A program made the position numbers and the translations under genes. The notes under the pieces were generated by a model. The model searched no databases and was not told the DNA's origin. It worked only from the letters and a program-made list of their open reading frames with translations. Shown piece by piece: positions 1 to 64,000 of a DNA stretch of 64,000 bases. Source of the stretch: Bacillus sp. ISL-45 (GTDB lineage: Bacteria; Bacillota; Bacilli; Bacillales; Cytobacillaceae); assembly GCF_018613195.1 (NCBI RefSeq), contig NZ_JAGGQQ010000006.1:179100-243099 (forward strand), read 5' to 3'. How positions within the stretch are numbered: the first letter of the stretch is position 1; every line of letters starts with the position of its first letter.

Positions 1-1089
1 ACGATCAAATTCCGAGAATGCGATCCCGGTCATATTTACAAATATAACAAAAGTAACGGAGTAACCGACGGGAGCTGGAAGCGCCGCGAATAAATACATC
101 ACATGAGGCAGCATACTGGCAAGGACGATCAACAATGAACTTATGATAAAAGGCAGGGTTCTTGTGATACCGGTAGCAGAAATAAATCCTGCTGCTCCAG
201 AGATTGGAACAGACCCAATCGCCGAGAACACTCCTCCAAGCAGCTGATTGATTCCTGCTGTATAACCGCTGGCCCGGTACCGGAAATCCTTAATGTCTGA
301 CCCCATATCTTTTAAAACTTGTCCGGTAACCCTTATGCTAGCTAACATATTGGTAATCAACAGGAACGTTATAAAAATAGAAGTCACAATTAAACCGGAA
401 TCGAAAACAGGCTTCCCGAATGCGAAAACTTCCGGAAGTGCGATTGCTGCTCCATCGTATCGTTCGTTTGCTTTTCCCAGGTCAAAAATTTCAAAAAGCG
501 CCCAGCCAGCGGCCAGGCTGATTAAAATGGCATACCGACTGACCCACTTCATATGATGCCTTGTCAGATAGAATGTAATCCCAAACAGAATTAAGCTGAA
601 GAACGCAATCGGAAGGCTGACTTCAGTATTTCCGCCATCTAGTCCTGCCATTCCATTCAGGAAGGATCCGCTGAGCTGAATGACAAGCAATAGTAAGTAT
701 ATCCCGCTGACTACAGGTGTGAATAACACTGCCAGTCTATCGATAAGTTTGAATAAACTTAATAGGAAGAATACAATACCGCTGATGATCATGGCTCCTT
801 CTAAAGCCTGCAAGGTTTCAATTCTGGATGAAAAAAGTGTCGTACTCAATCCTGCATATATGGTAAAAACACCCCACCATAGTCCCGCAGGACCCTCATT
901 AATTGGCATACGATGTCCGAACAAGGCCTGCAGCAGACTCGAAATGCCTAATACAAACATCGTCCTTTGAACCAGTCCGGTCGTCTCTAAATCATTCAAT
1001 TGGAATAAATCAGCGATCGCAATTGGTGCAACGATTGAACCAGCAATGATAAACGCCATCCACTGTATGGCTGATAATATTGTCTTCAT
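1..1089 (-). CDS. NCS2-family purine/pyrimidine permease, C-terminally truncated by the window edge
   Basis: The reading frame is open from an ATG at 1089 down to base 1, giving the first 363 residues. The protein opens with an N-terminus typical of nucleobase:cation symporters (MKTILSAIQWMAFIIAGSIV) and continues as a series of hydrophobic segments with a GHRMPINEGPAGLWWG stretch, as in xanthine/uracil permeases. It should be an inner-membrane carrier that imports a purine or pyrimidine base. It most resembles the YwdJ-type permeases of Bacillus, but I cannot assign the substrate. The start has a GGAG site about 8 bases upstream. No purine riboswitch is visible in the leader. The C-terminal part lies outside the window. 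Confidence 0.85.
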   Translation of the reverse strand, partial: MKTILSAIQWMAFIIAGSIVAPIAIADLFQLNDLETTGLVQRTMFVLGISSLLQALFGHRMPINEGPAGLWWGVFTIYAGLSTTLFSSRIETLQALEGAMIISGIVFFLLSLFKLIDRLAVLFTPVVSGIYLLLLVIQLSGSFLNGMAGLDGGNTEVSLPIAFFSLILFGITFYLTRHHMKWVSRYAILISLAAGWALFEIFDLGKANERYDGAAIALPEVFAFGKPVFDSGLIVTSIFITFLLITNMLASIRVTGQVLKDMGSDIKDFRYRASGYTAGINQLLGGVFSAIGSVPISGAAGFISATGITRTLPFIISSLLIVLASMLPHVMYLFAALPAPVGYSVTFVIFVNMTGIAFSEFDR

Positions 1090-1250
1090 CCTAAAATCTC
1101 CATCTTCTTGCTGTAATAGATTATAGTTCAGATATTCTGATATTCCACTCAGGTATTTATCCTGATTCTATAATTGAAGTCCATTTTCCTTCGCCTTTAA
1201 TCATATCGTACTTAAGGTTACTGTAAATGAGAATGAATTTTTTTAGTAAA

Positions 1251-1406
1251 GGCTGTTTTCGTAAAGATTGCGTGATCAAAAGCCATTTTGTAGTACGAAT
1301 TAAGTGTGCAAGTTCTTTTCTCATCATTAGCTTTAATTTTTTGAAGAAACATAGGTCATTCAATCTTATTTTGTAGTCAATAGCAACAAAGTTTGAGAAA
1401 AGAGCC
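1251..1406 (+). mobile_element. MITE-like repeat, copy 1 (156 bp)
   Basis: The element begins GGCTGTTTTC and ends GAAAAGAGCC, imperfect terminal inverted repeats, and is homologous over its whole length to 41611-41791 and 46851-47037. Conserved internal pieces include TCGTAAAGATTG, GAAGAAACATAGGTCATTCA and CAACAAAGTTTG. Compared with copy 2 it lacks about 25 bp that carry an internal hairpin. It lies just past the T-tract (minus strand) of the terminator of the phospholipase D-like gene. Flanks TTAGTAAA and AACATAAA match only in the last four bases, so the target duplication is decayed. It contains a 90-codon open frame that I regard as spurious. Confidence 0.75.
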
Positions 1407-1415
1407 AACATAAAA

Positions 1416-1440
1416 AAGGGCATCCACATGGGGTGCCCTT
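1416..1440 (-). terminator. Rho-independent terminator of the PLD-like gene
   Basis: Inverted repeat AAGGGCAYCC / GGGTGCCCTT followed on the minus strand by a run of T. It begins 5 bases past the stop codon of the gene at 1445-2881. Confidence 0.8.
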
Positions 1441-1444
1441 TATG

Positions 1445-2881
1445 TTAATAGCTAGTAAACCATAATATTCTTTGAATCCAATAGATTATATATTTAAATG
1501 GCGTCATCTTGTCCTTATTTTCTTCATAATCCAGTGTATACTTTGCCCGTTCGTTATTCCAGATTCTATTGAAATACTGGTCAATATCTTTGATGACTTG
1601 ACTGTCAGAGTCCGCTGTAACCTTAATGTTGGTTTCAAGATTTAAATCATCGAGATTCCGTCGTGTAAAGTTGGCGGACCCTCCGAGTATCACACTGTTA
1701 TTTCCTCGGTCAAAATAAATCAATTTAGTATGATATTGCTCCTGGCCAGCATTGTACCATTTAATCTTGATATTTTCGCTGCCAAATTCCATTATTTCTT
1801 CTGATACCGGAATGTTGGGCAAACCTGATTTCTGGTTGCCAAATGCATTGGTATTAGGATCAAGTATAATATTGATTTTCGCTCCCCGATCGGCGGCCTT
1901 GTCCATCTCGTCGATGACTTTCCTCTCGGCAAGGTAGAACATACCTATCCAAATATGATCGCCTTTTCCCGTATTTTTCAACTCGTTCAGGAGATGCTTG
2001 AGGATTTTCCCTTCCGTTAAAATCTGGACCTTAATATCCCCTTTATCTTTTACAGGTTTGTAATCAGGGAGGTCGCCGCCTCCTGAGAAATTGATTACAG
2101 CCTGCTCGGACTCCAGGATGTCTCCTATTATATTTCCGCTCGTTTCAAAGGCTATGTTGGAGTGGAAGCCGCTTGCATCATGCGGGTTCGCGGATGCAAC
2201 GATCGCTGTCTTTTCAGTGACGAACACTTTCCTGTGATTAGCCTTTAGGTTCAGCAGTTCAAGATAGGAGCGGAGCGTTACGTCAGGTGCATTCTTTGCC
2301 ATCGGGTTTGGAATCCATCCTTCCCCCGATTGGCCAAACCACTGGAGAAACACCCGCCAAAAAGCAGTATATATTGGATTGGAATCCCTTAATGGATCCA
2401 GATTGGTGAAAACAATTTTTATATCATTTTCCCGAAGTTTTTTTAACACACCGGATTTATGGGATCCATAGGTCAAATTAATTTCATCAGTTATAAACAC
2501 AACCTTAAGGTCTTTATTCTTTTTTTTCTGGGCAATAAGTTTATCACTGATAGATTCGCTTATCTCCGGATAACCCATATCCTCCTTGTAATACCCATTG
2601 AATAAAAACATATCCAGGACGATGAACTCTTCCGCTTCTTCAATCCTTTTAATGATGGTATCGAATATTTCATGCTCGTATTTTTTTTCACCGTCCATCC
2701 CCTTGTAGGTTAAATCAGATAAAAAGCGGACATCCTTGACGTGGTGGACTTCCCCTTCATATGATAGGCCTTCGGGGAGCTCTTTGTTCGTTTGGTAGAC
2801 AGCGGTTATCCCAAGTATTATTGCAAGGATGATTAGGAACAATAATGGTTTCCTATTAGCTGGATTTTTCCCGATCCTCAT
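1445..2881 (-). CDS. Phospholipase D-superfamily membrane protein
   Basis: This 478-residue protein has an N-terminal membrane anchor (about residues 12-30) followed by two PLD-type halves. The first half carries NHRKVFV, the second YHTKLIYFD with a GGSANFTRRN stretch, so both H-x-K cores of the HKD motif are present; the partner Asp/Asn-Ser positions are recognisable (SANPHD and GSANF). Proteins of this superfamily act on phosphodiesters, as in cardiolipin synthase, other phospholipid transferases or nucleases. Length and layout differ from true cardiolipin synthase, which has two N-terminal membrane spans, so I do not call it Cls. The start ATG at 2881 has an AAGGAG site. It is a single-gene unit with its own terminator and divergent from plsY. 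Confidence 0.8.
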   Translation of the reverse strand: MRIGKNPANRKPLLFLIILAIILGITAVYQTNKELPEGLSYEGEVHHVKDVRFLSDLTYKGMDGEKKYEHEIFDTIIKRIEEAEEFIVLDMFLFNGYYKEDMGYPEISESISDKLIAQKKKNKDLKVVFITDEINLTYGSHKSGVLKKLRENDIKIVFTNLDPLRDSNPIYTAFWRVFLQWFGQSGEGWIPNPMAKNAPDVTLRSYLELLNLKANHRKVFVTEKTAIVASANPHDASGFHSNIAFETSGNIIGDILESEQAVINFSGGGDLPDYKPVKDKGDIKVQILTEGKILKHLLNELKNTGKGDHIWIGMFYLAERKVIDEMDKAADRGAKINIILDPNTNAFGNQKSGLPNIPVSEEIMEFGSENIKIKWYNAGQEQYHTKLIYFDRGNNSVILGGSANFTRRNLDDLNLETNIKVTADSDSQVIKDIDQYFNRIWNNERAKYTLDYEENKDKMTPFKYIIYWIQRILWFTSY

Positions 2882-3066
2882 TTAGAAGGGCTCCTTAATA
2901 TCGTTGATATACTTACTTATTCACTTATTCAGCAATTTATAAACTTAGCCAGCAGGAAACTTCAGCCATTAAGGAACAAGTCAGTTTTTGTTCAAGATTT
3001 GCATGGAGTTTTTAAGAGAACATGGTAAAATAAAAGAACCTTAAAATCTTAAAAGGAGAATATTTC

Positions 3067-3651
3067 ATGGCATTAAACGCAATCATCATTATTCTAGCTT
3101 ACTTGCTGGGATCAATACCTTCTGGCCTCATTATCGGAAAAGTGTTCTATGGCAAAGACATCCGTGAACATGGGAGCGGGAACTTAGGCGGTACAAATAC
3201 CTTCAGGACGCTGGGAGTGAAAGCTGGTTTAGCAGTAAGTATTGCTGACGTCTTGAAAGGGACCCTGGCGGCAAGTCTGCCTTTGCTGCTGAATGCTGAT
3301 CTCCATATGCTTTTAGTGGGGGTTTTTGCTGTAATTGGCCACATGTACCCTGTTTTCGCCGGATTCAGAGGAGGTAAAGCGGTCGCTACTTCAGGTGGTG
3401 TTTTACTGGCATACATACCGGTATTATTCTTATTCATGCTCATTATCTTTTTCATCAGCTTGTACATAACAAAGTATGTTTCCCTATCATCGATCCTGAC
3501 CGGTATAGCCGCGTTCATTTACTCGCTGTTTACACAGGACCTTCCATTGATACTGGTTGTCGCTGTCCTGGCCAGCTTCGTCATTTACAGGCATCGCGCT
3601 AACCTTGAAAGAATCCGCAACAAAACAGAGCCGAAAATCAAGTGGCTTTAA
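3067..3651 (+). CDS. plsY: Glycerol-3-phosphate acyltransferase PlsY
   Basis: PlsY transfers the acyl group from acyl phosphate to glycerol-3-phosphate, the first step of phospholipid synthesis in Gram-positive bacteria. The 194-residue polytopic protein shows the family motifs in order: [11 protein letters not shown] near the N-terminus, then [16 protein letters not shown] (phosphate-binding glycine-rich loop), then [20 protein letters not shown]. Length is normal. It corresponds to YneS of B. subtilis and keeps its place near yneR/yneP. AGGAG ribosome binding site at 3054-3058 precedes the ATG. A strong bidirectional terminator follows. Confidence 0.97.
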
Positions 3652-3671
3652 AGCTTTAGAAAATAAAAAAC

Positions 3672-3706
3672 AAGCCGGCAAACCATTTAAATAGGTTTGC
3701 CGGCTT
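3672..3706. terminator. Bidirectional terminator between plsY and the RsbR paralogue
   Basis: A perfect 13-bp inverted repeat, AAGCCGGCAAACC and its complement, with an 8-base loop and T-runs on both sides. It serves the convergent genes ending at 3651 and 3708. Confidence 0.92.
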
Positions 3707-3707
3707 T

Positions 3708-4547
3708 TTATTTTCGGACGATTCCAAAGTCTTTCAATGCCTGTCCAAGATTGTTATACATTTTTACATTATCAAAATTGATGCCTAGAGTAACCACTGA
3801 ATGAGCCAGTTCCGGTCTCATCCCGGTCAGGTTCACGTCTACTCCGGTCAATTTAAGACTGTCAATTATTTTAAATAATTCCTGGGCAACCATTGTATCC
3901 ACTATGAATACGCCTGACAGATCTATTATCAGACAATCTACTTCATTATCCTTCGTTTCTCTAAGCGTGTGTTCCATCAGGATCCTTGCTCTGTGTGTAT
4001 CTATATCACCGATGATCGGCAGGACGGCTACTCCGTCCACAATCGATATAACAGGTGTGCTCAGCTCATCAATAACCTCCTGCTGCGCCCGCAGACGTTT
4101 ATTGGCCTGTCCAGTGTAGGAGTTGGTGAAAATGATTATCTGCCCGTCAATGAACTCATTTATAAGATTACCCAACCTCAAACTTTCTTCTGTACTAAGA
4201 TTTTCACTTTTTTCGGCCATTACCGAGAGTTCCTCCCACAATACACCGCGGATACTATTAAAATGCTGAATGGATTCACTGAGAGAGAGACCCAAACGCA
4301 CTTTATCTTCACTCATCCTTTTACCCCAATCCTTGACCTTTTCGTCGTCTGATTCCCCGATTAATTGACTTTCTAGCAAATGGATTAATTCTCTGATTTG
4401 CTCTTTATATAACTTAATTTTGGGTTGGTTGGTTAACTTGATAAATGCTTCTGGCTGATTTCCATCAATTGAATCCAATATATTGTTCAGAATTTTTTCT
4501 TCTCTGTCATTAAGAAATTCTCTAAAAAACTGAATGGCTTTATCCAT
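3708..4547 (-). CDS. RsbR-family STAS-domain protein (stressosome component)
   Basis: The 279-residue protein has an N-terminal helical non-haem-globin-like region (residues 1 to about 150) and a C-terminal STAS domain (about 160-275) containing LIIDLSGVFIVDTMVAQELF, the region holding the phosphorylatable Thr of RsbR proteins, and a second LTGMRPELAHS turn. RsbR paralogues form the stressosome with RsbS and RsbT and gate the general stress sigma factor. No rsbS or rsbT is adjacent, so this is an orphan paralogue like YkoB or YojH of B. subtilis. AAAGGAG site in front of the ATG at 4547. It is divergent from the histidine kinase downstream of 4699. Confidence 0.88.
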   Translation of the reverse strand: MDKAIQFFREFLNDREEKILNNILDSIDGNQPEAFIKLTNQPKIKLYKEQIRELIHLLESQLIGESDDEKVKDWGKRMSEDKVRLGLSLSESIQHFNSIRGVLWEELSVMAEKSENLSTEESLRLGNLINEFIDGQIIIFTNSYTGQANKRLRAQQEVIDELSTPVISIVDGVAVLPIIGDIDTHRARILMEHTLRETKDNEVDCLIIDLSGVFIVDTMVAQELFKIIDSLKLTGVDVNLTGMRPELAHSVVTLGINFDNVKMYNNLGQALKDFGIVRK

Positions 4548-4908
4548 TTCACAGCTCCTTTTGCTAGTTCTATATAAAATATTTTTTGTTCTTTATAAAA
4601 AATAGAGCGTTTTTGCTGGTATAATATAGATGATTATGTCATATACATTCGAAAGAAATCGAATTTAAACTGCCCAATTTAAAGGACGTGAATTCCTGAT
4701 GAAATTACCCGAAACTATTATACTTCAAACTAATCAAGTCCCAAACACACCGGAAAAAGAAGTGAACGAAATCATAGCAATAGCATGCTCTAAACCCTTT
4801 CAATTCAGCGCTGAAATGGAAAGACAACAGTCGGTATCCCAAGCTGACCCAACAAGCAAAAAATATTTCTTGCCTCATAAAGTCGATATATCTAAGGAGG
4901 AGTTGACA

Positions 4909-5697
4909 ATGAATGATTTAGATGCAAAAAAAGCAGATCTCGAAAGCAAAAATTTAAAACTTGAACAGGAAATTATTGAAAAAGAGCAGACATTAATGAT
5001 CCTGCAAAAGGCCATTCAAACTGCCACAAGTGATTTTCAAGCGATTTCAGCAAGCCATTTGGCAGCCGGGTTAGCCCATGAAATTAGAAACCCGCTGACA
5101 ACACTAAAGGGTTTTATCCAGCTGCTGAAGCCGGAACTTCAGGCTGTTGGCAAGCAGGAGTTCGCAGACGTAGCTCTTGATGAAATTAACCGAGCCAACA
5201 GCTTACTAACTGATTATCTTTCTGTTTTAAAACCTGGCTCTTCTGAGAAAAGGAAGCTGTCTATAAACGAGTTGGCAGCAAGTATGATCAAACTATTCTC
5301 AAGCGAGGCGATTTTGAAAGATATCGAAATCAGTGGTGAATTTCCCGGTAAAGAGTTGTATGTATTGGCAGATAAAAATGCGATTAAACAGGTCTTGGTC
5401 AATTTGTTGAAAAATGCAATCGAGGCTGTTGAAGGAAATCATAATCCAAGGGCTTCTATAAAATTAATGGTTAGTAAAGATAGGGATTTAGTTGCCGTAA
5501 GTGTGATCGATAACGGCGGCGGAATTGATGAATACTCCCTAAAGAAGATTTTCTCTCCATTTTACACTACAAAAACAGGGGGCACAGGGATGGGATTGGC
5601 AATCAGCAAGCAAATAATCGACAATCACGGGGGCGAATTGAGTGTAACCACTCAACCCTTTAAAACGATATTCAAATTTTCGCTTCCTGCTGTTTAA
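4909..5697 (+). CDS. Soluble sensor histidine kinase (sporulation-kinase-like catalytic core)
   Basis: The C-terminal core is clear: HisKA box LAAGLAHEIRNPLTTLKGF with the phospho-acceptor His at about residue 57, then N-box NLLKNAIEAVEG, G1 DNGGGI, F-box FSPFYTTK and G2 GGTGMGL. This signature is closest to the sporulation kinases KinA-E. No membrane segment and no PAS domain are present; the N-terminus is a short coiled coil. Two starts are possible: the ATG at 4909 with a perfect AAGGAGG 8 bases upstream, or an in-frame ATG at 4699 that adds 70 polar residues but has only AAAGGA at a 12-base spacing. I prefer 4909. No response regulator is adjacent, consistent with an orphan kinase. Confidence 0.88.
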   Translation: MNDLDAKKADLESKNLKLEQEIIEKEQTLMILQKAIQTATSDFQAISASHLAAGLAHEIRNPLTTLKGFIQLLKPELQAVGKQEFADVALDEINRANSLLTDYLSVLKPGSSEKRKLSINELAASMIKLFSSEAILKDIEISGEFPGKELYVLADKNAIKQVLVNLLKNAIEAVEGNHNPRASIKLMVSKDRDLVAVSVIDNGGGIDEYSLKKIFSPFYTTKTGGTGMGLAISKQIIDNHGGELSVTTQPFKTIFKFSLPAV

Positions 5698-5804
5698 TTT
5701 GCCGGACTTCCGATAATTCGAAAAATTGTCATATTGAAAATCGTTCATTTCTTCCTATGACTGATAAAATGTAGGTAAGAACAAGGGAAAGAAGGCGGAT
5801 TGTA

Positions 5805-5993
5805 ATGGAAGAAGTTATTAAGCAGGCTGAAAGTTTTGTGTTTACAACCACAACCGCTGATGTAACGACGCCTGATGATTTTATTGTAGAATTTCTTACT
5901 GAAAATCCTGACAATGAAAAAAATCATCCTTCTGCGATCAAGATAAAGAATATAGATGAACTACTCGATTTCCTGGAGATCATGGAATGGTAA
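5805..5993 (+). CDS. Small acidic protein of unknown function (62 aa)
   Basis: The frame has an AAGGCGG-type ribosome binding site 8 bases before its ATG, and a hairpin terminator at 6084-6112 lies downstream. The protein is acidic with a Thr-rich patch (FTTTTADVTTPDD) and an amphipathic C-terminal helix ending in FLEIMEW. I do not recognise a family. It could be a small regulatory or sporulation protein. The gene stands alone between the kinase and the convergent HesB-like selenoprotein gene. Confidence 0.55.
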   Translation: MEEVIKQAESFVFTTTTADVTTPDDFIVEFLTENPDNEKNHPSAIKIKNIDELLDFLEIMEW

Positions 5994-6083
5994 TCTGATT
6001 TGTTAAGCTATTCACTGAATTTTGGATTTTCCCTATTTGAAAAAAGACTAAAAATTACACCCTCACAAAATTAGATATTAGAA

Positions 6084-6112
6084 AAATGCGATTCCGGATA
6101 GAACCGCATTTT
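6084..6112. terminator. Terminator between the small acidic protein and the HesB-like gene
   Basis: Imperfect inverted repeat AAATGCG..CCGCATTT with T-runs on both strands, stronger on the plus strand. It lies between convergent genes. Confidence 0.75.
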
Positions 6113-6127
6113 TTTTGCATATATTGC

Positions 6128-6415
6128 TTACACTTTTAGCAATTTGAACTTTCCCGTACCAAAAACATCTTTTACATAATCCAGTTTTGTATCAATGAAA
6201 TAAACTGAATCACCTTCATGAATCAAGATAGGAACCTCTTCAAATGTAAAAATCTGATCATTCTTTAATGGCTGCTCTTCCAGAGCAACCCGAAGCTGAG
6301 GTCCTCCTCAGCCGATTCCCATCGTCAGTCTGACATATAGCTTTTCTCCACCCTTGCTCTCTTTGAGTACTGCATGATGCAATATTTTATATGCACTTTC
6401 TGTTATTTTGAACAA
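6128..6415 (-). CDS. HesB/IscA-like selenoprotein (in-frame TGA read as Sec)
   Basis: The minus strand encodes 95 residues from a TTG start at 6415 (AGGGGAG site upstream) to TAA at 6128, interrupted by one TGA at 6308-6310, codon 36. Reading that TGA as Sec gives VRLTMGIGUGGPQLRVALEE, the conserved HesB-like block in which close homologues carry Cys. Both sides of the TGA are in one frame and keep family features (FKITESAYKIL before, HEGDSVYFID after). A HesB-like selenoprotein family of this type is known in bacteria with Sec. A stem-loop fitting a bacterial SECIS follows the TGA. The protein has no other Cys, so the Sec would be its only thiol-type ligand. Function is probably in iron-sulfur or redox chemistry. 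A pseudogene is the alternative, but selA and selD in the same window argue against it. Confidence 0.88.
6270..6310 (-). promoter_or_regulatory. Sec codon and candidate bacterial SECIS element of the HesB-like gene
   Basis: The TGA (6308-6310) is followed after 17 bases by GGTTGCTC, loop TGGAA, GAGCAGCC: an 8-bp stem with one G-U pair and G as the second loop base. The loop starts 26 bases after the TGA, inside the 16-37 base range described for bacterial SECIS elements. Confidence 0.75.
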
Positions 6416-6593
6416 TTCCTCTCCCCTTCCTTAGTCATTTTCTTTCATATCCTTTTTGTAAAAAGCGATTATCGAATTATGACAAAATAATTAACATCAT
6501 ATTGAAATTTATTCATTTACCACCATTCTTATAATATATTATCCTTAGAGGCGACATAATAAAAATGCCTCATTCTAATCTGGGGAGATTAAC

Positions 6594-7760
6594 ATGAGAA
6601 AAAAGGAGAATAAAACTTATGGATTGGCCTTGTTTGCTGGCTTAGGTGTTTTGGCATCTGTATTAACATTCCAGATGTACCATGAAGCCGAGGCAAAGGC
6701 ACCGAGAATTAAAATGCAATCTCAAAAATCTCATCTTGAAAGAAGCTTTGATGTTAGCGGCAAGAGTTTTGTAGAAACAGTGAAGCTTGGAGCTATCGGT
6801 GATATCCTGATCCACGATACAGTTTATGAAGATGCCTTTGTGAATCCAGGGTATGACTTCAAACCAATGCTCAGTAATGTCAAAAAACACTTAATAGAAC
6901 CTGATCTTTTGCTTGCGAATCAGGAAACACTTCTTGGCGGAGAAGAAATCGGTTTATCAAGTTACCCAAGTTTCAATAGCCCGGTTGAAGTTGGAGAGGC
7001 ATTGATCGATGCAGGAGTGGATATTGTATCGAATGCAAATAATCATTCCCTTGATAAATCTGAAAAGGGTGTCCTTGCATCCATAAAGAATATGGAAGCT
7101 GCAGGTCTTCCTTATGTTGGTTCGTACAAGGACGATGCAGACAAGCATGAATTGCGGATTTTAAATAAAAATGGGATATATGTTTCTTATTTGTCTTACA
7201 CCTATGGAACAAATGGCATCCCAGTCCCTTTTGGAAAGGATCACCTTGTGAACCTCATTGACCGTGAAGCAATGAAAGCGGAGATACACCGCGCCCGAAC
7301 AGAATCAGACATTGTCGTTATGAGTATCCATTGGGGAAATGAATACCAGCGTTTCCCTACCAGTGATCAAAAGGAGCTTGCCCAGTTTCTAATCAATGAA
7401 GGTGTTGACATCATCTTTGGCCATCATCCTCATGTTCTGCAGCCTATGGAGTGGCTGATGGCAACTGACGGCAGAAAGGCATTGGTCGTCTACTCTCTGG
7501 GAAATTTCCTGTCAGGACAAATGTGGGACTATAAAGATATCGGCGGTCTTGCTACTGTTGAAATAACAAAAACCATCACACCGGATGGCAATAAAGTAAT
7601 ATTGCAAAACCCTGATTTCCTTCCAACCTTCGTTTCGAGCAGCAGGCAAAGTAATTACCGAGTTGTTCCATTGCAAGAAGCCAGTCAATACGGCCTTGCT
7701 GGAGCTGAAAATAAATACCATGAGATCATGCATCATATGACTCAATTAATAAAAGAATAA
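6594..7760 (+). CDS. CapA-family (PgsA-like) metallophosphatase-fold protein
   Basis: The 388-residue protein has an N-terminal hydrophobic segment (residues 9-27), so it is membrane-anchored or secreted, then a CapA domain: GAIGDILIHD, LLANQETLLGG, GVDIVSNANNHSLDK, VVMSIHWGNEY, GVDIIFGHHPHVLQP and VYSLGNFLSG. These are the metal-binding motifs of the calcineurin-like PGA_cap family. CapA/PgsA proteins take part in poly-gamma-glutamate synthesis or export, but pgsB and pgsC are absent here, so it is an orphan member whose substrate I cannot tell. GGGGAG ribosome binding site before the ATG. Single-gene unit. Confidence 0.85.
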   Translation: MRKKENKTYGLALFAGLGVLASVLTFQMYHEAEAKAPRIKMQSQKSHLERSFDVSGKSFVETVKLGAIGDILIHDTVYEDAFVNPGYDFKPMLSNVKKHLIEPDLLLANQETLLGGEEIGLSSYPSFNSPVEVGEALIDAGVDIVSNANNHSLDKSEKGVLASIKNMEAAGLPYVGSYKDDADKHELRILNKNGIYVSYLSYTYGTNGIPVPFGKDHLVNLIDREAMKAEIHRARTESDIVVMSIHWGNEYQRFPTSDQKELAQFLINEGVDIIFGHHPHVLQPMEWLMATDGRKALVVYSLGNFLSGQMWDYKDIGGLATVEITKTITPDGNKVILQNPDFLPTFVSSSRQSNYRVVPLQEASQYGLAGAENKYHEIMHHMTQLIKE

Positions 7761-7770
7761 TTGTGAGAGA

Positions 7771-7792
7771 GCCCGGTCCATGAAGACCGGGC
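7771..7792 (+). terminator. Hairpin after the CapA-like gene
   Basis: Perfect 8-bp inverted repeat GCCCGGTC / GACCGGGC 11 bases past the stop codon. The following tract is only weakly T-rich. Confidence 0.6.
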
Positions 7793-7838
7793 ATTGCTTA
7801 TGTTATAATCATTCTATCTGGTATGGAAGGAGAACAAT

Positions 7839-8132
7839 ATGAAAATTACAATTAATAATGATGCAGCAGCATGGTATGAAAATGAAATGGACCTTTCAGC
7901 CGGAAGCTATTTGCGATTTTTTGTCCGGTACGGCGGTTTCAGTTCAATCCAGAAAGGTTTTTCATTAGGTGTCTCCAAGGAAGAACCGGATCACATTGGC
8001 GTAAAGACAGAAAAAAATGGGATCACCTATTATATTGAAGAAAAAGATATTTGGTATTTTGACGGCCATGATATGATCGTGGAACTACACCCGGTTGGCC
8101 ATGAACCTGACTTCAAATTCGAAAAGAAATAA
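7839..8132 (+). CDS. yneR: HesB/IscA-fold protein YneR
   Basis: The 97-residue product is nearly collinear with B. subtilis YneR (for example RFFVRYGG, QKGFSLGVSKEEPDH, DIWYFDGHD). YneR is placed in the HesB/IscA fold, but this protein contains no Cys at all, so it cannot coordinate an iron-sulfur cluster the way IscA does. Function is unknown. GGAAGGAGA site precedes the ATG. It is convergent with yneQ and shares a terminator. The genes plsY, yneR, yneQ, yneP, tlp and sspN keep the B. subtilis neighbourhood. Confidence 0.9.
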   Translation: MKITINNDAAAWYENEMDLSAGSYLRFFVRYGGFSSIQKGFSLGVSKEEPDHIGVKTEKNGITYYIEEKDIWYFDGHDMIVELHPVGHEPDFKFEKK

Positions 8133-8151
8133 GGCAGACGCGCAGTCTGCC
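8133..8151. terminator. Shared terminator of yneR and yneQ
   Basis: Inverted repeat GGCAGAC / GTCTGCC that exactly fills the 19 bases between the two convergent stop codons, with T-rich sequence following on the plus strand. Confidence 0.75.
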
Positions 8152-8454
8152 TTATTTTCTGTCATTTAGTAGAGGGTTTTTAATTCCCTCCTGTTCAAGG
8201 ATTTCAGCTTGCTTCCCACCTAATAAATCAAAATGAGGGTAGGCAGGCTTTCTCTTGTCAATCCACTCTGGCCGCAAACCATACTTTCTCCCCCACTCAG
8301 CTAATCTGTCAAGATCGCTGCATCCTACCTTCGTAACCGTTGAACAGTCCGGGAAGCGGTCATCAATCCAGTAATGGGTCAGGAAGGCGAGCTCTCCTCT
8401 TTCAACCTTATTCTTCCATTCCTTAAGCTCGTGGCGCTTTATCCCGAAAGCCAA
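8152..8454 (-). CDS. yneQ: YneQ-like protein of unknown function
   Basis: The 100-residue protein matches the YneQ family by its N-terminus (AFGIKRHELKEWKNKV), FLTHYWIDDRFPDC and the GLRPEWIDKRKPAYPHFDLL block. No function is known. The start is a TTG that directly follows the TGA of yneP (TGATTG), with AAAGGAG inside the end of yneP, so the two genes are very likely translationally coupled. It is the last gene of the yneP-yneQ pair. Confidence 0.88.
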   Translation of the reverse strand: MAFGIKRHELKEWKNKVERGELAFLTHYWIDDRFPDCSTVTKVGCSDLDRLAEWGRKYGLRPEWIDKRKPAYPHFDLLGGKQAEILEQEGIKNPLLNDRK

Positions 8455-8898
8455 TCAGACCTGCTCCTTTACATCTTCAGGCTTTTTCACCGCCTGTAAA
8501 TACGCTTCATGCCAGTCAGGATAGCTCCTTTTTAGCGAGATTGGCCGGAAGCTATCTTTTTTAACACAGACATGTTTTGAACTGCCTGTCAATGCCAGCT
8601 CCCCTTCACCATTGAAGATTTCATATTTATAGACAGAGCGGATCCCATCATACTCCTCCACCCAGGTCTTAATTGTAGCAGTATCTCCATATCTCAATGG
8701 TTTTTTATAGGAAGCCTGTATATCAAGTACAGGTGAAATGACTCCACCCTTCTCCATCTCTGCATAATTAAAGCCGAGCTCTTTGATCAATTGTGTTCTG
8801 CCCAGCTCCATCCACACCAGATAATTAGCGTGATACACGACCCCCATCTGGTCTGTTTCCGCATAACGAACCTCAATCTCCCTTGTAGAAATTATCAT
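8455..8898 (-). CDS. yneP: Acyl-CoA thioesterase YneP (hot-dog fold, 4HBT type)
   Basis: The 147-residue protein carries the 4-hydroxybenzoyl-CoA thioesterase signature VRYAETDQMGVVYHANYLVWMELGR, with the catalytic Asp in ETDQMG and the HANY loop. It should hydrolyse an acyl-CoA or acyl-ACP in the cytoplasm. Residues GVISPVLDIQASYKKPLRYGD complete the hot-dog core. An AGGGG site precedes the ATG at 8898. It starts 29 bases after the AAA+ ATPase gene and leads into yneQ, so all three may be co-transcribed. Confidence 0.92.
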   Translation of the reverse strand: MIISTREIEVRYAETDQMGVVYHANYLVWMELGRTQLIKELGFNYAEMEKGGVISPVLDIQASYKKPLRYGDTATIKTWVEEYDGIRSVYKYEIFNGEGELALTGSSKHVCVKKDSFRPISLKRSYPDWHEAYLQAVKKPEDVKEQV

Positions 8899-8927
8899 TG
8901 GTATTCCCCTTTATTTTTCAAGAATTT

Positions 8928-11249
8928 TTATCCTATAAGTTTTTTTAAAGCCGCTTCAAAATCCTGTTTTTCCAGGTATAAAACATCCTCATCCAAATCC
9001 TCAAAATTATCGTGGTCAATCAATCGATATGCCTGGGATTGAATCGCTTCATCCACTAAGTTTGTGGCGAATCGCCCATTCCCTTTTATTTCTGTTTCTG
9101 AAAGTTGCTCAGACAAAAATGCTTCTGCTTCTGTACCCATTCTATATTGATACTTGCCAGCGTAGTTCCTGATGATGAGCAGCAAATCACCCACATTATA
9201 GTCAGGAAAGTGGAAAAACTTCTTGAACCGTGACCTGAGGCCAGGATTGCTTTCCAGCAGCATATCCATTTCAGCAGGATAGCCAGCAAGAATCACGACG
9301 AGATTTTCATTATGCCTTGTCATTTCATCGACAAGAGTATCAATAACTTCCTTGCCAAAATCACCCGAGCTTTGGCCAAGCAAAGAGTATGCCTCATCAA
9401 TAAATAATACTCCTCCTAGTGCCTCACGGATTTTTTTCTTTGTCTTGATGGCTGTCTGTCCAACATAACCAGCGACAAAATCCGCTCGGCTGCTCACGAT
9501 AAGGTGCCCCCTCTTCAACATGCCGCACTCCTTCAAAAGTTCTGCGTAAATCTTAGCTACAGTCGTTTTTCCTGTTCCCGGATTTCCGGTGAATACAGAG
9601 TGAAGCTGAATCGGCACAGCAGGCAGTCCTTTTTCCTTTCGCAGCTGCTGCATCTTTACGAAGGAGATCAGGGAGGTAACCTCTGCTTTTACAGTGTCCA
9701 ATCCTACGAGTGCATTCAGTCTGTCGAGTGGTTTTTCAGTTGAAATATTTGCTGTAGCTTCAAAATCCTCTTTTTCCAATAAGGTATAGGTCGAAAAGTC
9801 ATGTTCTTCACTTTGCCTTGATCCCTTTTTAAAAATCGCTTCCAACACAAGGTTGCGAACCGTCCTGGCATTTCCAAAGGTATCGTCGACTCTTTCCTTT
9901 TCGATCCGATCCGTAAGCTCAAGCTTTGCCGCTTCTGTCATGGCATAATCGTTATCCTGTGCAGCTTGCTCAGCGATTTGTAATAGCTCACTATTCGAAT
10001 AATCAGGAAGATGAATTAAATTTGATTGAGGGAAACGTGATCTTAAACCTGGATTCGCATCAAGAAATTGTCTCATCTCCTCTGGATAACCAGCAAGAAT
10101 CACGGCGAATTTACCGCCATACTCTTTCCCGGTCATTAAGGAAACGAGAGTATCAATAGCAGTTTGGCCATAATCATTCCCCGTCTGGCCTTCCCGCTTA
10201 AGACTGTAAGCCTCATCAATAAAAAGTACCCCACCCAGGGCTTGCTCGATGATCTTCCTGACATTTTCTTCTGTTTGTCCAACATAAGCCCCTACAAGCT
10301 GGGAACGGTCCGCCTCGATTATTTCTTCTCGCGGCAGTACTCCAAGCTGGTGATAAATTTTGGCGAGCAATCTTGCCAATGAAGTTTTCCCTGTTCCTGG
10401 ATTTCCGGTCAGGACCATATTCAAGCTTTGATCATCCTTCGTTTGCAGTCCAAGTTCTTTCCGTTTTTGCTGATATTTCAAGAACCGGTAAAAATCATTC
10501 ACTCTCTCCTTGACCGATTCAAGTCCTATCATTTTGTGAAGTTCAGCCAAAGGATCAATGTCAGATAGTTTTTGGCTTTCCGATTCCTCCGCAAATTCTT
10601 CTTCCCAGTTCAGCTTGATTCCTTCAAGGGTTTGCAGTCTTTTCTGCATTTCTTCAAAGTGGACAGCTGTGTGAAAAACGCCGGTAACCGACTCTTCATA
10701 TAACTCAGTTGCTTTCAGGAGAGCTGCAGTCTCTTCTATTGCCTTTTCCAGCAAATTGGTCAGCCTGTTGAATTTAGCTTCAGCTTCAGAGCCTGTTTCA
10801 AGCTGCTGGGCTTGAAGGTCATCCAGCTCTTCTTCAGCATGTGACAGGAATTGCTGCGAAATATTTATGTACTGCTCTGCAGTTTTCTTTTTTAACGCCC
10901 GATTATCAGTTTCCCTGATCCGAGGGTACACTAGCTGGCCAAATAGGTTACCCTTATTTTTCCATTGATTACCTGACAGCAGGGATTTTGCTTTCTTGTT
11001 TGCTGTATCGTGTTCAATCGCCGTCCTTAACCACTCAAGGGCGAGAGAATCATACCCGTTTCGCTGGGCTCTCGATTGCGCAGCCAAAGTCAGGGTTTGA
11101 GACAGTTGCTTATGGTTTTCCATTTTTGACAGTTTCCTGATCGCGGTGATCAAACTGGCTTCATCCTGAATAAAACCTTTTGTATTTATCTCCTCTTCCC
11201 ATAGCTTGATCTGTTCATCCATAGGAATTTGCTTTTTTTGTCGATCCAT
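8928..11249 (-). CDS. Tandem CbxX/CfxQ-type AAA+ ATPase (SpoVK-like)
   Basis: The 773-residue protein has a helical N-terminal region (1 to about 230) and two AAA+ modules of the CbbX/SpoVK class. Module one has Walker A GNPGTGKTS, Walker B GGVLFIDEAYSL and AGYPEEMRQFL...NPGLRSRF; module two repeats GNPGTGKTT, GGVLFIDEAYSLL and AGYPAEMDMLLESNPGLRSRF. Both retain the arginine-bearing PGLRSRF segment, so both should be active. Such proteins remodel other proteins; single-module relatives are SpoVK and rubisco activase CbbX, and EccA of type VII secretion is distantly similar. Its place between tlp and yneP, next to spore genes, suggests a sporulation or stress role, which is inference. B. subtilis has no gene at this position to my knowledge. 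Confidence 0.88.
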   Translation of the reverse strand: MDRQKKQIPMDEQIKLWEEEINTKGFIQDEASLITAIRKLSKMENHKQLSQTLTLAAQSRAQRNGYDSLALEWLRTAIEHDTANKKAKSLLSGNQWKNKGNLFGQLVYPRIRETDNRALKKKTAEQYINISQQFLSHAEEELDDLQAQQLETGSEAEAKFNRLTNLLEKAIEETAALLKATELYEESVTGVFHTAVHFEEMQKRLQTLEGIKLNWEEEFAEESESQKLSDIDPLAELHKMIGLESVKERVNDFYRFLKYQQKRKELGLQTKDDQSLNMVLTGNPGTGKTSLARLLAKIYHQLGVLPREEIIEADRSQLVGAYVGQTEENVRKIIEQALGGVLFIDEAYSLKREGQTGNDYGQTAIDTLVSLMTGKEYGGKFAVILAGYPEEMRQFLDANPGLRSRFPQSNLIHLPDYSNSELLQIAEQAAQDNDYAMTEAAKLELTDRIEKERVDDTFGNARTVRNLVLEAIFKKGSRQSEEHDFSTYTLLEKEDFEATANISTEKPLDRLNALVGLDTVKAEVTSLISFVKMQQLRKEKGLPAVPIQLHSVFTGNPGTGKTTVAKIYAELLKECGMLKRGHLIVSSRADFVAGYVGQTAIKTKKKIREALGGVLFIDEAYSLLGQSSGDFGKEVIDTLVDEMTRHNENLVVILAGYPAEMDMLLESNPGLRSRFKKFFHFPDYNVGDLLLIIRNYAGKYQYRMGTEAEAFLSEQLSETEIKGNGRFATNLVDEAIQSQAYRLIDHDNFEDLDEDVLYLEKQDFEAALKKLIG

Positions 11250-11332
11250 CTAAATCACTTCTTTATCTAAAGAGTTTTCGTTGTTTTAGTTTACATTCCG
11301 TATATTATCACATTTTCAACCAAACGGAAAAA

Positions 11333-11352
11333 GACCCGCCTGTTGACGGGTC
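11333..11352 (-). terminator. Terminator of tlp
   Basis: GACCCG / CGGGTC hairpin followed on the minus strand by TTTTTCC, 8 bases past the tlp stop. Confidence 0.7.
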
Positions 11353-11360
11353 CTTTGGAT

Positions 11361-11582
11361 TTACTGCTGGTTATGCGCTTCATCCTTGATTTCAGCCCTG
11401 AAGGCATCGATACTCTCTCTGCGGCGCTCATTCTTTGTCTTGATTCTTTGCTGGTCTTCAGGACTGGAGTTGACCATTGCAGCTTCCGCATCTTCCATAT
11501 TCTCAATCGTATGATGGATCATAGACTGCAGCTTTTCTACATTATCGCTTCGATCATCTGGCTTTGGTGTATTGTTTGCCAT
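11361..11582 (-). CDS. tlp: Small acid-soluble spore protein Tlp
   Basis: The 73-residue protein starting MANNTPKPDDRSDNVEKLQ and continuing MIHHTIENMEDAEAAM is a typical thioredoxin-like SASP Tlp. It is made in the forespore and packed into the spore core. I chose the ATG at 11582 because it has an AAGGAGG site upstream; a longer in-frame extension to 11624 lacks family similarity. It follows sspN in the same direction, as in B. subtilis, but sspN has its own terminator. Confidence 0.95.
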   Translation of the reverse strand: MANNTPKPDDRSDNVEKLQSMIHHTIENMEDAEAAMVNSSPEDQQRIKTKNERRRESIDAFRAEIKDEAHNQQ

Positions 11583-11682
11583 GGTAATGTACCTCCTTCT
11601 AAAAAGTACACCAATAGTATGCAACTAGTCATATCAATTATTAGCGGAAAACAGTGGATATCTTTTATTGGCAAAAATAAAG

Positions 11683-11704
11683 GCCCGCCAAATCATTGGC
11701 AGGC
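11683..11704 (-). terminator. Terminator of sspN
   Basis: Inverted repeat GCCTGCCAAT / ATTTGGCGGGC on the minus strand followed by CTTTATTTTT. Confidence 0.75.
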
Positions 11705-11716
11705 ATATTCACTCGG

Positions 11717-11860
11717 TTATTCACCTTTAGTTTGTATTACCTGGGCATGTTCACCCGACTTATCATTCATCTTCTTCCCTTTATTGCCACTGAATCCACG
11801 CGGCTGAGTGCCAAGGTGGCTTGGAACATAATGCTTGCTGTCCCTTTTAGGATTGCTCAT
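11717..11860 (-). CDS. sspN: Small acid-soluble spore protein SspN
   Basis: This 47-residue protein (MSNPKRDSKHYVPSHLGTQP, then GNKGKKMNDKSGE) matches the SspN family along its length. It is a minor SASP of the spore core. The start ATG at 11860 has a GGAGG site. It lies just upstream of tlp, the conserved arrangement. The gene is too short for many gene finders. Confidence 0.93.
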   Translation of the reverse strand: MSNPKRDSKHYVPSHLGTQPRGFSGNKGKKMNDKSGEHAQVIQTKGE

Positions 11861-11927
11861 GTATATCCCTCCTCTAGAATAAGTTTCTCCTAAAGAAGAG
11901 GTATTCATAAATGGTAATGTATGATAT

Positions 11928-12059
11928 TTACTCAGCCTTGCCCAAGTGTTTTTGCTCCAATTTAGCCTCGATCTTCTCGAGTGCATCACGGTCATTCAGA
12001 AGTTGGCGTTTATTTTCCATAACAAGCTCTTGAAAAGAACGCTTTCTAGGTTTTCTCAT
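11928..12059 (-). CDS. FbpB-like small basic protein (Fur-regulated basic protein family)
   Basis: The 43-residue protein MRKPRKRSFQELVMENKRQL..ALEKIEAKLEQKH has the invariant RKPRKxSFxELVxENKxxLLxD start and ERIEExLEQRH-like end of the Fur-regulated basic proteins. In B. subtilis FbpB works with the small RNA FsrA in the iron-sparing response. I see no convincing Fur box upstream (the stretch near 12080-12105 is only a weak match), so iron control is inferred from the family. It is a single small gene between sspN and the ResA-like gene. Confidence 0.8.
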   Translation of the reverse strand: MRKPRKRSFQELVMENKRQLLNDRDALEKIEAKLEQKHLGKAE

Positions 12060-12202
12060 CGTGTTCACCATCCTTTGTCATCATTGTAACAGTTATTATG
12101 TCCGGAAACGGTTTCAATTATTACAACTTTTTGAAAATTTAATCGTATTTTATTCATACCCACTAATTTCGTGTATTGCCCATGCAATTTTTACCATAAA
12201 AA

Positions 12203-12227
12203 AACACCAGTAGACTGTACTGGTGTT
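12203..12227 (-). terminator. Terminator of the ResA-like gene
   Basis: Perfect 9-bp stem ACACCAGTA / TACTGGTGT followed by seven T on the minus strand; it overlaps the end of the stop codon of the gene. Confidence 0.88.
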
Positions 12228-12747
12228 ACTTCATGAGTTCCTGCATTTGATCGTATGTCATCGAACCGATGTGTTTTTTTAAAATCAATCCCTGCTCATC
12301 GATTATAAATGTTGTAGGAATGGAAATGATCGAGTATGTTTGCTGTGTGGATCCATCATGATCAAGCAGTATAGGAAAGGTTAAATCATTATCCTTCACA
12401 AATGATTGTACATTGTTCTGGGGATCCAGATTGACGGCCAGAATTTCAACATCCTTCGACTTTTCTTTGTAAAATCGCTCCATCGCCGGCATTTCTTCTT
12501 TACAGGGCGGACACCAAGTAGCCCAAAAGTTCAGCATCACCTTTTTACCTCTGTAATCTTTCAAGCTTACCTCTTCACCGGCAAGGTTTTTCAATTTGAA
12601 ATTTGGAGCTACCATCCCGGCATCAATTCCTGTTGCTGCTTTTGATGCTTCAATTGCTTGTGGTTCCTCGATTGTATAAAACTGCTGGAAAATGGCAAAC
12701 AAAACCAGGCCAGCAAGAATACCAGCCGCAATCGCTTTTTTGACCAT
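12226..12747 (-). CDS. ResA/StoA-like membrane-tethered thiol-disulfide oxidoreductase
   Basis: The protein of 173 residues has an N-terminal membrane anchor (about residues 5-22) and a thioredoxin-like AhpC/TSA domain with the redox motif FWATWCPPCKEEMP. Such proteins act outside the membrane and reduce disulfides in apocytochrome c (ResA) or in spore peptidoglycan enzymes (StoA). Position next to sspN and tlp corresponds to B. subtilis yneN, a ResA-like gene. I chose the ATG at 12747, behind AGGGGG and directly before the anchor; the frame stays open upstream to 12942 but that part enters the tandem repeat array and is not coding. Confidence 0.9.
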   Translation of the reverse strand: MVKKAIAAGILAGLVLFAIFQQFYTIEEPQAIEASKAATGIDAGMVAPNFKLKNLAGEEVSLKDYRGKKVMLNFWATWCPPCKEEMPAMERFYKEKSKDVEILAVNLDPQNNVQSFVKDNDLTFPILLDHDGSTQQTYSIISIPTTFIIDEQGLILKKHIGSMTYDQMQELMK

Positions 12748-12855
12748 AGGAAAACCCCCTTCGGTTAATTTACAAGTAGGATATCCCAAGTATACAAAGA
12801 TAATGAAAGTGGAAAAGTGAGAAAATTTGAGGATTATGTGAATTTTAATGAAGAA

Positions 12856-13164
12856 CTGCACTCGCTCTGTTTTGTCCGAACCTCGGTCATCTTCGGACAA
12901 AATCAACCTGCACTCGCTCTGTTTTGTCCGAACCTGGGGCATCTTCGGACAAGATCACCTGCCACTCACGGAGTTTTGTCTGAACCTGGGTCCTCTTCAG
13001 ACAAACTCAACCTGCACTCGCTCTGTTTTGTCTGAACCTAGGTCATCTTCGGACAAAATCAACCTGCACTCGCTCTGTTTTGTCCGAACCTGGGTCATCT
13101 TCGGACAAAATCAATCGACACACACGCTATTGTCTTAGAACTCTGCCCCATCTTAATCCAAACT
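12856..13164. repeat. Tandem array A: five 52-bp units plus a decayed sixth, each with a hairpin
   Basis: TGTC cores occur at 12873, 12925, 12977, 13029 and 13081, an exact 52-base period, with a decayed unit near 13131. Each unit holds the palindrome TTTTGTCCGAA / TTCGGACAAAA around an 11-base loop, then CTGCACTCGCTCTG. In the third unit both arms change together (GTCTGAA with TTCAGAC), so pairing is kept. The array lies between the ResA-like gene and the mtnA terminator. Open frames across it are repeat artefacts. Confidence 0.9.
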
Positions 13165-13181
13165 ATCCATGCGCAAAAAAA

Positions 13182-13202
13182 GCCAGGGAGTGCATCCCTG
13201 GC
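13182..13202 (-). terminator. Terminator of mtnA
   Basis: Perfect stem GCCAGGGA / TCCCTGGC followed by seven T on the minus strand, about 12 bases past the mtnA stop. Confidence 0.9.
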
Positions 13203-13214
13203 ATACAACCATGC

Positions 13215-14264
13215 TTATTGTTCAAACAAACGTGGCAGTTCTTCGATGTAGTTTCCTCGCATGATTCCTTTTTCTGTAATGATTGCGGTTATTAAGTGAT
13301 GTGGCGTTACATCAAATGCAGGGTTGAAAACCTTGACGCCTTCAGGTGCTGTTGATTTTCCAAAACCAGCAGTGATTTCTTCTGCTGCCCGTTCCTCAAT
13401 AGGTATCTCATCACCTGTTTTTGTATCAAGATCAATTGTAGATAAAGGCGCAGCGACATAGAAAGGAATATTATGGGCTTTTGCAAGTAACGCGACACCA
13501 TAAGTCCCGATTTTATTGGCTACATCTCCATTGGCTGCTACACGGTCACAACCTACGATGACTGCCTGGACCTTTCCCTGTTGCATGACCATGGCGGCCA
13601 TACTGTCAGTGATAAGGGTAACATCGATTCCAGCCTGCATTAATTCCCACGCTGTCAGACGCGCCCCCTGGAGCAACGGACGGGTTTCATCCGCGTACAC
13701 CTTTATATCCATTCCGCGTTCTTTAGCCAAATAGATTGGCGCAAGCGCTGTTCCATATCTTGCTGTGGCAATGCCACCAGCATTGCAATGAGTTAACACA
13801 GTCATGCCGTCTTTAAATAATGTTAAAGCATTCTCACCAATGGAATTGCAAACATTTTCATCCTCCTGGCGAATAAGATGGGCTTCCTGTTCCAGTAGCC
13901 TTTTTATTTCAGCTACAGGCTTAGAGCTTGATTGCTTAGCACATGTATCCATCCTCTTCAATGCCCAGAATAAATTGACTGCAGTAGGTCGAGATGTGGC
14001 AAGATAATCTGCTTTCTCTTTAAAAAACTCATAAAATGCATCATATTCACTTTCAGGGGCATGCTTGATGCCAAGGGCCAGCCCGTAAGCAGCTGCAATG
14101 CCAATTGCTGGAGCACCTCTTACTTTAAGCTGTTTAATCGCATCCCATACATCTTCAATATTCTTGATTTCAAGGAATTCTGTTTCCTGGGGAAGTTTTG
14201 TTTGGTCTAATATATATAGTTTCTCACCATCATACTTGACGGACTGTAAAAATGATTCTTCCAT
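13215..14264 (-). CDS. mtnA: S-methyl-5-thioribose-1-phosphate isomerase MtnA
   Basis: MtnA converts methylthioribose-1-phosphate to methylthioribulose-1-phosphate in the methionine salvage pathway. The 349-residue protein has the IF-2B-like fold signatures: [14 protein letters not shown] near the N-terminus, THCNAGG with the catalytic Cys, and [18 protein letters not shown] with the catalytic Asp. Length is normal. AGGAGG precedes the ATG. Unlike B. subtilis there is no adjacent mtnK and no S-box riboswitch in the 150-base leader, so it is a stand-alone gene here and the rest of the pathway must lie elsewhere. Confidence 0.96.
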
Positions 14265-14392
14265 GGTGATCCTCCTTCTGGCTTTTAAGACAATTCTGAA
14301 CTAAATATCATTTTATCAATTATAGGCTCCATGGCAAGTGAAAATTATTTTTAAAGAAATGTTTTTACCTTCAGCAAGAGTCGACACATACA

Positions 14393-14420
14393 AAAAGCAG
14401 CGCCAATTGACGCTGCTTTT
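14393..14420 (-). terminator. Terminator of the DUF3231 gene
   Basis: AAAAGCAGCG / CGCTGCTTTT perfect stem around AATTG-type loop, T-run on the minus strand; it overlaps the first bases of the stop codon. Confidence 0.85.
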
Positions 14421-14955
14421 ACTGTTTACCGGTAATATAGTATGGTGGAACTCTTAACCATCCTTTTTCCTGCATAAGCGATTTAAATGTCAAAGAAAAG
14501 GTGATTTTCATCATATGGTATTTTGCAAATAAGTAACCAACATCCGACCTGACAGATTCAGTAATTCCCCTTGTTGCAGAAGTGATTCCGACTACAAGAT
14601 TGTAAGCAATCAGATTGGCAATTTCCTCATCATTCATCTTTGCGCCTTCAGGAAGTCCCTGGTATTCACCGACCATCTTTTCCGCTCCAACGTCAGGGAG
14701 AGGGATTCCTTCATCCTTGAAAAACTGTGTTAATTCCTTGATCATTGGTCTGTGTACATTTTCGATGATATCCGTGATTTTTTCTTTGAGTTCAGGATCT
14801 TGCGCTAAATTATATGCGTGCTGATCGTAGCGGAGAGTTTGTTCGGTCCCATGGAGATAAAACCATAGATTCATTACTTCTCCAACATGTAATGGCTTTT
14901 TGTCACCGTCCATAAAAGGGACGAATGCATCCTTCATCACTTCAAGAAGATTCAA
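14419..14955 (-). CDS. DUF3231-family protein
   Basis: The 178-residue all-helical protein starts MNLLEVMKDAFVPFMDGDKKPLHVGE from a TTG with an AGGAAGG site 8 bases upstream. Features such as HVGEVMNLWFYL and a C-terminal LMQEKGWLRVPPYY are typical of DUF3231, ferritin-like helical proteins found in spore formers, sometimes grouped near CotF-like coat proteins. Most family members have two repeats; this one has a single repeat. The biochemical role is unknown. It stands alone between mtnA and the LysR regulator. Confidence 0.75.
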   Translation of the reverse strand: MNLLEVMKDAFVPFMDGDKKPLHVGEVMNLWFYLHGTEQTLRYDQHAYNLAQDPELKEKITDIIENVHRPMIKELTQFFKDEGIPLPDVGAEKMVGEYQGLPEGAKMNDEEIANLIAYNLVVGITSATRGITESVRSDVGYLFAKYHMMKITFSLTFKSLMQEKGWLRVPPYYITGKQ

Positions 14956-15016
14956 AGCATGGCACCTTCCTTTCTGCAAAAGAATTTGCAGTTATTATTG
15001 GAAGAATAAAACCCTT

Positions 15017-15907
15017 TTATTCATGACCGTTTTCAGTGATGCCAAGCCTGTGTTTTACCAACTCGATAAAATTTCTTGCCGGCCTGGAGAGGTGATGTTG
15101 TTTTAACCAGATCAGCCCTACAGATGAAACCAATTCAGCATCTGAAATATTACGGGCAAAAAGATCAGAGTATCCATATGATTGAAAAACAGATTCAGGA
15201 ACAATTGTTGACCCAATACCTGAGGATACCATTTGCATTAGGACATTCATATCTGAGCATTCACAAATGACCTGAAGCGGCAGCTGTACTTTTGTAAAAG
15301 CGTCGTGGATTATATTGAAGCTGCCCAGTCCCTCTGTAGATGGAAGAATTAACGGGTAGTTGCTGATTTCTTTTATGGATATCTTGTCTTGTCCGTTTTG
15401 CCTGCAAACGAAAACGAATGATTCATTATATAAATGAAGGTAGTTTAGATCTTGATTGGCCAATGGAAGCCTGACCAGCCCCAGTTCAATTGTTCGGTTT
15501 TTTACAAGTTCAGCCAAGTAAGCCGAATCATTTTGTACAATTCGCAAATAGACTAGCGGAAAGGAGGAATGAAATGCTTCCAGCCATTCGGGAAATTCCG
15601 GCACAGATAGAGTGTTGATCCCAACTGATAAATTCCCCTTCCTCCCTTCATCCGTTTCCTGGAGTTCATTCTTCACTTCCTCAAAAGCATGGACAATGTT
15701 AAGTGCATGTCTATATAGCAGCTGACCCTTATCAGTCAATTCCAGCTTTTTTCCATGCCGCTCAACGAGCATCACTCCTAGTTCTTCTTCCATTTGTTTT
15801 AATTGTAGGCTTAACGGCGGCTGGGACATATGAAGTCTATGTGCTGCAGCAGTAATATTCTTTTCTTCGGCGATTGCGATGAAATAACGCATTTGTCTAA
15901 TATCCAT
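15017..15907 (-). CDS. LysR-family transcriptional regulator
   Basis: The 296-residue protein has the N-terminal winged helix-turn-helix (MDIRQMRYFIAIAEEKNITAAAHRLHMSQPPLS is the classic region, residues 1-60) followed by a two-lobe ligand-binding domain. It is divergently transcribed from the AzgA-type permease at 16043 with a 135-base AT-rich gap, the standard layout for a LysR activator and its target. This makes the permease its likely target and a nucleobase or related compound its possible effector; both are inferences. Confidence 0.93.
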   Translation of the reverse strand: MDIRQMRYFIAIAEEKNITAAAHRLHMSQPPLSLQLKQMEEELGVMLVERHGKKLELTDKGQLLYRHALNIVHAFEEVKNELQETDEGRKGNLSVGINTLSVPEFPEWLEAFHSSFPLVYLRIVQNDSAYLAELVKNRTIELGLVRLPLANQDLNYLHLYNESFVFVCRQNGQDKISIKEISNYPLILPSTEGLGSFNIIHDAFTKVQLPLQVICECSDMNVLMQMVSSGIGSTIVPESVFQSYGYSDLFARNISDAELVSSVGLIWLKQHHLSRPARNFIELVKHRLGITENGHE

Positions 15908-16042
15908 AAAAACTCCTTCTATTTAAAAAAGATATGATTTTAATATAAATTATATATTTTAAATATAACTCAAGTCTATGGTACGATATTTTCATTCGTT
16001 TCAAAACGGAAAAATTTATCTGTAAAAGAGAGAGGAGAAAAA

Positions 16043-17329
16043 ATGGATAAATTATTTCAATTACAGGCACATGGTACAACGATTGGGAGAGAGTTATCTG
16101 CAGGCCTTATTTCCTATATCACAGTTGTATACATCATCATTGTCAACGCAACAATATTAGCAGCAGCAGGCATCCCGCTCGAAGCAGGGATCATCGCTAC
16201 GATCCTTACCGTGTTCGCAGGCTGTTTGCTCATGGGATTCTGGAGTAACACTCCAATTCTAGTGATTCCGGGTATGGGGTTAAATGCGATGTTTACTTAT
16301 ACAATCGTGCAGTCGGGCGGTTTCGCATGGCAAGAAGCTCTTGCAATGGTTTTTGTATCTGGTATCCTGTTCATGCTATTAGCCTTCACTCCGCTCGCAA
16401 AAACAATCATTGCATCCATTCCTGACTCATTGAAAGAAGCAATCACAGTCGGTATAGGAATACTGTTGATCTTAATTGGTTTTGATAATAGCGGGATTAT
16501 TACAAGCTCAGAGCATACCCTCCTAGAAATCGGGGATCTAAGCAGCTCAACTGCGCTAATCACATTGGTTGGTTTAATTGTCACAGTTGTTTTATTTATT
16601 AAAAATATTCCAGGCAATCTATTGCTCAGCATAGTTTTCACTTCTGTACTTTCCCTTCTTTTCGGGGACTTCGGAAGTGGTGGAGTTTCGTGGACCATGC
16701 CGTCTATTGGCGAGTATACAATGGTTTTCGGGCAGCTGTCATTTGCCCAGGCAGGTAATTTTGTTTTCTGGCTGACTGCCTTTTCTCTTGCAATGGTCGT
16801 CATTTTTGAAAACATCGGTCTGATCCATGGCCATACAAAAATGCTTAACCAGACTCAAAAAAGTAAGAAGGCACTCCAGGCTAATTCGATTTCGGTTGCC
16901 ACTGCAGGGATTTTCGGCACGAGCCCAACAGTATCATCTGTAGAAAGTGCTGCAGGGATAGCGGCTGGGGGCCGAACAGGATTAACAAGCATTACTACAG
17001 GTGTCCTGTTCCTGGCTTCGATCGTGCTTATTCCTGTTATTAAAGTAGTCCCTGAAAGTGCGGTATCACCTGTATTGATTTTAATAGGAATATTGATGCT
17101 TCAGAATATAGCAAATATCAAGCTTGATGATTTAATGGAAAGCTTCCCAGCACTTTTGATTATTGTTCTGATCCCATTAACCTACAGCATTGCTGACGGG
17201 ATGGCGATTGGATTTATCCTATACCCGCTAATAAAACTGCTGATGGGCAAAGGCCGGGAAATACAGCCTGCACTTTATATGATTGCTTTGCTGTTCCTTG
17301 GCAATTTCGTGCTGCAGTATGCACTTTAA
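16043..17329 (+). CDS. AzgA-type NCS2 purine permease (hypoxanthine/guanine/adenine)
   Basis: The 428-residue carrier has about 12-14 membrane spans and the AzgA subfamily motifs: GMGLNAMFTYTIV, FENIGLIHGHTKM and GTSPTVSSVESAAGIAAGGRTGLTS. Relatives in B. subtilis are PbuG and PbuO, which import hypoxanthine and guanine. The leader has no purine riboswitch, so it differs from pbuG in control; the divergent LysR gene is the likely regulator. GAGAGGAG ribosome binding site directly before the ATG. Two hairpins follow the stop. Confidence 0.92.
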   Translation: MDKLFQLQAHGTTIGRELSAGLISYITVVYIIIVNATILAAAGIPLEAGIIATILTVFAGCLLMGFWSNTPILVIPGMGLNAMFTYTIVQSGGFAWQEALAMVFVSGILFMLLAFTPLAKTIIASIPDSLKEAITVGIGILLILIGFDNSGIITSSEHTLLEIGDLSSSTALITLVGLIVTVVLFIKNIPGNLLLSIVFTSVLSLLFGDFGSGGVSWTMPSIGEYTMVFGQLSFAQAGNFVFWLTAFSLAMVVIFENIGLIHGHTKMLNQTQKSKKALQANSISVATAGIFGTSPTVSSVESAAGIAAGGRTGLTSITTGVLFLASIVLIPVIKVVPESAVSPVLILIGILMLQNIANIKLDDLMESFPALLIIVLIPLTYSIADGMAIGFILYPLIKLLMGKGREIQPALYMIALLFLGNFVLQYAL

Positions 17330-17350
17330 TACAATCAAAAGCCTCGAAAA

Positions 17351-17374
17351 ACCCAAAACTGTTCGGTTTTGGGT
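17351..17374 (+). terminator. Hairpin after the AzgA-type permease gene
   Basis: ACCCAAAAC / GTTTTGGGT perfect 9-bp stem around TGTTCG, 21 bases past the stop codon; no strong T-run follows, so the next hairpin may do most of the work. Confidence 0.55.
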
Positions 17375-17395
17375 AGCATAGGGCAATAATGACAA

Positions 17396-17430
17396 GACAA
17401 ATGGCGCGGAAATTGTCCGCGCCATTTGTC
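17396..17430. terminator. Strong bidirectional hairpin between the permease and DMT genes
   Basis: A perfect 15-bp stem, GACAAATGGCGCGGA and its complement, around the loop AATTG. T-rich flank on the plus side. It lies between convergent genes. Confidence 0.75.
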
Positions 17431-17469
17431 TTATTGTTCGACCTTTTATTTGAGTGAAGATTCGCTTTC

Positions 17470-18339
17470 TCAGTCGGACTGCTTCACACTAAGTACAGTG
17501 ATCGTAGCCAAGATAACCATCATTCCAACAAGTTGAATGGTGGTCAAATGATCTCCCATAATCAGTACGCCAAATAATGAAGCTGTCACTGGCTCTACCA
17601 TAGCAACCATGGAAGCAGTTGTTGGGGCAGTCCTACGAATGCCAATCACATAAAATATAAATGACAATCCAGCACCCACGATCCCTAATAGAAGAAACCA
17701 TCCTATGTCGCTTGACGTAGCCACAGCAGCTGCTTCCTCTTTGTCTGCGAAAAGAAAAAGGATGAGACATAATGAAAAGAATGCAATGGTTAATGTTGTC
17801 TGCGGCTTTCCGATAGACGAGGCATTTTTGAACCCAAATATAAATAATGCATAGGAAAGACCAGCAGCTAGCCCCGTTGTCACTCCTAGAAAACTCACTG
17901 AAACCGATTCGGTGTTGTAGGCACCTGTAAGCAGGGTAATGCCTATAAGTACACCTGCAATACACCCCCATTTAAACCAAGTTGAACGTTCTATTCGCAA
18001 CAAAAAAGATATTAAGAGGACAAAGACAGGTGCCGTGTACATTAAAGTAGCAGCAACAGCAATGCTTGAAGCTTGAATACCCAGAAAATAAAAAGTGAAA
18101 TTTCCAGCAACTCCAACACCCGCCAACAGGGACCAGATGTATAAGCGAGTGGAGAAAGTCCAATTTTGTCTAAAGTGAAAGAGAAACCAAGCAAAAAAAC
18201 ATATAAATCCAACAGCACCCCGGTATAGTGAAATCACAATAGGATCCCATCCCTTGGTCATTAAAATATCGGCAATTCCTCCACTAATTCCCCAGCATAT
18301 TGCGGCTAGTATAACTAAGCCTACCCCTGCAAATTTCAT
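17470..18339 (-). CDS. EamA/DMT-family transporter
   Basis: The 289-residue protein has ten hydrophobic segments arranged as two EamA repeats; the second half carries FYVIGIRRTAPTTASMVAMVEPVTASLFG, a hallmark of the carboxylate/amino acid/amine transporter group. It is probably an exporter of a small metabolite. Substrate is not predictable from sequence. The ATG at 18339 has a GGGGGC-type site. Single-gene unit, convergent with the purine permease. Confidence 0.88.
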   Translation of the reverse strand: MKFAGVGLVILAAICWGISGGIADILMTKGWDPIVISLYRGAVGFICFFAWFLFHFRQNWTFSTRLYIWSLLAGVGVAGNFTFYFLGIQASSIAVAATLMYTAPVFVLLISFLLRIERSTWFKWGCIAGVLIGITLLTGAYNTESVSVSFLGVTTGLAAGLSYALFIFGFKNASSIGKPQTTLTIAFFSLCLILFLFADKEEAAAVATSSDIGWFLLLGIVGAGLSFIFYVIGIRRTAPTTASMVAMVEPVTASLFGVLIMGDHLTTIQLVGMMVILATITVLSVKQSD

Positions 18340-18675
18340 CTTGTGCCCCCTTATAGTGGCTTGAATTTTTTGATCCCGCGCCCTTAATAACGAAAATTAA
18401 AGTGCAAACAGTTCTCTTTAAGCTCTCATCATCAATATATGTTTTAAAAAAGGTATTAACGATAATTCCCTTGTTTTCCAAACTAAAACCTAAGTCAGAT
18501 TACATGAAGCAAGGACCGTATTCCCTAAAGGAATTTATGAAACAACAAAAGCATTGTCTGAGAAGAATTGAATCGGAAATAACACTCTAGGTAGAATAAA
18601 CTTAAGGAAGAGGATATTACTGACATCGTTGAGACTGGTTAATGGTGATTATTTTGGATACGTAAAAAAAATAAA
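18340..18675. other. Intergenic stretch without a recognisable gene
   Basis: About 340 bases between the DMT gene start and the next terminator. Short frames exist (for example plus strand 18402-18590) but none has a ribosome binding site or family resemblance. I see only AT-rich promoter-like sequence for the minus-strand DMT gene. Confidence 0.6.
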
Positions 18676-18713
18676 AATGGCGTGTCAAAACTGATGTCAG
18701 TTTACACGCCATT
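18676..18713 (-). terminator. Long terminator hairpin of the 18776 gene
   Basis: AATGGCGTGT / ACACGCCATT with an inner AAACTGA / TCAGTTT extension, followed on the minus strand by T-rich sequence. Confidence 0.85.
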
Positions 18714-18775
18714 CTTATTGTCATTTATAAGTTATGCACCCAAGATCAGAAGGTTAAAAAAATCCCAAGGCGGTT

Positions 18776-19324
18776 TTAATTTGCTCTTTTGAGAACATGT
18801 GATGATGCGTTTGTATGAACGTTTGGTATGAACTTTGAAGCTTCCTGCAACAGATGGATTTGTGCCGCTTGCGCCTGGTCAACTGTCCCCATGCCATACA
18901 TCTTCAAGGACTTCTCAAGTACAAGCATAGATTCATGACCGTTTACATAGTAGAGACTCTCACCAGCACGAGGGTAATAGGATTCAAGGGGTTTTATATT
19001 GGAGATGACATGATACTGTGCTTCTCCGTTTTGAGAGTACCCCGCGATCACAGCTTCAAAGGGCTGTCCATCTACCATTAGCGTGGGATTATTGATCAAT
19101 AATTGAATTGATTCAGCCATTTTCTTAAGACTGAACCCTTGCATAACAAGAGTTTCAGCAGCGCTGATGGCCATCATGGCATATTCTTCATCACCAGAGT
19201 AAGCAATTACGGCTGTATTTGGTATTAACTCTTTAAATCTGATATCATCGAGTTTCTGATGAATCCCATAATCCGTTACCAATGAAATAAAATCCTCTCT
19301 TGCTACTATTGATACAAGGCCCAT
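18776..19324 (-). CDS. Conserved-looking protein of unknown function
   Basis: The 182-residue soluble protein starts MGLVSIVAREDFISLVTDYG at the ATG at 19324, which has AAGGAG 8 bases upstream (a GTG nine bases earlier is in frame but less well placed). I do not recognise a named family. The order of a short N-terminal strand, AVIAYSGDEEYAM, and a long helix (AAETLVMQGFSLKKMAESIQ) recalls proteasome-like Ntn-hydrolase folds, but no nucleophile Thr or Ser is exposed at position 1 or 2, so this is only a structural hint. It follows tandem array B and has its own terminator. Confidence 0.7.
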   Translation of the reverse strand: MGLVSIVAREDFISLVTDYGIHQKLDDIRFKELIPNTAVIAYSGDEEYAMMAISAAETLVMQGFSLKKMAESIQLLINNPTLMVDGQPFEAVIAGYSQNGEAQYHVISNIKPLESYYPRAGESLYYVNGHESMLVLEKSLKMYGMGTVDQAQAAQIHLLQEASKFIPNVHTNASSHVLKRAN

Positions 19325-19550
19325 AAAAACCACTCCTTATATTCCATCATCTACCTTAAACATACCTCTTTGGGAGTAAATATCAATAGGAGAAGTTGTC
19401 GACTCATCAGAAGTTTTCGCGGATTTTGTAAGATTAGTGAATGAGGAGAATTTTACAAGCTTAAAGTAGTCTAGGAAGGTAAATTTAGTCATCATTTTAC
19501 TCTATCAATAGCTTTAACAGGTCCAAGAAACCAACATCGACAACGGGTGA

Positions 19551-19880
19551 AAAGCTGTCATGAATAACCCATTATCTTGACAGGTTCAGTTCCTTCAGAT
19601 GAAAAGCTGTCATGAATTACCCATTATCTTGACAGCTTTAGCCCAACAGGCAAAAAGCTGTCATGATTTACCCATTTTCTTGACAACTTTTGCTCTATCA
19701 GGTAAAAAGCTGTCATGATTTACCCATTATCTTGACAGGTTCACCCCATCCAGATGAAAAGCTGTCATGAATAACCCATTATCTTGACAGCTTTAGCCCC
19801 ATCAGGCAAAAAGCTGTCATGAATTACCCATTATCTTGACAGCTTTAGCCCCATCAGGCAAAAAGCTGTCATGAATAAGC
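19551..19880. repeat. Tandem array B: seven 51-52-bp units each with a hairpin
   Basis: TGTC cores at 19556, 19608, 19659, 19711, 19763, 19815 and 19867 give a 52-base period (51 once). Each unit has AAAGCTGTCA / TGACAGCTTT around the conserved loop region TGAATAACCCATTATC; the linker is TAGCCCCATCAGGCAA or a variant. The last unit is truncated. It fills the space between the acnA terminator and the 18776 gene. Sequence differs from array A, but period and spacing of the TGTC..GACA arms (19 bases) are the same. Confidence 0.9.
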
Positions 19881-19944
19881 CGTGATTTTTTTCAGGTCTT
19901 ATACCGAATTAAAGGCAATGATTTTGTGCACTACAATACACAAA

Positions 19945-19978
19945 AACCCCCTGGTCCGCTTAAGGATTCAGGGGGGTT
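19945..19978 (-). terminator. Terminator of acnA
   Basis: AACCCCCTG / CAGGGGGGTT stem with TTTTTG following on the minus strand, 12 bases past the acnA stop. Confidence 0.85.
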
Positions 19979-19990
19979 ATTTTTATTATT

Positions 19991-22699
19991 TTACGCTTTT
20001 AATTTATCACGAAGAACCATTTGCAGGATCCCGCCGTGACGGTAGTAGTCGATTTCGACTTCTGAATCGAAACGTACAAGAGCTTCGAAAGTCTTCTTGT
20101 TGCCGTTTTCGTCAGTTGCTGTCACAGAGATGATGTCGCGTGGGCGAACCTTTTCATCAATCTGCACATCGAATGATTCTCTTCCTGTCAGGCCAAGAGT
20201 TTCTGCGTTTTCACCAGCTTTGAATTGAAGTGGCAGTACGCCCATCAATACAAGGTTAGAACGGTGGATACGCTCGAAGCTTTCAGCGATAACAGTTTTG
20301 ATTCCTAATAGGTTAGTACCTTTTGCAGCCCAGTCACGGGATGATCCCATACCGTAATCTTTTCCTGCGATAACCATTAGACCAGTGCCTTGCTCTTTGT
20401 ACTTCATGCAAGCATCAAAGATGGACATTATTTCGTTCGTTGGCCAGTAAGTCGTGAAGCCGCCTTCTGTGCCAGGAGCGATTTGGTTCTTGATACGGAT
20501 GTTTGCGAATGTACCACGCATCATGACTTCGTGGTTTCCACGGCGTGAACCGTATGAGTTGAAGTCACGAGGCTCTACACCCTTTTCACGCAGGTATTTT
20601 CCAGCTGGTGTATCTTTTCCTATCGCACCTGCAGGAGAAATATGGTCAGTTGTAACAGAGTCACCGAACTTGCCGACAATACGAAGGCTGTTCAATGGAG
20701 CAACTTCCCCAGCCTCTGGAGTCAAGCCTTCAAAGAATGGCGGGTTTGCAATATAAGTTGAGTCATCATCAAATGTGTAAAGTGGATCGCTGTTTGTTTG
20801 GATCTCGTTCCACTTCTCATTGTCAGTGAATACTGTTTCATACTCCCTGCGGAATAGTTCTGGAGTAACAACGCGGTGAACGACTTCGTTCACTTCTGCA
20901 GTTGATGGCCAGATATCCTTGAAGAATACATCGTTGCCATTCTTGTCTTTACCGATAGGATCATTCTGAAGGTCGATGTCCACAGTACCTGCAAGAGCAT
21001 ATGCAACAACCAATGGCGGTGAAGCCAGGTAGTTAGCTTTTACGAGCGGGTGGATACGGCCTTCAAAGTTACGGTTACCAGAAAGGACAGAAGTAACTAG
21101 AAGGTCGCTTTCAGCAACAGACTTTTCAATTTCCGGCTTCAATGGACCAGAGTTACCGATACATGTAGTACATCCATACCCAACAAGGTTGAACCCTAGT
21201 GTTTCAAGGTAAGGAAGCAATTCAGAATCACGAAGGTATCCAGTAACAACCTTTGATCCTGGTGCCAATGAAGTCTTGACGAACTTAGGAACTTCCATTC
21301 CAAGCTCAACAGCTTTCTTGGCAACAAGGCCTGCACCTACAAGTACGTATGGGTTCGATGTATTTGTACAGCTAGTGATCGCAGCGATGGCGATTGCACC
21401 AGTCTTCATTGTCGTTTGATCACCATTAGCGAACTCAACAACAGCTTCTTTATCGATTTCTTTCTTGTCTAAGCCAAATCCCTGGTTTCCTGCAGGAGCA
21501 GTCAATGCTTCCTTGAAGGACTTTTGCATATCTGATAGCGGGATCAAGTCCTGTGGACGCTTAGGGCCGGAAAGGTTAGCTTCGATTTCTGAAAGGTTGA
21601 TTTCTACAACATCAGTATAAACTGGCTCCAATGCAGGATCGAAGAATAGTCCGTTCTCCTTGCAGTATGCCTCAACCACTTTAATGTGATCCTCCGTGCG
21701 TCCAGTTAATCGCATGTAATCCAATGCTTCTCCGTCAACCGGGAAGAAACCGCAAGTTGCGCCGTATTCTGGTGCCATGTTGGCAACAGTCGCACGGTCA
21801 GCAAGTGGAAGTGTGACAACGCCAGGTCCGAAGAACTCGACGAATTTACCAACAACGCCTTTGCTGCGAAGAACCTGAGTCACTTTTAATGCAAGGTCAG
21901 TTGCAGTAGCGCCGTTCGGCATATCTCCTACTAATTTAACACCTACTACTTCTGGAACCGGGAAGTATGAAGGCTGGCCAAGCATTCCAGCTTCTGCTTC
22001 GATACCGCCTACGCCCCATCCAAGAACACCAATACCGTTGATCATAGTAGTATGAGAGTCAGTACCTACCAATGAATCAGGGAAAGTTTCAAATTCGCCA
22101 TCTGCATTTTCAACAGCATGGACAACGCTTGCAAGGTACTCAAGGTTAACCTGGTGCACGATACCTGTTGCTGGCGGAACAGCACGGTAGTTATCGAAAG
22201 CTTTCTGTGCCCAGCTCAAGAACTGGTAACGTTCAGCATTACGTTCGAATTCAAGCTCCATGTTTACATTAAGCGCGTCTGGAGTTCCGTATTTATCAAC
22301 CTGTACAGAGTGGTCGATTACAAGATCAACCGGCTTCTCTGGATTGATTTTTTGTGGGTCTCCACCCATGTCAGCCATTGCTTTTCTTAGGGAAGCAAGG
22401 TCAACAACTGCAGGTACACCAGTGAAGTCCTGAAGAATGACACGTGAAGGCTTGAAAGGCACATCCACTTCTTTCACTTCGCTAGTTCCCCATTTTGCTA
22501 GATTTTCAACATGCTCTTTAGTGATTACAAAGCCATCATGCTGGCGAAGCACGGACTCAAGCAATACCTTAACAGAGTAAGGCAGTTTTGATACATTGCC
22601 GATTCCAGCCTTTTCTAGTGCTGCCAGGCTATAGTAATGATAGCGTTTCCCGTCAACTTCAAATGAACTGCGGGCGTTAAAAACATCTTGGTTTGACAT
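19991..22699 (-). CDS. acnA: Aconitate hydratase (aconitase, CitB type)
   Basis: This 902-residue enzyme interconverts citrate and isocitrate in the TCA cycle and, in Bacillus, also binds RNA when its cluster is lost. The three cluster ligands are seen in [10 protein letters not shown] and [11 protein letters not shown]; the substrate-binding [15 protein letters not shown] and [13 protein letters not shown] blocks are also present. Length is as in AcnA/CitB of Bacillus. GGGGG ribosome binding site before the ATG. It is monocistronic. A well-formed promoter and a CcpC-type operator lie upstream. sspO diverges from it, as in B. subtilis. Confidence 0.98.
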
Positions 22700-22805
22700 A
22701 TGTTTACCCCCTTCTTCTACGTAAACATCATAAACTAAATAAAAGTAATTGTCGAAAAGTTTGAATCTTGTATCCCATCCTAACTTTTCTCACAATTTCA
22801 TATTA

Positions 22806-22834
22806 ATATAACCTTGTGTATAAGTAAATAACAA
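22806..22834 (-). promoter_or_regulatory. Predicted sigma-A promoter of acnA
   Basis: On the minus strand TTGTTA (22829-22834), 17-base spacer, TTATAT (22806-22811). The position leaves a leader of about 100 bases before the ATG at 22699. Confidence 0.55.
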
Positions 22835-22851
22835 GAAAGTTATTGCGGTTG

Positions 22852-22866
22852 ATAAGTTTTTCTTAT
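22852..22866 (-). promoter_or_regulatory. CcpC-type operator upstream of acnA
   Basis: ATAA-N7-TTAT dyad (ATAAGTTTTTCTTAT) centred near -60 relative to the predicted start, with a further ATAAG half-site between -35 and -10 (22821-22825). This is the layout by which the citrate-responsive repressor CcpC controls citB in B. subtilis. Confidence 0.6.
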
Positions 22867-23031
22867 TATAAAAATCATATACATGATTAAAATAATCTTA
22901 ATGGGATTTTATCAAAGAAGAATTCCTGGTCTATTTTACTCCGCTTGAATCGAAAACTATTTTACAAAAATGAAAAGGTCGGATTGTGCAAGGCTGAATG
23001 GGAAAAAATATGTCAGATGGAGGTGAATTTT

Positions 23032-23181
23032 ATGGTGAAAAGAAAAGCAAATCATGTTTTTCCAGGTGCTAATGCTGCAAAAGCTCAAGGCAACGGTGCA
23101 GGGTTCAACGAAGAAATGGCTAACGAACCATTATCTGAACTGGAAAAACAAAATAATAAGAAACGAAAAAAGAATCAATAA
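23032..23181 (+). CDS. sspO: Small acid-soluble spore protein SspO (CotK)
   Basis: The 49-residue protein [33 protein letters not shown] matches SspO of Bacillus at both ends. It is a minor SASP of the spore core. I chose the ATG at 23032, which follows GGAGGTG at the right distance and matches the family start; the frame extends upstream but without similarity. In B. subtilis sspO and sspP form one operon next to citB; here a minus-strand gene (23218-23475) separates them. Confidence 0.93.
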
Positions 23182-23188
23182 AATCACA

Positions 23189-23212
23189 AAAGCGGAAGGC
23201 CTCTTCCGCTTT
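23189..23212. terminator. Terminator between sspO and the 23218 gene
   Basis: AAAGCGGAAG / CTTCCGCTTT stem with a GCCT loop and T/A flanks on both sides; serves convergent genes. Confidence 0.85.
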
Positions 23213-23217
23213 TACTA

Positions 23218-23475
23218 TTACTCCATGTTTACTTCTTTTACAATGCTTTGCAAGTCCTGCTGGAACCTTTCAAGCTGCGCACGTTGATGTTCAGATGCGT
23301 TTTCAAGAGCATTTTCGATTTGCTGGAATGCTTCATTCACTTCATTTTTAAGATGCTTTAGCTGGTGACCATAGCTTGCGCTGTCCCGGACAATTTCCGA
23401 GTACAGCCCTTGTGCGTCTTCGAAGCCTTGCTGTGCTGCCTGAAAGGCTTGCTGTTTATCTTTATTATAAGGCAT
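23218..23475 (-). CDS. Small helical protein of unknown function (85 aa)
   Basis: The protein MPYNKDKQQAFQAAQQGFED..FQQDLQSIVKEVNME is Gln/Glu-rich and almost fully helical, with heptad-like spacing that suggests a coiled coil. I start it at the ATG at 23475, which has AGGAGG upstream; a longer frame to 23589 lacks a site. No named family is recognised. It sits between the spore genes sspO and sspP on the opposite strand, so a spore or forespore role is possible but only by position. Confidence 0.7.
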   Translation of the reverse strand: MPYNKDKQQAFQAAQQGFEDAQGLYSEIVRDSASYGHQLKHLKNEVNEAFQQIENALENASEHQRAQLERFQQDLQSIVKEVNME

Positions 23476-23588
23476 GTGTGATTCCTCCTGATGTAATAAA
23501 TCTATACCGTTAAATTGCTCATTTACAAGTAATTTATTCAGTATAAATTCGCTTGAAAATCCAATCCTAAAGTCAGGAGGGATGAGCA

Positions 23589-23732
23589 ATGAACAAAAAT
23601 GATTCCAAGGATATGCGCAAAAATGCTCCTAAGGGTGATCAAGACAGCCAGCCTGCTCCATTAAGCGGATCAAAAAAGGTTAAAAACCGAAACCATACTC
23701 GTCAAAAACATAACTCACATCACGACATGTAA
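23589..23732 (+). CDS. sspP: Small acid-soluble spore protein SspP (CotL)
   Basis: The 47-residue protein [34 protein letters not shown] is nearly identical in layout to B. subtilis SspP. A minor SASP made in the forespore. AGGAGGG precedes the ATG by 8 bases. It is followed by a shared terminator with selA, which is convergent. The gene is too short for many gene finders. Confidence 0.94.
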
Positions 23733-23765
23733 ATGCTTAAGCCGCTTCTGCCGAACAAACCAAAA

Positions 23766-23806
23766 GAAAGTAAGGTCTGCCAGTAAAAATGGCAGGCCTT
23801 ACTTTC
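23766..23806. terminator. Terminator between sspP and selA
   Basis: GAAAGTAAGG.CTGCCA / TGGCAG.CCTTACTTTC, a 16-bp stem with one bulge around GTAAAAA. Its far arm touches the selA stop codon. Confidence 0.85.
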
Positions 23807-25212
23807 TAAATTAGTTTAAACGCATCCAAAAGAAATCTTTCTTCTTTAACTGTAACCGTCCGAAGATCGACATTAACCTCTTCTTTTTGTATCCGTACAA
23901 CGATTGCCGGTGAATATTCCGTCCTTAGCTTTCTGGCAATATGTTCAGCGCTGACCTCCGGATGGCTGACCGAGACTAGATACGTGGGCAGCTGGACATC
24001 AGGCATTGTCCCGCCTCCGACCTGGCTAGTTCCTTCAGTCACAACAGCTTTTAGCTCACCCACAAAAGAATTAATTTCCTGGGCAAAGCGCTCCGATCTT
24101 CCTTTAAGTTCATCTGCGGGAGCAAGTAAGTCTCTTAGTGTCGGAATATTGAATAACCCCTGCTCTCCCCTTAGATAATCCATTAAAGTACCCTCTAGTG
24201 CCGCTAGTGTCATTTTATCGACTCGAACTACTCTCGCCAGCTGGTGTTTCTTTAACTTATCAATCAGTTCTTTTTTCCCGGCGATAATACCAGCCTGTGG
24301 TCCTCCGAGCAGTTTATCTCCGCTGAAGGATACAATGTCGGCCCCCATTTTAAGCACTTCACCGACAACGGGTTCTTCCCCAATCCCATGGCGAGTGAAA
24401 TCATAAAGAACACCGCTTCCAAGATCTTCGTAAAAAATAACCTGATTGTGCTTACCAGATAGTTGGGCCAATTCATTTGTTTCAACTGTTTTTGAAAATC
24501 CATATATTTTGAAATTGCTCGTATGAACCTTCAGGATCATCGCAGTATTGTCTGTAATCGCATGCTCATAGTCATATAAATGTGTTTTGTTGGTTGTCCC
24601 AACTTCCACTAAATGAGCTCCGCTTTCTTCCATAATAGAAGAGATCCGGAATGAGCCCCCGATTTCAACAAGCTGCCCACGTGAAACAATGACATCTTTG
24701 TTTTTGGCGAGTGCACTCATGATTAAATAAACAGCTGCTGCGTTATTATTGACGACCATCGCTGCTTCAGCGCCGGTGACTTGTTTAACAAGGTTTTCAA
24801 CATGGCTGTGCCTGGATCCACGCTCACCTTCCTTAAGCTTATACTCAAGGTTGGAATAATTCCTCGCGGTTTCTACCACATGCTTCACTGCACTCTCACT
24901 CAACCGTGCCCTTCCAAGATTCGTATGTAAAATGGTCCCTGTTGCGTTAATGACCCTTTTAAGTGTATAGTCAAATCTTTCTGTTGCTGATGAATCGATC
25001 AAATTAAAAAGCTCGTCAATAAACAGATTGGTGCCAGGCTCTGGACCACTCCATTTATCGCTGACAATTTCTTTCCTGATTTTATTTAAAACATCTTTGA
25101 TGATGTCTGTGAAACGTTCTCCGTCTGCATCATGCTTCTTGATTAAATCAAGAAACCTGGAATCCTTCTGTAATTCATGGACAGCAGGAAGCTGCCTTAA
25201 TAATTGTTTCAA
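23806..25212 (-). CDS. selA: L-seryl-tRNA(Sec) selenium transferase SelA
   Basis: SelA is the PLP enzyme that turns seryl-tRNA(Sec) into selenocysteyl-tRNA(Sec) using selenophosphate from SelD. The 468-residue protein shows the family blocks: RVINATGTILHTNLGRA, SNLEYKLKEGERGSRHSHVE, VNNNAAAVYLIMSALA and the PLP-lysine motif SFSGDKLLGGPQAG. Length is normal. The start is a TTG at 25212 with GGGGGAG 8 bases upstream. It lies next to the SelW-like selenoprotein gene and selD. A SelA confirms that this organism makes Sec, which validates the in-frame TGA codons in this window. Confidence 0.97.
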   Translation of the reverse strand: MKQLLRQLPAVHELQKDSRFLDLIKKHDADGERFTDIIKDVLNKIRKEIVSDKWSGPEPGTNLFIDELFNLIDSSATERFDYTLKRVINATGTILHTNLGRARLSESAVKHVVETARNYSNLEYKLKEGERGSRHSHVENLVKQVTGAEAAMVVNNNAAAVYLIMSALAKNKDVIVSRGQLVEIGGSFRISSIMEESGAHLVEVGTTNKTHLYDYEHAITDNTAMILKVHTSNFKIYGFSKTVETNELAQLSGKHNQVIFYEDLGSGVLYDFTRHGIGEEPVVGEVLKMGADIVSFSGDKLLGGPQAGIIAGKKELIDKLKKHQLARVVRVDKMTLAALEGTLMDYLRGEQGLFNIPTLRDLLAPADELKGRSERFAQEINSFVGELKAVVTEGTSQVGGGTMPDVQLPTYLVSVSHPEVSAEHIARKLRTEYSPAIVVRIQKEEVNVDLRTVTVKEERFLLDAFKLI

Positions 25213-25311
25213 AATCTATCTCCCCCACCACGGTTGTGCATTCATTAATTATATCATTATTGCCCATATAAAAGTTTTTTCAAAACGGTGAACTTGAATG
25301 GTATGAAAAAA

Positions 25312-25333
25312 GCCCGGCTAAAAAAGCCAGGGC
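25312..25333 (-). terminator. Terminator of the SelW-like gene
   Basis: GCCCTGGCT / AGCCGGGC with one bulge, followed by six T on the minus strand. It separates the SelW-like gene from selA. Confidence 0.8.
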
Positions 25334-25334
25334 A

Positions 25335-25577
25335 TTAATTCATTGCTTCCATTTTTTTGATGATTTCGTCTGAATCAGGAAAAACACCTGTATCAAGTTT
25401 TGAATAAATTGTCTGGCCATTTATAGTAACTTCAAAAGCTCCCTTTGAAGCCGGAATCAACTCCATCTTTTCAATTCGGCTTCGAAAATGAGTGAATAAC
25501 TCTTCCGCGAAACTCGCGGCTTTTGGTGCGTAGTTTCATTGCATGCAAAATTGGATGGTTACCTGAAAATTCTCCAT
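25335..25577 (-). CDS. SelW/Rdx-family selenoprotein with a CxxU motif
   Basis: The minus strand encodes 80 residues from ATG at 25577 (AGGGGG site) to TAA at 25335, with one TGA at 25536-25538, codon 14. Read as Sec it gives VTIQFCMQUNYAPKAASFAE, the C-x-x-U redox motif and following segment of the SelT/SelW/SelH (Rdx) thioredoxin-like family. The rest (ELIPASKGAFEVTINGQTIYSK, DTGVFPDSDEIIKKM) is the family's beta-strand and helix, including the usual GxFEV and GxFPD. The role is probably glutathione- or bacillithiol-independent redox chemistry; the exact substrate is unknown. It lies between selA and selD and diverges from selD. Missed by frame-based gene calling because of the TGA. Confidence 0.93.
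25505..25538 (-). promoter_or_regulatory. Sec codon and candidate bacterial SECIS of the SelW-like gene
   Basis: TGA then 16 bases, then CCGCGA-GTT-TCGCGG: a perfect 6-bp GC-rich stem with a GTT loop starting 23 bases after the TGA. Confidence 0.75.
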
Positions 25578-25712
25578 TATTGAATCCCCCTGTATAACTA
25601 TATATTATATTTATTGTCATTTTAGTGTAAAGTCAATGTCAGTGCAAATAATAATAGCTTAAGGATGATTTTAAAAACAAGAAAGAGTATACTTTTTGTG
25701 GAGGTGATCAGG

Positions 25713-26765
25713 TTGAGTGAACACGAGAAAATCCGTTTGACTTCACTATCAACAAAGGCTGGCTGAGGATGCAAAATCAGTCCCGAGGACTTGACGCAAG
25801 TTTTGCGTCTATTGCCAGAACAGGATTATGTTCCTGAATTGCTTGTCGGACATGAGACTTCCGATGATGCAGGTGTATATAAACTTACAGAAGATATCGC
25901 CCTGATTCAAACAATAGATTACTTCACCCCTGTAGTGGATGATCCATATATGTTTGGACAGATTGCTGCCGCCAATGCACTAAGCGATGTCTACGCAATG
26001 GGCGGCGAACCTAAAACAGTCCTTAATATGGTGGGATATCCTATCAAAAAGCTTGGTCCGGATATGCTCGCTGAAATATTAAGAGGTGCCAGTGACAAAG
26101 TGAAGGAAGCTGGAGCAGTGACGGTTGGCGGTCATTCAATTGATGACCAGGAACCTAAATTCGGCTTATCTGTAACTGGGCTTGCCCACCCTGGTGCCAT
26201 CTGGAAAAATATCGGTGCAAAACCAGGTGATGTGCTTGTTCTTTCAAAACCAATCGGTGTTGGAATCCTGACGACAGGAATCAAGCGCAACGCAGTAACT
26301 GCTGAACAAGAGCGGGAAGTGACCGAAACTATGGCTTTACTGAACAAGTCTGCTGCAGCTGCGCTGAAAGACTTTACCCCCCACGCCGTAACCGACGTCA
26401 CAGGGTTCGGCCTGCTTGGGCATGGTAGCGAGATTGCACGTGGCAGCAATGTCAGCTTTGAGATTTCTTTATCGGATGTACCTGTATTAGATGGTACATA
26501 TGAGTTGGCTGCAAGAGGAGTCGTGCCTGGAGGCTCAAAATCCAACCATAAATGGCTGGATGGCGATGTGGAGTATGAAGATATTTCTACAGAAGAGCAA
26601 TTAGTACTCTGTGATGCAATAACTTCTGGAGGACTACTTGTTGCGCTTCCTGAAAACGAAGCTGGTAAGTACGTGGAAGCCTTGAAGAATAAAGGGCTTG
26701 TTCATGCAGCTATAGTCGGGAAAGTCATAGAAAAGCAGGATAAACTAATCTATGTGAAAAGGTGA
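25713..26765 (+). CDS. selD: Selenide, water dikinase SelD, itself a selenoprotein
   Basis: SelD makes selenophosphate from selenide and ATP. The true start is the TTG at 25713, 8 bases after GGAGG; reading through the TGA at 25764-25766 (codon 18) gives IRLTSLSTKAGUGCKISPED. The Sec replaces the catalytic Cys of E. coli SelD (position 17) and is followed by the essential Lys (GCK). Gene finders that stop at TGA begin only at 25791 and lose the active site. The remaining 350-residue protein has GDDAGVY-like ATP sites, VGGHSIDD and TDVTGFGLLGHG. It diverges from the SelW-like gene. Its terminator overlaps the stop codon. Confidence 0.97.
25764..25809 (+). promoter_or_regulatory. Sec codon and candidate bacterial SECIS of selD
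   Basis: TGA at 25764-25766; GACGCAA (25793-25799), loop GTT, TTGCGTC (25803-25809): a perfect 7-bp stem. The loop begins 34 bases past the TGA with G first, within the accepted range. Confidence 0.75.
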
Positions 26766-26787
26766 AATCAATGAGATTTCACCTTTT
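26757..26787 (+). terminator. Terminator of selD
   Basis: AAAAGGTGAAATC / GATTTCACCTTTT, a perfect 13-bp stem whose 5' arm includes the selD stop codon, followed by CCTTTTAT. Confidence 0.88.
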
Positions 26788-26795
26788 CCTTTTAT

Positions 26796-27740
26796 CTATA
26801 GCTTTGCTTTTAATTTTTCCAGCATGTCAGCAGTCATACTTGAAAGATCATATTTCGCTTTGAAACCCCACTCTTCAGCTGCAGCTGATGCATCAATGGA
26901 GTTTGGCCAGCTGTCCGCGATTGCCTGGCGTACAGGGTCGACATTATAGGATATTTCAAATCCAGGAATATGCTTCTTAATTTCCGCTGTCAGTTCCTCT
27001 GGATCAAAGGTCATTGCCGTCACGTTGAAAGCATTTCTGTGAATCAGCTTTGAAGGATCAGCTTCCATCAGATCGATGATCGCTCCAAGCGCATCAGGCA
27101 TATACATCATGTCCATATAAGTACCTTTATCTATATATGAGCTGTATTTCCCATTTTTGATTGCTTCATAGTAAATTTCAACGGCATAATCAGTTGTACC
27201 TCCGCCTGGAGGGGTTACATAGGATATCAACCCAGGGAACCTGACACCCCTTGTGTCTACTCCGAAACGGTGGAAATAGTAATCCGCCAGCAGTTCTCCG
27301 GCAACCTTGTTGACACCATACATTGTGGTTGGACGCTGAGTTGTGTCCTGAGGTGTTTTGTCTTTAGGCGTATTCGGCCCGAATGCCCCAATGGAGCTTG
27401 GCGTGAAAAACTGCAAATTTAGCTCTCTTGCCGTTTCAAGAGCGTTCATCAATCCGCCCATGTTAAGGTTCCAGGCAAATACCGGCTTTGTTTCAGCCGT
27501 CGCAGATAGCAATGCTGCCATATGCATGATGGTATCGACTTCATATTTCTTGGCCAGGTCGGCCATTTTATTTGCATCCATGACATCAAGGATCTCGAAT
27601 GGACCGCTCGCTGCAGCAGCTGAATCGGTTTTCCTGATGTCCGTCGCGATTACATTATCCTGCCCGTAAATGTCACGTAGTTTAACTGTCAATTCAGAGC
27701 CAATTTGGCCAAGCGCGCCAGTGATCAAGATTTTTTTCAT
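26796..27740 (-). CDS. SDR-type L-threonine 3-dehydrogenase
   Basis: The 314-residue protein is an extended short-chain dehydrogenase: NAD-binding [10 protein letters not shown] at the N-terminus, [12 protein letters not shown], and the catalytic YGVNK. Its closest functional group is the non-zinc, SDR-type threonine dehydrogenase that oxidises L-threonine to 2-amino-3-ketobutyrate. The neighbouring kbl encodes the enzyme for the next step, which makes this assignment strong. It follows kbl by 66 bases in the same direction; the gap holds a hairpin that may attenuate read-through. GGGAGG site before the ATG. Confidence 0.9.
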
Positions 27741-27775
27741 TCTATGTATTCCTCCCGTTATCCCCCAAAAATAAA

Positions 27776-27798
27776 GCCGGCTTGTTAATCAAACCGGC
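27776..27798 (-). terminator. Intercistronic hairpin between kbl and tdh
   Basis: GCCGG.TTTG / CAAGCCGGC with one mismatch, then TTTATTTTT on the minus strand. It lies within the putative operon, so it may be a partial terminator. Confidence 0.65.
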
Positions 27799-27806
27799 CT
27801 ATTCAA

Positions 27807-28997
27807 TTAAATAATTTCTAATTCCTTGCCTACTTTTTCATAAATTGAAATGGCATTGTCTAGCATTTCCTTCGTATGTGCCGCCGAAGGCATATTCCTT
27901 ACACGGCCAGTTCCGCGGGGTACGGTAGGAAATACGATTGACTTAGCGTACACTCCCTCTTCGTACAGCCTTTTGCTGAACTCTTGTGTCTTGACTTCAT
28001 CCCCTATGATACATGGGGTGATTGGCGTTTCAGAATGGCCAATGTCGAAACCAAGCTTTTGCAGTCCATCCTTCAGATAGTTTGCATTGTCCCATAGACG
28101 CTCGTTCAATTCTGTACTGTCCATCAGGATTTCAATGGCTTTAATGCTGGCTGCAACATCGGCCGGAGTGAGCGAAGTCGAGAAAAGGAATGGACGGCTT
28201 CTTACTTTCAGCCAGTCAATTAAATTTTGTTTACCAGCTACATAGCCTCCGACTACACCAATAGCCTTCGATAAAGTCCCGATCTGGAAATCGACTTTAT
28301 CTGAAAGGCCGAAATGCTTAACAGTTCCAGCACCTTCACCCAATACACCTGAACCGTGTGCATCATCCACATATGTAATAAGGTCGAATTCTTCTGCGAT
28401 TTCAACAATTTCCGGAAGTTTTGCGATGTCACCGTCCATAGAGAACACGCCGTCAGTGATAACCATGATTTTATTGTATTGGCCTGACTCCTTCGCTTCC
28501 TTCGCTTTTGCACGAAGGTCTTCCATGTCTGAGTGATTGAAGCGGATGATCTTAGCTCTGGATAAACGGCACCCATCAATGATTGATGCATGGTTCAATT
28601 CATCAGAAAGGATGGCATCATTTTTATCCATTACTGCTGAAATGGCAGCCATATTGCACATGAATCCTGATTGGTATGCAATCGCAGCTTCTGTCTTTTT
28701 GAATTTCGCCAGTATTTCCTCAAGTTCTATATGCAGCTTGAGTGTACCGTTGATTGTCCGTACTGCACCTGCCCCCACTCCAAATTTAGCAATGGCTTCA
28801 TCAGCAGTCTTTTTCAATCTCTCATCTGTCGCAAGGCCAAGGTAATTATTAGAGGAAAGGTTGATCATTTCTTTCCCATTAATGGTTATGACTGGTCCAT
28901 TAGGGCTTTCAAGCGGGTCGATAACATTATATAAACCCTTCCCTTTTAAATCCTTCAGGTTCTCATTTAAAAACTGATCCAATGTTTTACTAGACAT
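27807..28997 (-). CDS. kbl: Glycine C-acetyltransferase (2-amino-3-ketobutyrate CoA ligase)
   Basis: Kbl cleaves 2-amino-3-ketobutyrate with CoA to glycine and acetyl-CoA. The 396-residue alpha-oxoamine synthase shows [23 protein letters not shown] and the PLP-lysine block [14 protein letters not shown] chose the ATG at 28997 ([10 protein letters not shown]), which has AAAGGGG upstream and matches family length; the frame runs on to 29108 without support. 8-Amino-7-oxononanoate synthase BioF is the main alternative, but the tdh neighbour decides for Kbl. Confidence 0.93.
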
Positions 28998-29478
28998 CGT
29001 AAATCCCCTTTCTGCCGTCACATTTGGCATGTCATTATATTGGATACATCTGTATTTCTGGAGAGGACAATGAATTAGCCTCTTTTTCCATAATTCATGT
29101 ATGTTCACAAAATATACTTTATCATATTTATTTTATTTGTACATCTATGAAGGACAGAAAACGCTTTCTTTTTTTACCTGTTTATTTTCCCCTATTTTTC
29201 GTCACAATGCATGATATTTTGTGAACTGCCCTTACAATGAAGACAAGGTTTTTAATTAACCTTAACATTGGCTTTTAAAAGGGGTTTTCTGGACTTTAGG
29301 CAAAACTTTAGTCAGGGGAATTCTTAAATTAGGTTTGAAAGTTTATTTAAGGGTATAGAAAAGGGAGCCATTCTGCAGGCAAGCAGTCTGGCGGGGGCAG
29401 TGAAATTTGAGTTCTACATAATAATCACTTCCTCCTTATTTCATAGAGAAATAGATACTGAATATGGAGGCTGCATAT
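28998..29478. promoter_or_regulatory. Divergent control region between kbl and arcA with a cre-like site
   Basis: About 480 bases without a gene. At 29156-29169 AGAAAACGCTTTCT matches the CcpA cre consensus at 12 of 14 positions, with symmetric end mismatches. A position upstream of kbl fits catabolite control of threonine breakdown, but this is a weak single-site call. No RNA element is recognised. Confidence 0.35.
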
Positions 29479-30711
29479 ATGAAATACCCTTTGAATGTAA
29501 CATCTGAAATTGGCGAGTTAAAATCCGTGGTCCTTCACCGGCCAGGAAAGGAAGTCGAAAATCTTACACCTAAGTACTTAGAGAGACTTCTTTTTGACGA
29601 TATCCCTTATTTACCCGCCGTCCAGAGAGAACATGATTATTTCGCTGATGTATTAAGAAACCGCGGGGTTGAGGTTCTTTACCTGGAAAAACTAATGGAA
29701 GAAGCACTGAATACTGAAGAAATCCATCAACAGTTCATCGATCAAGTATTGAACGAAAGCAAAAGCAACTTGAATGGCTCAAGGCAAACGGTTGAAGAGT
29801 ATCTTCATTCTCTTTCAACTGATGAAATGATTCGAAAAGTCATGTCTGGAGTTCTTAAATCAGAAATCGAGCAAGAAAAAAAATTACATTTACATGAGCT
29901 GCTCGATGATTACTACCCATTCTTTCTTGATCCAATGCCAAACCTTTATTTTACTAGGGACCCGGCAGCTGTAATTGGAAATGGCATCTCTCTTAACAGA
30001 ATGTGTGAAGGTGCAAGAAAAAGAGAATCGTTGTTCATGGACTTTATCATTAAACACCATCCACGGTTCACCAATCATGATATTCCGCACTGGTATGATC
30101 GTGATGAATATTATCCATTAGAAGGCGGAGATGAGCTGGTACTCAGTCCTGAGGTAATTGCGATTGGGGTTAGTGCAAGAACGTCCGCGCAGGCAATTGA
30201 AAAATTGGCGAAACGAATCTTTTCAAGAAACAACACTATTAAAAAAGTAGTTGCTGTTGAGATCCCTAAATTAAGAGCCTATATGCACCTAGATACTGTT
30301 TTTACCATGGTGGACCACGAGAAGTTCACGATCCATCATGCTATTGAAGGACCTAATGGAAATATGAAAATCTATATTCTCGAAAAAGGAATGGATCCTG
30401 ACAAGCTGAACATTTCGGAGCGCTCCAATTTAACTGAAACACTGAAGGAAGTGCTGAGCCTGCAGGAGCTCGTATTAATCCCATGCGGAGGGGGACATGA
30501 AATCGCAGCGGCCCGCGAGCAATGGAACGACGGCTCAAATACTCTGGCTATTGCCCCAGGTGTAGTCGTCACATATGACAGAAACTACGTCTCGAATGAC
30601 TTGTTGCGCAAAAATGGCGTGGAAGTAATTGAGATTCCAAGCTCGGAGCTATCAAGAGGACGCGGCGGCCCGCGCTGCATGAGCATGCCTATCTACCGAA
30701 AAGACTTGTAA
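29479..30711 (+). CDS. arcA: Arginine deiminase ArcA
   Basis: ArcA hydrolyses arginine to citrulline and ammonia. The 410-residue protein has the family motifs [51 protein letters not shown] and the catalytic Cys in [11 protein letters not shown]. The start is the ATG at 29479; the TGGAGG just before it is its ribosome binding site (an ATG at 29464 is part of that site and unlikely to be used). No arcB, arcC or arcD follows: a terminator and an abrB-like gene come next. So this is an orphan arginine deiminase. Confidence 0.96.
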
Positions 30712-30717
30712 ATCAAA

Positions 30718-30746
30718 AAGCAGTCCTGGAAAAGCAGGACTGCTTT
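30718..30746. terminator. Terminator between arcA and the AbrB-like gene
   Basis: AAAGCAGTCCT / AGGACTGCTTT perfect 11-bp stem between convergent genes. Confidence 0.88.
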
Positions 30747-30757
30747 ACATGTATATT

Positions 30758-31039
30758 CTAGTTGGTTGCCAGGTAGCTTTGCAGCTCTTTGATTAACTGC
30801 TCAGCTCCTTCTTTGCTTAAGACGATCCTTCCATCTGCCAGTGACATATTATCATTGCTGATTGTACCGGTTATGAGGCAAGTCAAATCTGGCTGATATT
30901 TCTTCAGGATAATCATATCCTCATCAACAAATATTTCGAGCGGATCACTTTCACCGATGCTCAGTTTTTTCCTAAGCTCCATCGGAATGACCACTCTGCC
31001 CAGCTGATCTGTTTTCCTCACAATTCCTGTAGCCTTCAT
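30758..31039 (-). CDS. AbrB-family transition-state regulator
   Basis: The 93-residue protein has the AbrB swapped-hairpin DNA-binding domain (KATGIVRKTDQLGRVVIPMELR, residues 2-23, then FVDEDMIILKKY) and a C-terminal dimerisation domain ending LSKEGAEQLIKEL. AbrB, Abh and SpoVT-like proteins repress or tune transition-state genes; this C-terminus is of the AbrB/Abh type. It could be the main AbrB or a paralogue; I cannot decide from sequence alone. AGGGAAGG site before the ATG. Monocistronic. Confidence 0.9.
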   Translation of the reverse strand: MKATGIVRKTDQLGRVVIPMELRKKLSIGESDPLEIFVDEDMIILKKYQPDLTCLITGTISNDNMSLADGRIVLSKEGAEQLIKELQSYLATN

Positions 31040-31222
31040 AAAGCATCCTTCCCTTCTAAAAAGTATGGGATGTGGATGTCAGTTCTTTGAATAAATTCTA
31101 GCCCAATACAATTATAGCAAAACAAGGCATTATTTTACATTTAAAATGTGTCAGTTTTGGTTCTGCAACCAGCGTTTACTCCAGGAAATATGATTAATCA
31201 ATCTATATGAATTGAAAAAAAA

Positions 31223-31247
31223 AGAGCACGCAATGGTTGCGTGCTCT
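31223..31247 (-). terminator. Terminator of the LVIVD-repeat gene
   Basis: AGAGCACGCAA / TTGCGTGCTCT perfect 11-bp stem with TGG loop and nine T on the minus strand. Confidence 0.9.
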
Positions 31248-31254
31248 CCCCGCA

Positions 31255-32655
31255 CTATTCCATACCGTGTGTTGCAGCGGAAGAACTGTTGTTCTTAAGC
31301 AATACTTTCAATCCTGATCCAATATCAGAGGCAAGAATGTAATTCCTGTCAACAAACACTCCCCATACATCACTTTGTTCTGGAACATACTGTCCAACCT
31401 GAACAGGATTTGCAGGATCTGTTATATCCACCGCATATACTCCTCCTGCATAATGGGACAAGTACAATGTGTTTCCATGGACTTTAGGATCGTGGACCGT
31501 GTTTGCGAACGTAACACCATCCTCAACCTTATCAACTAAATCAGTTTTGAACTCACTTAACAATTTAGGATTCATTTTATCCTTTATATCGAAAATCCTT
31601 GTGTAACCATAGGATTGTTCATAGCCTGATTTCGTAGGATTATAGACTTCCCTGGTCTCAATCAGTACGTTGCCTCCTTTAGCCAGGGTTGCCGAGTGTG
31701 CGGACCCCTGCTGGTCGGAACTGAAATCTGTACGTCCCAGGTATTGAGGGTTTTCAGGATTGCTGATGTCAAAAATGACTGTTCCCAAATCCCACATGGA
31801 GACATAGGCATACTTTCCGGTTTCATCTATCATCGTGCTGTGGTTGAATACTGAACGGGTTTTTCCGTCAGGAGATTTCCAATGGTAACCGTTAAAATCG
31901 TCCGGAATTTCTTCAAGCATTCTTGGATCGAATTCCCATAGTTTTTGAGGGTTGGCAGGGTCGCTGACATCCACGACCTGGAAGTCCTTCTCCTCCCCAT
32001 GGCTATAATAGTCTGCATAAGGATTGGCAGCAAGTACGATTGCGCGGTTCCCCTGCATCGTTAAGTATAATTCATGTGTTCCATTTGTCTTTTTCGTAAC
32101 TTCATAGAATCCTAGCTTCTTTGGTTCTGTAGGGTTTGTAACGTCATAAAGCAAGAATCCGCCTTTTGAGTCAGGGTTATTACGGCTAAGCTGCTGGACA
32201 CTCACTACGGCAAGATCACCTTTAAACGATGGAGTGTTGACGCTTTTTACGATTACTTTTTCCTGCCAGGTTCCAGGGATATCATTATTGGCAAAAACAG
32301 CAACCTCTTCAGGATTTGACGGATCCTTCATATCAAATACCCTTACCCCGCCATTTCCGCCATTTTTTGTGTGTGTTCCAAGATAGGCATATCCTTTATG
32401 TGCATAGACATCTGCAAAGCTGTTCTGCTTTCCGTCAGCTCTTACCGTCTCCATTTCAGGATCGGCTGCTTCATGTAAAAATTGAAGGTTTTTGCTGCCC
32501 TCCATTACCGGGACAGAAACGTTGCTATATCCAGCCCTCTCTCCTTTTTCAATATTGACATCACCAAGTTCGTCGTGGGCAAGGACATTGAATGGGACTG
32601 AAGAGACCGTCAAGGCACCAGCTAGAATCAGACTAGATAACAACCGTTTTTTCAT
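31255..32655 (-). CDS. Secreted LVIVD-repeat beta-propeller protein
   Basis: The 466-residue protein has a clear signal peptide (residues 1 to about 26, ending VLAHD) and repeats of the form VRVFDMKDPSNPEEVAVF, LLYDVTNPTEPKKLGFY, FQVVDVSDPANPQKLWEF, VIFDISNPENPQYLGRT and YAVDITDPANPVQVGQY. These are LVIVD repeats, one blade each, predicted to form a beta-propeller outside the cell. Ligand and function are unknown; relatives occur on the cell surface of many bacilli. AGGAGG site before the ATG. Monocistronic. Confidence 0.87.
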   Translation of the reverse strand: MKKRLLSSLILAGALTVSSVPFNVLAHDELGDVNIEKGERAGYSNVSVPVMEGSKNLQFLHEAADPEMETVRADGKQNSFADVYAHKGYAYLGTHTKNGGNGGVRVFDMKDPSNPEEVAVFANNDIPGTWQEKVIVKSVNTPSFKGDLAVVSVQQLSRNNPDSKGGFLLYDVTNPTEPKKLGFYEVTKKTNGTHELYLTMQGNRAIVLAANPYADYYSHGEEKDFQVVDVSDPANPQKLWEFDPRMLEEIPDDFNGYHWKSPDGKTRSVFNHSTMIDETGKYAYVSMWDLGTVIFDISNPENPQYLGRTDFSSDQQGSAHSATLAKGGNVLIETREVYNPTKSGYEQSYGYTRIFDIKDKMNPKLLSEFKTDLVDKVEDGVTFANTVHDPKVHGNTLYLSHYAGGVYAVDITDPANPVQVGQYVPEQSDVWGVFVDRNYILASDIGSGLKVLLKNNSSSAATHGME

Positions 32656-32956
32656 TGTATAAACCTCCTTCTATGTATTGAATAACAATATAGCAGAGGT
32701 GTAAACTCGGCTTCAATTAATAAACTGTATATTATGTAAATTCAGTTATTTTATCCTAATTAAGTAATTTTCTTCTAAGTCTATGGTAGTTGTTTCGAAA
32801 ACCGAATTAGGTAAAATTCCATAAAGCTGCGAGGTTCAGTTTCCATTTCTTCCAACCTAGAAAACGCTGGTCGAAAACCAGAGATTTTAGTATGATTAAT
32901 AAATGTGATTGTAAAATATTTGTTCTCTTAAAATAGATTAAAGCGAGGATTTTATC
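32656..32956. other. Divergent intergenic region without a gene
   Basis: About 300 AT-rich bases between the LVIVD gene and the ABC-F gene. I see only promoter-like sequence, no RNA element or repeat. Confidence 0.6.
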
Positions 32957-34510
32957 ATGAGTTTATTAAATGTAGAAAATTTAAGCCACACATTTGGGGA
33001 TCGCACCCTTTTTAAGGATGTTTCGTTTCGTTTGCTGGCAGAAGACCACGTTGGTCTCGTAGGAGCGAACGGTGTAGGGAAGTCGACCTTGATGAATATC
33101 ATTACCGGGCAGTTAATACACGATTCCGGTAAAGTTGAATGGACACCAGGTGTTGAGTATGGATATCTTGACCAGCATACAGTTTTGACACCAGGAAAAA
33201 CAATTCGTGATGTATTGCGGGATGCGTTTCTTCCTCTTTTTAAGAAAGAAGAAGAACTGAATGAAGTGACAGCAAAAATGGCGGATGCAACACCCGAGGA
33301 GCTCGAAAAGCTGCTTGAACAAATGGCCGAAATCCAGGATGCTTTAGATGCAGGAGGCTTCTATTCGCTTGATATGGAGGTCGAAGAAGCTGCGCGGGGT
33401 CTTGGTTTGGACGCAATCGGTATAGACCGCGATGTTTCTGCTTTGAGCGGCGGTCAGCGCACAAAAGTCCTGCTTGCAAAGCTTTTGCTTGAAAAACCAA
33501 AGGTTCTCCTGCTTGATGAGCCCACCAACTACCTTGATGTCGAGCATATCCAGTGGCTTACAAGATACTTGAAGGATTACCCTTATGCATTTATCCTGAT
33601 TTCACATGACACTGAATTCATGAACCCTGTTTCAAATGTTATTTTCCAGCTGGAATTTTCAAAGCTGACGCGCTATACTGCTACCTATGAAAAATTCCTG
33701 GAATTGGCCGAGGTTAACAAGAATCAGCATATTAACGCATATGAAAAGCAACAGGAATTCATAAAGAAGCAAGAAGATTTCATATCCAAAAATAAGGCGC
33801 GCTATTCGACAACGGGCCGTGCAAAGAGCCGACAGAAACAGCTTGACCGTATGGAACGGATAGACAGACCAGAAACAGCGGTCAAACCTACTTTTGAGTT
33901 CAAAGAATCGCGAGCTAGCAGCCGTTATGTATTTGAAGGCACAGACTTTGAAATTGGATATACTCACCCACTTCTCCCTAAAATGTCGGTTACGATCGAG
34001 CGCGGTGAGAAGATTGCGATTGTCGGGATGAATGGTGTCGGTAAATCAACCTTGTTAAAAACGATGCTCGGGAAAATCCCTGCGTTGAGCGGCAAGATCG
34101 AACGCGGTGACTTCCTCTTCCCTTCCTACTTTGAACAGGAAGTGAAAGCAGGAAGCATCACTCCGATTGAAGATGTCTGGAGCGAATTCCCGGGCATGGA
34201 TCAGCATCAAGTCCGCGCGGCATTGGCACGCGGCGGCCTGAAGAATGAACATATATCCCGTCCGTTGAACCAGCTTAGCGGCGGTGAACAGGCGAAAGTC
34301 CGCCTGACAAAATTGCTTATGCACGAGAGCAATTGGCTGTTGTTTGACGAGCCTACCAACCACCTTGACATCACAGCGAAAGCAGAATTAAAACGAGCAT
34401 TGAAGGCTTATAAAGGAACGATAGTCCTCGTCAGCCACGAACCAGATTTCTACGAAGATTGGGTAACAAAAGTCTGGAATGTTGAAGAATGGGCTGAAAA
34501 CTCGAAATAG
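32957..34510 (+). CDS. ABC-F family ATPase (YkpA/YbiT type)
   Basis: The 517-residue soluble protein has two ABC domains without membrane spans: Walker A GANGVGKST, signature LSGGQRTK and Walker B LLLDEPTNYLD in the first; GMNGVGKST, LSGGEQAK and LLFDEPTNHLD in the second. A charged linker (KKQEDFISKNKARYSTTGRAKSRQKQLDR) joins them, as in ABC-F factors. These act on the ribosome in translation control or drug protection rather than transport. It is closest to the housekeeping YkpA/YbiT group, so antibiotic resistance is not implied. Single-gene unit. Confidence 0.9.
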   Translation: MSLLNVENLSHTFGDRTLFKDVSFRLLAEDHVGLVGANGVGKSTLMNIITGQLIHDSGKVEWTPGVEYGYLDQHTVLTPGKTIRDVLRDAFLPLFKKEEELNEVTAKMADATPEELEKLLEQMAEIQDALDAGGFYSLDMEVEEAARGLGLDAIGIDRDVSALSGGQRTKVLLAKLLLEKPKVLLLDEPTNYLDVEHIQWLTRYLKDYPYAFILISHDTEFMNPVSNVIFQLEFSKLTRYTATYEKFLELAEVNKNQHINAYEKQQEFIKKQEDFISKNKARYSTTGRAKSRQKQLDRMERIDRPETAVKPTFEFKESRASSRYVFEGTDFEIGYTHPLLPKMSVTIERGEKIAIVGMNGVGKSTLLKTMLGKIPALSGKIERGDFLFPSYFEQEVKAGSITPIEDVWSEFPGMDQHQVRAALARGGLKNEHISRPLNQLSGGEQAKVRLTKLLMHESNWLLFDEPTNHLDITAKAELKRALKAYKGTIVLVSHEPDFYEDWVTKVWNVEEWAENSK

Positions 34511-34520
34511 AACCCTTAAG

Positions 34521-34546
34521 AACCTGACGGCAATTTCCGTCAGGTT
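34521..34546 (+). terminator. Terminator of the ABC-F gene
   Basis: AACCTGACGG / CCGTCAGGTT perfect 10-bp stem followed by CATTATTTTTATT. Confidence 0.85.
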
Positions 34547-34717
34547 CATTATTTTTATTGAACGCAGGAATGCTGGTTTATAAAATGATCTAACAGCTAT
34601 ATAATCCTTCCCTTCCATAATATTCATAATAAATTTCTTCAAAAAGTATTGAGTTATCTACATGTTATTGATAAATTTTATAGGGATCATAAAATTTATT
34701 TATAAAGGTGATAACAA

Positions 34718-35590
34718 ATGAAAAAATTGATCACATTATTAAGCTTATTGATGGTCTTTACCCTTGCGGCTTGTTCTGCCAATGGTACAGATGAAGGACA
34801 AAAAGACGCAAAAACTGAAATTATCAAAATCGGTGCGATTCCTGACCAGAATGCAGCAGACTTGAACAGGAGCATGGAGGATTTTGCGGAGGACTTAGAA
34901 GAGAAGACAGGATTAAATGTTGAGTATGTCCCTTCTGTCGATTATTCGGCGCTTGTCACTGCCTTTGAACGCGGCGAAATCCAACTTGCCTGGTTTGGCG
35001 GTCTTACTGGTGTACAAGCAAGAAACTTAGTACCGGAAGCTGAGGCATTTGCACAGAGACCAATCGATGAAAAGTTTAAATCCGTATTTATTGCCCAAAG
35101 TGATGTTAAGATTGATAACCTGGAAGATTTAAAAGGAAAGTCATTTACTTTTGGCAGTGAAAGCTCGACTTCCGGTCATTTAATGCCGCGCTACTTTATG
35201 ACGGAATCTGGAATAGACCCGGATCAGGATCTTGATGGAAAGCCTAACTACTCCGGTTCACATGATAAAACATATAAGCTTGTGGAATCAGGTGCGTTCC
35301 AGACAGGCGCATTAAATATTTCTGTATGGGAAGCAGCTGTAAAAGAAGGTAAAGTAGATGAATCAAAGGTAAAAGTATTTTATACAACTCCTGAGTACTA
35401 TGACTACAACTGGACATTAAATAAGATGGATGCAGATACCAAAGCTAAACTCAAAGAGGCTATACTTTCCATGACTTCAGAAGATAATGAAATCATGGAA
35501 TTATTGCAGACAGATAAATTCATAGAGACAAAGAATGAAAATTACGAAGCGATAGAAAAGGTCGCAAAGCAACTCAAGATCATCAAGTAG
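34718..35590 (+). CDS. PhnD-like ABC substrate-binding lipoprotein, putative selenium oxyanion uptake
   Basis: The 290-residue protein has a lipoprotein signal (LAAC, Cys19) and a phosphate/phosphonate-type binding fold. Motifs KIGAIPDQNAADLNRSM, LAWFGGLTGVQARN, FTFGSESSTSGHLMPRYF belong to the branch of the PhnD family annotated as putative selenate ABC transporter substrate-binding protein, which recurs in genomes with selD. Here selA and selD lie within 12 kb, which fits. Transport of selenate, selenite or another oxyanion is inference; phosphonate is the alternative, but no phosphonate lyase genes are nearby. First gene of a four-gene operon with an AAAGGTG site. Confidence 0.85.
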   Translation: MKKLITLLSLLMVFTLAACSANGTDEGQKDAKTEIIKIGAIPDQNAADLNRSMEDFAEDLEEKTGLNVEYVPSVDYSALVTAFERGEIQLAWFGGLTGVQARNLVPEAEAFAQRPIDEKFKSVFIAQSDVKIDNLEDLKGKSFTFGSESSTSGHLMPRYFMTESGIDPDQDLDGKPNYSGSHDKTYKLVESGAFQTGALNISVWEAAVKEGKVDESKVKVFYTTPEYYDYNWTLNKMDADTKAKLKEAILSMTSEDNEIMELLQTDKFIETKNENYEAIEKVAKQLKIIK

Positions 35591-35599
35591 GTGGAATAC

Positions 35600-36346
35600 A
35601 TGCAAGAAATAATAAGTCTTCATCAAATATCGAAAATCTATGAGCGGAAGATAGCCTTATCTTCCCTTTCTTTTACTCTAAAAAAGGGAGAATTGGTTGG
35701 GCTTATAGGACCAAGCGGAGCAGGTAAAACTACTTTGCTGAACATGCTGGCAGCGATTCTATCACCAGATCAAGGTCAAATCCTGGTAGAAGGCCGCCCT
35801 TTATCCGAACTTATGGATCAGAAAAAGAGAGCAAAGAAAATCGGCATCATTCGTCAGCAGTTTGACCTTGTCGGTGAGCTTCCGGTCATTCATAACGTCC
35901 TTGCTGGGAGGCTGTCTGAATGGGGGATTTTTAAATCGCTTCTTTCCATGCTGATCCCTCAGGATAAGGAGTATGCTATCCAGGCTTTGAGCCGGGTGGG
36001 ATTAACAGATAAATTATATGAAAAAACTTCATCCCTCTCAGGGGGAGAACAACAACGGGTAGCGCTTGCCAGGCTCCTTGTCCAGAGTCCTGAGATCGTC
36101 CTGGCCGATGAGCCGGTTGCCTCACTTGATCCAGCTCGTGCGGAAGACGTGCTGGAGCTATTGGTTAAAATCGCTTTAGAAGAGAACCAAACACTTATCG
36201 CCAGCCTCCATTCTGTTGATTACGCAAGAAAATACTTCGATAGATTGGTAGCACTTAAAGATGGTGAACTTTTCTTTGACCTCCCCGCTTCCTCTGTAAC
36301 TGATGAGCATATCAAGAGCCTTTACAGACTAAAGGAGCTGTCTTGA
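35600..36346 (+). CDS. ABC importer ATP-binding protein (PhnC-like)
   Basis: The 248-residue ATPase has Walker A GPSGAGKTT, Q-loop FDLVGELPV, signature SLSGGEQQRVALARL and Walker B VLADEPVASLD. This is the PhnC pattern, including the FDLV Q-loop segment. I chose the ATG at 35600, five bases after AGGTGG; a GTG at 35591 is in frame but overlaps the site. It starts 9 bases after the binding protein gene and is followed after one base by the first permease gene, so the operon is tight. Confidence 0.9.
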   Translation: MQEIISLHQISKIYERKIALSSLSFTLKKGELVGLIGPSGAGKTTLLNMLAAILSPDQGQILVEGRPLSELMDQKKRAKKIGIIRQQFDLVGELPVIHNVLAGRLSEWGIFKSLLSMLIPQDKEYAIQALSRVGLTDKLYEKTSSLSGGEQQRVALARLLVQSPEIVLADEPVASLDPARAEDVLELLVKIALEENQTLIASLHSVDYARKYFDRLVALKDGELFFDLPASSVTDEHIKSLYRLKELS

Positions 36347-36347
36347 T

Positions 36348-37148
36348 ATGGATAAAAGATGGTTGAGTTTTGAGCTCCATAAACGCAAGATTCTAACACT
36401 GATTCTAAGTTTAGCATTCATGTTGAGCCTTTTCTCTGTTGAATGGAATAGCAGCTTGATTCATAGCGGAGGATTCATAACAGCCAAACAAATTGCGGGA
36501 GCCTTTTTCACACCTGATTTATCGGGTGACATCCTCCTATTGGCGTTGGAATCAAGCTGGACTACTCTTTCTTATGCAGCCGCAGGTATGAGTCTGGCGA
36601 TTATCATTGCCTTTTTCCATGGCATTTTTGCTGCAGGGATTGTGGTTTCTGATGGAAAAATCAAAAGGTATATCCGGCCTTTTTTTAGAGGGCAGCTCGG
36701 CTTCATGAGGGCCATTCATGAACTCGTTTGGGCCTGGTTGTTCGTCGCCTCGATCGGTCTCTCTCCTTTTGCCGCTATTTTTGCCCTGGCTATACCCTAT
36801 GGCGGCATCCTTGGCCGAATTTTTGCCGATATGCTGGAGGACGTACCCAGAGAACCTATTAAAGCTTTGGAAGCAGCAGGCGCCTCTAAACTGCAGGCTT
36901 TATGGTATGGTTACTTGCCTATGGTCAGGGCGAGCATTACCAGTTATGCGATGTACCGATTTGAGTGCGCGGTTCGTTCATCTGCTATTATGAGCTTTGT
37001 CGGAATCGGCGGCCTGGGGTATCAAATACAGTTGAGCCTTGATGACCTGCATTATAATGAGGTCTGGACTTTCGTCTTCTTTTTAATCATCCTTGTTATC
37101 GTGATCGACCTGTGGAGCAATCAATTGAGAAAGAGGCTGGTCCAATGA
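36348..37148 (+). CDS. ABC importer permease 1 (PhnE-like)
   Basis: The 266-residue membrane protein has about six spans and the cytoplasmic EAA-type loop EALEAAGASKLQALWYGYLP near residues 178-200, which docks on the ATPase. Start at the ATG at 36348, one base after the previous stop. Its stop overlaps the start of the second permease (ATGA). Together the two permeases should form a heterodimeric channel. Confidence 0.9.
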   Translation: MDKRWLSFELHKRKILTLILSLAFMLSLFSVEWNSSLIHSGGFITAKQIAGAFFTPDLSGDILLLALESSWTTLSYAAAGMSLAIIIAFFHGIFAAGIVVSDGKIKRYIRPFFRGQLGFMRAIHELVWAWLFVASIGLSPFAAIFALAIPYGGILGRIFADMLEDVPREPIKALEAAGASKLQALWYGYLPMVRASITSYAMYRFECAVRSSAIMSFVGIGGLGYQIQLSLDDLHYNEVWTFVFFLIILVIVIDLWSNQLRKRLVQ

Positions 37149-37981
37149 AGAAACGGAGAATAAGCTTTGTGACATTCTCTATTTATGCTTTGCTCCTCCT
37201 TGCGGGGGGATCCTGGTTATCGATATTTACCTTGGAAAAGGCAAGCTTGTCTTTACTGTTTTCAGAACAGAACCTTTTTTATGCAGGCAAGTTCTTTAAA
37301 GGCCTATTGGGTTTCGGAGAAGAAAGCCCTGCTTTTCTAAATGCTGAAAACTGGAAAAACGCACTCGAACTTACAATCGAAACTTTGGTCATGAGTGTGA
37401 TGGCAACTGGCTTCGCGACAATTGCCGCACTTATAACGGTTGTTCCGGCAGCACGGAATGTTGCTGACGGATCTCTTACTCTGGTAAAAAAATGGCATGG
37501 ATGGATTTCATTTGGTACGATCCGCGCCGGTTATATATTTTCCCGGGCCGTTCCAGAGCTTGTTTGGGCGATGATCATTATCTTTATCTTCAAACCAGGA
37601 ATTTTGCCTGGAGCAATCGCGCTTGCTCTTCATAATTACGGGATTCTCGGAAAGCTTTTTGCAGAGGTGATCGAAGATTTAGACTCAAGACCGATTCGCA
37701 ATCTTTCTTCATCCGGAGCAGGCCGTTTTCAGCTCTTGCTGTATGGAGTGCTGCCAGCTGCTCTTCCTCGATTCTTGACATACATCCTTTACCGATGGGA
37801 GGTCATCATGCGGACGACGATTGTCGTTGGTTTTGTTGGCGCAGGGGGGCTTGGTCAGCAATTCAAGCTGAGCATGAGTTTTTTCCATTACACAGATATA
37901 GCTCTCTTGTTATTTTTCTATCTTGCCCTGGTATTTGCCGCTGACTACATTTCAGAAAAAGCGAGAATTTTCATAAAATAA
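37145..37981 (+). CDS. ABC importer permease 2 (PhnE-like)
   Basis: The 278-residue membrane protein resembles the first permease in layout and carries NLSSSGAGRFQLLLYGVLPAALP as its EAA loop, then RTTIVVGFVGAGGLGQQF. I start it at the ATG at 37145, overlapping the previous stop by four bases; the frame runs upstream inside permease 1 without support. It is the last gene before a strong hairpin. Two distinct permeases are usual in this uptake family. Confidence 0.9.
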   Translation: MKKRRISFVTFSIYALLLLAGGSWLSIFTLEKASLSLLFSEQNLFYAGKFFKGLLGFGEESPAFLNAENWKNALELTIETLVMSVMATGFATIAALITVVPAARNVADGSLTLVKKWHGWISFGTIRAGYIFSRAVPELVWAMIIIFIFKPGILPGAIALALHNYGILGKLFAEVIEDLDSRPIRNLSSSGAGRFQLLLYGVLPAALPRFLTYILYRWEVIMRTTIVVGFVGAGGLGQQFKLSMSFFHYTDIALLLFFYLALVFAADYISEKARIFIK

Positions 37982-38004
37982 TCCGGCCTGGATGCGGCCG
38001 GATT
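37980..38004. terminator. Terminator of the ABC importer operon
   Basis: AATCCGGCC / GGCCGGATT perfect 9-bp stem overlapping the stop codon, followed by TTTCCTTT; convergent with the gene at 38010. Confidence 0.85.
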
Positions 38005-38009
38005 TTCCT

Positions 38010-38432
38010 TTACAATATATCAATCTTGTCCAGTCCATTTTCGAGGAAGTATTTTTCATAACGCGCTTTCAGCTGGAAAAGTCGATTGATTTTTTGTTCT
38101 ATAGAAGCATTGATGCTGACTTCGCGCTTCAAATCAATCGTTGCGAGCTTATGGGTTAGCTGGTCCCAAAATACGTCTTCCTCGTATTCGTCTATAATCG
38201 CTTCAACCGTATTTTTAAGGTCCTCGGAAAGGTAATAATACTCTTCTTCCTTGTCATAGTAAATGCCATCACCAGCTTCAAAGTCGCTTGCGAGCGAAAA
38301 AATGTATTGTTCAAGATCCTCCGCTTTACTCACCAGTTCCTTATTTGCTTCAGTCAACCCAAGCGGCCAATTTCCAAGCTGCATTAATTTCACGAGTGTT
38401 AAATATTGTTCTTTCGAAAGGTCAATTCTCAT
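38010..38432 (-). CDS. Acidic protein of unknown function (140 aa)
   Basis: The protein starts MRIDLSKEQYLTLVKLMQLG at the ATG at 38432, which has GGGAGGG 7 bases upstream; the longer frame to 38531 has no site. It is acidic in the centre (YYDKEEEYYYLSEDLKN, IIDEYEEDVFWDQL) and ends in a basic helix. I recognise no named family with confidence; proteins of this form are common hypotheticals in bacilli. Monocistronic between the importer operon and a small gene. Confidence 0.75.
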   Translation of the reverse strand: MRIDLSKEQYLTLVKLMQLGNWPLGLTEANKELVSKAEDLEQYIFSLASDFEAGDGIYYDKEEEYYYLSEDLKNTVEAIIDEYEEDVFWDQLTHKLATIDLKREVSINASIEQKINRLFQLKARYEKYFLENGLDKIDIL

Positions 38433-38572
38433 ATATAACCCTCCCCTTTCATATGCTTGTTTCATATATATGAAAGAAAGATGGCTGGCTTTCCTAAATA
38501 TAACTGCAATTAAGACCTTTTTGTTAACCAACCTCTGAATACTATCTGGGATTTATGCTCCCCAAATAAAAA

Positions 38573-38600
38573 CGGCAAGCCGCTGTTCAAGGGCTTGCCG
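38573..38600 (-). terminator. Terminator of the 48-aa gene
   Basis: CGGCAAGCC / GGCTTGCCG stem followed by TTTTTATTT on the minus strand. Confidence 0.85.
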
Positions 38601-38615
38601 GAATCTATTTTGAAC

Positions 38616-38762
38616 CTAGTTGCTGATATTGATTGCTTCACCTAAAAGCTGAATATCTTTATAAATCTCATTTTTCAGTTCCTTATTCTCGCATTGTGCG
38701 TACTCATCAAATAAACGGCCAAGTTCCTTTATAAATAACAGATGTTCTTCGACTGCAACCAT
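38616..38762 (-). CDS. Small acidic protein of unknown function (48 aa)
   Basis: The frame MVAVEEHLLFIKELGRLFDEY..IQLLGEAINISN has an ideal AAAGGAG site 7 bases before its ATG and its own terminator, which support a real gene. The product is a single helical hairpin by appearance, acidic, with one Cys. No family recognised. It is too short for many gene finders. Confidence 0.7.
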   Translation of the reverse strand: MVAVEEHLLFIKELGRLFDEYAQCENKELKNEIYKDIQLLGEAINISN

Positions 38763-38974
38763 ACAGAGACTCCTTTACACAGAAGATGACCAGTGGCTAA
38801 TGCTGCGATTCTATTTCTGTTGACCAGAATATTTACCCTTTAAAACTTATATCAAACTACCAATTTTTATAATTATATGAAGGTACTGTCCACTATATGA
38901 CAACCAGTTTGTTTAGCGGCCAATCCAATAAGGTATGTATTAAAAAGAGACACAAGTAATCAGGGGGTAACCAT

Positions 38975-40060
38975 ATGTGGATTCAACGACCTTTTTTTAA
39001 ATACGCAACAGGTACGATCATGCTGCTGCTTATCATTTTACTCTTTGGGAAGATAGACTACTTCGTTTGGCCTCTGCAAAACTTTATTGTTGCCATTTTC
39101 TTTCCTGTTCTGATTTCTGGCCTCATATATTATATATTGCGGAAGCCAGTTCAATGGCTTGACCGATTCATGCCAAAGATTGCGAGTATATTGATTGTAT
39201 TCGCCTTAGTAGCAGGGTTGTTCACAGGATTTATTTATTTTGCGGGATCCCTATTAGGAGGACAGATCAGTGACTTTAGTGAAAATTTCCCTCAGAAGGT
39301 AGAGGAAATCGCGGAAGAATCGAGAAATGTCATCAATGATAATCAGCTTGGTTTTATTAATGCAGAGGAAATCAAGCAAAGGGCACTAAACTATCTAAGC
39401 AGGGTTTCAAAAAACCTCGGGGAAAATATTATGACAGTATTTTCCGTGATTACGAGTATCGCGACTGTACTGGTTGTAGTCCCGTTTCTTGCATTTTTCT
39501 TTCTGAAAGATGATGAAAAATTAAGGCCTTATATTATGAAGCTGATTCCTGATGAACATGAGCAGGAAGGCAATAGAATCTTGAAAGATATAGATAAAAC
39601 ACTGTTCACTTATGTAACGGGACAATTCATCATTGCACTTGTGGATGGTACGCTTATGTATATTGGTTACAAGATTATCGGGCTTGACTACGCTCTTATT
39701 TTAGCTATTTTTACGATGTTTTTGACAGTCGTTCCCTTCCTGGGACCGATTATTGGTGTCATTCCAGCGTTGTTTGTAGCTCTCACAAGCAGTCCAATGA
39801 TGATGTTGAAGGTATTGGCTGTCCTGGTAGTCGTGCAGCAGCTTGAAGGGAATCTGGTCACTCCTCAGGTAATGGGGAAAAAGCTCAGCATCCATCCGAT
39901 TACCGTCATCCTTCTGTTAATCGCGGCAGGATCCTTGTATGGTTTCATAGGAATTCTAGTTGCCATACCACTTTATTCAGTTGTAAAAATCGTCACAAAG
40001 GATGTCTGGAAATTTTACAAACTTAGGGAAAAGAAGAACCTTATCAACCCGGATTCATAA
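38975..40060 (+). CDS. AI-2E family (UPF0118) membrane transporter
   Basis: The 361-residue protein has an N-terminal cluster of spans, a polar loop (about 95-145), and C-terminal spans with the family block GPIIGVIPALFVAL and QQLEGNLVTPQVMGKKLSIHP. The family includes exporters of autoinducer-2 and Na+/H+ antiporters; B. subtilis homologues are YueF and YtvI. The substrate here is unknown. Start ATG at 38975 after AGGGGGT. Monocistronic with its own terminator. Confidence 0.9.
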   Translation: MWIQRPFFKYATGTIMLLLIILLFGKIDYFVWPLQNFIVAIFFPVLISGLIYYILRKPVQWLDRFMPKIASILIVFALVAGLFTGFIYFAGSLLGGQISDFSENFPQKVEEIAEESRNVINDNQLGFINAEEIKQRALNYLSRVSKNLGENIMTVFSVITSIATVLVVVPFLAFFFLKDDEKLRPYIMKLIPDEHEQEGNRILKDIDKTLFTYVTGQFIIALVDGTLMYIGYKIIGLDYALILAIFTMFLTVVPFLGPIIGVIPALFVALTSSPMMMLKVLAVLVVVQQLEGNLVTPQVMGKKLSIHPITVILLLIAAGSLYGFIGILVAIPLYSVVKIVTKDVWKFYKLREKKNLINPDS

Positions 40061-40070
40061 ACGCAGCACA

Positions 40071-40096
40071 AAAGGCCAGCCGCGCAGCTGGCCTTT
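40071..40096. terminator. Terminator between the AI-2E and lipase genes
   Basis: AAAGGCCAGC / GCTGGCCTTT perfect 10-bp stem, T-run on the plus side; convergent genes. Confidence 0.88.
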
Positions 40097-40103
40097 TTAC
40101 TGC

Positions 40104-40832
40104 TTAGTTTGTATTCTGTCCCCCATCCTCCAAGCCATCCAGGATCAGAGGCCTTACTGTTGAATCAGTCAACAAGCCGCTATGACTTACACCACTAATT
40201 TCGATATTTTCTGCACCCTCAATGATTGAACTCGTATAAGGGTTAATGACTGTATCAGCACTGCTGTATATAGATGTATATTGAATGACAGCTGAAGTGT
40301 CACTCCCATTAGGAGTTTCGTCAACACTGTTTAATTCGTTAAGGAATGCACTTCCAGGAACCATTTCTCGTGCTCCTTCCGTCCACAACCCAAAATACGA
40401 AGAATTCGTTCCATGGTGAGGCGAACCTAAAGTGACTATATCATCGACATTTTGAGCACCTTCCAGATATTTTACATAGTATCGAGTACTTAGCCCGCCC
40501 ATACTGTGTGCGACTATATCTACTTTTGATGCTTTCGTCTGGCGCAAGACGTTTTTCACGAATGTTTGCAATTCGTACGCATTGTCAACACTGCTTCCTG
40601 TAGTATCTGAATATTGAATAGCATAAAGGTAATTGGATGGCCATCCCTGGCTGATAAGCCATTCTTTCATGTTGTCAAAACTGGAGGACGAACCCGTAAA
40701 ACCGTGGACAAAAACGACTGGGTCCTTCTCAGAAGCAACAGGCACTTTTTTAGCCGCTTCGGCTGTTGAAAAGATAGAAAGAATGAAAACAATTGTCACA
40801 GCGATACTCACTAAACTCCTGGTCTTTTTCAT
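40104..40832 (-). CDS. Secreted lipase of the Bacillus LipA family
   Basis: The 242-residue protein has a signal peptide (cleavage near AEA-AKK, about residue 27) and a minimal alpha/beta hydrolase: oxyanion region [11 protein letters not shown], nucleophile AHSMGG (first Gly replaced by Ala, as in B. subtilis LipA), SSADTVINP for the acid and VSHSGLL for the His. It should cleave short- to medium-chain acylglycerols outside the cell. The mature part is slightly longer than LipA (about 181). AGGAGG ribosome binding site before the ATG. Monocistronic. Confidence 0.93.
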
Positions 40833-41043
40833 TGATAACCTCCTAAGATTTTATTCTATAAATCTTATGGCAGCGCTTTCGTAAAATTCCTCCATCTTGT
40901 TTTTATTCGCATTCCCATGTATCCCAACACACTCGGCCATCAAATAATACTCTTTACCCGCCTTAGCAAGTTGGGAAATTCTGAATAAAATCCCTTCGGT
41001 TTGGACATTCTATTTGCGATTCAAAAATGAGGAGGATTTGCCA

Positions 41044-41547
41044 ATGAAACGAATTAGCGTACAGTTGCTTATTCTGATTATGACCGTCCTTTTGTTCACT
41101 GGGTGCAATACATATACGGATGAGGGAGCAGAAACTTATCAGATAAATAATGGCGGTGCACAAATCCAGAAGATCAACCAGGAGTACACCTCCAATTCAT
41201 ATAATCAAACATACAGGTTGCATGTGGAGGAAGATGCGGAGGAGCAAGTAGAAATGCTCAATGAAGTTCAAAGCGCAACTGTCATCACCGGGCAGCGAAA
41301 AGCTTATGTGGCCGTAGTTCTCGAAAACGGTGATACAAAGGGTATTCCGGCAGATTTAGAGAATAAAATTTCTCAACAGGTTAAAATCGCCGATGAGTCA
41401 ATTACTCATGTATATGTATCATCCAATGCAGACTTTGTTGTCAGTATGACAGACTATAGGGAACAACTTCAGACCGGAAGACCGGCCGTCGGGCTTACTG
41501 AAGACTTCAATGCTACAATAGAAAGATCTTTCCCGGGCACTCGCTAA
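41044..41547 (+). CDS. YhcN/YlaJ-family sporulation lipoprotein
   Basis: The 167-residue protein begins MKRISVQLLILIMTVLLFTG with a lipobox ending in Cys (LFTGC), followed by a YhcN/YlaJ domain (VQSATVITGQRKAYVAVVLENG, ISQQVKIADESITHVYVSSNADFV). Members are spore membrane lipoproteins; YhcN and YlaJ of B. subtilis affect germination. I chose the ATG at 41044, 7-8 bases after AGGAGG; the upstream in-frame ATG at 41014 precedes that site and adds no signal. A terminator and MITE copy 2 follow. Confidence 0.88.
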   Translation: MKRISVQLLILIMTVLLFTGCNTYTDEGAETYQINNGGAQIQKINQEYTSNSYNQTYRLHVEEDAEEQVEMLNEVQSATVITGQRKAYVAVVLENGDTKGIPADLENKISQQVKIADESITHVYVSSNADFVVSMTDYREQLQTGRPAVGLTEDFNATIERSFPGTR

Positions 41548-41571
41548 GCCTAGCCTGGTCATGAGATTGAA

Positions 41572-41604
41572 AAAGAGCATCGGGTAATAAAACCGATGCT
41601 CTTT
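41572..41604 (+). terminator. Terminator of the YhcN-like gene
   Basis: AAAGAGCATCGG / CCGATGCTCTTT perfect 12-bp stem followed by TTTTTGTAT. MITE copy 2 is inserted immediately after this T-tract and duplicates it. Confidence 0.92.
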
Positions 41605-41610
41605 TTGTAT

Positions 41611-41791
41611 GACTGTTTTCGTAAAGATTGTTGTTAAAATCCTAAAGCCGATTTTAACGTGATAAAAAGCCATTTTGTAGTTCGGTATTAAGTATGCAAG
41701 CTCTTTTCTGATATTAGCTTTAATTTTGAAGAAACATAGGTCATTCAATCCTATTTTGCAGTCAAAAGCAACAAAGTTTGGGAAAAGAGCC
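41611..41791 (+). mobile_element. MITE-like repeat, copy 2 (181 bp) with perfect 8-bp target duplication
   Basis: Starts GACTGTTTTC and ends GAAAAGAGCC; flanked by TTTTGTAT on both sides (41603-41610 and 41792-41799). It carries an internal hairpin GTTAAAAT / ATTTTAAC that copy 1 lacks. The 8-bp duplication and GGCT termini resemble those of ISL3-family elements, which is inference. No coding capacity. Confidence 0.88.
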
Positions 41792-41799
41792 TTTTGTAT

Positions 41800-42348
41800 T
41801 TAAGAAGGCAATTGTGTTCCTCCCCCGCTCTCACCATTCATAAGCACTTCATCAATCATTTTATCGAGCCTGATAATGCTTTGTTTTGCTCGTTCATGTT
41901 CTATTTTCCTGTAATGATGGTTTCCGCCTTCTTCTTCGTCTTTCTCATCTGCCCATTTCACTACCTGCTGAAGCGGAGTACGGACAATATCATTTGAAGG
42001 CAAAAAGGAGTCTGTGTGGAAAAGGATTGCAAGTGAAGTGGCTTTCGCCTGCACGGGGTTTTCACCCAAACGGATCAAGAGTTTATGCGCTCTCTCTGCT
42101 CCCTTAATTGGATGGATGTCATTTTTACGGTAGAGCTCATAGTCCCATTTGCCGTTCCTGTACCAGGTGAAATGCCCGATGTCATGCAGGAAACCGGCTT
42201 TTGCGGCAATATCAACATCAACATTATGCTCCCTGGCAAGATGGAATGCGTGGTAAGCAACAGCAATAGCATGGGCCATGCCAGAACGCTTCAGATATTT
42301 CTGGGCAATATGATGTTCAAATACGTCCAAAAGAGTTACATCCCTCAT
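41800..42348 (-). CDS. HD-domain phosphohydrolase
   Basis: The 182-residue protein has the HD superfamily signature: a first His in MAHAIAVAYHAF, GFLHDIGHF, a third His in HPIKGAERAH and a final Asp in VVKWADEKDEE. Such proteins are metal-dependent phosphohydrolases; the small stand-alone type covers nucleotidases and tRNA- or ppGpp-related enzymes, and I cannot pick one. The stop codon directly abuts the target duplication of MITE copy 2. AGGAGG-type site before the ATG at 42348. Confidence 0.85.
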   Translation of the reverse strand: MRDVTLLDVFEHHIAQKYLKRSGMAHAIAVAYHAFHLAREHNVDVDIAAKAGFLHDIGHFTWYRNGKWDYELYRKNDIHPIKGAERAHKLLIRLGENPVQAKATSLAILFHTDSFLPSNDIVRTPLQQVVKWADEKDEEEGGNHHYRKIEHERAKQSIIRLDKMIDEVLMNGESGGGTQLPS

Positions 42349-42511
42349 TTCATAACCTCCTTAGCTGATGTGGTACCCTCATTTTTATGAATGTTAACAG
42401 AAATCATACAGAAATGCACTTTATTGCTTTCTTACTTTAACCATACTTTAATACTTAAAACCCGTTTAGAAAGCATCAAAAATTACGAATAGTGCGACAC
42501 AAAAAGACAAA

Positions 42512-42538
42512 GCTGGCAAAAGATTATCCTTTGCCAGC
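42512..42538 (-). terminator. Terminator of the large membrane protein gene
   Basis: GCTGGCAAA / TTTGCCAGC perfect 9-bp stem, then TTGTCTTTTTG on the minus strand. Confidence 0.85.
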
Positions 42539-42543
42539 CTCTA

Positions 42544-45500
42544 TCAGTTCCAGTTTTTCAATTTCAACAGTAAGTTTTCTTTTAACTTTAAAAGGAAGGT
42601 TCGCTCCCCTTTTGCTCCTTGTTGTTTATTCCATTCAATGAAGCTGGCAACACTGATCAGGATTGATCCTGCAATCAATAAGTAACCCCACCATGGAAGA
42701 TTTCCCCAGAATGGTCTTGTTTGCATGACCACATTAAGGAGCAAGACGCCTGCTCCAACGAAGAAATAGGCTTTTACCTTCAGCAACATTCCTGCCAGCA
42801 TTGAAATAAGCGACAGCGAACCAAGAAGCAAGGCATCATAAACCGTATTGCTGTCGAGGCCATCCTGAATGAGCAAGAGCGAGACCATAATCAAAACTGC
42901 CCATTGGATATAGCTGGTGATTTGATTGCTTCTCTCTTTAAAAATAGACCGTAAAAATATCGCAAGAGCCACGAACGGAAGTACGTATACCTCCCTTTCC
43001 AATAAGGCAGGGATTGTAAGCTGCTCTACGGCTGCATAATAAGGAACCAGCAGATACGCACCAGCGATACAGAGAATGACACTTACTCCTCTGCCATGAA
43101 CCCTGCTCCTCTGCAGCCATAACCCTGCAGAGATAAGGAGTCCATGGACAATGAGCGCCCAGAAGGTTTCGCCATTCATTAATGCCACGGAAACAATGAA
43201 CAAGAAGCCGGCTAAGGAATAAGCGTCCATGCTTTGCAGTCCAAAAACTGCTCCCTTTTCCCAGAGATTCTTATAAATCCTTCTCCCTGAAAAAATAAGC
43301 AAAATTCCAGACCCTGAAAGAATAGCCATATCCCAATAAACATGCAGCTGTGCCAGGAACATGATCTGGATTGTGCCGTAAAAAATCATCAATAACGGGA
43401 TCAATGCAGCTATATCCCATTTCACTCTATGGAGCAAAACTAATGTCGCTGCTGCATAACCAATTGTTAATCCGTACAGCAGCCAGCTGTATGGATATGC
43501 TGTAAGGAAGCTTGCTACTCCTAATAGCGAAATCGGAATTAGGTAAAATACAGTTCTTTGTTTGTAATTTGTGGAGGACAATACCCAGAATACAGTCAAC
43601 ACAATACTTGTCATCAGGAAGGCATAGTGGCCAGAATCTGTTTCGGTAAAATAACTGATACCAGTCTTGATCGCTAAGAACAACGTTGTGAATGCTGCGT
43701 ATAATAGCGTTTTCACTTTCCATTCCCTTTTTACAAAGAAAATGCCCGCAGCATAGACTCCAGTGGCAATCACATAGCTTAAAATCGCTTCCTCGCCATA
43801 AAGGATGAATTCAATGACCATTATTGGAGCGAGGTAGATATGGGCTATCCATGAATAAGCGACTGCGAGCCCTCTCTGCTTTTGAAAAAGTAAAGCAGCT
43901 GCCCCCAGCAATAACCAGCCGCCTCCAGGGAAGAGTAGAGACTCTATTGTCGAACTAAAATTCAAGATCTCTTCATTAATTGAGTCTATTGATATCAGGT
44001 ACCAGACAAGGCTGACTACACCGGATAAAAATGCGGCCATTGACTCTCTTGTCACTCTATAAAGCAAAAGAGACATCAAGATTCCGCCAAACCAAATTAG
44101 CGATTCTCCGTAAATATTTGATATAGGAAATACGAATGTATAAAAGAGGCTTGCTGCATAGAACCCATTGCCACTGAAAAAAGCATTCCGCGCAAGCATG
44201 GTTTCCTTTGTTTTGCGAAGGCCAATACTGACAACCAGTAAAAGAATTCCCGCAAGCGCTAAATTTCCTGGGATTCCGAGCAAGTCGTTATAAAGTCCGG
44301 AATGGATCCGTATCTCCTCACCGATTGAAGCGGCTGACAAGCCAAGTGCGATAGGCACTGCCCATTGAGCAAATAGCGGCAAAAACGGTCTGTTGTCGAT
44401 TTTCATCATGACATACAAAGCATAGCCGGTCAGGGAGAACATCAGTGCCAGCTCCCACCAGTCGAACATGGAAAAAGTAACAAGAATCATGAAAAGCATG
44501 ATCATCATTCCGACATCCCGCGAACTGGTTTTAATGGCTTTTAGATAATTCATCTTGACCAGCCAGCCTGCAAGAATGAAGAGAATGAAACCAATGAAAT
44601 AAATTGGCAAAACAAGGTTTTCAAAACCGATATATTTCCCAATCTGCAAGACTGCTTCAAACATAGCGGCTGCAAGAAAAACCGGACTTAAATAGTTGAA
44701 AATGATATTTTCATTGGTATTCGCAAGATAAATGAAGTTCGCTGAAATGATCAGGTAAGCTGACATAAGAATATAGGATGGATTTTCTGTATGAATCATC
44801 ATCCCTTCAGCTGTGATGAATAAAAAAGCAAAACCTGATACAACTGCACTAGTCATTTGGAAAGTTCTTTTCAAGGCGTATGTATTATCCAGGAACCTTG
44901 GAATGAACAGAAACACGAAACCAAGAAGCGCATAACCTATTAAGCTTATCTCTGTAAATCGCCAATTTTCAAGAATTTGATATACACCATAAATGAACAT
45001 GGCACTGAAGACAAAATGATATTCTTTATGGCCATTAACGAATATCATCGACAGATAGACAACAGCAGTCAAAATCAAATTGAAGCCATTGAAAACATGA
45101 TTTTCATAAAAGAAAAGCATTAATAAGGTAGACAGGACTAGGTTTGCCTGTGAATAAAGGGCAAGTTCCTTTGTGAACAACGGCAGCTGAGCATTCTTTT
45201 TAAGCTGGTGGTAGGCTGCAATCAGAAGTGTATTGAATAAAATCAAGCCAAGGTAAAATCCATCTGTTTCCAATCCAATCGTTCTCAACAGGTATGCTGC
45301 TGCAATGGATGTCGTAATTAAGGTAAACCACACAAATAACCTTGACGATAGCTTTCTGGCCAGAAACGCATAAATCGGGATCAAAATACAACTGCTAATT
45401 GTTCCTAAGATGAACCGCCCTCCACCATTGAACGATAAATAAGAACCTAGCAATTCAAACCAGCCTAATGATAGGGTGAAAATTGGCAGGAAAAGGCTGC

Positions 45501-45996
45501 CAAGGACAACGAACGCAAAGGCGGTCTTATCGATTTTTATGATCTTGTAGCTCATATAGGCAATTCCGTAAAATAAAACCGAAACAAGTGCGATTAACCC
45601 AGCCTTCATCCACGGAGTCATACTTTCCCAGTTGCTTGTTGCTACGTACAAACCGCCAATCAATAGCATGATCACCCCAATATTCAATGACCAGGAAATA
45701 TTCCGTTCACGAATCTCTTCTGCTGTTTTCTTTGGTCTGACCTTTGCTGGGCGTGATTTGGGTTTTTCCTTCATCGTTACTGAAGGCTGGACTTCAAAGG
45801 CTATAGAATCTTCCTTTTTGTTCCTGGCGGCCAACTCTTTCTCCTGCCGTTCCTGTGACAGTAAATTAAGGAAATATTCATTATGGGCTTCTGATACACT
45901 CTTATATTCCTCTGCTGAAACATAGCCTAATTCTTTTAAATTATAGAGCTCGTTACGGAAAATCCTGCGTCTTTCTTCTCTAGGAGCATGTTCCAT
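42544..45996 (-). CDS. Very large polytopic membrane protein (about 1150 aa)
   Basis: The protein has a soluble charged N-terminus of about 105 residues (PREERRRIFRNELYNLKELGYVSAEEY, then a KPKSRPAKVRPKKT linker) and roughly 30 predicted membrane spans filling the rest. The N-terminal helix and the NISWSLNIGVIMLLIGGLYVATSNWE segment resemble the start of DUF2157-type membrane proteins. No catalytic motif is visible. Function is unknown; a cell-envelope or polymer-handling role would be guesswork. Start at the ATG at 45996 just after GGGGGAT; an upstream in-frame start at 46017 is less well placed. Confidence 0.85.
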   Translation of the reverse strand: MEHAPREERRRIFRNELYNLKELGYVSAEEYKSVSEAHNEYFLNLLSQERQEKELAARNKKEDSIAFEVQPSVTMKEKPKSRPAKVRPKKTAEEIRERNISWSLNIGVIMLLIGGLYVATSNWESMTPWMKAGLIALVSVLFYGIAYMSYKIIKIDKTAFAFVVLGSLFLPIFTLSLGWFELLGSYLSFNGGGRFILGTISSCILIPIYAFLARKLSSRLFVWFTLITTSIAAAYLLRTIGLETDGFYLGLILFNTLLIAAYHQLKKNAQLPLFTKELALYSQANLVLSTLLMLFFYENHVFNGFNLILTAVVYLSMIFVNGHKEYHFVFSAMFIYGVYQILENWRFTEISLIGYALLGFVFLFIPRFLDNTYALKRTFQMTSAVVSGFAFLFITAEGMMIHTENPSYILMSAYLIISANFIYLANTNENIIFNYLSPVFLAAAMFEAVLQIGKYIGFENLVLPIYFIGFILFILAGWLVKMNYLKAIKTSSRDVGMMIMLFMILVTFSMFDWWELALMFSLTGYALYVMMKIDNRPFLPLFAQWAVPIALGLSAASIGEEIRIHSGLYNDLLGIPGNLALAGILLLVVSIGLRKTKETMLARNAFFSGNGFYAASLFYTFVFPISNIYGESLIWFGGILMSLLLYRVTRESMAAFLSGVVSLVWYLISIDSINEEILNFSSTIESLLFPGGGWLLLGAAALLFQKQRGLAVAYSWIAHIYLAPIMVIEFILYGEEAILSYVIATGVYAAGIFFVKREWKVKTLLYAAFTTLFLAIKTGISYFTETDSGHYAFLMTSIVLTVFWVLSSTNYKQRTVFYLIPISLLGVASFLTAYPYSWLLYGLTIGYAAATLVLLHRVKWDIAALIPLLMIFYGTIQIMFLAQLHVYWDMAILSGSGILLIFSGRRIYKNLWEKGAVFGLQSMDAYSLAGFLFIVSVALMNGETFWALIVHGLLISAGLWLQRSRVHGRGVSVILCIAGAYLLVPYYAAVEQLTIPALLEREVYVLPFVALAIFLRSIFKERSNQITSYIQWAVLIMVSLLLIQDGLDSNTVYDALLLGSLSLISMLAGMLLKVKAYFFVGAGVLLLNVVMQTRPFWGNLPWWGYLLIAGSILISVASFIEWNKQQGAKGERTFLLKLKENLLLKLKNWN

Positions 45997-46281
45997 TTTT
46001 ATCCCCCCATCCCTCATTAATCCAATTTGGTTCGTTTAGTGTAATTTTACACCTTTTATAAATTATTTCAACATTCAAATCAAAAAAATCAAAAGAGATT
46101 TTTCGACAATTTCTATTCCAACATTGCGCATGCGCCTTTATAATAGGATAAGTGTGTTTATAGGTTGTGTGTCTTGGACAATGTGTCTCTCTTTCCGCCA
46201 TTCTGTTCCGTTTTATAAGTTTCGGAATCTAGATCAAGTCACTCTGGCAGAAAACTAATTAAAAGATTACGAGGTAAGAAG

Positions 46282-46641
46282 ATGACTGATTTTTTATGGT
46301 TAATGTATTTAGGGTTTATGGGTACGACGGCAATTTGGTTTTTGCTTAAAGGGAAATATAAAAACAATGTCACCAGGCTGGATTTTGTCATTTCAATCAT
46401 CACTTGGCTTGGTTTATTCGGATATGTGACTGAAACAGAAATGCTAACCCCTTTAGTATGGAAAATCGTCTTCGTTTTCGGTCTCCTTTGGGATGTAATC
46501 TTTACCATATTCTTTGCGGATCGGTTTGCAGGGGATTTTGGCATGGAAGAAGAGGAAGAACCCATGCCGCTTGGTGCTAAGCTGAGTGGATTGATATTTG
46601 TTATGCCCCTTTATTATGGGTTATTCCAATATGCTTTTTAA
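46282..46641 (+). CDS. Small membrane protein of unknown function (119 aa)
   Basis: The protein has three to four hydrophobic segments (about residues 4-20, 32-48, 60-80 and 99-117) and an acidic loop EEEEEP near residue 92. No family recognised. ATG preceded by GAGGTAAGAAG. It is divergent from the large membrane protein gene and is followed by a weak hairpin (AACG..CGTT with a T-run at 46643-46663). Confidence 0.75.
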   Translation: MTDFLWLMYLGFMGTTAIWFLLKGKYKNNVTRLDFVISIITWLGLFGYVTETEMLTPLVWKIVFVFGLLWDVIFTIFFADRFAGDFGMEEEEEPMPLGAKLSGLIFVMPLYYGLFQYAF

Positions 46642-46850
46642 AACGGCTTAGGACGTTTTTTTGTTGTTTTTTAAAGTTATATCAAAATAATATTGTTGTT
46701 TTTTAATATAATAATAGCCAATCCAGAGGCTGAAACAGCATGAATCAGCGGTATTTTTCTAAATGATTAGCACTAGGTACTAGTAGTGATCATCAGTGTA
46801 CTTTCCAGGAGGACAGTTCGATTTTTGTTTGAATTTGCTGTGAAATAAAC

Positions 46851-47037
46851 AGCTGTTTTCGTAAAGATGGTTGTTAAAATTCTAAAGCCGTTTTTAACGT
46901 AATATAAAGGTATTTAGCAGGTCGGTATTTAATTAAGTTTGCATGCTCTTTTCTCATTAGTGGGTCAACTTTACAAAGAAACATAGTTCATACAATCCTA
47001 TTTTGCAGTCAAAACAACAAAGTTTGAGAAAAGAGCC
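46851..47037 (+). mobile_element. MITE-like repeat, copy 3 (187 bp) with 7-of-8 target duplication
   Basis: Starts AGCTGTTTTC and ends GAAAAGAGCC; flanks AAATAAAC (46843-46850) and AAATAAAA (47038-47045) match at seven of eight bases. Contains the internal GTTAAAA..TTTTAAC hairpin as in copy 2, with more substitutions. It abuts the T-tract (minus strand) of the terminator of the SDR gene. Confidence 0.85.
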
Positions 47038-47048
47038 AAATAAAAAAA

Positions 47049-47078
47049 GAGGATAAAACCTTTGCTGGTTCTATCCTC
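47049..47078 (-). terminator. Terminator of the SDR gene
   Basis: GAGGATAGAACC / GGTTTTATCCTC 12-bp stem with one G-U pair, then seven T on the minus strand leading straight into MITE copy 3. Confidence 0.9.
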
Positions 47079-47085
47079 GGAATGA

Positions 47086-47802
47086 TTATGGATTTGTCGA
47101 CCACATTCCAGCTGTCTTGATGAAGACGCGGCGGTTCAATTTTAATTGCGCTACCATTAACTCGGCCAGATCTTCTGGCTGCATGACTTTATCCGGATTG
47201 CCATCTGTTAAATTCGACTCAATGGCAAGGTCTGTAGCAACGGTACTTGGAGTAAGCGCGCTGACACGGATGTTATGCTTTCGAACTTCAAGCATTAGCG
47301 ATTCAGTCAACCCAAGTACTCCGAATTTTGATGCACTATAGGCACTTGTTACCGGTGCTCCCTTTTGCCCTGCAGTTGACGCAACATTGATTATGTCACC
47401 TGTCTTCCGCTCAATCATTCCTGGCAAGACCGCACGGGTCACATAGTATGTTCCCAGCAAGTTGACCTGTATGATTTTTTCCCACTCCTGTGGCTCAAGG
47501 TCAAGAAAGCCGCCAAATTTTGCGATTCCAGCGTTGTTAATCAGGATATCTATAGGACCTAGCTCTTCTGTTACATGCTCGACAGCGTGCTGTACAGATT
47601 CCATATCAGATACATCGGCTACAGCCCCAGAAACATTTACCCCATATTCCTCAAGCTCAGTTGTAACCTTCTCCAGATTGGCAAGTGTCAGCCCAATCAT
47701 GCCAATATTCACGCCTTCTTTTGCAAGTGCAATTGCGGCAGAACGCCCAATGCCTCTGCCAGCACCAGTAATTAACGCCGTTTTCCCTTTTAAAGATTCC
47801 AT
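47086..47802 (-). CDS. Short-chain dehydrogenase/reductase (3-ketoacyl reductase-like)
   Basis: The 238-residue classical SDR has [10 protein letters not shown] for NAD(P) binding, NNAGIAKFG, the catalytic Ser in [10 protein letters not shown] and YSASK. It is most like FabG-type ketoreductases of unknown substrate. The gene stands alone, without fatty acid genes nearby, so it is probably not the essential FabG. AGGAGT site before the ATG. Its terminator is the target of MITE copy 3. Confidence 0.92.
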
Positions 47803-47932
47803 ATGATGACTCCTTTCAATTATGTAGTCAAGGGTTAATTATAGAAAATCTTTTGGGCGAAAACAAATCATGTGATTCTTATAAGTAAGAGATTGTGAAA
47901 ATATCGGCTAAAAGACGAAAAATCTACACAAA

Positions 47933-47961
47933 AAACCAGCAGTAACTATTACTGCTGGTTT
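47933..47961 (-). terminator. Terminator of the GNAT gene
   Basis: AAACCAGCAGTAA / TTACTGCTGGTTT perfect 13-bp stem, then TTTTGTG on the minus strand. Confidence 0.9.
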
Positions 47962-47966
47962 GAGAA

Positions 47967-48638
47967 TTATAATGGCAACAATGCCACAGTTTCTTTATTC
48001 TTAAGCTGATCGACCATTTTATTCCACTTCTCTGGCTTGTTTTCAAGTACGGAATAATAAGTTGTAAGAAAATCTGTAATCAATGCTGCAGGGAGTTCAT
48101 GAGTATTCTCAACTGCTGGCATGAAGCATAGATCAAGTCCTTCTACAGCTTCTCCATTATTCTCCCAGGAAGGGTGGACGTATTCCATATCAAGTCGCTT
48201 ATACCCGAGATGAGATAATACTTCGCGTCTTACAAACGGATCCATTGTTTTTACTCCGCCAAAATTATGGTCTTTCTTTCGGTATGGGTCATAGATTTCT
48301 GCAAACATCCCGAATAACTCTACGCCTTTTTCGCCTGCAAGGTTTTGCAGGTCTTCCATTCTTTTGTTTGCAAGAAAACGCCCAAGGCTGAGGCCTGGCT
48401 TCCCAATAATGGTGAAATCTGTCATTGCGATATTCCAGTCTGGATAGTATCGGTATTCGGTTACCCCAACTACCTCATCCTCATGTACAGCAACAAATAC
48501 TCTGATGCCTGGATCCTCTAGCGGCTCTTTCCATAAATCGAACTCCAGTACCTCTTCAGGTGGAAAGACTTCCTTCATTAAGTTATGGAGCTTTGTAAAA
48601 AGCGGATCTTCGATACTGTTAACGCGAATATATTCCAT
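47967..48638 (-). CDS. GNAT-family N-acetyltransferase
   Basis: The 223-residue protein has a GNAT-like core: VRVFVAVHEDEVVGVTEYRYY as strands 2-4 and SLGRFLANKRMEDLQNLAGEKG in place of the acetyl-CoA loop and following helix. The pyrophosphate loop is atypical, lacking a clear Q/RxxGxG/A, so activity is not certain. It follows the carbon-nitrogen hydrolase gene by 20 bases and is surely co-transcribed. B. subtilis YhcX fuses a GNAT and a nitrilase-type domain in one protein, which suggests these two gene products also work together. Confidence 0.78.
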   Translation of the reverse strand: MEYIRVNSIEDPLFTKLHNLMKEVFPPEEVLEFDLWKEPLEDPGIRVFVAVHEDEVVGVTEYRYYPDWNIAMTDFTIIGKPGLSLGRFLANKRMEDLQNLAGEKGVELFGMFAEIYDPYRKKDHNFGGVKTMDPFVRREVLSHLGYKRLDMEYVHPSWENNGEAVEGLDLCFMPAVENTHELPAALITDFLTTYYSVLENKPEKWNKMVDQLKNKETVALLPL

Positions 48639-48658
48639 GAAGATTTCTCCTTATCATA

Positions 48659-49531
48659 TTAAATTTTTTCTGTCTTTTCCCAGTCCGGATAAAGGTCAGT
48701 GCGGCGGTCACGCCATGTAGTGACTGAACCACGCTCACGCACTTCATATAATAGTTCCAGATCAAGGTCGGCAGTTACGATCATGTCATCATTAAGTTCA
48801 CCTTCGGCCTGAAGGCCTTTTGGAGGAAACGGGATATCATTTGGCGTAATCACAGCTGCCTGGCCAAAGTTAGCCCGCATAAAGTCAACTGTTGGCAGTG
48901 CACCTACTGTTCCTGTTAAAACAACATAGACCTGGTTTTCAATAGCTCTTGCGTGGCTCGTATAGCGAACACGGTGGAAACCATGGCGATCATCCGTACA
49001 GGATGGAACGAAAATGACATCTGCCCCTTTAGCTTTAGCCATTCTTACGATTTCAGGAAACTCAATATCATAACAAGTCAGCAGTGCGATACGCCCCTTC
49101 TCTGTATCAAATACCCGGAAATCCTCACCCGCACTCATATTCCATTCATTCACTTCTGTAGGAGTGATATGAAGCTTCGCCTGCTCAACAATCCTTCCAT
49201 CCGGATAAAACATGTGCGCAACATTATATAATTTTCCTTTACGTGCAATGACATGTGTTCCGCCAATGATGTGCATGCCTGTTTGCAGGGCGAAATTTTG
49301 GAACAGGTTTAAGTACTGTTCAGTAAAACCGGGAAGTTCATTGATGGTCAGCCTCGTACCCTGCTCACTGCCGATTGATAATAATTGAGTAGTAAAGAAC
49401 TCAGGAAACAAAACAAACTCTGATCCATACTCCTGTGCTGTTTTTACATAATGCTCACATTGCTGAGCAAACTCTTCGAACGATCTAATCGTGTGAAGAT
49501 GGTATTGGACTGCAGATACTCTCATTTTCAT
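48659..49531 (-). CDS. Carbon-nitrogen hydrolase (nitrilase superfamily)
   Basis: The 290-residue enzyme keeps the Glu-Lys-Cys triad: FVLFPEFFTT, AKLHITPTE and ALLTCYDIEFPE. It should hydrolyse an amide or nitrile C-N bond in the cytoplasm; the HGFHRVRYTSHARAIENQVYV block is typical of the amidase branch. Substrate unknown. I use the ATG at 49531 after GGGGG; a TTG three bases earlier is possible. First gene of a pair with a GNAT protein. Confidence 0.9.
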   Translation of the reverse strand: MKMRVSAVQYHLHTIRSFEEFAQQCEHYVKTAQEYGSEFVLFPEFFTTQLLSIGSEQGTRLTINELPGFTEQYLNLFQNFALQTGMHIIGGTHVIARKGKLYNVAHMFYPDGRIVEQAKLHITPTEVNEWNMSAGEDFRVFDTEKGRIALLTCYDIEFPEIVRMAKAKGADVIFVPSCTDDRHGFHRVRYTSHARAIENQVYVVLTGTVGALPTVDFMRANFGQAAVITPNDIPFPPKGLQAEGELNDDMIVTADLDLELLYEVRERGSVTTWRDRRTDLYPDWEKTEKI

Positions 49532-49720
49532 CAATCATTCCCCCTGTATCTATAAAAATTACATTTTGACTTCAAAATTTCAGAAATACGAAAATCATTA
49601 TATAGCATTTTACTTTTTATGAATACATTTTTCAAAAAAATGGGGCAATAAATTTATTGAGTAACATTTATTGCCCGGTCACTCAGATTTGATGAGGAAA
49701 AAATGTTCCAATTCCAGATA

Positions 49721-49740
49721 AATTAGATTATAATCTAATT
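49721..49740. promoter_or_regulatory. Perfect 20-bp palindrome upstream of the MFS gene, probable operator
   Basis: AATTAGATTATAATCTAATT reads the same on both strands. A second, spaced pair ATTAGA..TCTAAT shares its right half-site and reaches the ribosome binding site. The pair of overlapping sites suggests binding of a dimeric repressor to control the transporter; the regulator is not encoded beside it. Confidence 0.6.
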
Positions 49741-49766
49741 AGATTTATTTCTAATTGGAGGGCATT

Positions 49767-50993
49767 ATGTTTAAAACTTTCAACCTTGAAAAATCCTACC
49801 AGAAGCTATTCTTTGCTGGAATCATTAACGGAATTGGTGATCGGTTCAGCCAGGTTGCGCTGTTAGCTTTAATATTGCAGATGACTGGTTCTGGCCTGTC
49901 CGTCGGGATTACAATGGCTCTCAGGATGATTCCGTTTTTATTCTTCAGCCCTTTGAGCAGCGGTCTTGCCAGAAAATTCGGAAGAAAAAATATCATGATC
50001 GTTACGGACCTTGCCAGAGCAGTATTAGCCTTGTCTTTTCTGGCGGTCAATAATCCTTCTGATATTTGGATTGTTTATGTCACATCCTTCATGCTGGCCT
50101 CAGGCGAAGCCATATACGCACCGATCAGAAAATCAAGCATCCCTGCCATTGTTTCGTCTAAATCATTAAAAGACATAAATGGATGGGAACAGGTATTAAT
50201 TGGGATTGTTTTAATCATCGGGGCACTAAGCGGCGGGATTGTCTCATACCTCTTAGGAGCAAAAGCAGCTTTTCTGCTTAATATTGTGTCCTTTTTAGCT
50301 GCCGGCTGGATTTTATCGACCTTGCCTTCCCTGGGCGGTAAGATCGAAAATGAACAAATCAGTAAACCAGACATGGAAAAGTATAGCGAATTGCTCCCTG
50401 TTATTGCGGCTTCATCCTTCCTGATAATGTTAATGATGTTCGAGTTGATCATCCCTCTGATTAATGGGATTGAGAATGTATTATTAAGCGTGTATGCCGT
50501 TCAAACGTTTGAAAAAGCTGACCTCGGAGTAGGAATCTTCTACAGTGTTCTTGGTCTGGGTTTAATGATCAGTCCATTATTGACTAAGATGGTTAAAAAG
50601 AGGTTGTTATTATTTTCTTTCATTTGCATTATAGGTGAAGGTTTGTTCTTGACTTCGATAAGCCAGACAAAAGCTTTCTGGGTGGCCGCTGTTCTGTTTG
50701 GCGTGACCGCAATATTCAGCGGTGTCGGTAACGCGCTTCTAGATACGGTGGCAATGGAGACAATTCCTTCAAAATGGCATGGAATGTACTTCGGTATTAC
50801 TAGCATGCTGTCTAATACATTCATTGGAGTCTCTATGTTCTTAACCGGTATGGCCCTGGAATGGTTCGATCCAAGATTGGTGGGTATGATTGGCGGAATC
50901 ATGTATATATCTGCCGGAACCTTGTTCTTGATATGGTCCCTTAAATATAGGGTGGATCAAGAGAAAGCAAGTTTAATGCAAAAAGTGGTGTAA
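49767..50993 (+). CDS. MFS transporter
   Basis: The 408-residue protein has 12 predicted membrane spans and MFS features such as SSGLARKFGRKNIMIVTDLARA between spans 2 and 3. It resembles the enterobactin-exporter-like MFS_3 group common in bacilli, often drug or metabolite efflux. Start at the ATG at 49767, shortly after TTGGAGGG; a TTG at 49755 is part of the ribosome binding site. A palindromic operator lies just upstream, so it is likely induced by its substrate. Monocistronic. Confidence 0.88.
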   Translation: MFKTFNLEKSYQKLFFAGIINGIGDRFSQVALLALILQMTGSGLSVGITMALRMIPFLFFSPLSSGLARKFGRKNIMIVTDLARAVLALSFLAVNNPSDIWIVYVTSFMLASGEAIYAPIRKSSIPAIVSSKSLKDINGWEQVLIGIVLIIGALSGGIVSYLLGAKAAFLLNIVSFLAAGWILSTLPSLGGKIENEQISKPDMEKYSELLPVIAASSFLIMLMMFELIIPLINGIENVLLSVYAVQTFEKADLGVGIFYSVLGLGLMISPLLTKMVKKRLLLFSFICIIGEGLFLTSISQTKAFWVAAVLFGVTAIFSGVGNALLDTVAMETIPSKWHGMYFGITSMLSNTFIGVSMFLTGMALEWFDPRLVGMIGGIMYISAGTLFLIWSLKYRVDQEKASLMQKVV

Positions 50994-50998
50994 GTAAA

Positions 50999-51037
50999 AG
51001 AACAGGTCCATCGTTTACAAGACGATGGACCTGTTCT
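50999..51037. terminator. Terminator between the MFS and GGDEF genes
   Basis: AGAACAGGTCCATCG / CGATGGACCTGTTCT perfect 15-bp stem between convergent genes. Confidence 0.9.
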
Positions 51038-51048
51038 TTAAGAAAACC

Positions 51049-53082
51049 TCATTCTGTACTTTTACAGACTTCAATCCTATTACGGCCCTTTTGCTTGGCT
51101 TGATATAGTGCACGGTCTGCGATTTCAAGAATCAGTTTCATTTCGACTGTTTCTATAGGAGTCACCGAAGATACCCCGATACTGATAGTTAAAATCTCAC
51201 CGACTTTGGAGTTTTTATGCTCAATATTCATCTTTTGGATGGTTGACCGGAATTCCTCTGCTAATTGTTTTCCTTTGGATACATCCGTATTTGGAAGGAC
51301 TACAGCGAATTCTTCGCCCCCAAACCTTGCAGCAAAATATCCTTTTTCATGAAAAAACCCTTCGAGCTCAAGGGCAACAGTTTTCAGGCATTCATCTCCC
51401 TGGATATGCCCATATGTGTCATTATATTTTTTAAAATAATCGATATCCACCAGAAGCAATGATACCGGCGTTTTATGCTTGCAGGCGAAAGCCCATTCTG
51501 TCCTTAGGAATTCATCGAAAGCCCGTCGGTTATAAATTCCAGTCAATCCATCAAGAGACGAAAGCTTCCTCAGAAGTGAATTGCTCTCCCTCAATTGATT
51601 TTCTATGGTCCTCCTTGCCGTCACGTCTCTTGTGGCGAACATCATTCCTGAAGACTTTCCTGATTTGTCCTTTACCGGTCTTACTGTAGTCTCAGCCCAT
51701 ATAAAACCGCCATTTTTATGCAGCATCCTGTAACTGGAAGTAACGATACCGTTTAATTCTCTTGGGTTTCCATATTCCTCAAGCAGGATCTGGCGGTCTT
51801 CTGGATGAATTTTTCCAAAAAGATTCGTTCCAATCAATTCATCATTTCTATATCCCAGGATTCCCTTGCTCGAAGGAGATATATAAATAATCATTCCTTC
51901 ACTTGAAAGCCTTCCAATCATATCTGATGAATTTTCAGCAATAAAGCGGTACTGTTCTTCACTTTCGCGCAGAGCTCTTTCCATGCTCTTGCGCTTTGTA
52001 ATTTCCTTTATAACAGTCAGAACAGCTTTTTCTCCTTGATAGGTAATCAAAGAAGATGAAACTTCAATATCGATATATGAATCACCCATTTTTAACTGTT
52101 CTTCAAAGCTGATGACTGTCTTTTCATTAAAATCCAATTTAGAAATGATATTCGGATGGCCATCAAAAAAAGAACGAACAGGTTTGCCGATTATATCTTT
52201 TAGGTTTGTGCCAAATAAAGCCTCAGTGTGCGGATTAGCATAGGCCACCTTATCAAATTGCGTAAGAATGATGGCATTCGGTGAAAGTTCTACTAGCGTC
52301 CTGAATTGCTCCTCCCGTTCCTTTACCTGCTGCGAAAGCATTTCCACTTCGGTAAGATCCGTATAGACAGCCAGGTAATTTACCAGTTCTCTGTCTTCAT
52401 TGAGAATTGAAAAGATATTCACCTTCATTAAATAATGGCTGCCATCTTTGCGTTTGTTCCATAACTCGCCTTCCCAGCATCCCCTAGTCGAAATAGAGTC
52501 CCACATTCTCTTATAAAAAATCGGAGTGTAGCTGTGGGACTTCCATATTCTCGGGTTTTCCCCGATCACATTTCCCTTATGATAGCCTGTCAACCGAGTG
52601 AACGATTCGCTGACAGCTTGTATCTTGCCATCTGGTGTGGTGATGACAATGCCTTTGTTCGCGCTAAGTTTAAGTGAACCTGCATCTTCCGGATCATTAA
52701 GATCTAAGGAAATGGGTGTGATAAAGCAGAGACACGTTCTGATTGCGGCTTCTCCATTAAATATGGCAGTTTCGGAACGAACCTGGAAATCCATTGGAAT
52801 ACCGTTAATTAAAAAACTCATAATGCTTCCCTGTAAATTTGTTCCTTGTTCGATTGCAGCAATTCTGGCTGTAATTGTTTCTTTGGTGGTATCTGATAAA
52901 AAGGAAAAGATCGATTTACCTATTAATTCACCAGGATATTTATAACCGAGCAACTGAGTGCCGCCTTCATCTATGGAAAGAATCAAGGAATCTCTATGTA
53001 TACAAACAAAATAGAGTGATAGATTATTGGCAGCACCAGCATCAACGATATTTGCCCCAGTCCTGTTTTCCTTTACTGTCAT
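51049..53082 (-). CDS. Multi-PAS GGDEF protein (probable diguanylate cyclase)
   Basis: The 677-residue soluble protein has about four PAS/PAC modules (roughly 25-130, 140-255, 265-370 and 380-495) and a C-terminal GGDEF domain with the active-site loop ARFGGEEFAVVLP near residue 588. It should make cyclic di-GMP. The RxxD inhibitory site five residues before GGEEF is absent, so product feedback by that route is unlikely. No EAL domain. Start at the ATG at 53082, 7 bases after AAGGAG. Signals sensed by the PAS domains are unknown; there are no membrane spans. Confidence 0.92.
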   Translation of the reverse strand: MTVKENRTGANIVDAGAANNLSLYFVCIHRDSLILSIDEGGTQLLGYKYPGELIGKSIFSFLSDTTKETITARIAAIEQGTNLQGSIMSFLINGIPMDFQVRSETAIFNGEAAIRTCLCFITPISLDLNDPEDAGSLKLSANKGIVITTPDGKIQAVSESFTRLTGYHKGNVIGENPRIWKSHSYTPIFYKRMWDSISTRGCWEGELWNKRKDGSHYLMKVNIFSILNEDRELVNYLAVYTDLTEVEMLSQQVKEREEQFRTLVELSPNAIILTQFDKVAYANPHTEALFGTNLKDIIGKPVRSFFDGHPNIISKLDFNEKTVISFEEQLKMGDSYIDIEVSSSLITYQGEKAVLTVIKEITKRKSMERALRESEEQYRFIAENSSDMIGRLSSEGMIIYISPSSKGILGYRNDELIGTNLFGKIHPEDRQILLEEYGNPRELNGIVTSSYRMLHKNGGFIWAETTVRPVKDKSGKSSGMMFATRDVTARRTIENQLRESNSLLRKLSSLDGLTGIYNRRAFDEFLRTEWAFACKHKTPVSLLLVDIDYFKKYNDTYGHIQGDECLKTVALELEGFFHEKGYFAARFGGEEFAVVLPNTDVSKGKQLAEEFRSTIQKMNIEHKNSKVGEILTISIGVSSVTPIETVEMKLILEIADRALYQAKQKGRNRIEVCKSTE

Positions 53083-53266
53083 TTTATTTCTCCTTGCAAA
53101 AATCAAATGGTTTATCTCTTAATTTTAATTCTGTTGATTTTGTTATTCAATAAAGAATCCGATTCAATACCTGCTAAATTTCTACAGAACCCTCTCTGGA
53201 TGCGTAGTATCAAATTGCTAGCTGTTGATATCAACTTCTTAGCGAAAGCTATCAAATGAAGTCGAT

Positions 53267-54070
53267 TCAGGTCGAAATCCCTGCTATAAAGCTGTTTATA
53301 AGTTTCCCAACCTGCCGGATTGTCGATTTTCCTGAATCAGGTTCTATTAATTCATCAATCAAAACAACAATAAAGGCCTGCTTCTTACCATAGATAATGA
53401 TGCCGCAATCATGTTCGACTCCCGGAAGTTCTCCAGTCTTATTTCCAATTTTCAATAGAGTATCATCCATATAAACCGGCAGCTTTTCTTTGAATTGCTG
53501 TTGCAGCAGTAAGGAATGAAAGATGCTTCTTGACTCATGGTTAAGTGAACCTCCATAAGTGCCTTCCTTCAGGCATAGTGCGATATCTGCGGCTGATGTA
53601 TAGTTATCAAGACCAGATTGAATAGCTGCGAAATCCAGCATTTTACGCTGCAAAATAGAATTCCTCATTCCTAGCCTGGATATAGTTGAGTTAATCGAGC
53701 CTTTGCCGATCAAATCAATCAAGAGATTAGTCGCAGAATTATCTGACACGATGATCATAAGGGACAATAGATCCATAACTGGCAGCTGTTTGACTGTCAT
53801 TAGCTGAAGTACACCGGTATCTCCAATTCTGTCTTTTTCTTCAATGCACACTTGACTCTCTTTTTGCAGCTTGCCAGCTTCAATCTGTCTCAAAGCTTCG
53901 AATAATATCGGCAGTTTTATCAAACTTGCAGACTGGTATACTTCATTGCTGTTAATTTCTATTATTACTTCTTCAATTTCCAAAAACAAACTCGCCCGGC
54001 CTTTGCACCCAGCGAGTTCTTCTAATAGTTTTTTTCTTAAATCATCTATGTTCATGTCATTTCTGTTCAT
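53267..54070 (-). CDS. Class A beta-lactamase-like serine hydrolase without signal peptide
   Basis: The 267-residue protein has all three penicillin-recognising motifs: SASLIK (S-x-x-K), SDN in VSDNSATN, and KTG in GNKTGEL. A Glu of the class A omega loop is not obvious. There is no signal peptide or lipobox, so it appears cytoplasmic, which is odd for a beta-lactamase. Its ATG overlaps the TAA of the ykfD-like gene (TAATG), so it is the last gene of the murein-peptide operon. A role on murein peptides or related amides inside the cell is more likely than antibiotic resistance. The second ATG at 54055 could be used instead. Confidence 0.85.
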   Translation of the reverse strand: MNRNDMNIDDLRKKLLEELAGCKGRASLFLEIEEVIIEINSNEVYQSASLIKLPILFEALRQIEAGKLQKESQVCIEEKDRIGDTGVLQLMTVKQLPVMDLLSLMIIVSDNSATNLLIDLIGKGSINSTISRLGMRNSILQRKMLDFAAIQSGLDNYTSAADIALCLKEGTYGGSLNHESRSIFHSLLLQQQFKEKLPVYMDDTLLKIGNKTGELPGVEHDCGIIIYGKKQAFIVVLIDELIEPDSGKSTIRQVGKLINSFIAGIST

Positions 54071-55080
54071 TATCTGATATTGACAAGCATTTCTTTTTTG
54101 GGTTTTCCACCTAAATGTTCATCATATAAATGACAGGCTACGAAATGGTCTTTGTCAATCTCCTGCCAGACTGGTTTCTTTTGAGCACAGATATCCATTG
54201 CGTGCTGACATCTGGTCCTGAAGACACAACCGCTCGGCGGATCCATCGGGCTTGGCAGTTCTCCCTGCAGGATGATTCGCTCCCGCTGGTCTTCCACATC
54301 CGGATCTGGTATCGGTATGGCGGACAGCAAAGCTTGAGTGTAAGGATGGAGCGGTTTTTTGTATAACTGGTTACTGGCTGTGAGCTCAACAATATGTCCA
54401 AGATACATAACACCAATCCGGTTGCTGATTTGCTTTACCATAGAAAGGTCGTGAGCAATGAAAAGATAAGTCAATCCCTTTTCCTCTTGAAGCCGCTTCA
54501 GCAGGTTGACGACCTGCGCCTGGACTGATACATCAAGTGCGGAAATTGGTTCATCCGCTATGATAAAATCAGGATCAAGCGCAAGAGCTCTTGCGATTCC
54601 GATTCTCTGCCGCTGCCCGCCGCTGAATTCGTGGGGATAACGGTTCGCATGGTCACGATTTAAACCTACATCCTCCAGGAGCTGATAAATTCTCTCCAAA
54701 CGTTCTTTTTTGTTTGGAAACAATCCATGGACTTCCATCGGTTCAGATATAATTTCCTTTACCGTAGAACGCGGATTGAGTGAGGCATAAGGATCCTGGA
54801 AGATCATTTGCATCTGCTTATGGAACTGGAACTTCTCTTTCTCTGAAAGCGAATGTACATCTTTGCCATTGAAAACAACTTCTCCATCTGTACGGTCATA
54901 AAGTCCGATCATTGTTCTTCCGGCAGTGGATTTTCCGCAGCCAGATTCACCAACAAGGCCAAAGGTCTCACCTTTGTATATATCGAATGAAATGCCATCC
55001 ACTGCTTTAAGGATTTCATTTTTTCCCATAGTAAAATGCTTCTTTAAATCTTTAACACTTAATAAAACTTCATTTTCCAT
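54070..55080 (-). CDS. ykfD: Oligopeptide ABC transporter ATP-binding protein YkfD/OppF-like
   Basis: The 336-residue ATPase has Walker [10 protein letters not shown], signature FSGGQRQRIGIARAL and Walker B FIIADEPISALD, plus the C-terminal oligopeptide extension with GCVFRTRCQHAMDIC, the Cys-rich OppD/F tail. It corresponds to YkfD of B. subtilis and should be the second ATPase that pairs with DppD in peptide import. It lies two bases after the ykfC stop and directly before the beta-lactamase-like gene. Confidence 0.93.
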   Translation of the reverse strand: MENEVLLSVKDLKKHFTMGKNEILKAVDGISFDIYKGETFGLVGESGCGKSTAGRTMIGLYDRTDGEVVFNGKDVHSLSEKEKFQFHKQMQMIFQDPYASLNPRSTVKEIISEPMEVHGLFPNKKERLERIYQLLEDVGLNRDHANRYPHEFSGGQRQRIGIARALALDPDFIIADEPISALDVSVQAQVVNLLKRLQEEKGLTYLFIAHDLSMVKQISNRIGVMYLGHIVELTASNQLYKKPLHPYTQALLSAIPIPDPDVEDQRERIILQGELPSPMDPPSGCVFRTRCQHAMDICAQKKPVWQEIDKDHFVACHLYDEHLGGKPKKEMLVNIR

Positions 55081-55082
55081 GA

Positions 55083-56012
55083 TTATTCCTCCGTATCAAT
55101 CCAGTAGCGTCTCGCTGCACAGAGTTCTTTTTCGTAAATTGTTCCTTCAAGAGAAATGATTTCAATATTCTTTCCCGTATTCGGTGAATGGAGAAGCTTG
55201 CCGTTTCCATAATAAATCCCTACATGATGGATTCTGCCTTTTCCTTCTTCATAGGCGAAGAAAAGCAAGTCTCCTGGCAGTATGTCTGTAAGGAGTACGT
55301 TTTCGCCCGCAGCGGCTTGTTCATGGGCATCCCGCGGAATAATGTAACCATTAGCCAGGCACATATTATAGCTAAAGCCAGAGCAGTCATAGCCATAGCT
55401 GCTCATTCCGCCCCAAAGATATGGCAGTCCGAGGAACTGCTCGCCAGCAGCCACAATTGCGGCCCCATTTTTCTTAGGAATATCCTTTGCTACAGGTATT
55501 ACTGTTACATCCTCTGCTCGTAAGATCCCGATACCTGTTGGAGTCTTAACGCGGATTCGATCGACTATATCCTCCACAATTGGCAATATCGTCTGGTAGC
55601 TTAATTCCATCAGCTTTTCGTTCTTTTCGGAAAATAGCAGGGCTTTCTTAGCTGTTATCACTGCTTTTGGCCCTTGCTTGATATACCAATCTGATTGTTG
55701 AATCAATTGATCCTTTGGTATCCACCCTGGGTACCCTCGACCATCTTTTCCGGATGGCTGGTCTGGGAGAATAACATGTGCCCAATCATTTATTTCATCA
55801 ATGATCAAGACCTCCTGGCCGAACAACACCTGTGATTGAACCAGATTATCATCGCACAATTGGAGTCTCGGCTCATATGTAAGCTTTTCAAGCCATTTTG
55901 CTATATTCGGGGTTCCTGAAATAGCATCCGTGTCGATTTCCCTCGCTGAATCATGTGAAGTCCACAAAGTCGCCACGGGCACATTGACTAGCCAAATGTT
56001 ATTGCTTTCCAT
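55083..56012 (-). CDS. ykfC: YkfC: gamma-D-glutamyl-L-diamino acid endopeptidase (NlpC/P60)
   Basis: The 309-residue enzyme has two N-terminal SH3-like domains (about 1-170) and a C-terminal NlpC/P60 domain: catalytic Cys in YDCSGFSY, His in HHVGIYYG and a third polar residue in LLHSPN. YkfC cleaves L-Ala-gamma-D-Glu from diamino acid in murein tripeptides in the cytoplasm; the absence of a signal peptide fits. Its start overlaps the end of ykfB by 14 bases, so translation is coupled. Confidence 0.95.
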   Translation of the reverse strand: MESNNIWLVNVPVATLWTSHDSAREIDTDAISGTPNIAKWLEKLTYEPRLQLCDDNLVQSQVLFGQEVLIIDEINDWAHVILPDQPSGKDGRGYPGWIPKDQLIQQSDWYIKQGPKAVITAKKALLFSEKNEKLMELSYQTILPIVEDIVDRIRVKTPTGIGILRAEDVTVIPVAKDIPKKNGAAIVAAGEQFLGLPYLWGGMSSYGYDCSGFSYNMCLANGYIIPRDAHEQAAAGENVLLTDILPGDLLFFAYEEGKGRIHHVGIYYGNGKLLHSPNTGKNIEIISLEGTIYEKELCAARRYWIDTEE

Positions 56013-57105
56013 TTGAATTTCCTCCTTCTGAAAGAAGCTTTTCTATTCCAAGACCTGGCTGGTCGGGAAGTTTTATTTTCCTGCCATTATACTGTATACC
56101 GCCCGAGATCGCTTCATTTGCCAGCATTAATGGCGCGTCAAAATCAAACCGAGTGATGTTTTTCTTGCTTGCTGCGAAGTGGGCAGCGGCGGTAATCCCC
56201 AGCCTTGTTTCAATCATGCTGCCTACCATGCATTTAATACCGGCGATTTCAGCCATTTGGTTAATCATTTGTGCCTGATAAATGCCGCCTGACTTCATTA
56301 ATTTAATATTGATGAGGTCTGCACCTCTCCTTCTGATCACCTCAAATGCCTGTTTAGGTGAAAATACACTTTCGTCAGCCATGATTAAGGTATCTACTGA
56401 ATCAGTTACCTGCTTTAAACCATCCAGATCTTCTGCTTTAACTGGCTGTTCAACCAGTTCAATATCAAATCCAAGGTCCTCCATTTTTCGGATTGCCCTG
56501 ACTGCATCCTTCGGTTTCCACCCCTGGTTCGCATCAAGCCGAATTTTAATATCACAGCCAACCCTGTGCCGGATTTCCTGAATCCTGGCAATGTCCGTTT
56601 CGATTTCACCGATTCCTACCTTCACCTTAAGTACGTTGAATCCATTGCTTACATAGTGAACAGCATCTTCGCCCATTTCTTCAGGGCTGTTGACACTGAC
56701 GGTAAAATCAGTTTCAATTTCGTTTCTGTAGCCTCCAAGGAATTGATAAAGCGGTAAACCGCAGTTTTGCGAGATACAGTCATATAATGCCATATCAACT
56801 GCTGCCTTTGCGCTGGTATTGTTAATAAGGATGGTTTTTAAGCCCTGGAAAACAGCTTCATAGTTCAATAGGTTCTTTTTTATTAAAAATGGCTTGATTA
56901 CGTCATTGATTGCACCCTCGACACTTACGAGGCTGTCCCCGGTAATAACCAAAGTAGGCGGTGCCTCTCCCCAGCCCGTAATCCCGTTATCACAAGTTAT
57001 TTTCACAATAATGGCTTCTGCAACAGTCACTGTGCGGAGTGCGGTTTTAAAAGGCTTTTTCAAAGGGACAGCATTGCGGAAGGTTTCGATTTGTTCAATA
57101 ATCAT
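55999..57105 (-). CDS. ykfB: YkfB: L-Ala-D/L-Glu epimerase
   Basis: The 368-residue enzyme of the enolase superfamily epimerises the dipeptide released by YkfC so that peptidases can use it. Catalytic Lys pair and metal ligands are visible in order: VLKVKVG, RLDANQGW, VEQPV, MADESVF and INIKLMKSGG. I chose the ATG at 57105 (MIIEQIETFRNAVPLKKPF), which fits family length and follows AAAGGAG; a longer frame to 57147 enters ykfA. Tightly spaced in the ykf operon. Confidence 0.95.
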   Translation of the reverse strand: MIIEQIETFRNAVPLKKPFKTALRTVTVAEAIIVKITCDNGITGWGEAPPTLVITGDSLVSVEGAINDVIKPFLIKKNLLNYEAVFQGLKTILINNTSAKAAVDMALYDCISQNCGLPLYQFLGGYRNEIETDFTVSVNSPEEMGEDAVHYVSNGFNVLKVKVGIGEIETDIARIQEIRHRVGCDIKIRLDANQGWKPKDAVRAIRKMEDLGFDIELVEQPVKAEDLDGLKQVTDSVDTLIMADESVFSPKQAFEVIRRRGADLINIKLMKSGGIYQAQMINQMAEIAGIKCMVGSMIETRLGITAAAHFAASKKNITRFDFDAPLMLANEAISGGIQYNGRKIKLPDQPGLGIEKLLSEGGNSNGKQ

Positions 57106-57124
57106 CACTCTATCTCCTTTGGTT

Positions 57125-58045
57125 CTATTTGATCCCGCTCTCGACAAACAGCGTTTTTTCTTTGGTATTCATTGAAGCATTCGCTCCAAGCGGAACACCA
57201 ATGTGCGGGCTGCAATGCCCCATATTGAATCCTTTAAGTGCCGGCCTTCCGGCAAGTTTAATGTAGTGTTCTATTACTTCATCCAGAGATAAAGAAAGCT
57301 CCCTTTCAGGTACACAGTTATTAAAGTCACCAATAAGGATCCCTGATGACCCCTGAAGCTTCCCTGCCATATATAGCTGATTCAGCATCCGGTCAACAGC
57401 CCGCGGCTCTTCATTTATATCTTCTATTAGGAGGATCCTTCCCTCTGTATCAATTTCAAACGGTGTGCCCATGGAACTTGAAAGAAGTGAGAGGTTTCCT
57501 CCAACCAATGAGCCTTCGGCGGATCCAGGCACCAGTTCTTCAAGGTGCGAAATCGCAGAACTATAATTCAGGTCTGCTGGTATGAACAATTGCTGGAAAG
57601 TTTCCTTGGAAATTTGATCGGCCTCTTCTTTACCTATGTCCGAAGCGAGCATTGGACCGTGAAAGGTTACCATTCCTGTCTGCTGCCTGATTGCAGTGTG
57701 TAAGAATGTAATATCGCTGTAGCCCCAGAAGATTTTAGGATTATTTTTAATAGCATCATAGTCTATCGCTGAGGCAATTCGCGCTGTGCCATAACCCCCG
57801 CCAGCACAGATAATCCCTTTGATTTCCTTATCAAGGAACATTTCCTGTAAGTCACCTAATCTCTCTTCATCATTCCCGGCAAGATAGCCATATTCTGTAT
57901 ACAGCGATTTCCCTAATTTATAATTTAGCCCTAAATCCTCGACGAATTTTAAGCCGCGTTTCAGATTTTCTTTATTAGGAGGACTAGCTGGCGCTATGAC
58001 AGCCACAGTGTCGCCTTTTCTCAGGCGCTCAGGTTTGATTGGCAT
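57125..58045 (-). CDS. ykfA: YkfA: LD-carboxypeptidase (peptidase S66)
   Basis: The 306-residue serine peptidase removes the terminal D-Ala from murein tetrapeptides or handles related amides (MccF family). The nucleophile lies in WGYSDITFLH, and the C-terminal acid/His region in NMGHCSPHIGVPLG. N-terminal DTVAVIAPASPPN is typical. AGGGGG site before the ATG. It opens the second half of the peptide locus, after the dppE terminator, so it likely has its own promoter. Confidence 0.95.
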   Translation of the reverse strand: MPIKPERLRKGDTVAVIAPASPPNKENLKRGLKFVEDLGLNYKLGKSLYTEYGYLAGNDEERLGDLQEMFLDKEIKGIICAGGGYGTARIASAIDYDAIKNNPKIFWGYSDITFLHTAIRQQTGMVTFHGPMLASDIGKEEADQISKETFQQLFIPADLNYSSAISHLEELVPGSAEGSLVGGNLSLLSSSMGTPFEIDTEGRILLIEDINEEPRAVDRMLNQLYMAGKLQGSSGILIGDFNNCVPERELSLSLDEVIEHYIKLAGRPALKGFNMGHCSPHIGVPLGANASMNTKEKTLFVESGIK

Positions 58046-58196
58046 GAAATCAACCCCCTTTAGTTTTTGGGTATCATTCTTTTCAAGACTATTCGATCAA
58101 AAGGACCCGGTTTGCCCCAAATTCAGTTCACGACCTTTGCGGCAAAATAAAAATTCATATGTTATAAGATATTTTTAAAGAGTATGTACTAGTAAA

Positions 58197-58226
58197 AAAG
58201 AGGTGTTCCAAGATGAACACCTCTTT
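58197..58226 (-). terminator. Terminator after dppE
   Basis: AAAGAGGTGTTC / GAACACCTCTTT perfect 12-bp stem followed by six T on the minus strand. It splits dppABCDE from ykfABCD. Confidence 0.88.
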
Positions 58227-58270
58227 CTTAGAAGCATAAGAAAGTATAAAAATTCAACTTAGAGAAATGT

Positions 58271-58326
58271 CCAGCTCCAGCGCCTAGCCCCTCGAGACGT
58301 TTCGGGGCTGAACAAGGCGCTTCTGG
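58271..58326. repeat. Extragenic palindromic element between dppE and its terminator
   Basis: AGCGCC (58279-58284) pairs with GGCGCT (58316-58321) and AGCCCC (58286-58291) with GGGGCT (58304-58309), giving a branched hairpin with CTCGAGACG in the loop. The CCAGCTCCAGCGCCTAGCCC start is, from memory, a motif found dispersed between genes in several Bacillus relatives; only one copy is in this window, so dispersal is not shown here. Confidence 0.6.
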
Positions 58327-58340
58327 TTTTCAATGAATCA

Positions 58341-59966
58341 TTACTTCTTATCTGCCCACTTAAGTTCAAGGTATCCAACTGGATGGCGGACAACATCTGT
58401 TACTGCTTCATTTTGCAGATATACCTGGTTATAGAAGTGAACTGTGAAGATTGGTGCTTCTTCAAACAGGATCTTCTCTGCCTGATACATTAACTCATAA
58501 CGTTTTGCTTCGTCAGATTCATTCTTTGCTTGCTGAATCAGCTCATCATATTTCGGATTCCCCCAGCCGGTACGGTTCATAGAATGACCTGTCTGGAAGT
58601 TTTCCAGGAAGTTGATTGGATCAGCATAGTCAGCCAGGAATGAGCTGCGGGAAAGCTGGTGCTTCAGTGCTTTTTGTTCTTCCGCGAATACATTCCATTC
58701 CATGTTCGCAAGCTTGACCTCTACGCCAAGGTTTTCTTTGAACATTTGCTGCAGAGCTTCAGCGATTTTCTTGTGGACATCGCTTGTGCTGTAAGTCAAG
58801 GTTACTTCTGGGAGTTCAGTGTAACCCTCTTCTTCCATTCCTTTTTCAAGTAAAGCTTTCGCTTCTTCTACATCCGTTTTATTGAAATCTCCATTCACTT
58901 CACGGAAATCCTTGCCTGATGGATCCTGGAATCCAGGAGAAACAAATCCATAAGCAGCTTTTTCCTTATTCTTTGTGACAAAGTCAACGATCTTTTGCTG
59001 GTCAACAGCAAGAGCGAACGCTTTACGGATATTTACATTCTGGAATGGTTCCTTTGTTACATTGAAGCGGTAGAAGTAATCTCCTGCCTGGTCTTCAACC
59101 TGTACCTTTCCTTCTTTGAATAACTTATCACTTAATTCAGCAGGTACATCGGAAACATCCAGATCCCCAGCCTGATACATTTGATACTCAGTGTTTGTGT
59201 CGTCTACGATTGCCCATTCAACACGATCTAATTTAACGTTTTCAGCATCCCAATACTCATCATTCTTTTCCATGACGAATTTTGTGTCATGCTCCCAGCT
59301 AGCAAGGTTAAACGGACCATTGCCTACGAAAGAGTCGGCTTCGGAAAACCATTCAGGCTTTTCTGTAGCGACCTTTTCATTGATTGGGAAAAACGCCGGA
59401 TTGGCAATGACACTTAAGAAATATGCCTGCGGACTTGTTAAAGTTACTTCAAACGTCTTGTCGTCAACTGCTTTTACTTTTACATTGTCAGCAGAACCCT
59501 CTCCGCTGTTGAATTCCTCTCCGCCTTCAATGAAATAGCCGAGGAAAGCCGCGGCTGATCCCGTTGCAGGATCCAATAGACGCTTCCAGGCAAATTCGAA
59601 ATCCTTTGCTGTTACATCATCACCATTGGACCATTTTGCATCTTCACGGATGTGGAATGTATATGTCTTGCCATCTTCAGAAACATCCCACTTTTCTGCA
59701 GTTGCTGCTTCTGGCTGGTGGTCTTTACCCAGACGTGTAAGACCTTCCATCAGGTTGTTCAAAGCGTTCCATGAAGCTGAGTCGAAACCGATTGGCGGGT
59801 CAAAGGACGTTGGTTCCTGGCCGTTGTTCAGGTAAAGGACCTTTTCTTCGCCTTTTTCACCATTGTCTTTTCCGTCTGTTTCTTTACCTGTGTTTTCATT
59901 TGCGGTACATGCAGCCATCGTGAATACAAGCATTGCTGCCATGAGCATGGTTAAAAACTTCTTCAC
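58341..59966 (-). CDS. dppE: DppE-like oligopeptide-binding lipoprotein
   Basis: The 541-residue protein has a lipoprotein signal (MLVFTMAACTAN, lipid on Cys20) and an SBP_bac_5 peptide-binding fold, with the WKRLLDPATGSAAAFLGYF and RKAFALAVDQQKIVDF blocks. It delivers dipeptides or murein tripeptides to the DppBC channel. It is the last gene of dppABCDE, 60 bases after dppD; a repeat and terminator follow. Confidence 0.95.
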   Translation of the reverse strand: MKKFLTMLMAAMLVFTMAACTANENTGKETDGKDNGEKGEEKVLYLNNGQEPTSFDPPIGFDSASWNALNNLMEGLTRLGKDHQPEAATAEKWDVSEDGKTYTFHIREDAKWSNGDDVTAKDFEFAWKRLLDPATGSAAAFLGYFIEGGEEFNSGEGSADNVKVKAVDDKTFEVTLTSPQAYFLSVIANPAFFPINEKVATEKPEWFSEADSFVGNGPFNLASWEHDTKFVMEKNDEYWDAENVKLDRVEWAIVDDTNTEYQMYQAGDLDVSDVPAELSDKLFKEGKVQVEDQAGDYFYRFNVTKEPFQNVNIRKAFALAVDQQKIVDFVTKNKEKAAYGFVSPGFQDPSGKDFREVNGDFNKTDVEEAKALLEKGMEEEGYTELPEVTLTYSTSDVHKKIAEALQQMFKENLGVEVKLANMEWNVFAEEQKALKHQLSRSSFLADYADPINFLENFQTGHSMNRTGWGNPKYDELIQQAKNESDEAKRYELMYQAEKILFEEAPIFTVHFYNQVYLQNEAVTDVVRHPVGYLELKWADKK

Positions 59967-60026
59967 TCTGTTTCCCCCTTATGTTGATCTAAAATTATAT
60001 CAAAAAGGCATTAGCCTGATTGAACA

Positions 60027-61022
60027 TTACCTGCTTGCAATCAATTTTTGCGCTCGCTCATCCTGCAGCCAACAGTCAACTCCGTGGCTGGTGGATAGCT
60101 TTGTTTCTGCAGGATAGACTTTGTCACAAACCTGCATGGCAAATGGACAGCGGGCTGTAAACGGACAGCCGACTGGCGGGGAGAATAAATCAGGCGGTGT
60201 ACCACCGATCGGGATCAACTCCGCCCCGTCTTCATCCAGACGCGGAACAGAGTTCAATAACCCTTTCGTATATGGATGCTGAGGATTGTAAAAAATCTCT
60301 CTCCTTGTTCCTGTTTCGACAATTTTGCCAGCATACATGACGGCGATTCGATCAGCGACTTGGGCAACCACTCCCAGGTCATGGGTGATCAGGATAATCG
60401 ATACGCCTGTTTTTTTTTGAATATCGCGGAATAATTCTAAAATTTGAGCCTGGATTGTCACATCTAGCGCTGTTGTCGGCTCGTCCGCAATCAGCACCTC
60501 CGGCTGGCAGACCAGCGCCATGGCGATGACAATCCTCTGCCTCATCCCGCCGCTAAATTGATGAGGGTATTGTTTCAGGCGAACTTGAGGGCTTGGGATT
60601 CCAACCAGGTCCAGCATCTGTACCGCTACTTCCTTTGCCTGCTCCTTTGACAGCTTCATATGCTGGAGAATCCCCTCTGTCAGCTGATCACCGATTGTCA
60701 AGGTTGGGTTCAATGCTGTCATTGGATCCTGGAAAATCATTGATATATCTGATCCGCGAATTTTCCGCATTTCGGAATCTCTCAGTTTCGTCAGATCCTT
60801 CCCTTTAAAAAGGATGGATCCGCCATCAAACTTGCCCGGCGGTTCCGGAATCAGTCTCATGATACTTTGGGAAGTCACGCTTTTACCGCAGCCGGACTCC
60901 CCTACAATCGCTAAAGTTTCCCCTTTATGTAAATCAAAAGTAACCCCACGGACAGCTTTTACTTCACCGCCGTATGTTTTGAATGAAACATGAAGGTCTT
61001 TTACTTCCAGTACCTTTTCCAT
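60027..61022 (-). CDS. dppD: DppD: dipeptide ABC transporter ATP-binding protein
   Basis: The 331-residue ATPase has Walker A GESGCGKS, signature [15 protein letters not shown] and Walker [12 protein letters not shown], and the Cys-rich oligopeptide tail [15 protein letters not shown]. It energises uptake through DppBC. In this locus YkfD can supply the partner subunit. GGAGG site before the ATG, five bases after dppC. Confidence 0.96.
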
Positions 61023-61027
61023 GGTGC

Positions 61028-61984
61028 TTACCTCCTTAGCTTCGGGTCAAGTGCGTCCTGAAGCCCATCACCTAAAACGTTAAACGAAAACATTGTCAAA
61101 GAAATGAAGAATGCCGGGAAGAACAGCCTCCACCAGTCACCGGATAAAATAACAGGCAAAGCGTCACTTGCCATCGATCCCCAACTCGCTAACGGTGCCT
61201 GGATGCCTAAACCCAGGAAGCTGAGGAAAGCCTCAGCAAAGATAGCAGATGGAACGGAAAGTGTTATTTGTACAATGATCGGCCCCATCGTATTAGGCAG
61301 CAGATTTTTGCGGATGATTCTTGCTGTTTTCGTTCCGAAAGTTTTCGATGCTAATACGTATTCGTAGTTCTTGATCTGCAGTACCTGGCCGCGAACAATC
61401 CGTGCCATGCCGATCCATCCAGTAATGGTCAGTGCAAAAATGATTGTGGCAAGGCTTGGCCCCATAACGACGCTTATTAAAATAACAACAAGCAAATATG
61501 GAAGACCATAAAGAACTTCAATGATCCTCATCATGAAATGATCTGTTCTTCCGCCCTTATAGCCAGCAATCCCGCCATAGATGACCCCGATAAGAAAGTC
61601 GATCAATGCTGCAGCAATTCCAACAAACAATGATATGCGAGCGCCATACCATGTCCGGGTGAATACATCGCGCCCGAGCTCGTCGGTTCCAAACCAGTGC
61701 TCACTTGATGGCGGAAGATTCTGATTGACCAAATCTTGATGGTCAACTGTGTGAGGCGAGATGATAGGCCCGAAGATAGCCATAAAGGTCAAAACAGATA
61801 AGAAGAATAACCCCATCATTGCCAGTTTGTTTTTCAGGAGTCGTCTCCATGCATCCTGCCAATAAGACAGGCTGGGCCTGACAACGGCTTCTGCTTCCGA
61901 GTCATTTTTATCAATAGGAACAAACCAGTCGTCAGGAATGGGCGAGCCTGCTGGCGGTTCCTGATGTTTACGCAGAGCCATCAT
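61028..61984 (-). CDS. dppC: DppC: dipeptide ABC transporter permease
   Basis: The 318-residue permease has an N-terminal cytoplasmic stretch of about 50 residues, six spans and the EAA loop VLASKTFGTKTARIIRKNLLPN. It contains the OppC N-terminal domain (SYWQDAWRRLLKNKLAMMGL). Its ATG overlaps the TGA of dppB (ATGATG), so the two are coupled. Confidence 0.96.
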   Translation of the reverse strand: MMALRKHQEPPAGSPIPDDWFVPIDKNDSEAEAVVRPSLSYWQDAWRRLLKNKLAMMGLFFLSVLTFMAIFGPIISPHTVDHQDLVNQNLPPSSEHWFGTDELGRDVFTRTWYGARISLFVGIAAALIDFLIGVIYGGIAGYKGGRTDHFMMRIIEVLYGLPYLLVVILISVVMGPSLATIIFALTITGWIGMARIVRGQVLQIKNYEYVLASKTFGTKTARIIRKNLLPNTMGPIIVQITLSVPSAIFAEAFLSFLGLGIQAPLASWGSMASDALPVILSGDWWRLFFPAFFISLTMFSFNVLGDGLQDALDPKLRR

Positions 61985-62913
61985 TTTCCCTCCTTTTTAT
62001 GAAGCTTGATCCTTGGGTCAAGTATTCCGTAAGCGAGGTCTACCAGGAAAAGCATGACGATCAATACTGTACTGTAAAAAATCGTTGTTCCCATTATGAC
62101 TGGATAATCACGTTGGTTGATGCTTTCGACAAAATACTTGCCCATGCCTGGAATTGCGAAAATCTTTTCAATGACGAAAGTTCCTGTAAGTATGCTCGCT
62201 GCCAATGACCCAAGAATTGTGACAACCGGCAGCAATGCATTTTTCAAAGCATGTTTGAACACGATTTTTACAGGTGACAGCCCTTTTGCCTTTGCTGTTC
62301 GTATGTAGTCTTGTGTCAGAACCTCAAGCATGCTCGACCTCGTCAAGCGGGCGATAATTGCCATTGGCCCGGTTGCAAGAGCCAGAGTTGGCAGAATCAT
62401 ATGCTTTGGACTGGTCCAGGTGGCAACCGGCAGGATCTCCCAGGTAACGGCGAGCTGCTGGATCAGCAGGGTGGCCATTACGAAGTTTGGTACTGAAATA
62501 CCGACTACTGCAACAGTCATCGCAAGGTAATCGATCAAGCCATTATGGCGAAGTGCTGCAATGATTCCCAGCAGGATGCCAGAAAATATAGCAACAATCA
62601 GAGTGATCATCCCAAGCTCGAATGAAACAGGGAATCCTCTTCCAAGCATTTCGTTTACTGTCTGTGAAGACTTTTTGATAGAAGGTCCGAAATCGAATGT
62701 CGCGACCGATTTTAAGTAAATGAAATATTGAACGTATAAAGGCTCATCCAAATGATAAAAGCTTTCAAGATTTTTTTGGACCGCTTCGCTCGTCGCCCGC
62801 TCCTCATTGAAAGGTGACCCAGGAATGGAATGCATCAAGAAGAAGGTCAGAGTGATGATGACCAGCAGGGTGACTGCCATAGAGCCCAGTCGTTTGAGTA
62901 TGTAATGAAGCAT
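61981..62913 (-). CDS. dppB: DppB: dipeptide ABC transporter permease
   Basis: The 310-residue permease begins MLHYILKRLGSMAVTLLVII, the usual OppB/DppB start, with six spans and the EAA loop YIRTAKAKGLSPVKIVFKHAL. It forms the channel with DppC. It lies 55 bases after dppA and overlaps dppC by four bases. Confidence 0.96.
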   Translation of the reverse strand: MLHYILKRLGSMAVTLLVIITLTFFLMHSIPGSPFNEERATSEAVQKNLESFYHLDEPLYVQYFIYLKSVATFDFGPSIKKSSQTVNEMLGRGFPVSFELGMITLIVAIFSGILLGIIAALRHNGLIDYLAMTVAVVGISVPNFVMATLLIQQLAVTWEILPVATWTSPKHMILPTLALATGPMAIIARLTRSSMLEVLTQDYIRTAKAKGLSPVKIVFKHALKNALLPVVTILGSLAASILTGTFVIEKIFAIPGMGKYFVESINQRDYPVIMGTTIFYSTVLIVMLFLVDLAYGILDPRIKLHKKEGK

Positions 62914-62968
62914 TAATCCACATCCTTATCATGTCTTTGTGTAAGTTCTTGAGGTGGAGGGAATCACC

Positions 62969-63793
62969 CTATGAAAATGTCGTCCTCATTGCAAGTTCAG
63001 TCATCACAAGCATAGCTTGATAGGCTTCGAGAATGTCCTTAGCCTGGTACCTTACAATCGTTGACCCTTCTTCAATTTCTGTACCCGGCATCAAGTTTGC
63101 CCATTCTGCTTGTCCATAGTTGGCAAATTCAATTCTTAAAACAGGGTTATCAGGAGGAGTAAGCGGTTTCATTTTATCCAGATTCTTAATAGCCCTCTCT
63201 GTCTTTTCGGCAAGAAGTTCACCAGCTTTTACTGGAGTCAGGGACTTTGCAGCAGACCGCGATATTGACTGTTTAACTACGGCAGTTGTAATGTTAGGGA
63301 TCAATGCCTCAGCTTCACGGGCAGCACCATCATCCCCTGCTACCATGATGACAGGTACTCCAAAATGGCCTGCTACATAAGCATTGAATCCAAGCTCACC
63401 TATTTGCACATCATTTATCCACATATGGCGGACACCAAAAATCATCGAATGCGACATTACGCCACTCATTGAGGCTCTTGCATGGTAGCCGACAAAAACG
63501 GCTCCTTCAAAGCTGCCATCAAGACCCTGGACCATAGAGTAAGGCTTCACATCGCCGGTAATCAATTGTGTTTCCGGATGAAGATCCTCTATTAAAAGGT
63601 TGTTCATCTTGGAGTGACTATCATTGACGATGACTTCCTTACAGCCAGTTTCAAATGCTTTAGCAATCACAAAGTTTGCTTCCTGGGTCATGATTTTTCG
63701 GCCTCGTTCGTAATTGTGTTTTGAAGAATCCACATGGGTATGGTCAACTAGACCAGTAATCCCCTCCATGTCCACTGATATGTACAGTTTCAT
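62969..63793 (-). CDS. dppA: DppA: zinc D-aminopeptidase (peptidase M55)
   Basis: The 274-residue enzyme removes N-terminal D-amino acids, especially D-Ala, from peptides in the cytoplasm. Zinc ligands are in SVDMEG (Asp8, Glu10) and later His/Glu blocks; GYHARAS and MSHSM hold conserved His. I chose the ATG at 63793 (MKLYISVDMEG), the family start; an upstream in-frame start at 63805 adds four residues. First gene of dppABCDE, with a good promoter upstream. Confidence 0.96.
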   Translation of the reverse strand: MKLYISVDMEGITGLVDHTHVDSSKHNYERGRKIMTQEANFVIAKAFETGCKEVIVNDSHSKMNNLLIEDLHPETQLITGDVKPYSMVQGLDGSFEGAVFVGYHARASMSGVMSHSMIFGVRHMWINDVQIGELGFNAYVAGHFGVPVIMVAGDDGAAREAEALIPNITTAVVKQSISRSAAKSLTPVKAGELLAEKTERAIKNLDKMKPLTPPDNPVLRIEFANYGQAEWANLMPGTEIEEGSTIVRYQAKDILEAYQAMLVMTELAMRTTFS

Positions 63794-63829
63794 TTTTTCA
63801 CCCAACTTTCTATGAATAATTATCTTAAA

Positions 63830-63858
63830 ATTATAAATAATAAAACTACCAATCGCAA
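63830..63858 (-). promoter_or_regulatory. Predicted sigma-A promoter of dppABCDE
   Basis: On the minus strand TTGCGA (63853-63858), 17-base spacer, TATAAT (63830-63835), 36 bases before the dppA ATG: a near-consensus promoter. Confidence 0.65.
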
Positions 63859-63872
63859 CCTTTTTTTCCTAT

Positions 63873-63887
63873 TAATTTCTGTAATTT
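63873..63887. promoter_or_regulatory. Candidate CodY box upstream of dppA
   Basis: TAATTTCTGTAATTT matches the CodY consensus AATTTTCWGAAAATT at 11 of 15 positions. CodY represses dpp in B. subtilis, which supports the call, but four mismatches and a position upstream of -35 keep it tentative. Confidence 0.35.
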
Positions 63888-64000
63888 CAAGGAAATAGGA
63901 GATTTGTCATTAGTTTCTCAACGCCAATAATACTATTCTATTAATAATATTTTTAGCCTGATTTTTTATAAATGCGCGTAAGAAATGAATTTCCTTAACC

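Follow-up and report, generated by a model that had tools for sequence, protein, structure and literature searches.

Sec genes in the window

We analyzed a window of 64,000 nucleotides (the whole stretch of DNA under study) from the genome of a Mesobacillus-like Bacillus relative. It contains selA, selD—itself a predicted selenocysteine (Sec) gene—and two more candidate Sec genes, which encode a SelW-like protein with a CxxU motif and a protein of the HesB fold. The features are as follows.

6128..6415, minus strand: hesB-like gene, 95 aa, TTG start, predicted Sec codon 36 (GIGUGGP); PF01521, fold and TGA alignment
6270..6290, minus strand: SECIS-type hairpin of the hesB-like gene, core CTCTGGAnGAG; conserved pairs, consensus fold
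6308..6310, minus strand: in-frame TGA (predicted Sec codon) of the hesB-like gene; TGA in 39/39 genes including its own copy
23806..25212, minus strand: selA, Sec synthase, 468 aa; TIGR00474, 560.7 bits (cut-off 267.9)
25313..25331, minus strand: intrinsic-terminator-like hairpin between selW and selA
25335..25577, minus strand: selW-like (Rdx family) gene, 80 aa, CxxU at codons 11-14; TIGR02174, PF10262
25505..25519, minus strand: SECIS-type hairpin of the selW-like gene, apical GUU; conserved pairs, consensus fold
25536..25538, minus strand: in-frame TGA (predicted Sec codon) of the selW-like gene; TGA in 69/69 genes
25713..26765, plus strand: selD, selenophosphate synthetase, 350 aa, TTG start, predicted Sec codon 18 (AGUGCK); TIGR00476 and alignment to 3u0o
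25764..25766, plus strand: in-frame TGA (predicted Sec codon) of selD; TGA in 75/75 genes
25779..25809, plus strand: tandem hairpins of selD, 25779-25791 and 25793-25809; conserved pairs, consensus fold

A read-through scan of the window returned 80 candidates. Seven of them lie outside large ORFs, and among these only hesB and selW were judged real by eye; selD is hidden within its own large ORF. As a sequence-only reading of this DNA had stated, frame calling loses or shortens all three genes: at a threshold of 60 aa or more, hesB and selW go undetected, and the selD frame is reduced to 25791-26765, which excludes the active site. The HesB-like protein is probably missed in annotation as well, because none of the NCBIfam models that it matches gives a score above the cut-off.

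The same reading had placed selA and selD together here, and each product indeed exceeds its curated TIGR cut-off. SelD reaches 401.1 bits on TIGR00476 (cut-off 125, passed by 2 of 14 control genomes) and is the sole SelD above the cut-off in the genome. The SelW-like protein scores 71.2 bits on TIGR02174 (cut-off 34.2) and 83.4 bits on PF10262 (cut-off 22.6). Alignment to solved structures confirmed that each of hesB, selW and selD carries one in-frame TGA at the cysteine position of its homologues. The TGA of selD coincides with the active-site Cys of 3u0o, which we take to be a SelD of the E. coli type; that of the selW-like gene (codon 14, motif CMQU) with the Cys of the SelW-like 2fa8 and 2obk; and that of the hesB-like gene with the Cys of the IscA-like 1nwb. 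The SelD protein thus resembles Sec-site selenophosphate synthetases in its TIGR00476 score and in the position of its predicted Sec, and no difference emerged in the features tested. The SelW-like protein agrees with the SelW-like/Rdx family in its scores and its CxxU motif; within the order, all of the matches listed, which stop short of the weakest, carry TGA and none the Cys form.

The machinery elsewhere in the genome

Where are the remaining components? The sequence-only reading had proposed a search of the genome for selB and a Sec-type tRNA with a TCA anticodon, whose absence was to count against it. Both are encoded, so this objection falls away. The selB gene lies at C25:89133-90992 (365.6 bits; the cut-off of 242.25 is passed by 2/14 control genomes), and its product contains the winged-helix domains SelB-wing_2 and SelB-wing_3. 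The tRNA-Sec gene lies at C19:3261-3353 with 58.3 bits against a cut-off of 47, which is lenient on its own because five of the 14 control genomes pass it; ARAGORN calls it tRNA-SeC(tca), 97 nt. We also considered whether a mobile element at tRNA-Sec had supplied the tRNA with a new 3′ half. This idea is unsupported, because genus-mates without an integrase-like match in the 1,400 bases downstream have an identical T stem.

The genome encodes at least nine predicted Sec genes: selD, selW, three formate dehydrogenase genes with TGA and four HesB-like genes. Nine is a minimum, because the count covered only the selD, selW, formate dehydrogenase and HesB families. The earlier figure of at least three selenoproteins was therefore too low, while the three genes themselves were all confirmed.

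Conservation of the TGA codons and their hairpins

We compared the relatives by tblastn, with 80 selA loci, 30 hesB loci (one from the genome itself) and eight formate dehydrogenase loci in the set. The codon of the relatives is TGA in 38/38 hesB, 69/69 selW and 75/75 selD genes. In agreement with the proposal of a SECIS-like hairpin after each TGA, conserved hairpins were found behind all three. All stem pairs are formed in 38/38 unique hesB sequences, 65/66 for selW and 66/71 for the second hairpin of selD. In 400 synonymous resamplings, the means were 2.4, 4.3 and 0.3 and the maxima 10, 11 and 2 (hesB, selW and selD, respectively), a contrast that is inflated because the stems were picked from the same alignments and the resampling ignores relatedness.

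The comparison of RNAalifold windows is a fairer control. In each of the three genes, no consensus fold is stronger than the hairpin near the TGA, and the best six windows per gene start between four codons before and five codons after the TGA. For hesB, the consensus fold has a weak energy of -2.21 kcal/mol, yet it is the best of its gene; in selA, which served as the control, no window fell below -0.82 kcal/mol. Scored columns with a single codon occur only within the hairpins or beside them; examples are Leu CTG (39/39), Ser AGT (61/61) and Asp GAC (73/73). Codon conservation at +1 to +17 was not significant for hesB (p = 0.10). The fold energy of the whole region is modestly better than that of synonymous shuffles, with mean z values of -0.93, -0.60 and -1.03 for hesB, selW and selD, and z < -1 in 14/37, 14/64 and 32/67 sequences, respectively. 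A scan of the window against Rfam gave zero matches at the gathering score. In selD, the second hairpin, with a GUU apex as in selW, is probably the SECIS.

How are these TGA codons read? Since TGA aligns with Cys, the insertion of Cys would also give a plausible protein, as in a changed code with TGA as Trp or Cys genome-wide, or in plain read-through without Sec. However, TGA also serves as the true stop codon of selD, the Sec apparatus is present, and the conserved hairpins are specific to the TGA sites; we consider such a reading exceedingly improbable. Sequencing errors or pseudogene marks—a general possibility, favored here only by the HesB-like score of 26.6 bits on PF01521, barely above the cut-off of 26.3—are refuted by the identical TGA in all 183 genes, which include the window's own hesB and come from many assemblies. 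The protein is conserved on either side of the codon, as are the hairpins, and the likelihood of errors or pseudogenes is negligible. We infer that Sec is inserted at these codons.

The intrinsic-terminator-like hairpin between selW and selA raised another idea, namely control of selA by the selW UGA via the intervening terminator. We dropped this attenuation model in view of the long spacers and the proximity of the hairpin to the selW stop. Among the 69 relatives with both genes, the spacer spans about 500-700 nt in many, and a hairpin with a T run occurs somewhere in it in 55. In 45/69, by our count, the distance from the selW stop to the hairpin is no more than 50 nt; in 10 of the 55 it is larger. 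It most likely merely ends the selW transcript, because it adjoins the selW stop.

The HesB-like protein

By its sequence, the HesB-like protein of the window belongs to a divergent subfamily. It shares the UGGP motif and the HesB/IscA fold with the HesB-like selenoproteins of TIGR01911, and the hairpin core CTCTGGAnGAG is common to its paralogues. In contrast to that family, it falls below the cut-off (22.6 bits versus 66.35) and lacks a C-terminal Cys. No match in the 101 related genomes exceeds the TIGR01911 cut-off, better-matching paralogues included. Across 40 aligned rows from 39 loci (the window gene was entered twice), Cys/Sec is conserved at position 36 alone, with other Cys residues in one or two rows. 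The other Sec-HesB proteins, to which three further genes of this genome belong, have a Cys in the last six residues in 31/31 readable loci.

A-type Fe-S carriers (IscA/SufA/ErpA) bind the cluster through three ligands, the first Cys and a C-terminal CxC. Is the HesB-like protein such a carrier, with Sec as a ligand? The structure prediction (mean pLDDT 94.1) and PF01521 assign it the HesB/IscA fold, Foldseek ranks chains of IscA and SufA highest (query TM 0.71-0.78), and the predicted Sec occupies the Cys position of 1nwb. However, the three-ligand set is absent from the 40 rows, which hold no other conserved Cys, in contrast to the C-terminal Cys of the other Sec-HesB loci, and a Cys-type carrier has its own gene (L165) in this genome. 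We therefore regard a true carrier role as rather unlikely.

Alternatively, the HesB fold may serve a non-cluster job, with the protein acting as a Sec-dependent redox switch or regulator. The lone Sec points in this direction, as does the structural similarity, albeit weak, to YneR (9a4q_B, E 2.3e-3, query TM 0.58). A precedent exists in YneR/PdhI of B. subtilis, which PMC10090944 describes as an inhibitor of pyruvate dehydrogenase. Against this, the YneR chain comes from a modelled complex and matches less well than IscA/SufA, and a sequence search of PDB chains (E 0.001) matched 1nwb only, although YneR may not be in that set. The switch is thus a speculative proposal with a low likelihood.

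PMC13188914 gives the motif of HesB-like selenoproteins as UxGP, and Table 3 of PMC5029168 lists 90 of them in 86 organisms, as compared to the three further Sec paralogues in this one genome. Our search, with subscription literature mostly outside its range, found no published figure for how many Sec-HesB copies a Bacillus genome carries.

Spread among relatives

The sequence-only reading had held that most bacilli lack the Sec machinery. This holds narrowly in the order, but the rarity was overstated: the selW gene is present in 166 of 397 sampled genomes, and 180 of the 397 pass the tRNA-Sec cut-off, an upper bound because that cut-off passes 5/14 controls as compared to 2/14 for selB and selD. 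In the set of relatives, 22/25 genomes pass it; B. subtilis 168 does not figure among the controls that do. The Sec system is not rare among these relatives; it is common to many. For Bacillales, Table 2 of a survey from 2006 (PMC1794560) records three families and three selenoproteins, and a 2026 review states that selenoproteins are rarely retained by aerobic bacteria (PMC13188914).

A complete Sec-decoding system

Taken together, the genome almost certainly encodes a complete Sec-decoding system of the ordinary bacterial type, as judged from its sequence. SelD would supply selenophosphate, with which SelA would convert Ser-tRNA(Sec) to Sec-tRNA(Sec). SelB would then deliver Sec-tRNA(Sec) to the ribosome at a UGA with a SECIS hairpin directly 3′, and the SelW-like and HesB-like products presumably have redox roles. 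All four components of the E. coli-type trait (SelA, SelB, SelC and SelD) are present, together with the in-frame UGA and the hairpin directly downstream. Unlike in that trait, selB and tRNA-Sec lie apart from selA and selD, and the only SelD above the cut-off is itself predicted to be Sec-encoded. Both separate selB/tRNA-Sec loci and Sec-encoded SelD are known in other bacteria. Since selD is a predicted selenoprotein gene and the sole SelD above the cut-off, Sec synthesis would depend on its own product.

Sec decoding is textbook biology, but it seems to extend further among bacilli than these reviews suggest. With nine or more predicted Sec genes and a single SelD that would itself need Sec, this Bacillus relative would make the question of bootstrapping testable. 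The HesB expansion is also worth following up. We tentatively suggest, at long odds, that this clade has expanded its HesB-fold selenoproteins and that the lone-Sec branch acts as a redox or electrophile switch, perhaps on an enzyme of central metabolism as with YneR/PdhI, rather than as an Fe-S carrier. If true, such a switch would go some way towards explaining the retention of the whole Sec system by many bacilli, which are often considered aerobes.

Three genes with an in-frame TGA

The window belongs to a 4.6-Mb draft genome (G000:C25:179100-243099, genome G000, contig C25). The closest named match of its SelA is Bacillus sp. ISL-41 (96%), followed by Bacillus sp. ISL-37 and ISL-55 (88% each) and, further out, Mesobacillus selenatarsenatis (87%) and M. 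boroniphilus (81%), and the organism is therefore Mesobacillus-like.

The sequence-only reading proposed three genes, each with a single TGA, read as selenocysteine (Sec, U), at a Cys position:

6128-6415, minus strand: hesB-like gene, U36
25335-25577, minus strand: selW-like gene, U14
25713-26765, plus strand: selD, U18

The frames and the Cys alignments both agree with this proposal. Each frame is open from start to stop once TGA is read as U and, as judged by eye, an RBS-like stretch lies 5′ of each start. Domain scans assign the products to Rdx/SelW, SelD and, weakly for the HesB-like protein, Fe-S_biosyn. In the alignments, U falls on the second Cys of CxxC in SelW-like structures, on one Cys of the SelD structure 3u0o and, in the HesB-like case, on the Cys of an IscA-like protein. 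Standard frame calling was expected to lose or shorten all three genes; mechanical ORF calling (at least 60 aa) missed two and shortened the third.

Tandem arrays whose units repeat every 52-53 bp also lie in the window (12856-13114 and 19546-19876). Such arrays recur in loci L017, L020-L022, L024, L027, L036, L050, L052, L070 and L073, with several unrelated unit sequences and palindromic arms in many units; arrays at matching positions of close relatives resemble each other. Among 34 non-independent arrays of at least 2.8 copies, in the window and 80 relatives' loci, the periods are 20-21 (12 arrays), 42 (5), 52-53 (14), 58 (1), 104 (1) and 207 (1), nearly all near multiples of the 10.5-bp helical turn.

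Conservation of the TGA codons

How constant are these codons among relatives? With selA as bait, the best 80 of 257 qualifying stretches were taken, and they contain a SelW-like match in 69 and a SelD match in 75; a hesB search added 30 loci, one of which (L097) is the genome's own gene. All 39 hesB genes (38 relatives and the own copy), 69/69 selW genes and 75/75 selD genes have TGA at this codon.

The hesB search matched 68 of 101 genomes at E ≤ 0.001. Among the 64 rows with E ≤ 2.8e-12, 63, including the own gene, have one TGA each, and the lone TGA-free row is a fragment beginning 3′ of the Sec position. Both TGA and Cys forms occur among the weaker rows, which are most likely other HesB/IscA genes. 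SelW matches (E ≤ 0.001, one of the weakest at only 5.8e-4) occur in 166 of 397 genomes of the order; the rows among the matches listed, inspected down to E 1.1e-23, all carry TGA with no Cys form, and four also have a TAA close to where the alignment ends.

Hairpins behind the TGA codons

The RNAalifold consensus places a stem 3′ of the TGA in each of the three genes. In a pair test with fixed stems, the number of unique sequences forming all pairs was compared with the mean of 400 synonymous resamplings: 38/38 against 2.4 for hesB, 65/66 against 4.3 for selW, and 69/71 against 15.0 and 66/71 against 0.3 for the first and second selD hairpins, respectively. Because the tested stems came from the same data, a sliding-window control was run, in which the best consensus energy among all scored windows of a gene falls at the TGA in hesB (-2.21, weak), selW (-9.19) and selD (-13.4), while no selA window lies below -0.82. 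The two analyses thus agree on the proposed hairpin behind each TGA, with a weak consensus in hesB. Two results do not help the hairpin case: relative to synonymous shuffles, the MFE z-scores stand out only modestly, and codon conservation at +1 to +17, significant in selW (p = 0.0004) and selD (p = 7e-7), is not significant in hesB (p = 0.10). The selW and selD hairpins share a GUU apex.

In selD, two conserved tandem hairpins, rather than one, follow the Sec codon (25779-25809).

Sec machinery

Does the genome encode the remaining machinery? The window holds selA, and both components sought elsewhere are present above their cut-offs: selB, with winged-helix domains, and tRNA-Sec, called by ARAGORN as tRNA-SeC(tca). 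The sole SelD above its cut-off is the TGA form, so that Sec synthesis would itself require a predicted Sec protein. Since the genome has a selU/mnmH gene (312.3 bits, cut-off 219.75), SelD may also supply 2-selenouridine.

A tyrosine integrase gene (PF00589) lies directly 3′ of tRNA-Sec (G000:C19:3261-4680; loci L001 and L138), and homology with the genus-mate G018 ends at the 3′ end of tRNA-Sec. A mobile element with Prim-Pol and Replic_Relax genes thus seems to have inserted there. Across 23 tRNA-Sec loci including this one, the integrase is 92% identical in G003 and 43% in G062, with weak matches in G005 and G061. Among 16 genus members, the tRNA-Sec T stem is CTGGG/CCCAG in 12 and GTGGG/CCCAC in 4, and the changes are compensatory.

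Further Sec genes in the genome

The following genes were found outside the window:

C27:263729, C3:273527 and C17:97756: formate dehydrogenase alpha subunits, with TGA at the position of a Cys, as judged by eye, in the TGA-free paralogues L127 and L130
C11:88069, C13:3650 and C1:33568: HesB-like TGA genes (TIGR01911 search) with the hairpin core CTCTGGAnGAG
C11:22917: Cys-type HesB-like gene (TIGR01911 search)

All of the HesB-like genes from this search score under the TIGR01911 cut-off. The three formate dehydrogenase hairpins share GGTCT. The HesB core occurs in 31 of 32 loci of the paralogue type (Sec-HesB genes other than the window type), the exception, L195, being a wrongly picked locus; in window-type HesB genes, it is preceded by G or T in 38/39. 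SelW is single-copy. The earlier estimate of at least three selenoproteins was therefore right about the window genes and low as a count, as the genome has at least nine Sec genes. The genus-mate G017 has at least four TGA HesB genes among the matches listed, three from the TIGR01911 search of related genomes and one from the hesB search.

The HesB-like protein

An AlphaFold model built from 37 sequences (mean pLDDT 94.1) matches IscA, SufA and DsrR structures. In an alignment of 40 rows from 39 loci (the window gene entered twice), position 36 is the sole conserved Cys/Sec site, and any other Cys appears in one or two rows. Paralogue-type proteins have a Cys among the last six residues in 31/31 readable loci; the window protein and one such paralogue, L164, are 30% identical over 79 positions. 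In a scan of 37 members, for which the scores given are those of the first member, the window protein falls below the cut-off of every NCBIfam model matched. It has the fold of A-type carriers without their ligand set, and a redox or regulatory role is judged about as likely as cluster carriage.

Distribution in the order

The tRNA-Sec cut-off is passed by 180 of the order's 397 sampled genomes; every one of the 397 gives at least one match at E ≤ 0.001, presumably for the most part to other tRNAs. As tRNA-Sec passes in 5/14 control genomes, against 2/14 each for selB and selD, 180/397 sets a ceiling on the share of Sec users, and the SelW count (166/397) points the same way. In many relatives, the locus coordinates place selD next to selW-selA in divergent orientation; within the 10-kb flanks of the 80 loci, selB occurs in 6 and tRNA-Sec in 3.

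Table 2 of PMC1794560 gives three families and three selenoproteins for Bacillales, and Table 3 of PMC5029168 gives 90 HesB-like selenoproteins in 86 organisms and SelW-like ones in 35 organisms; both families are therefore already known. Their reach in bacilli, like the four HesB copies of this genome, goes beyond the literature consulted.
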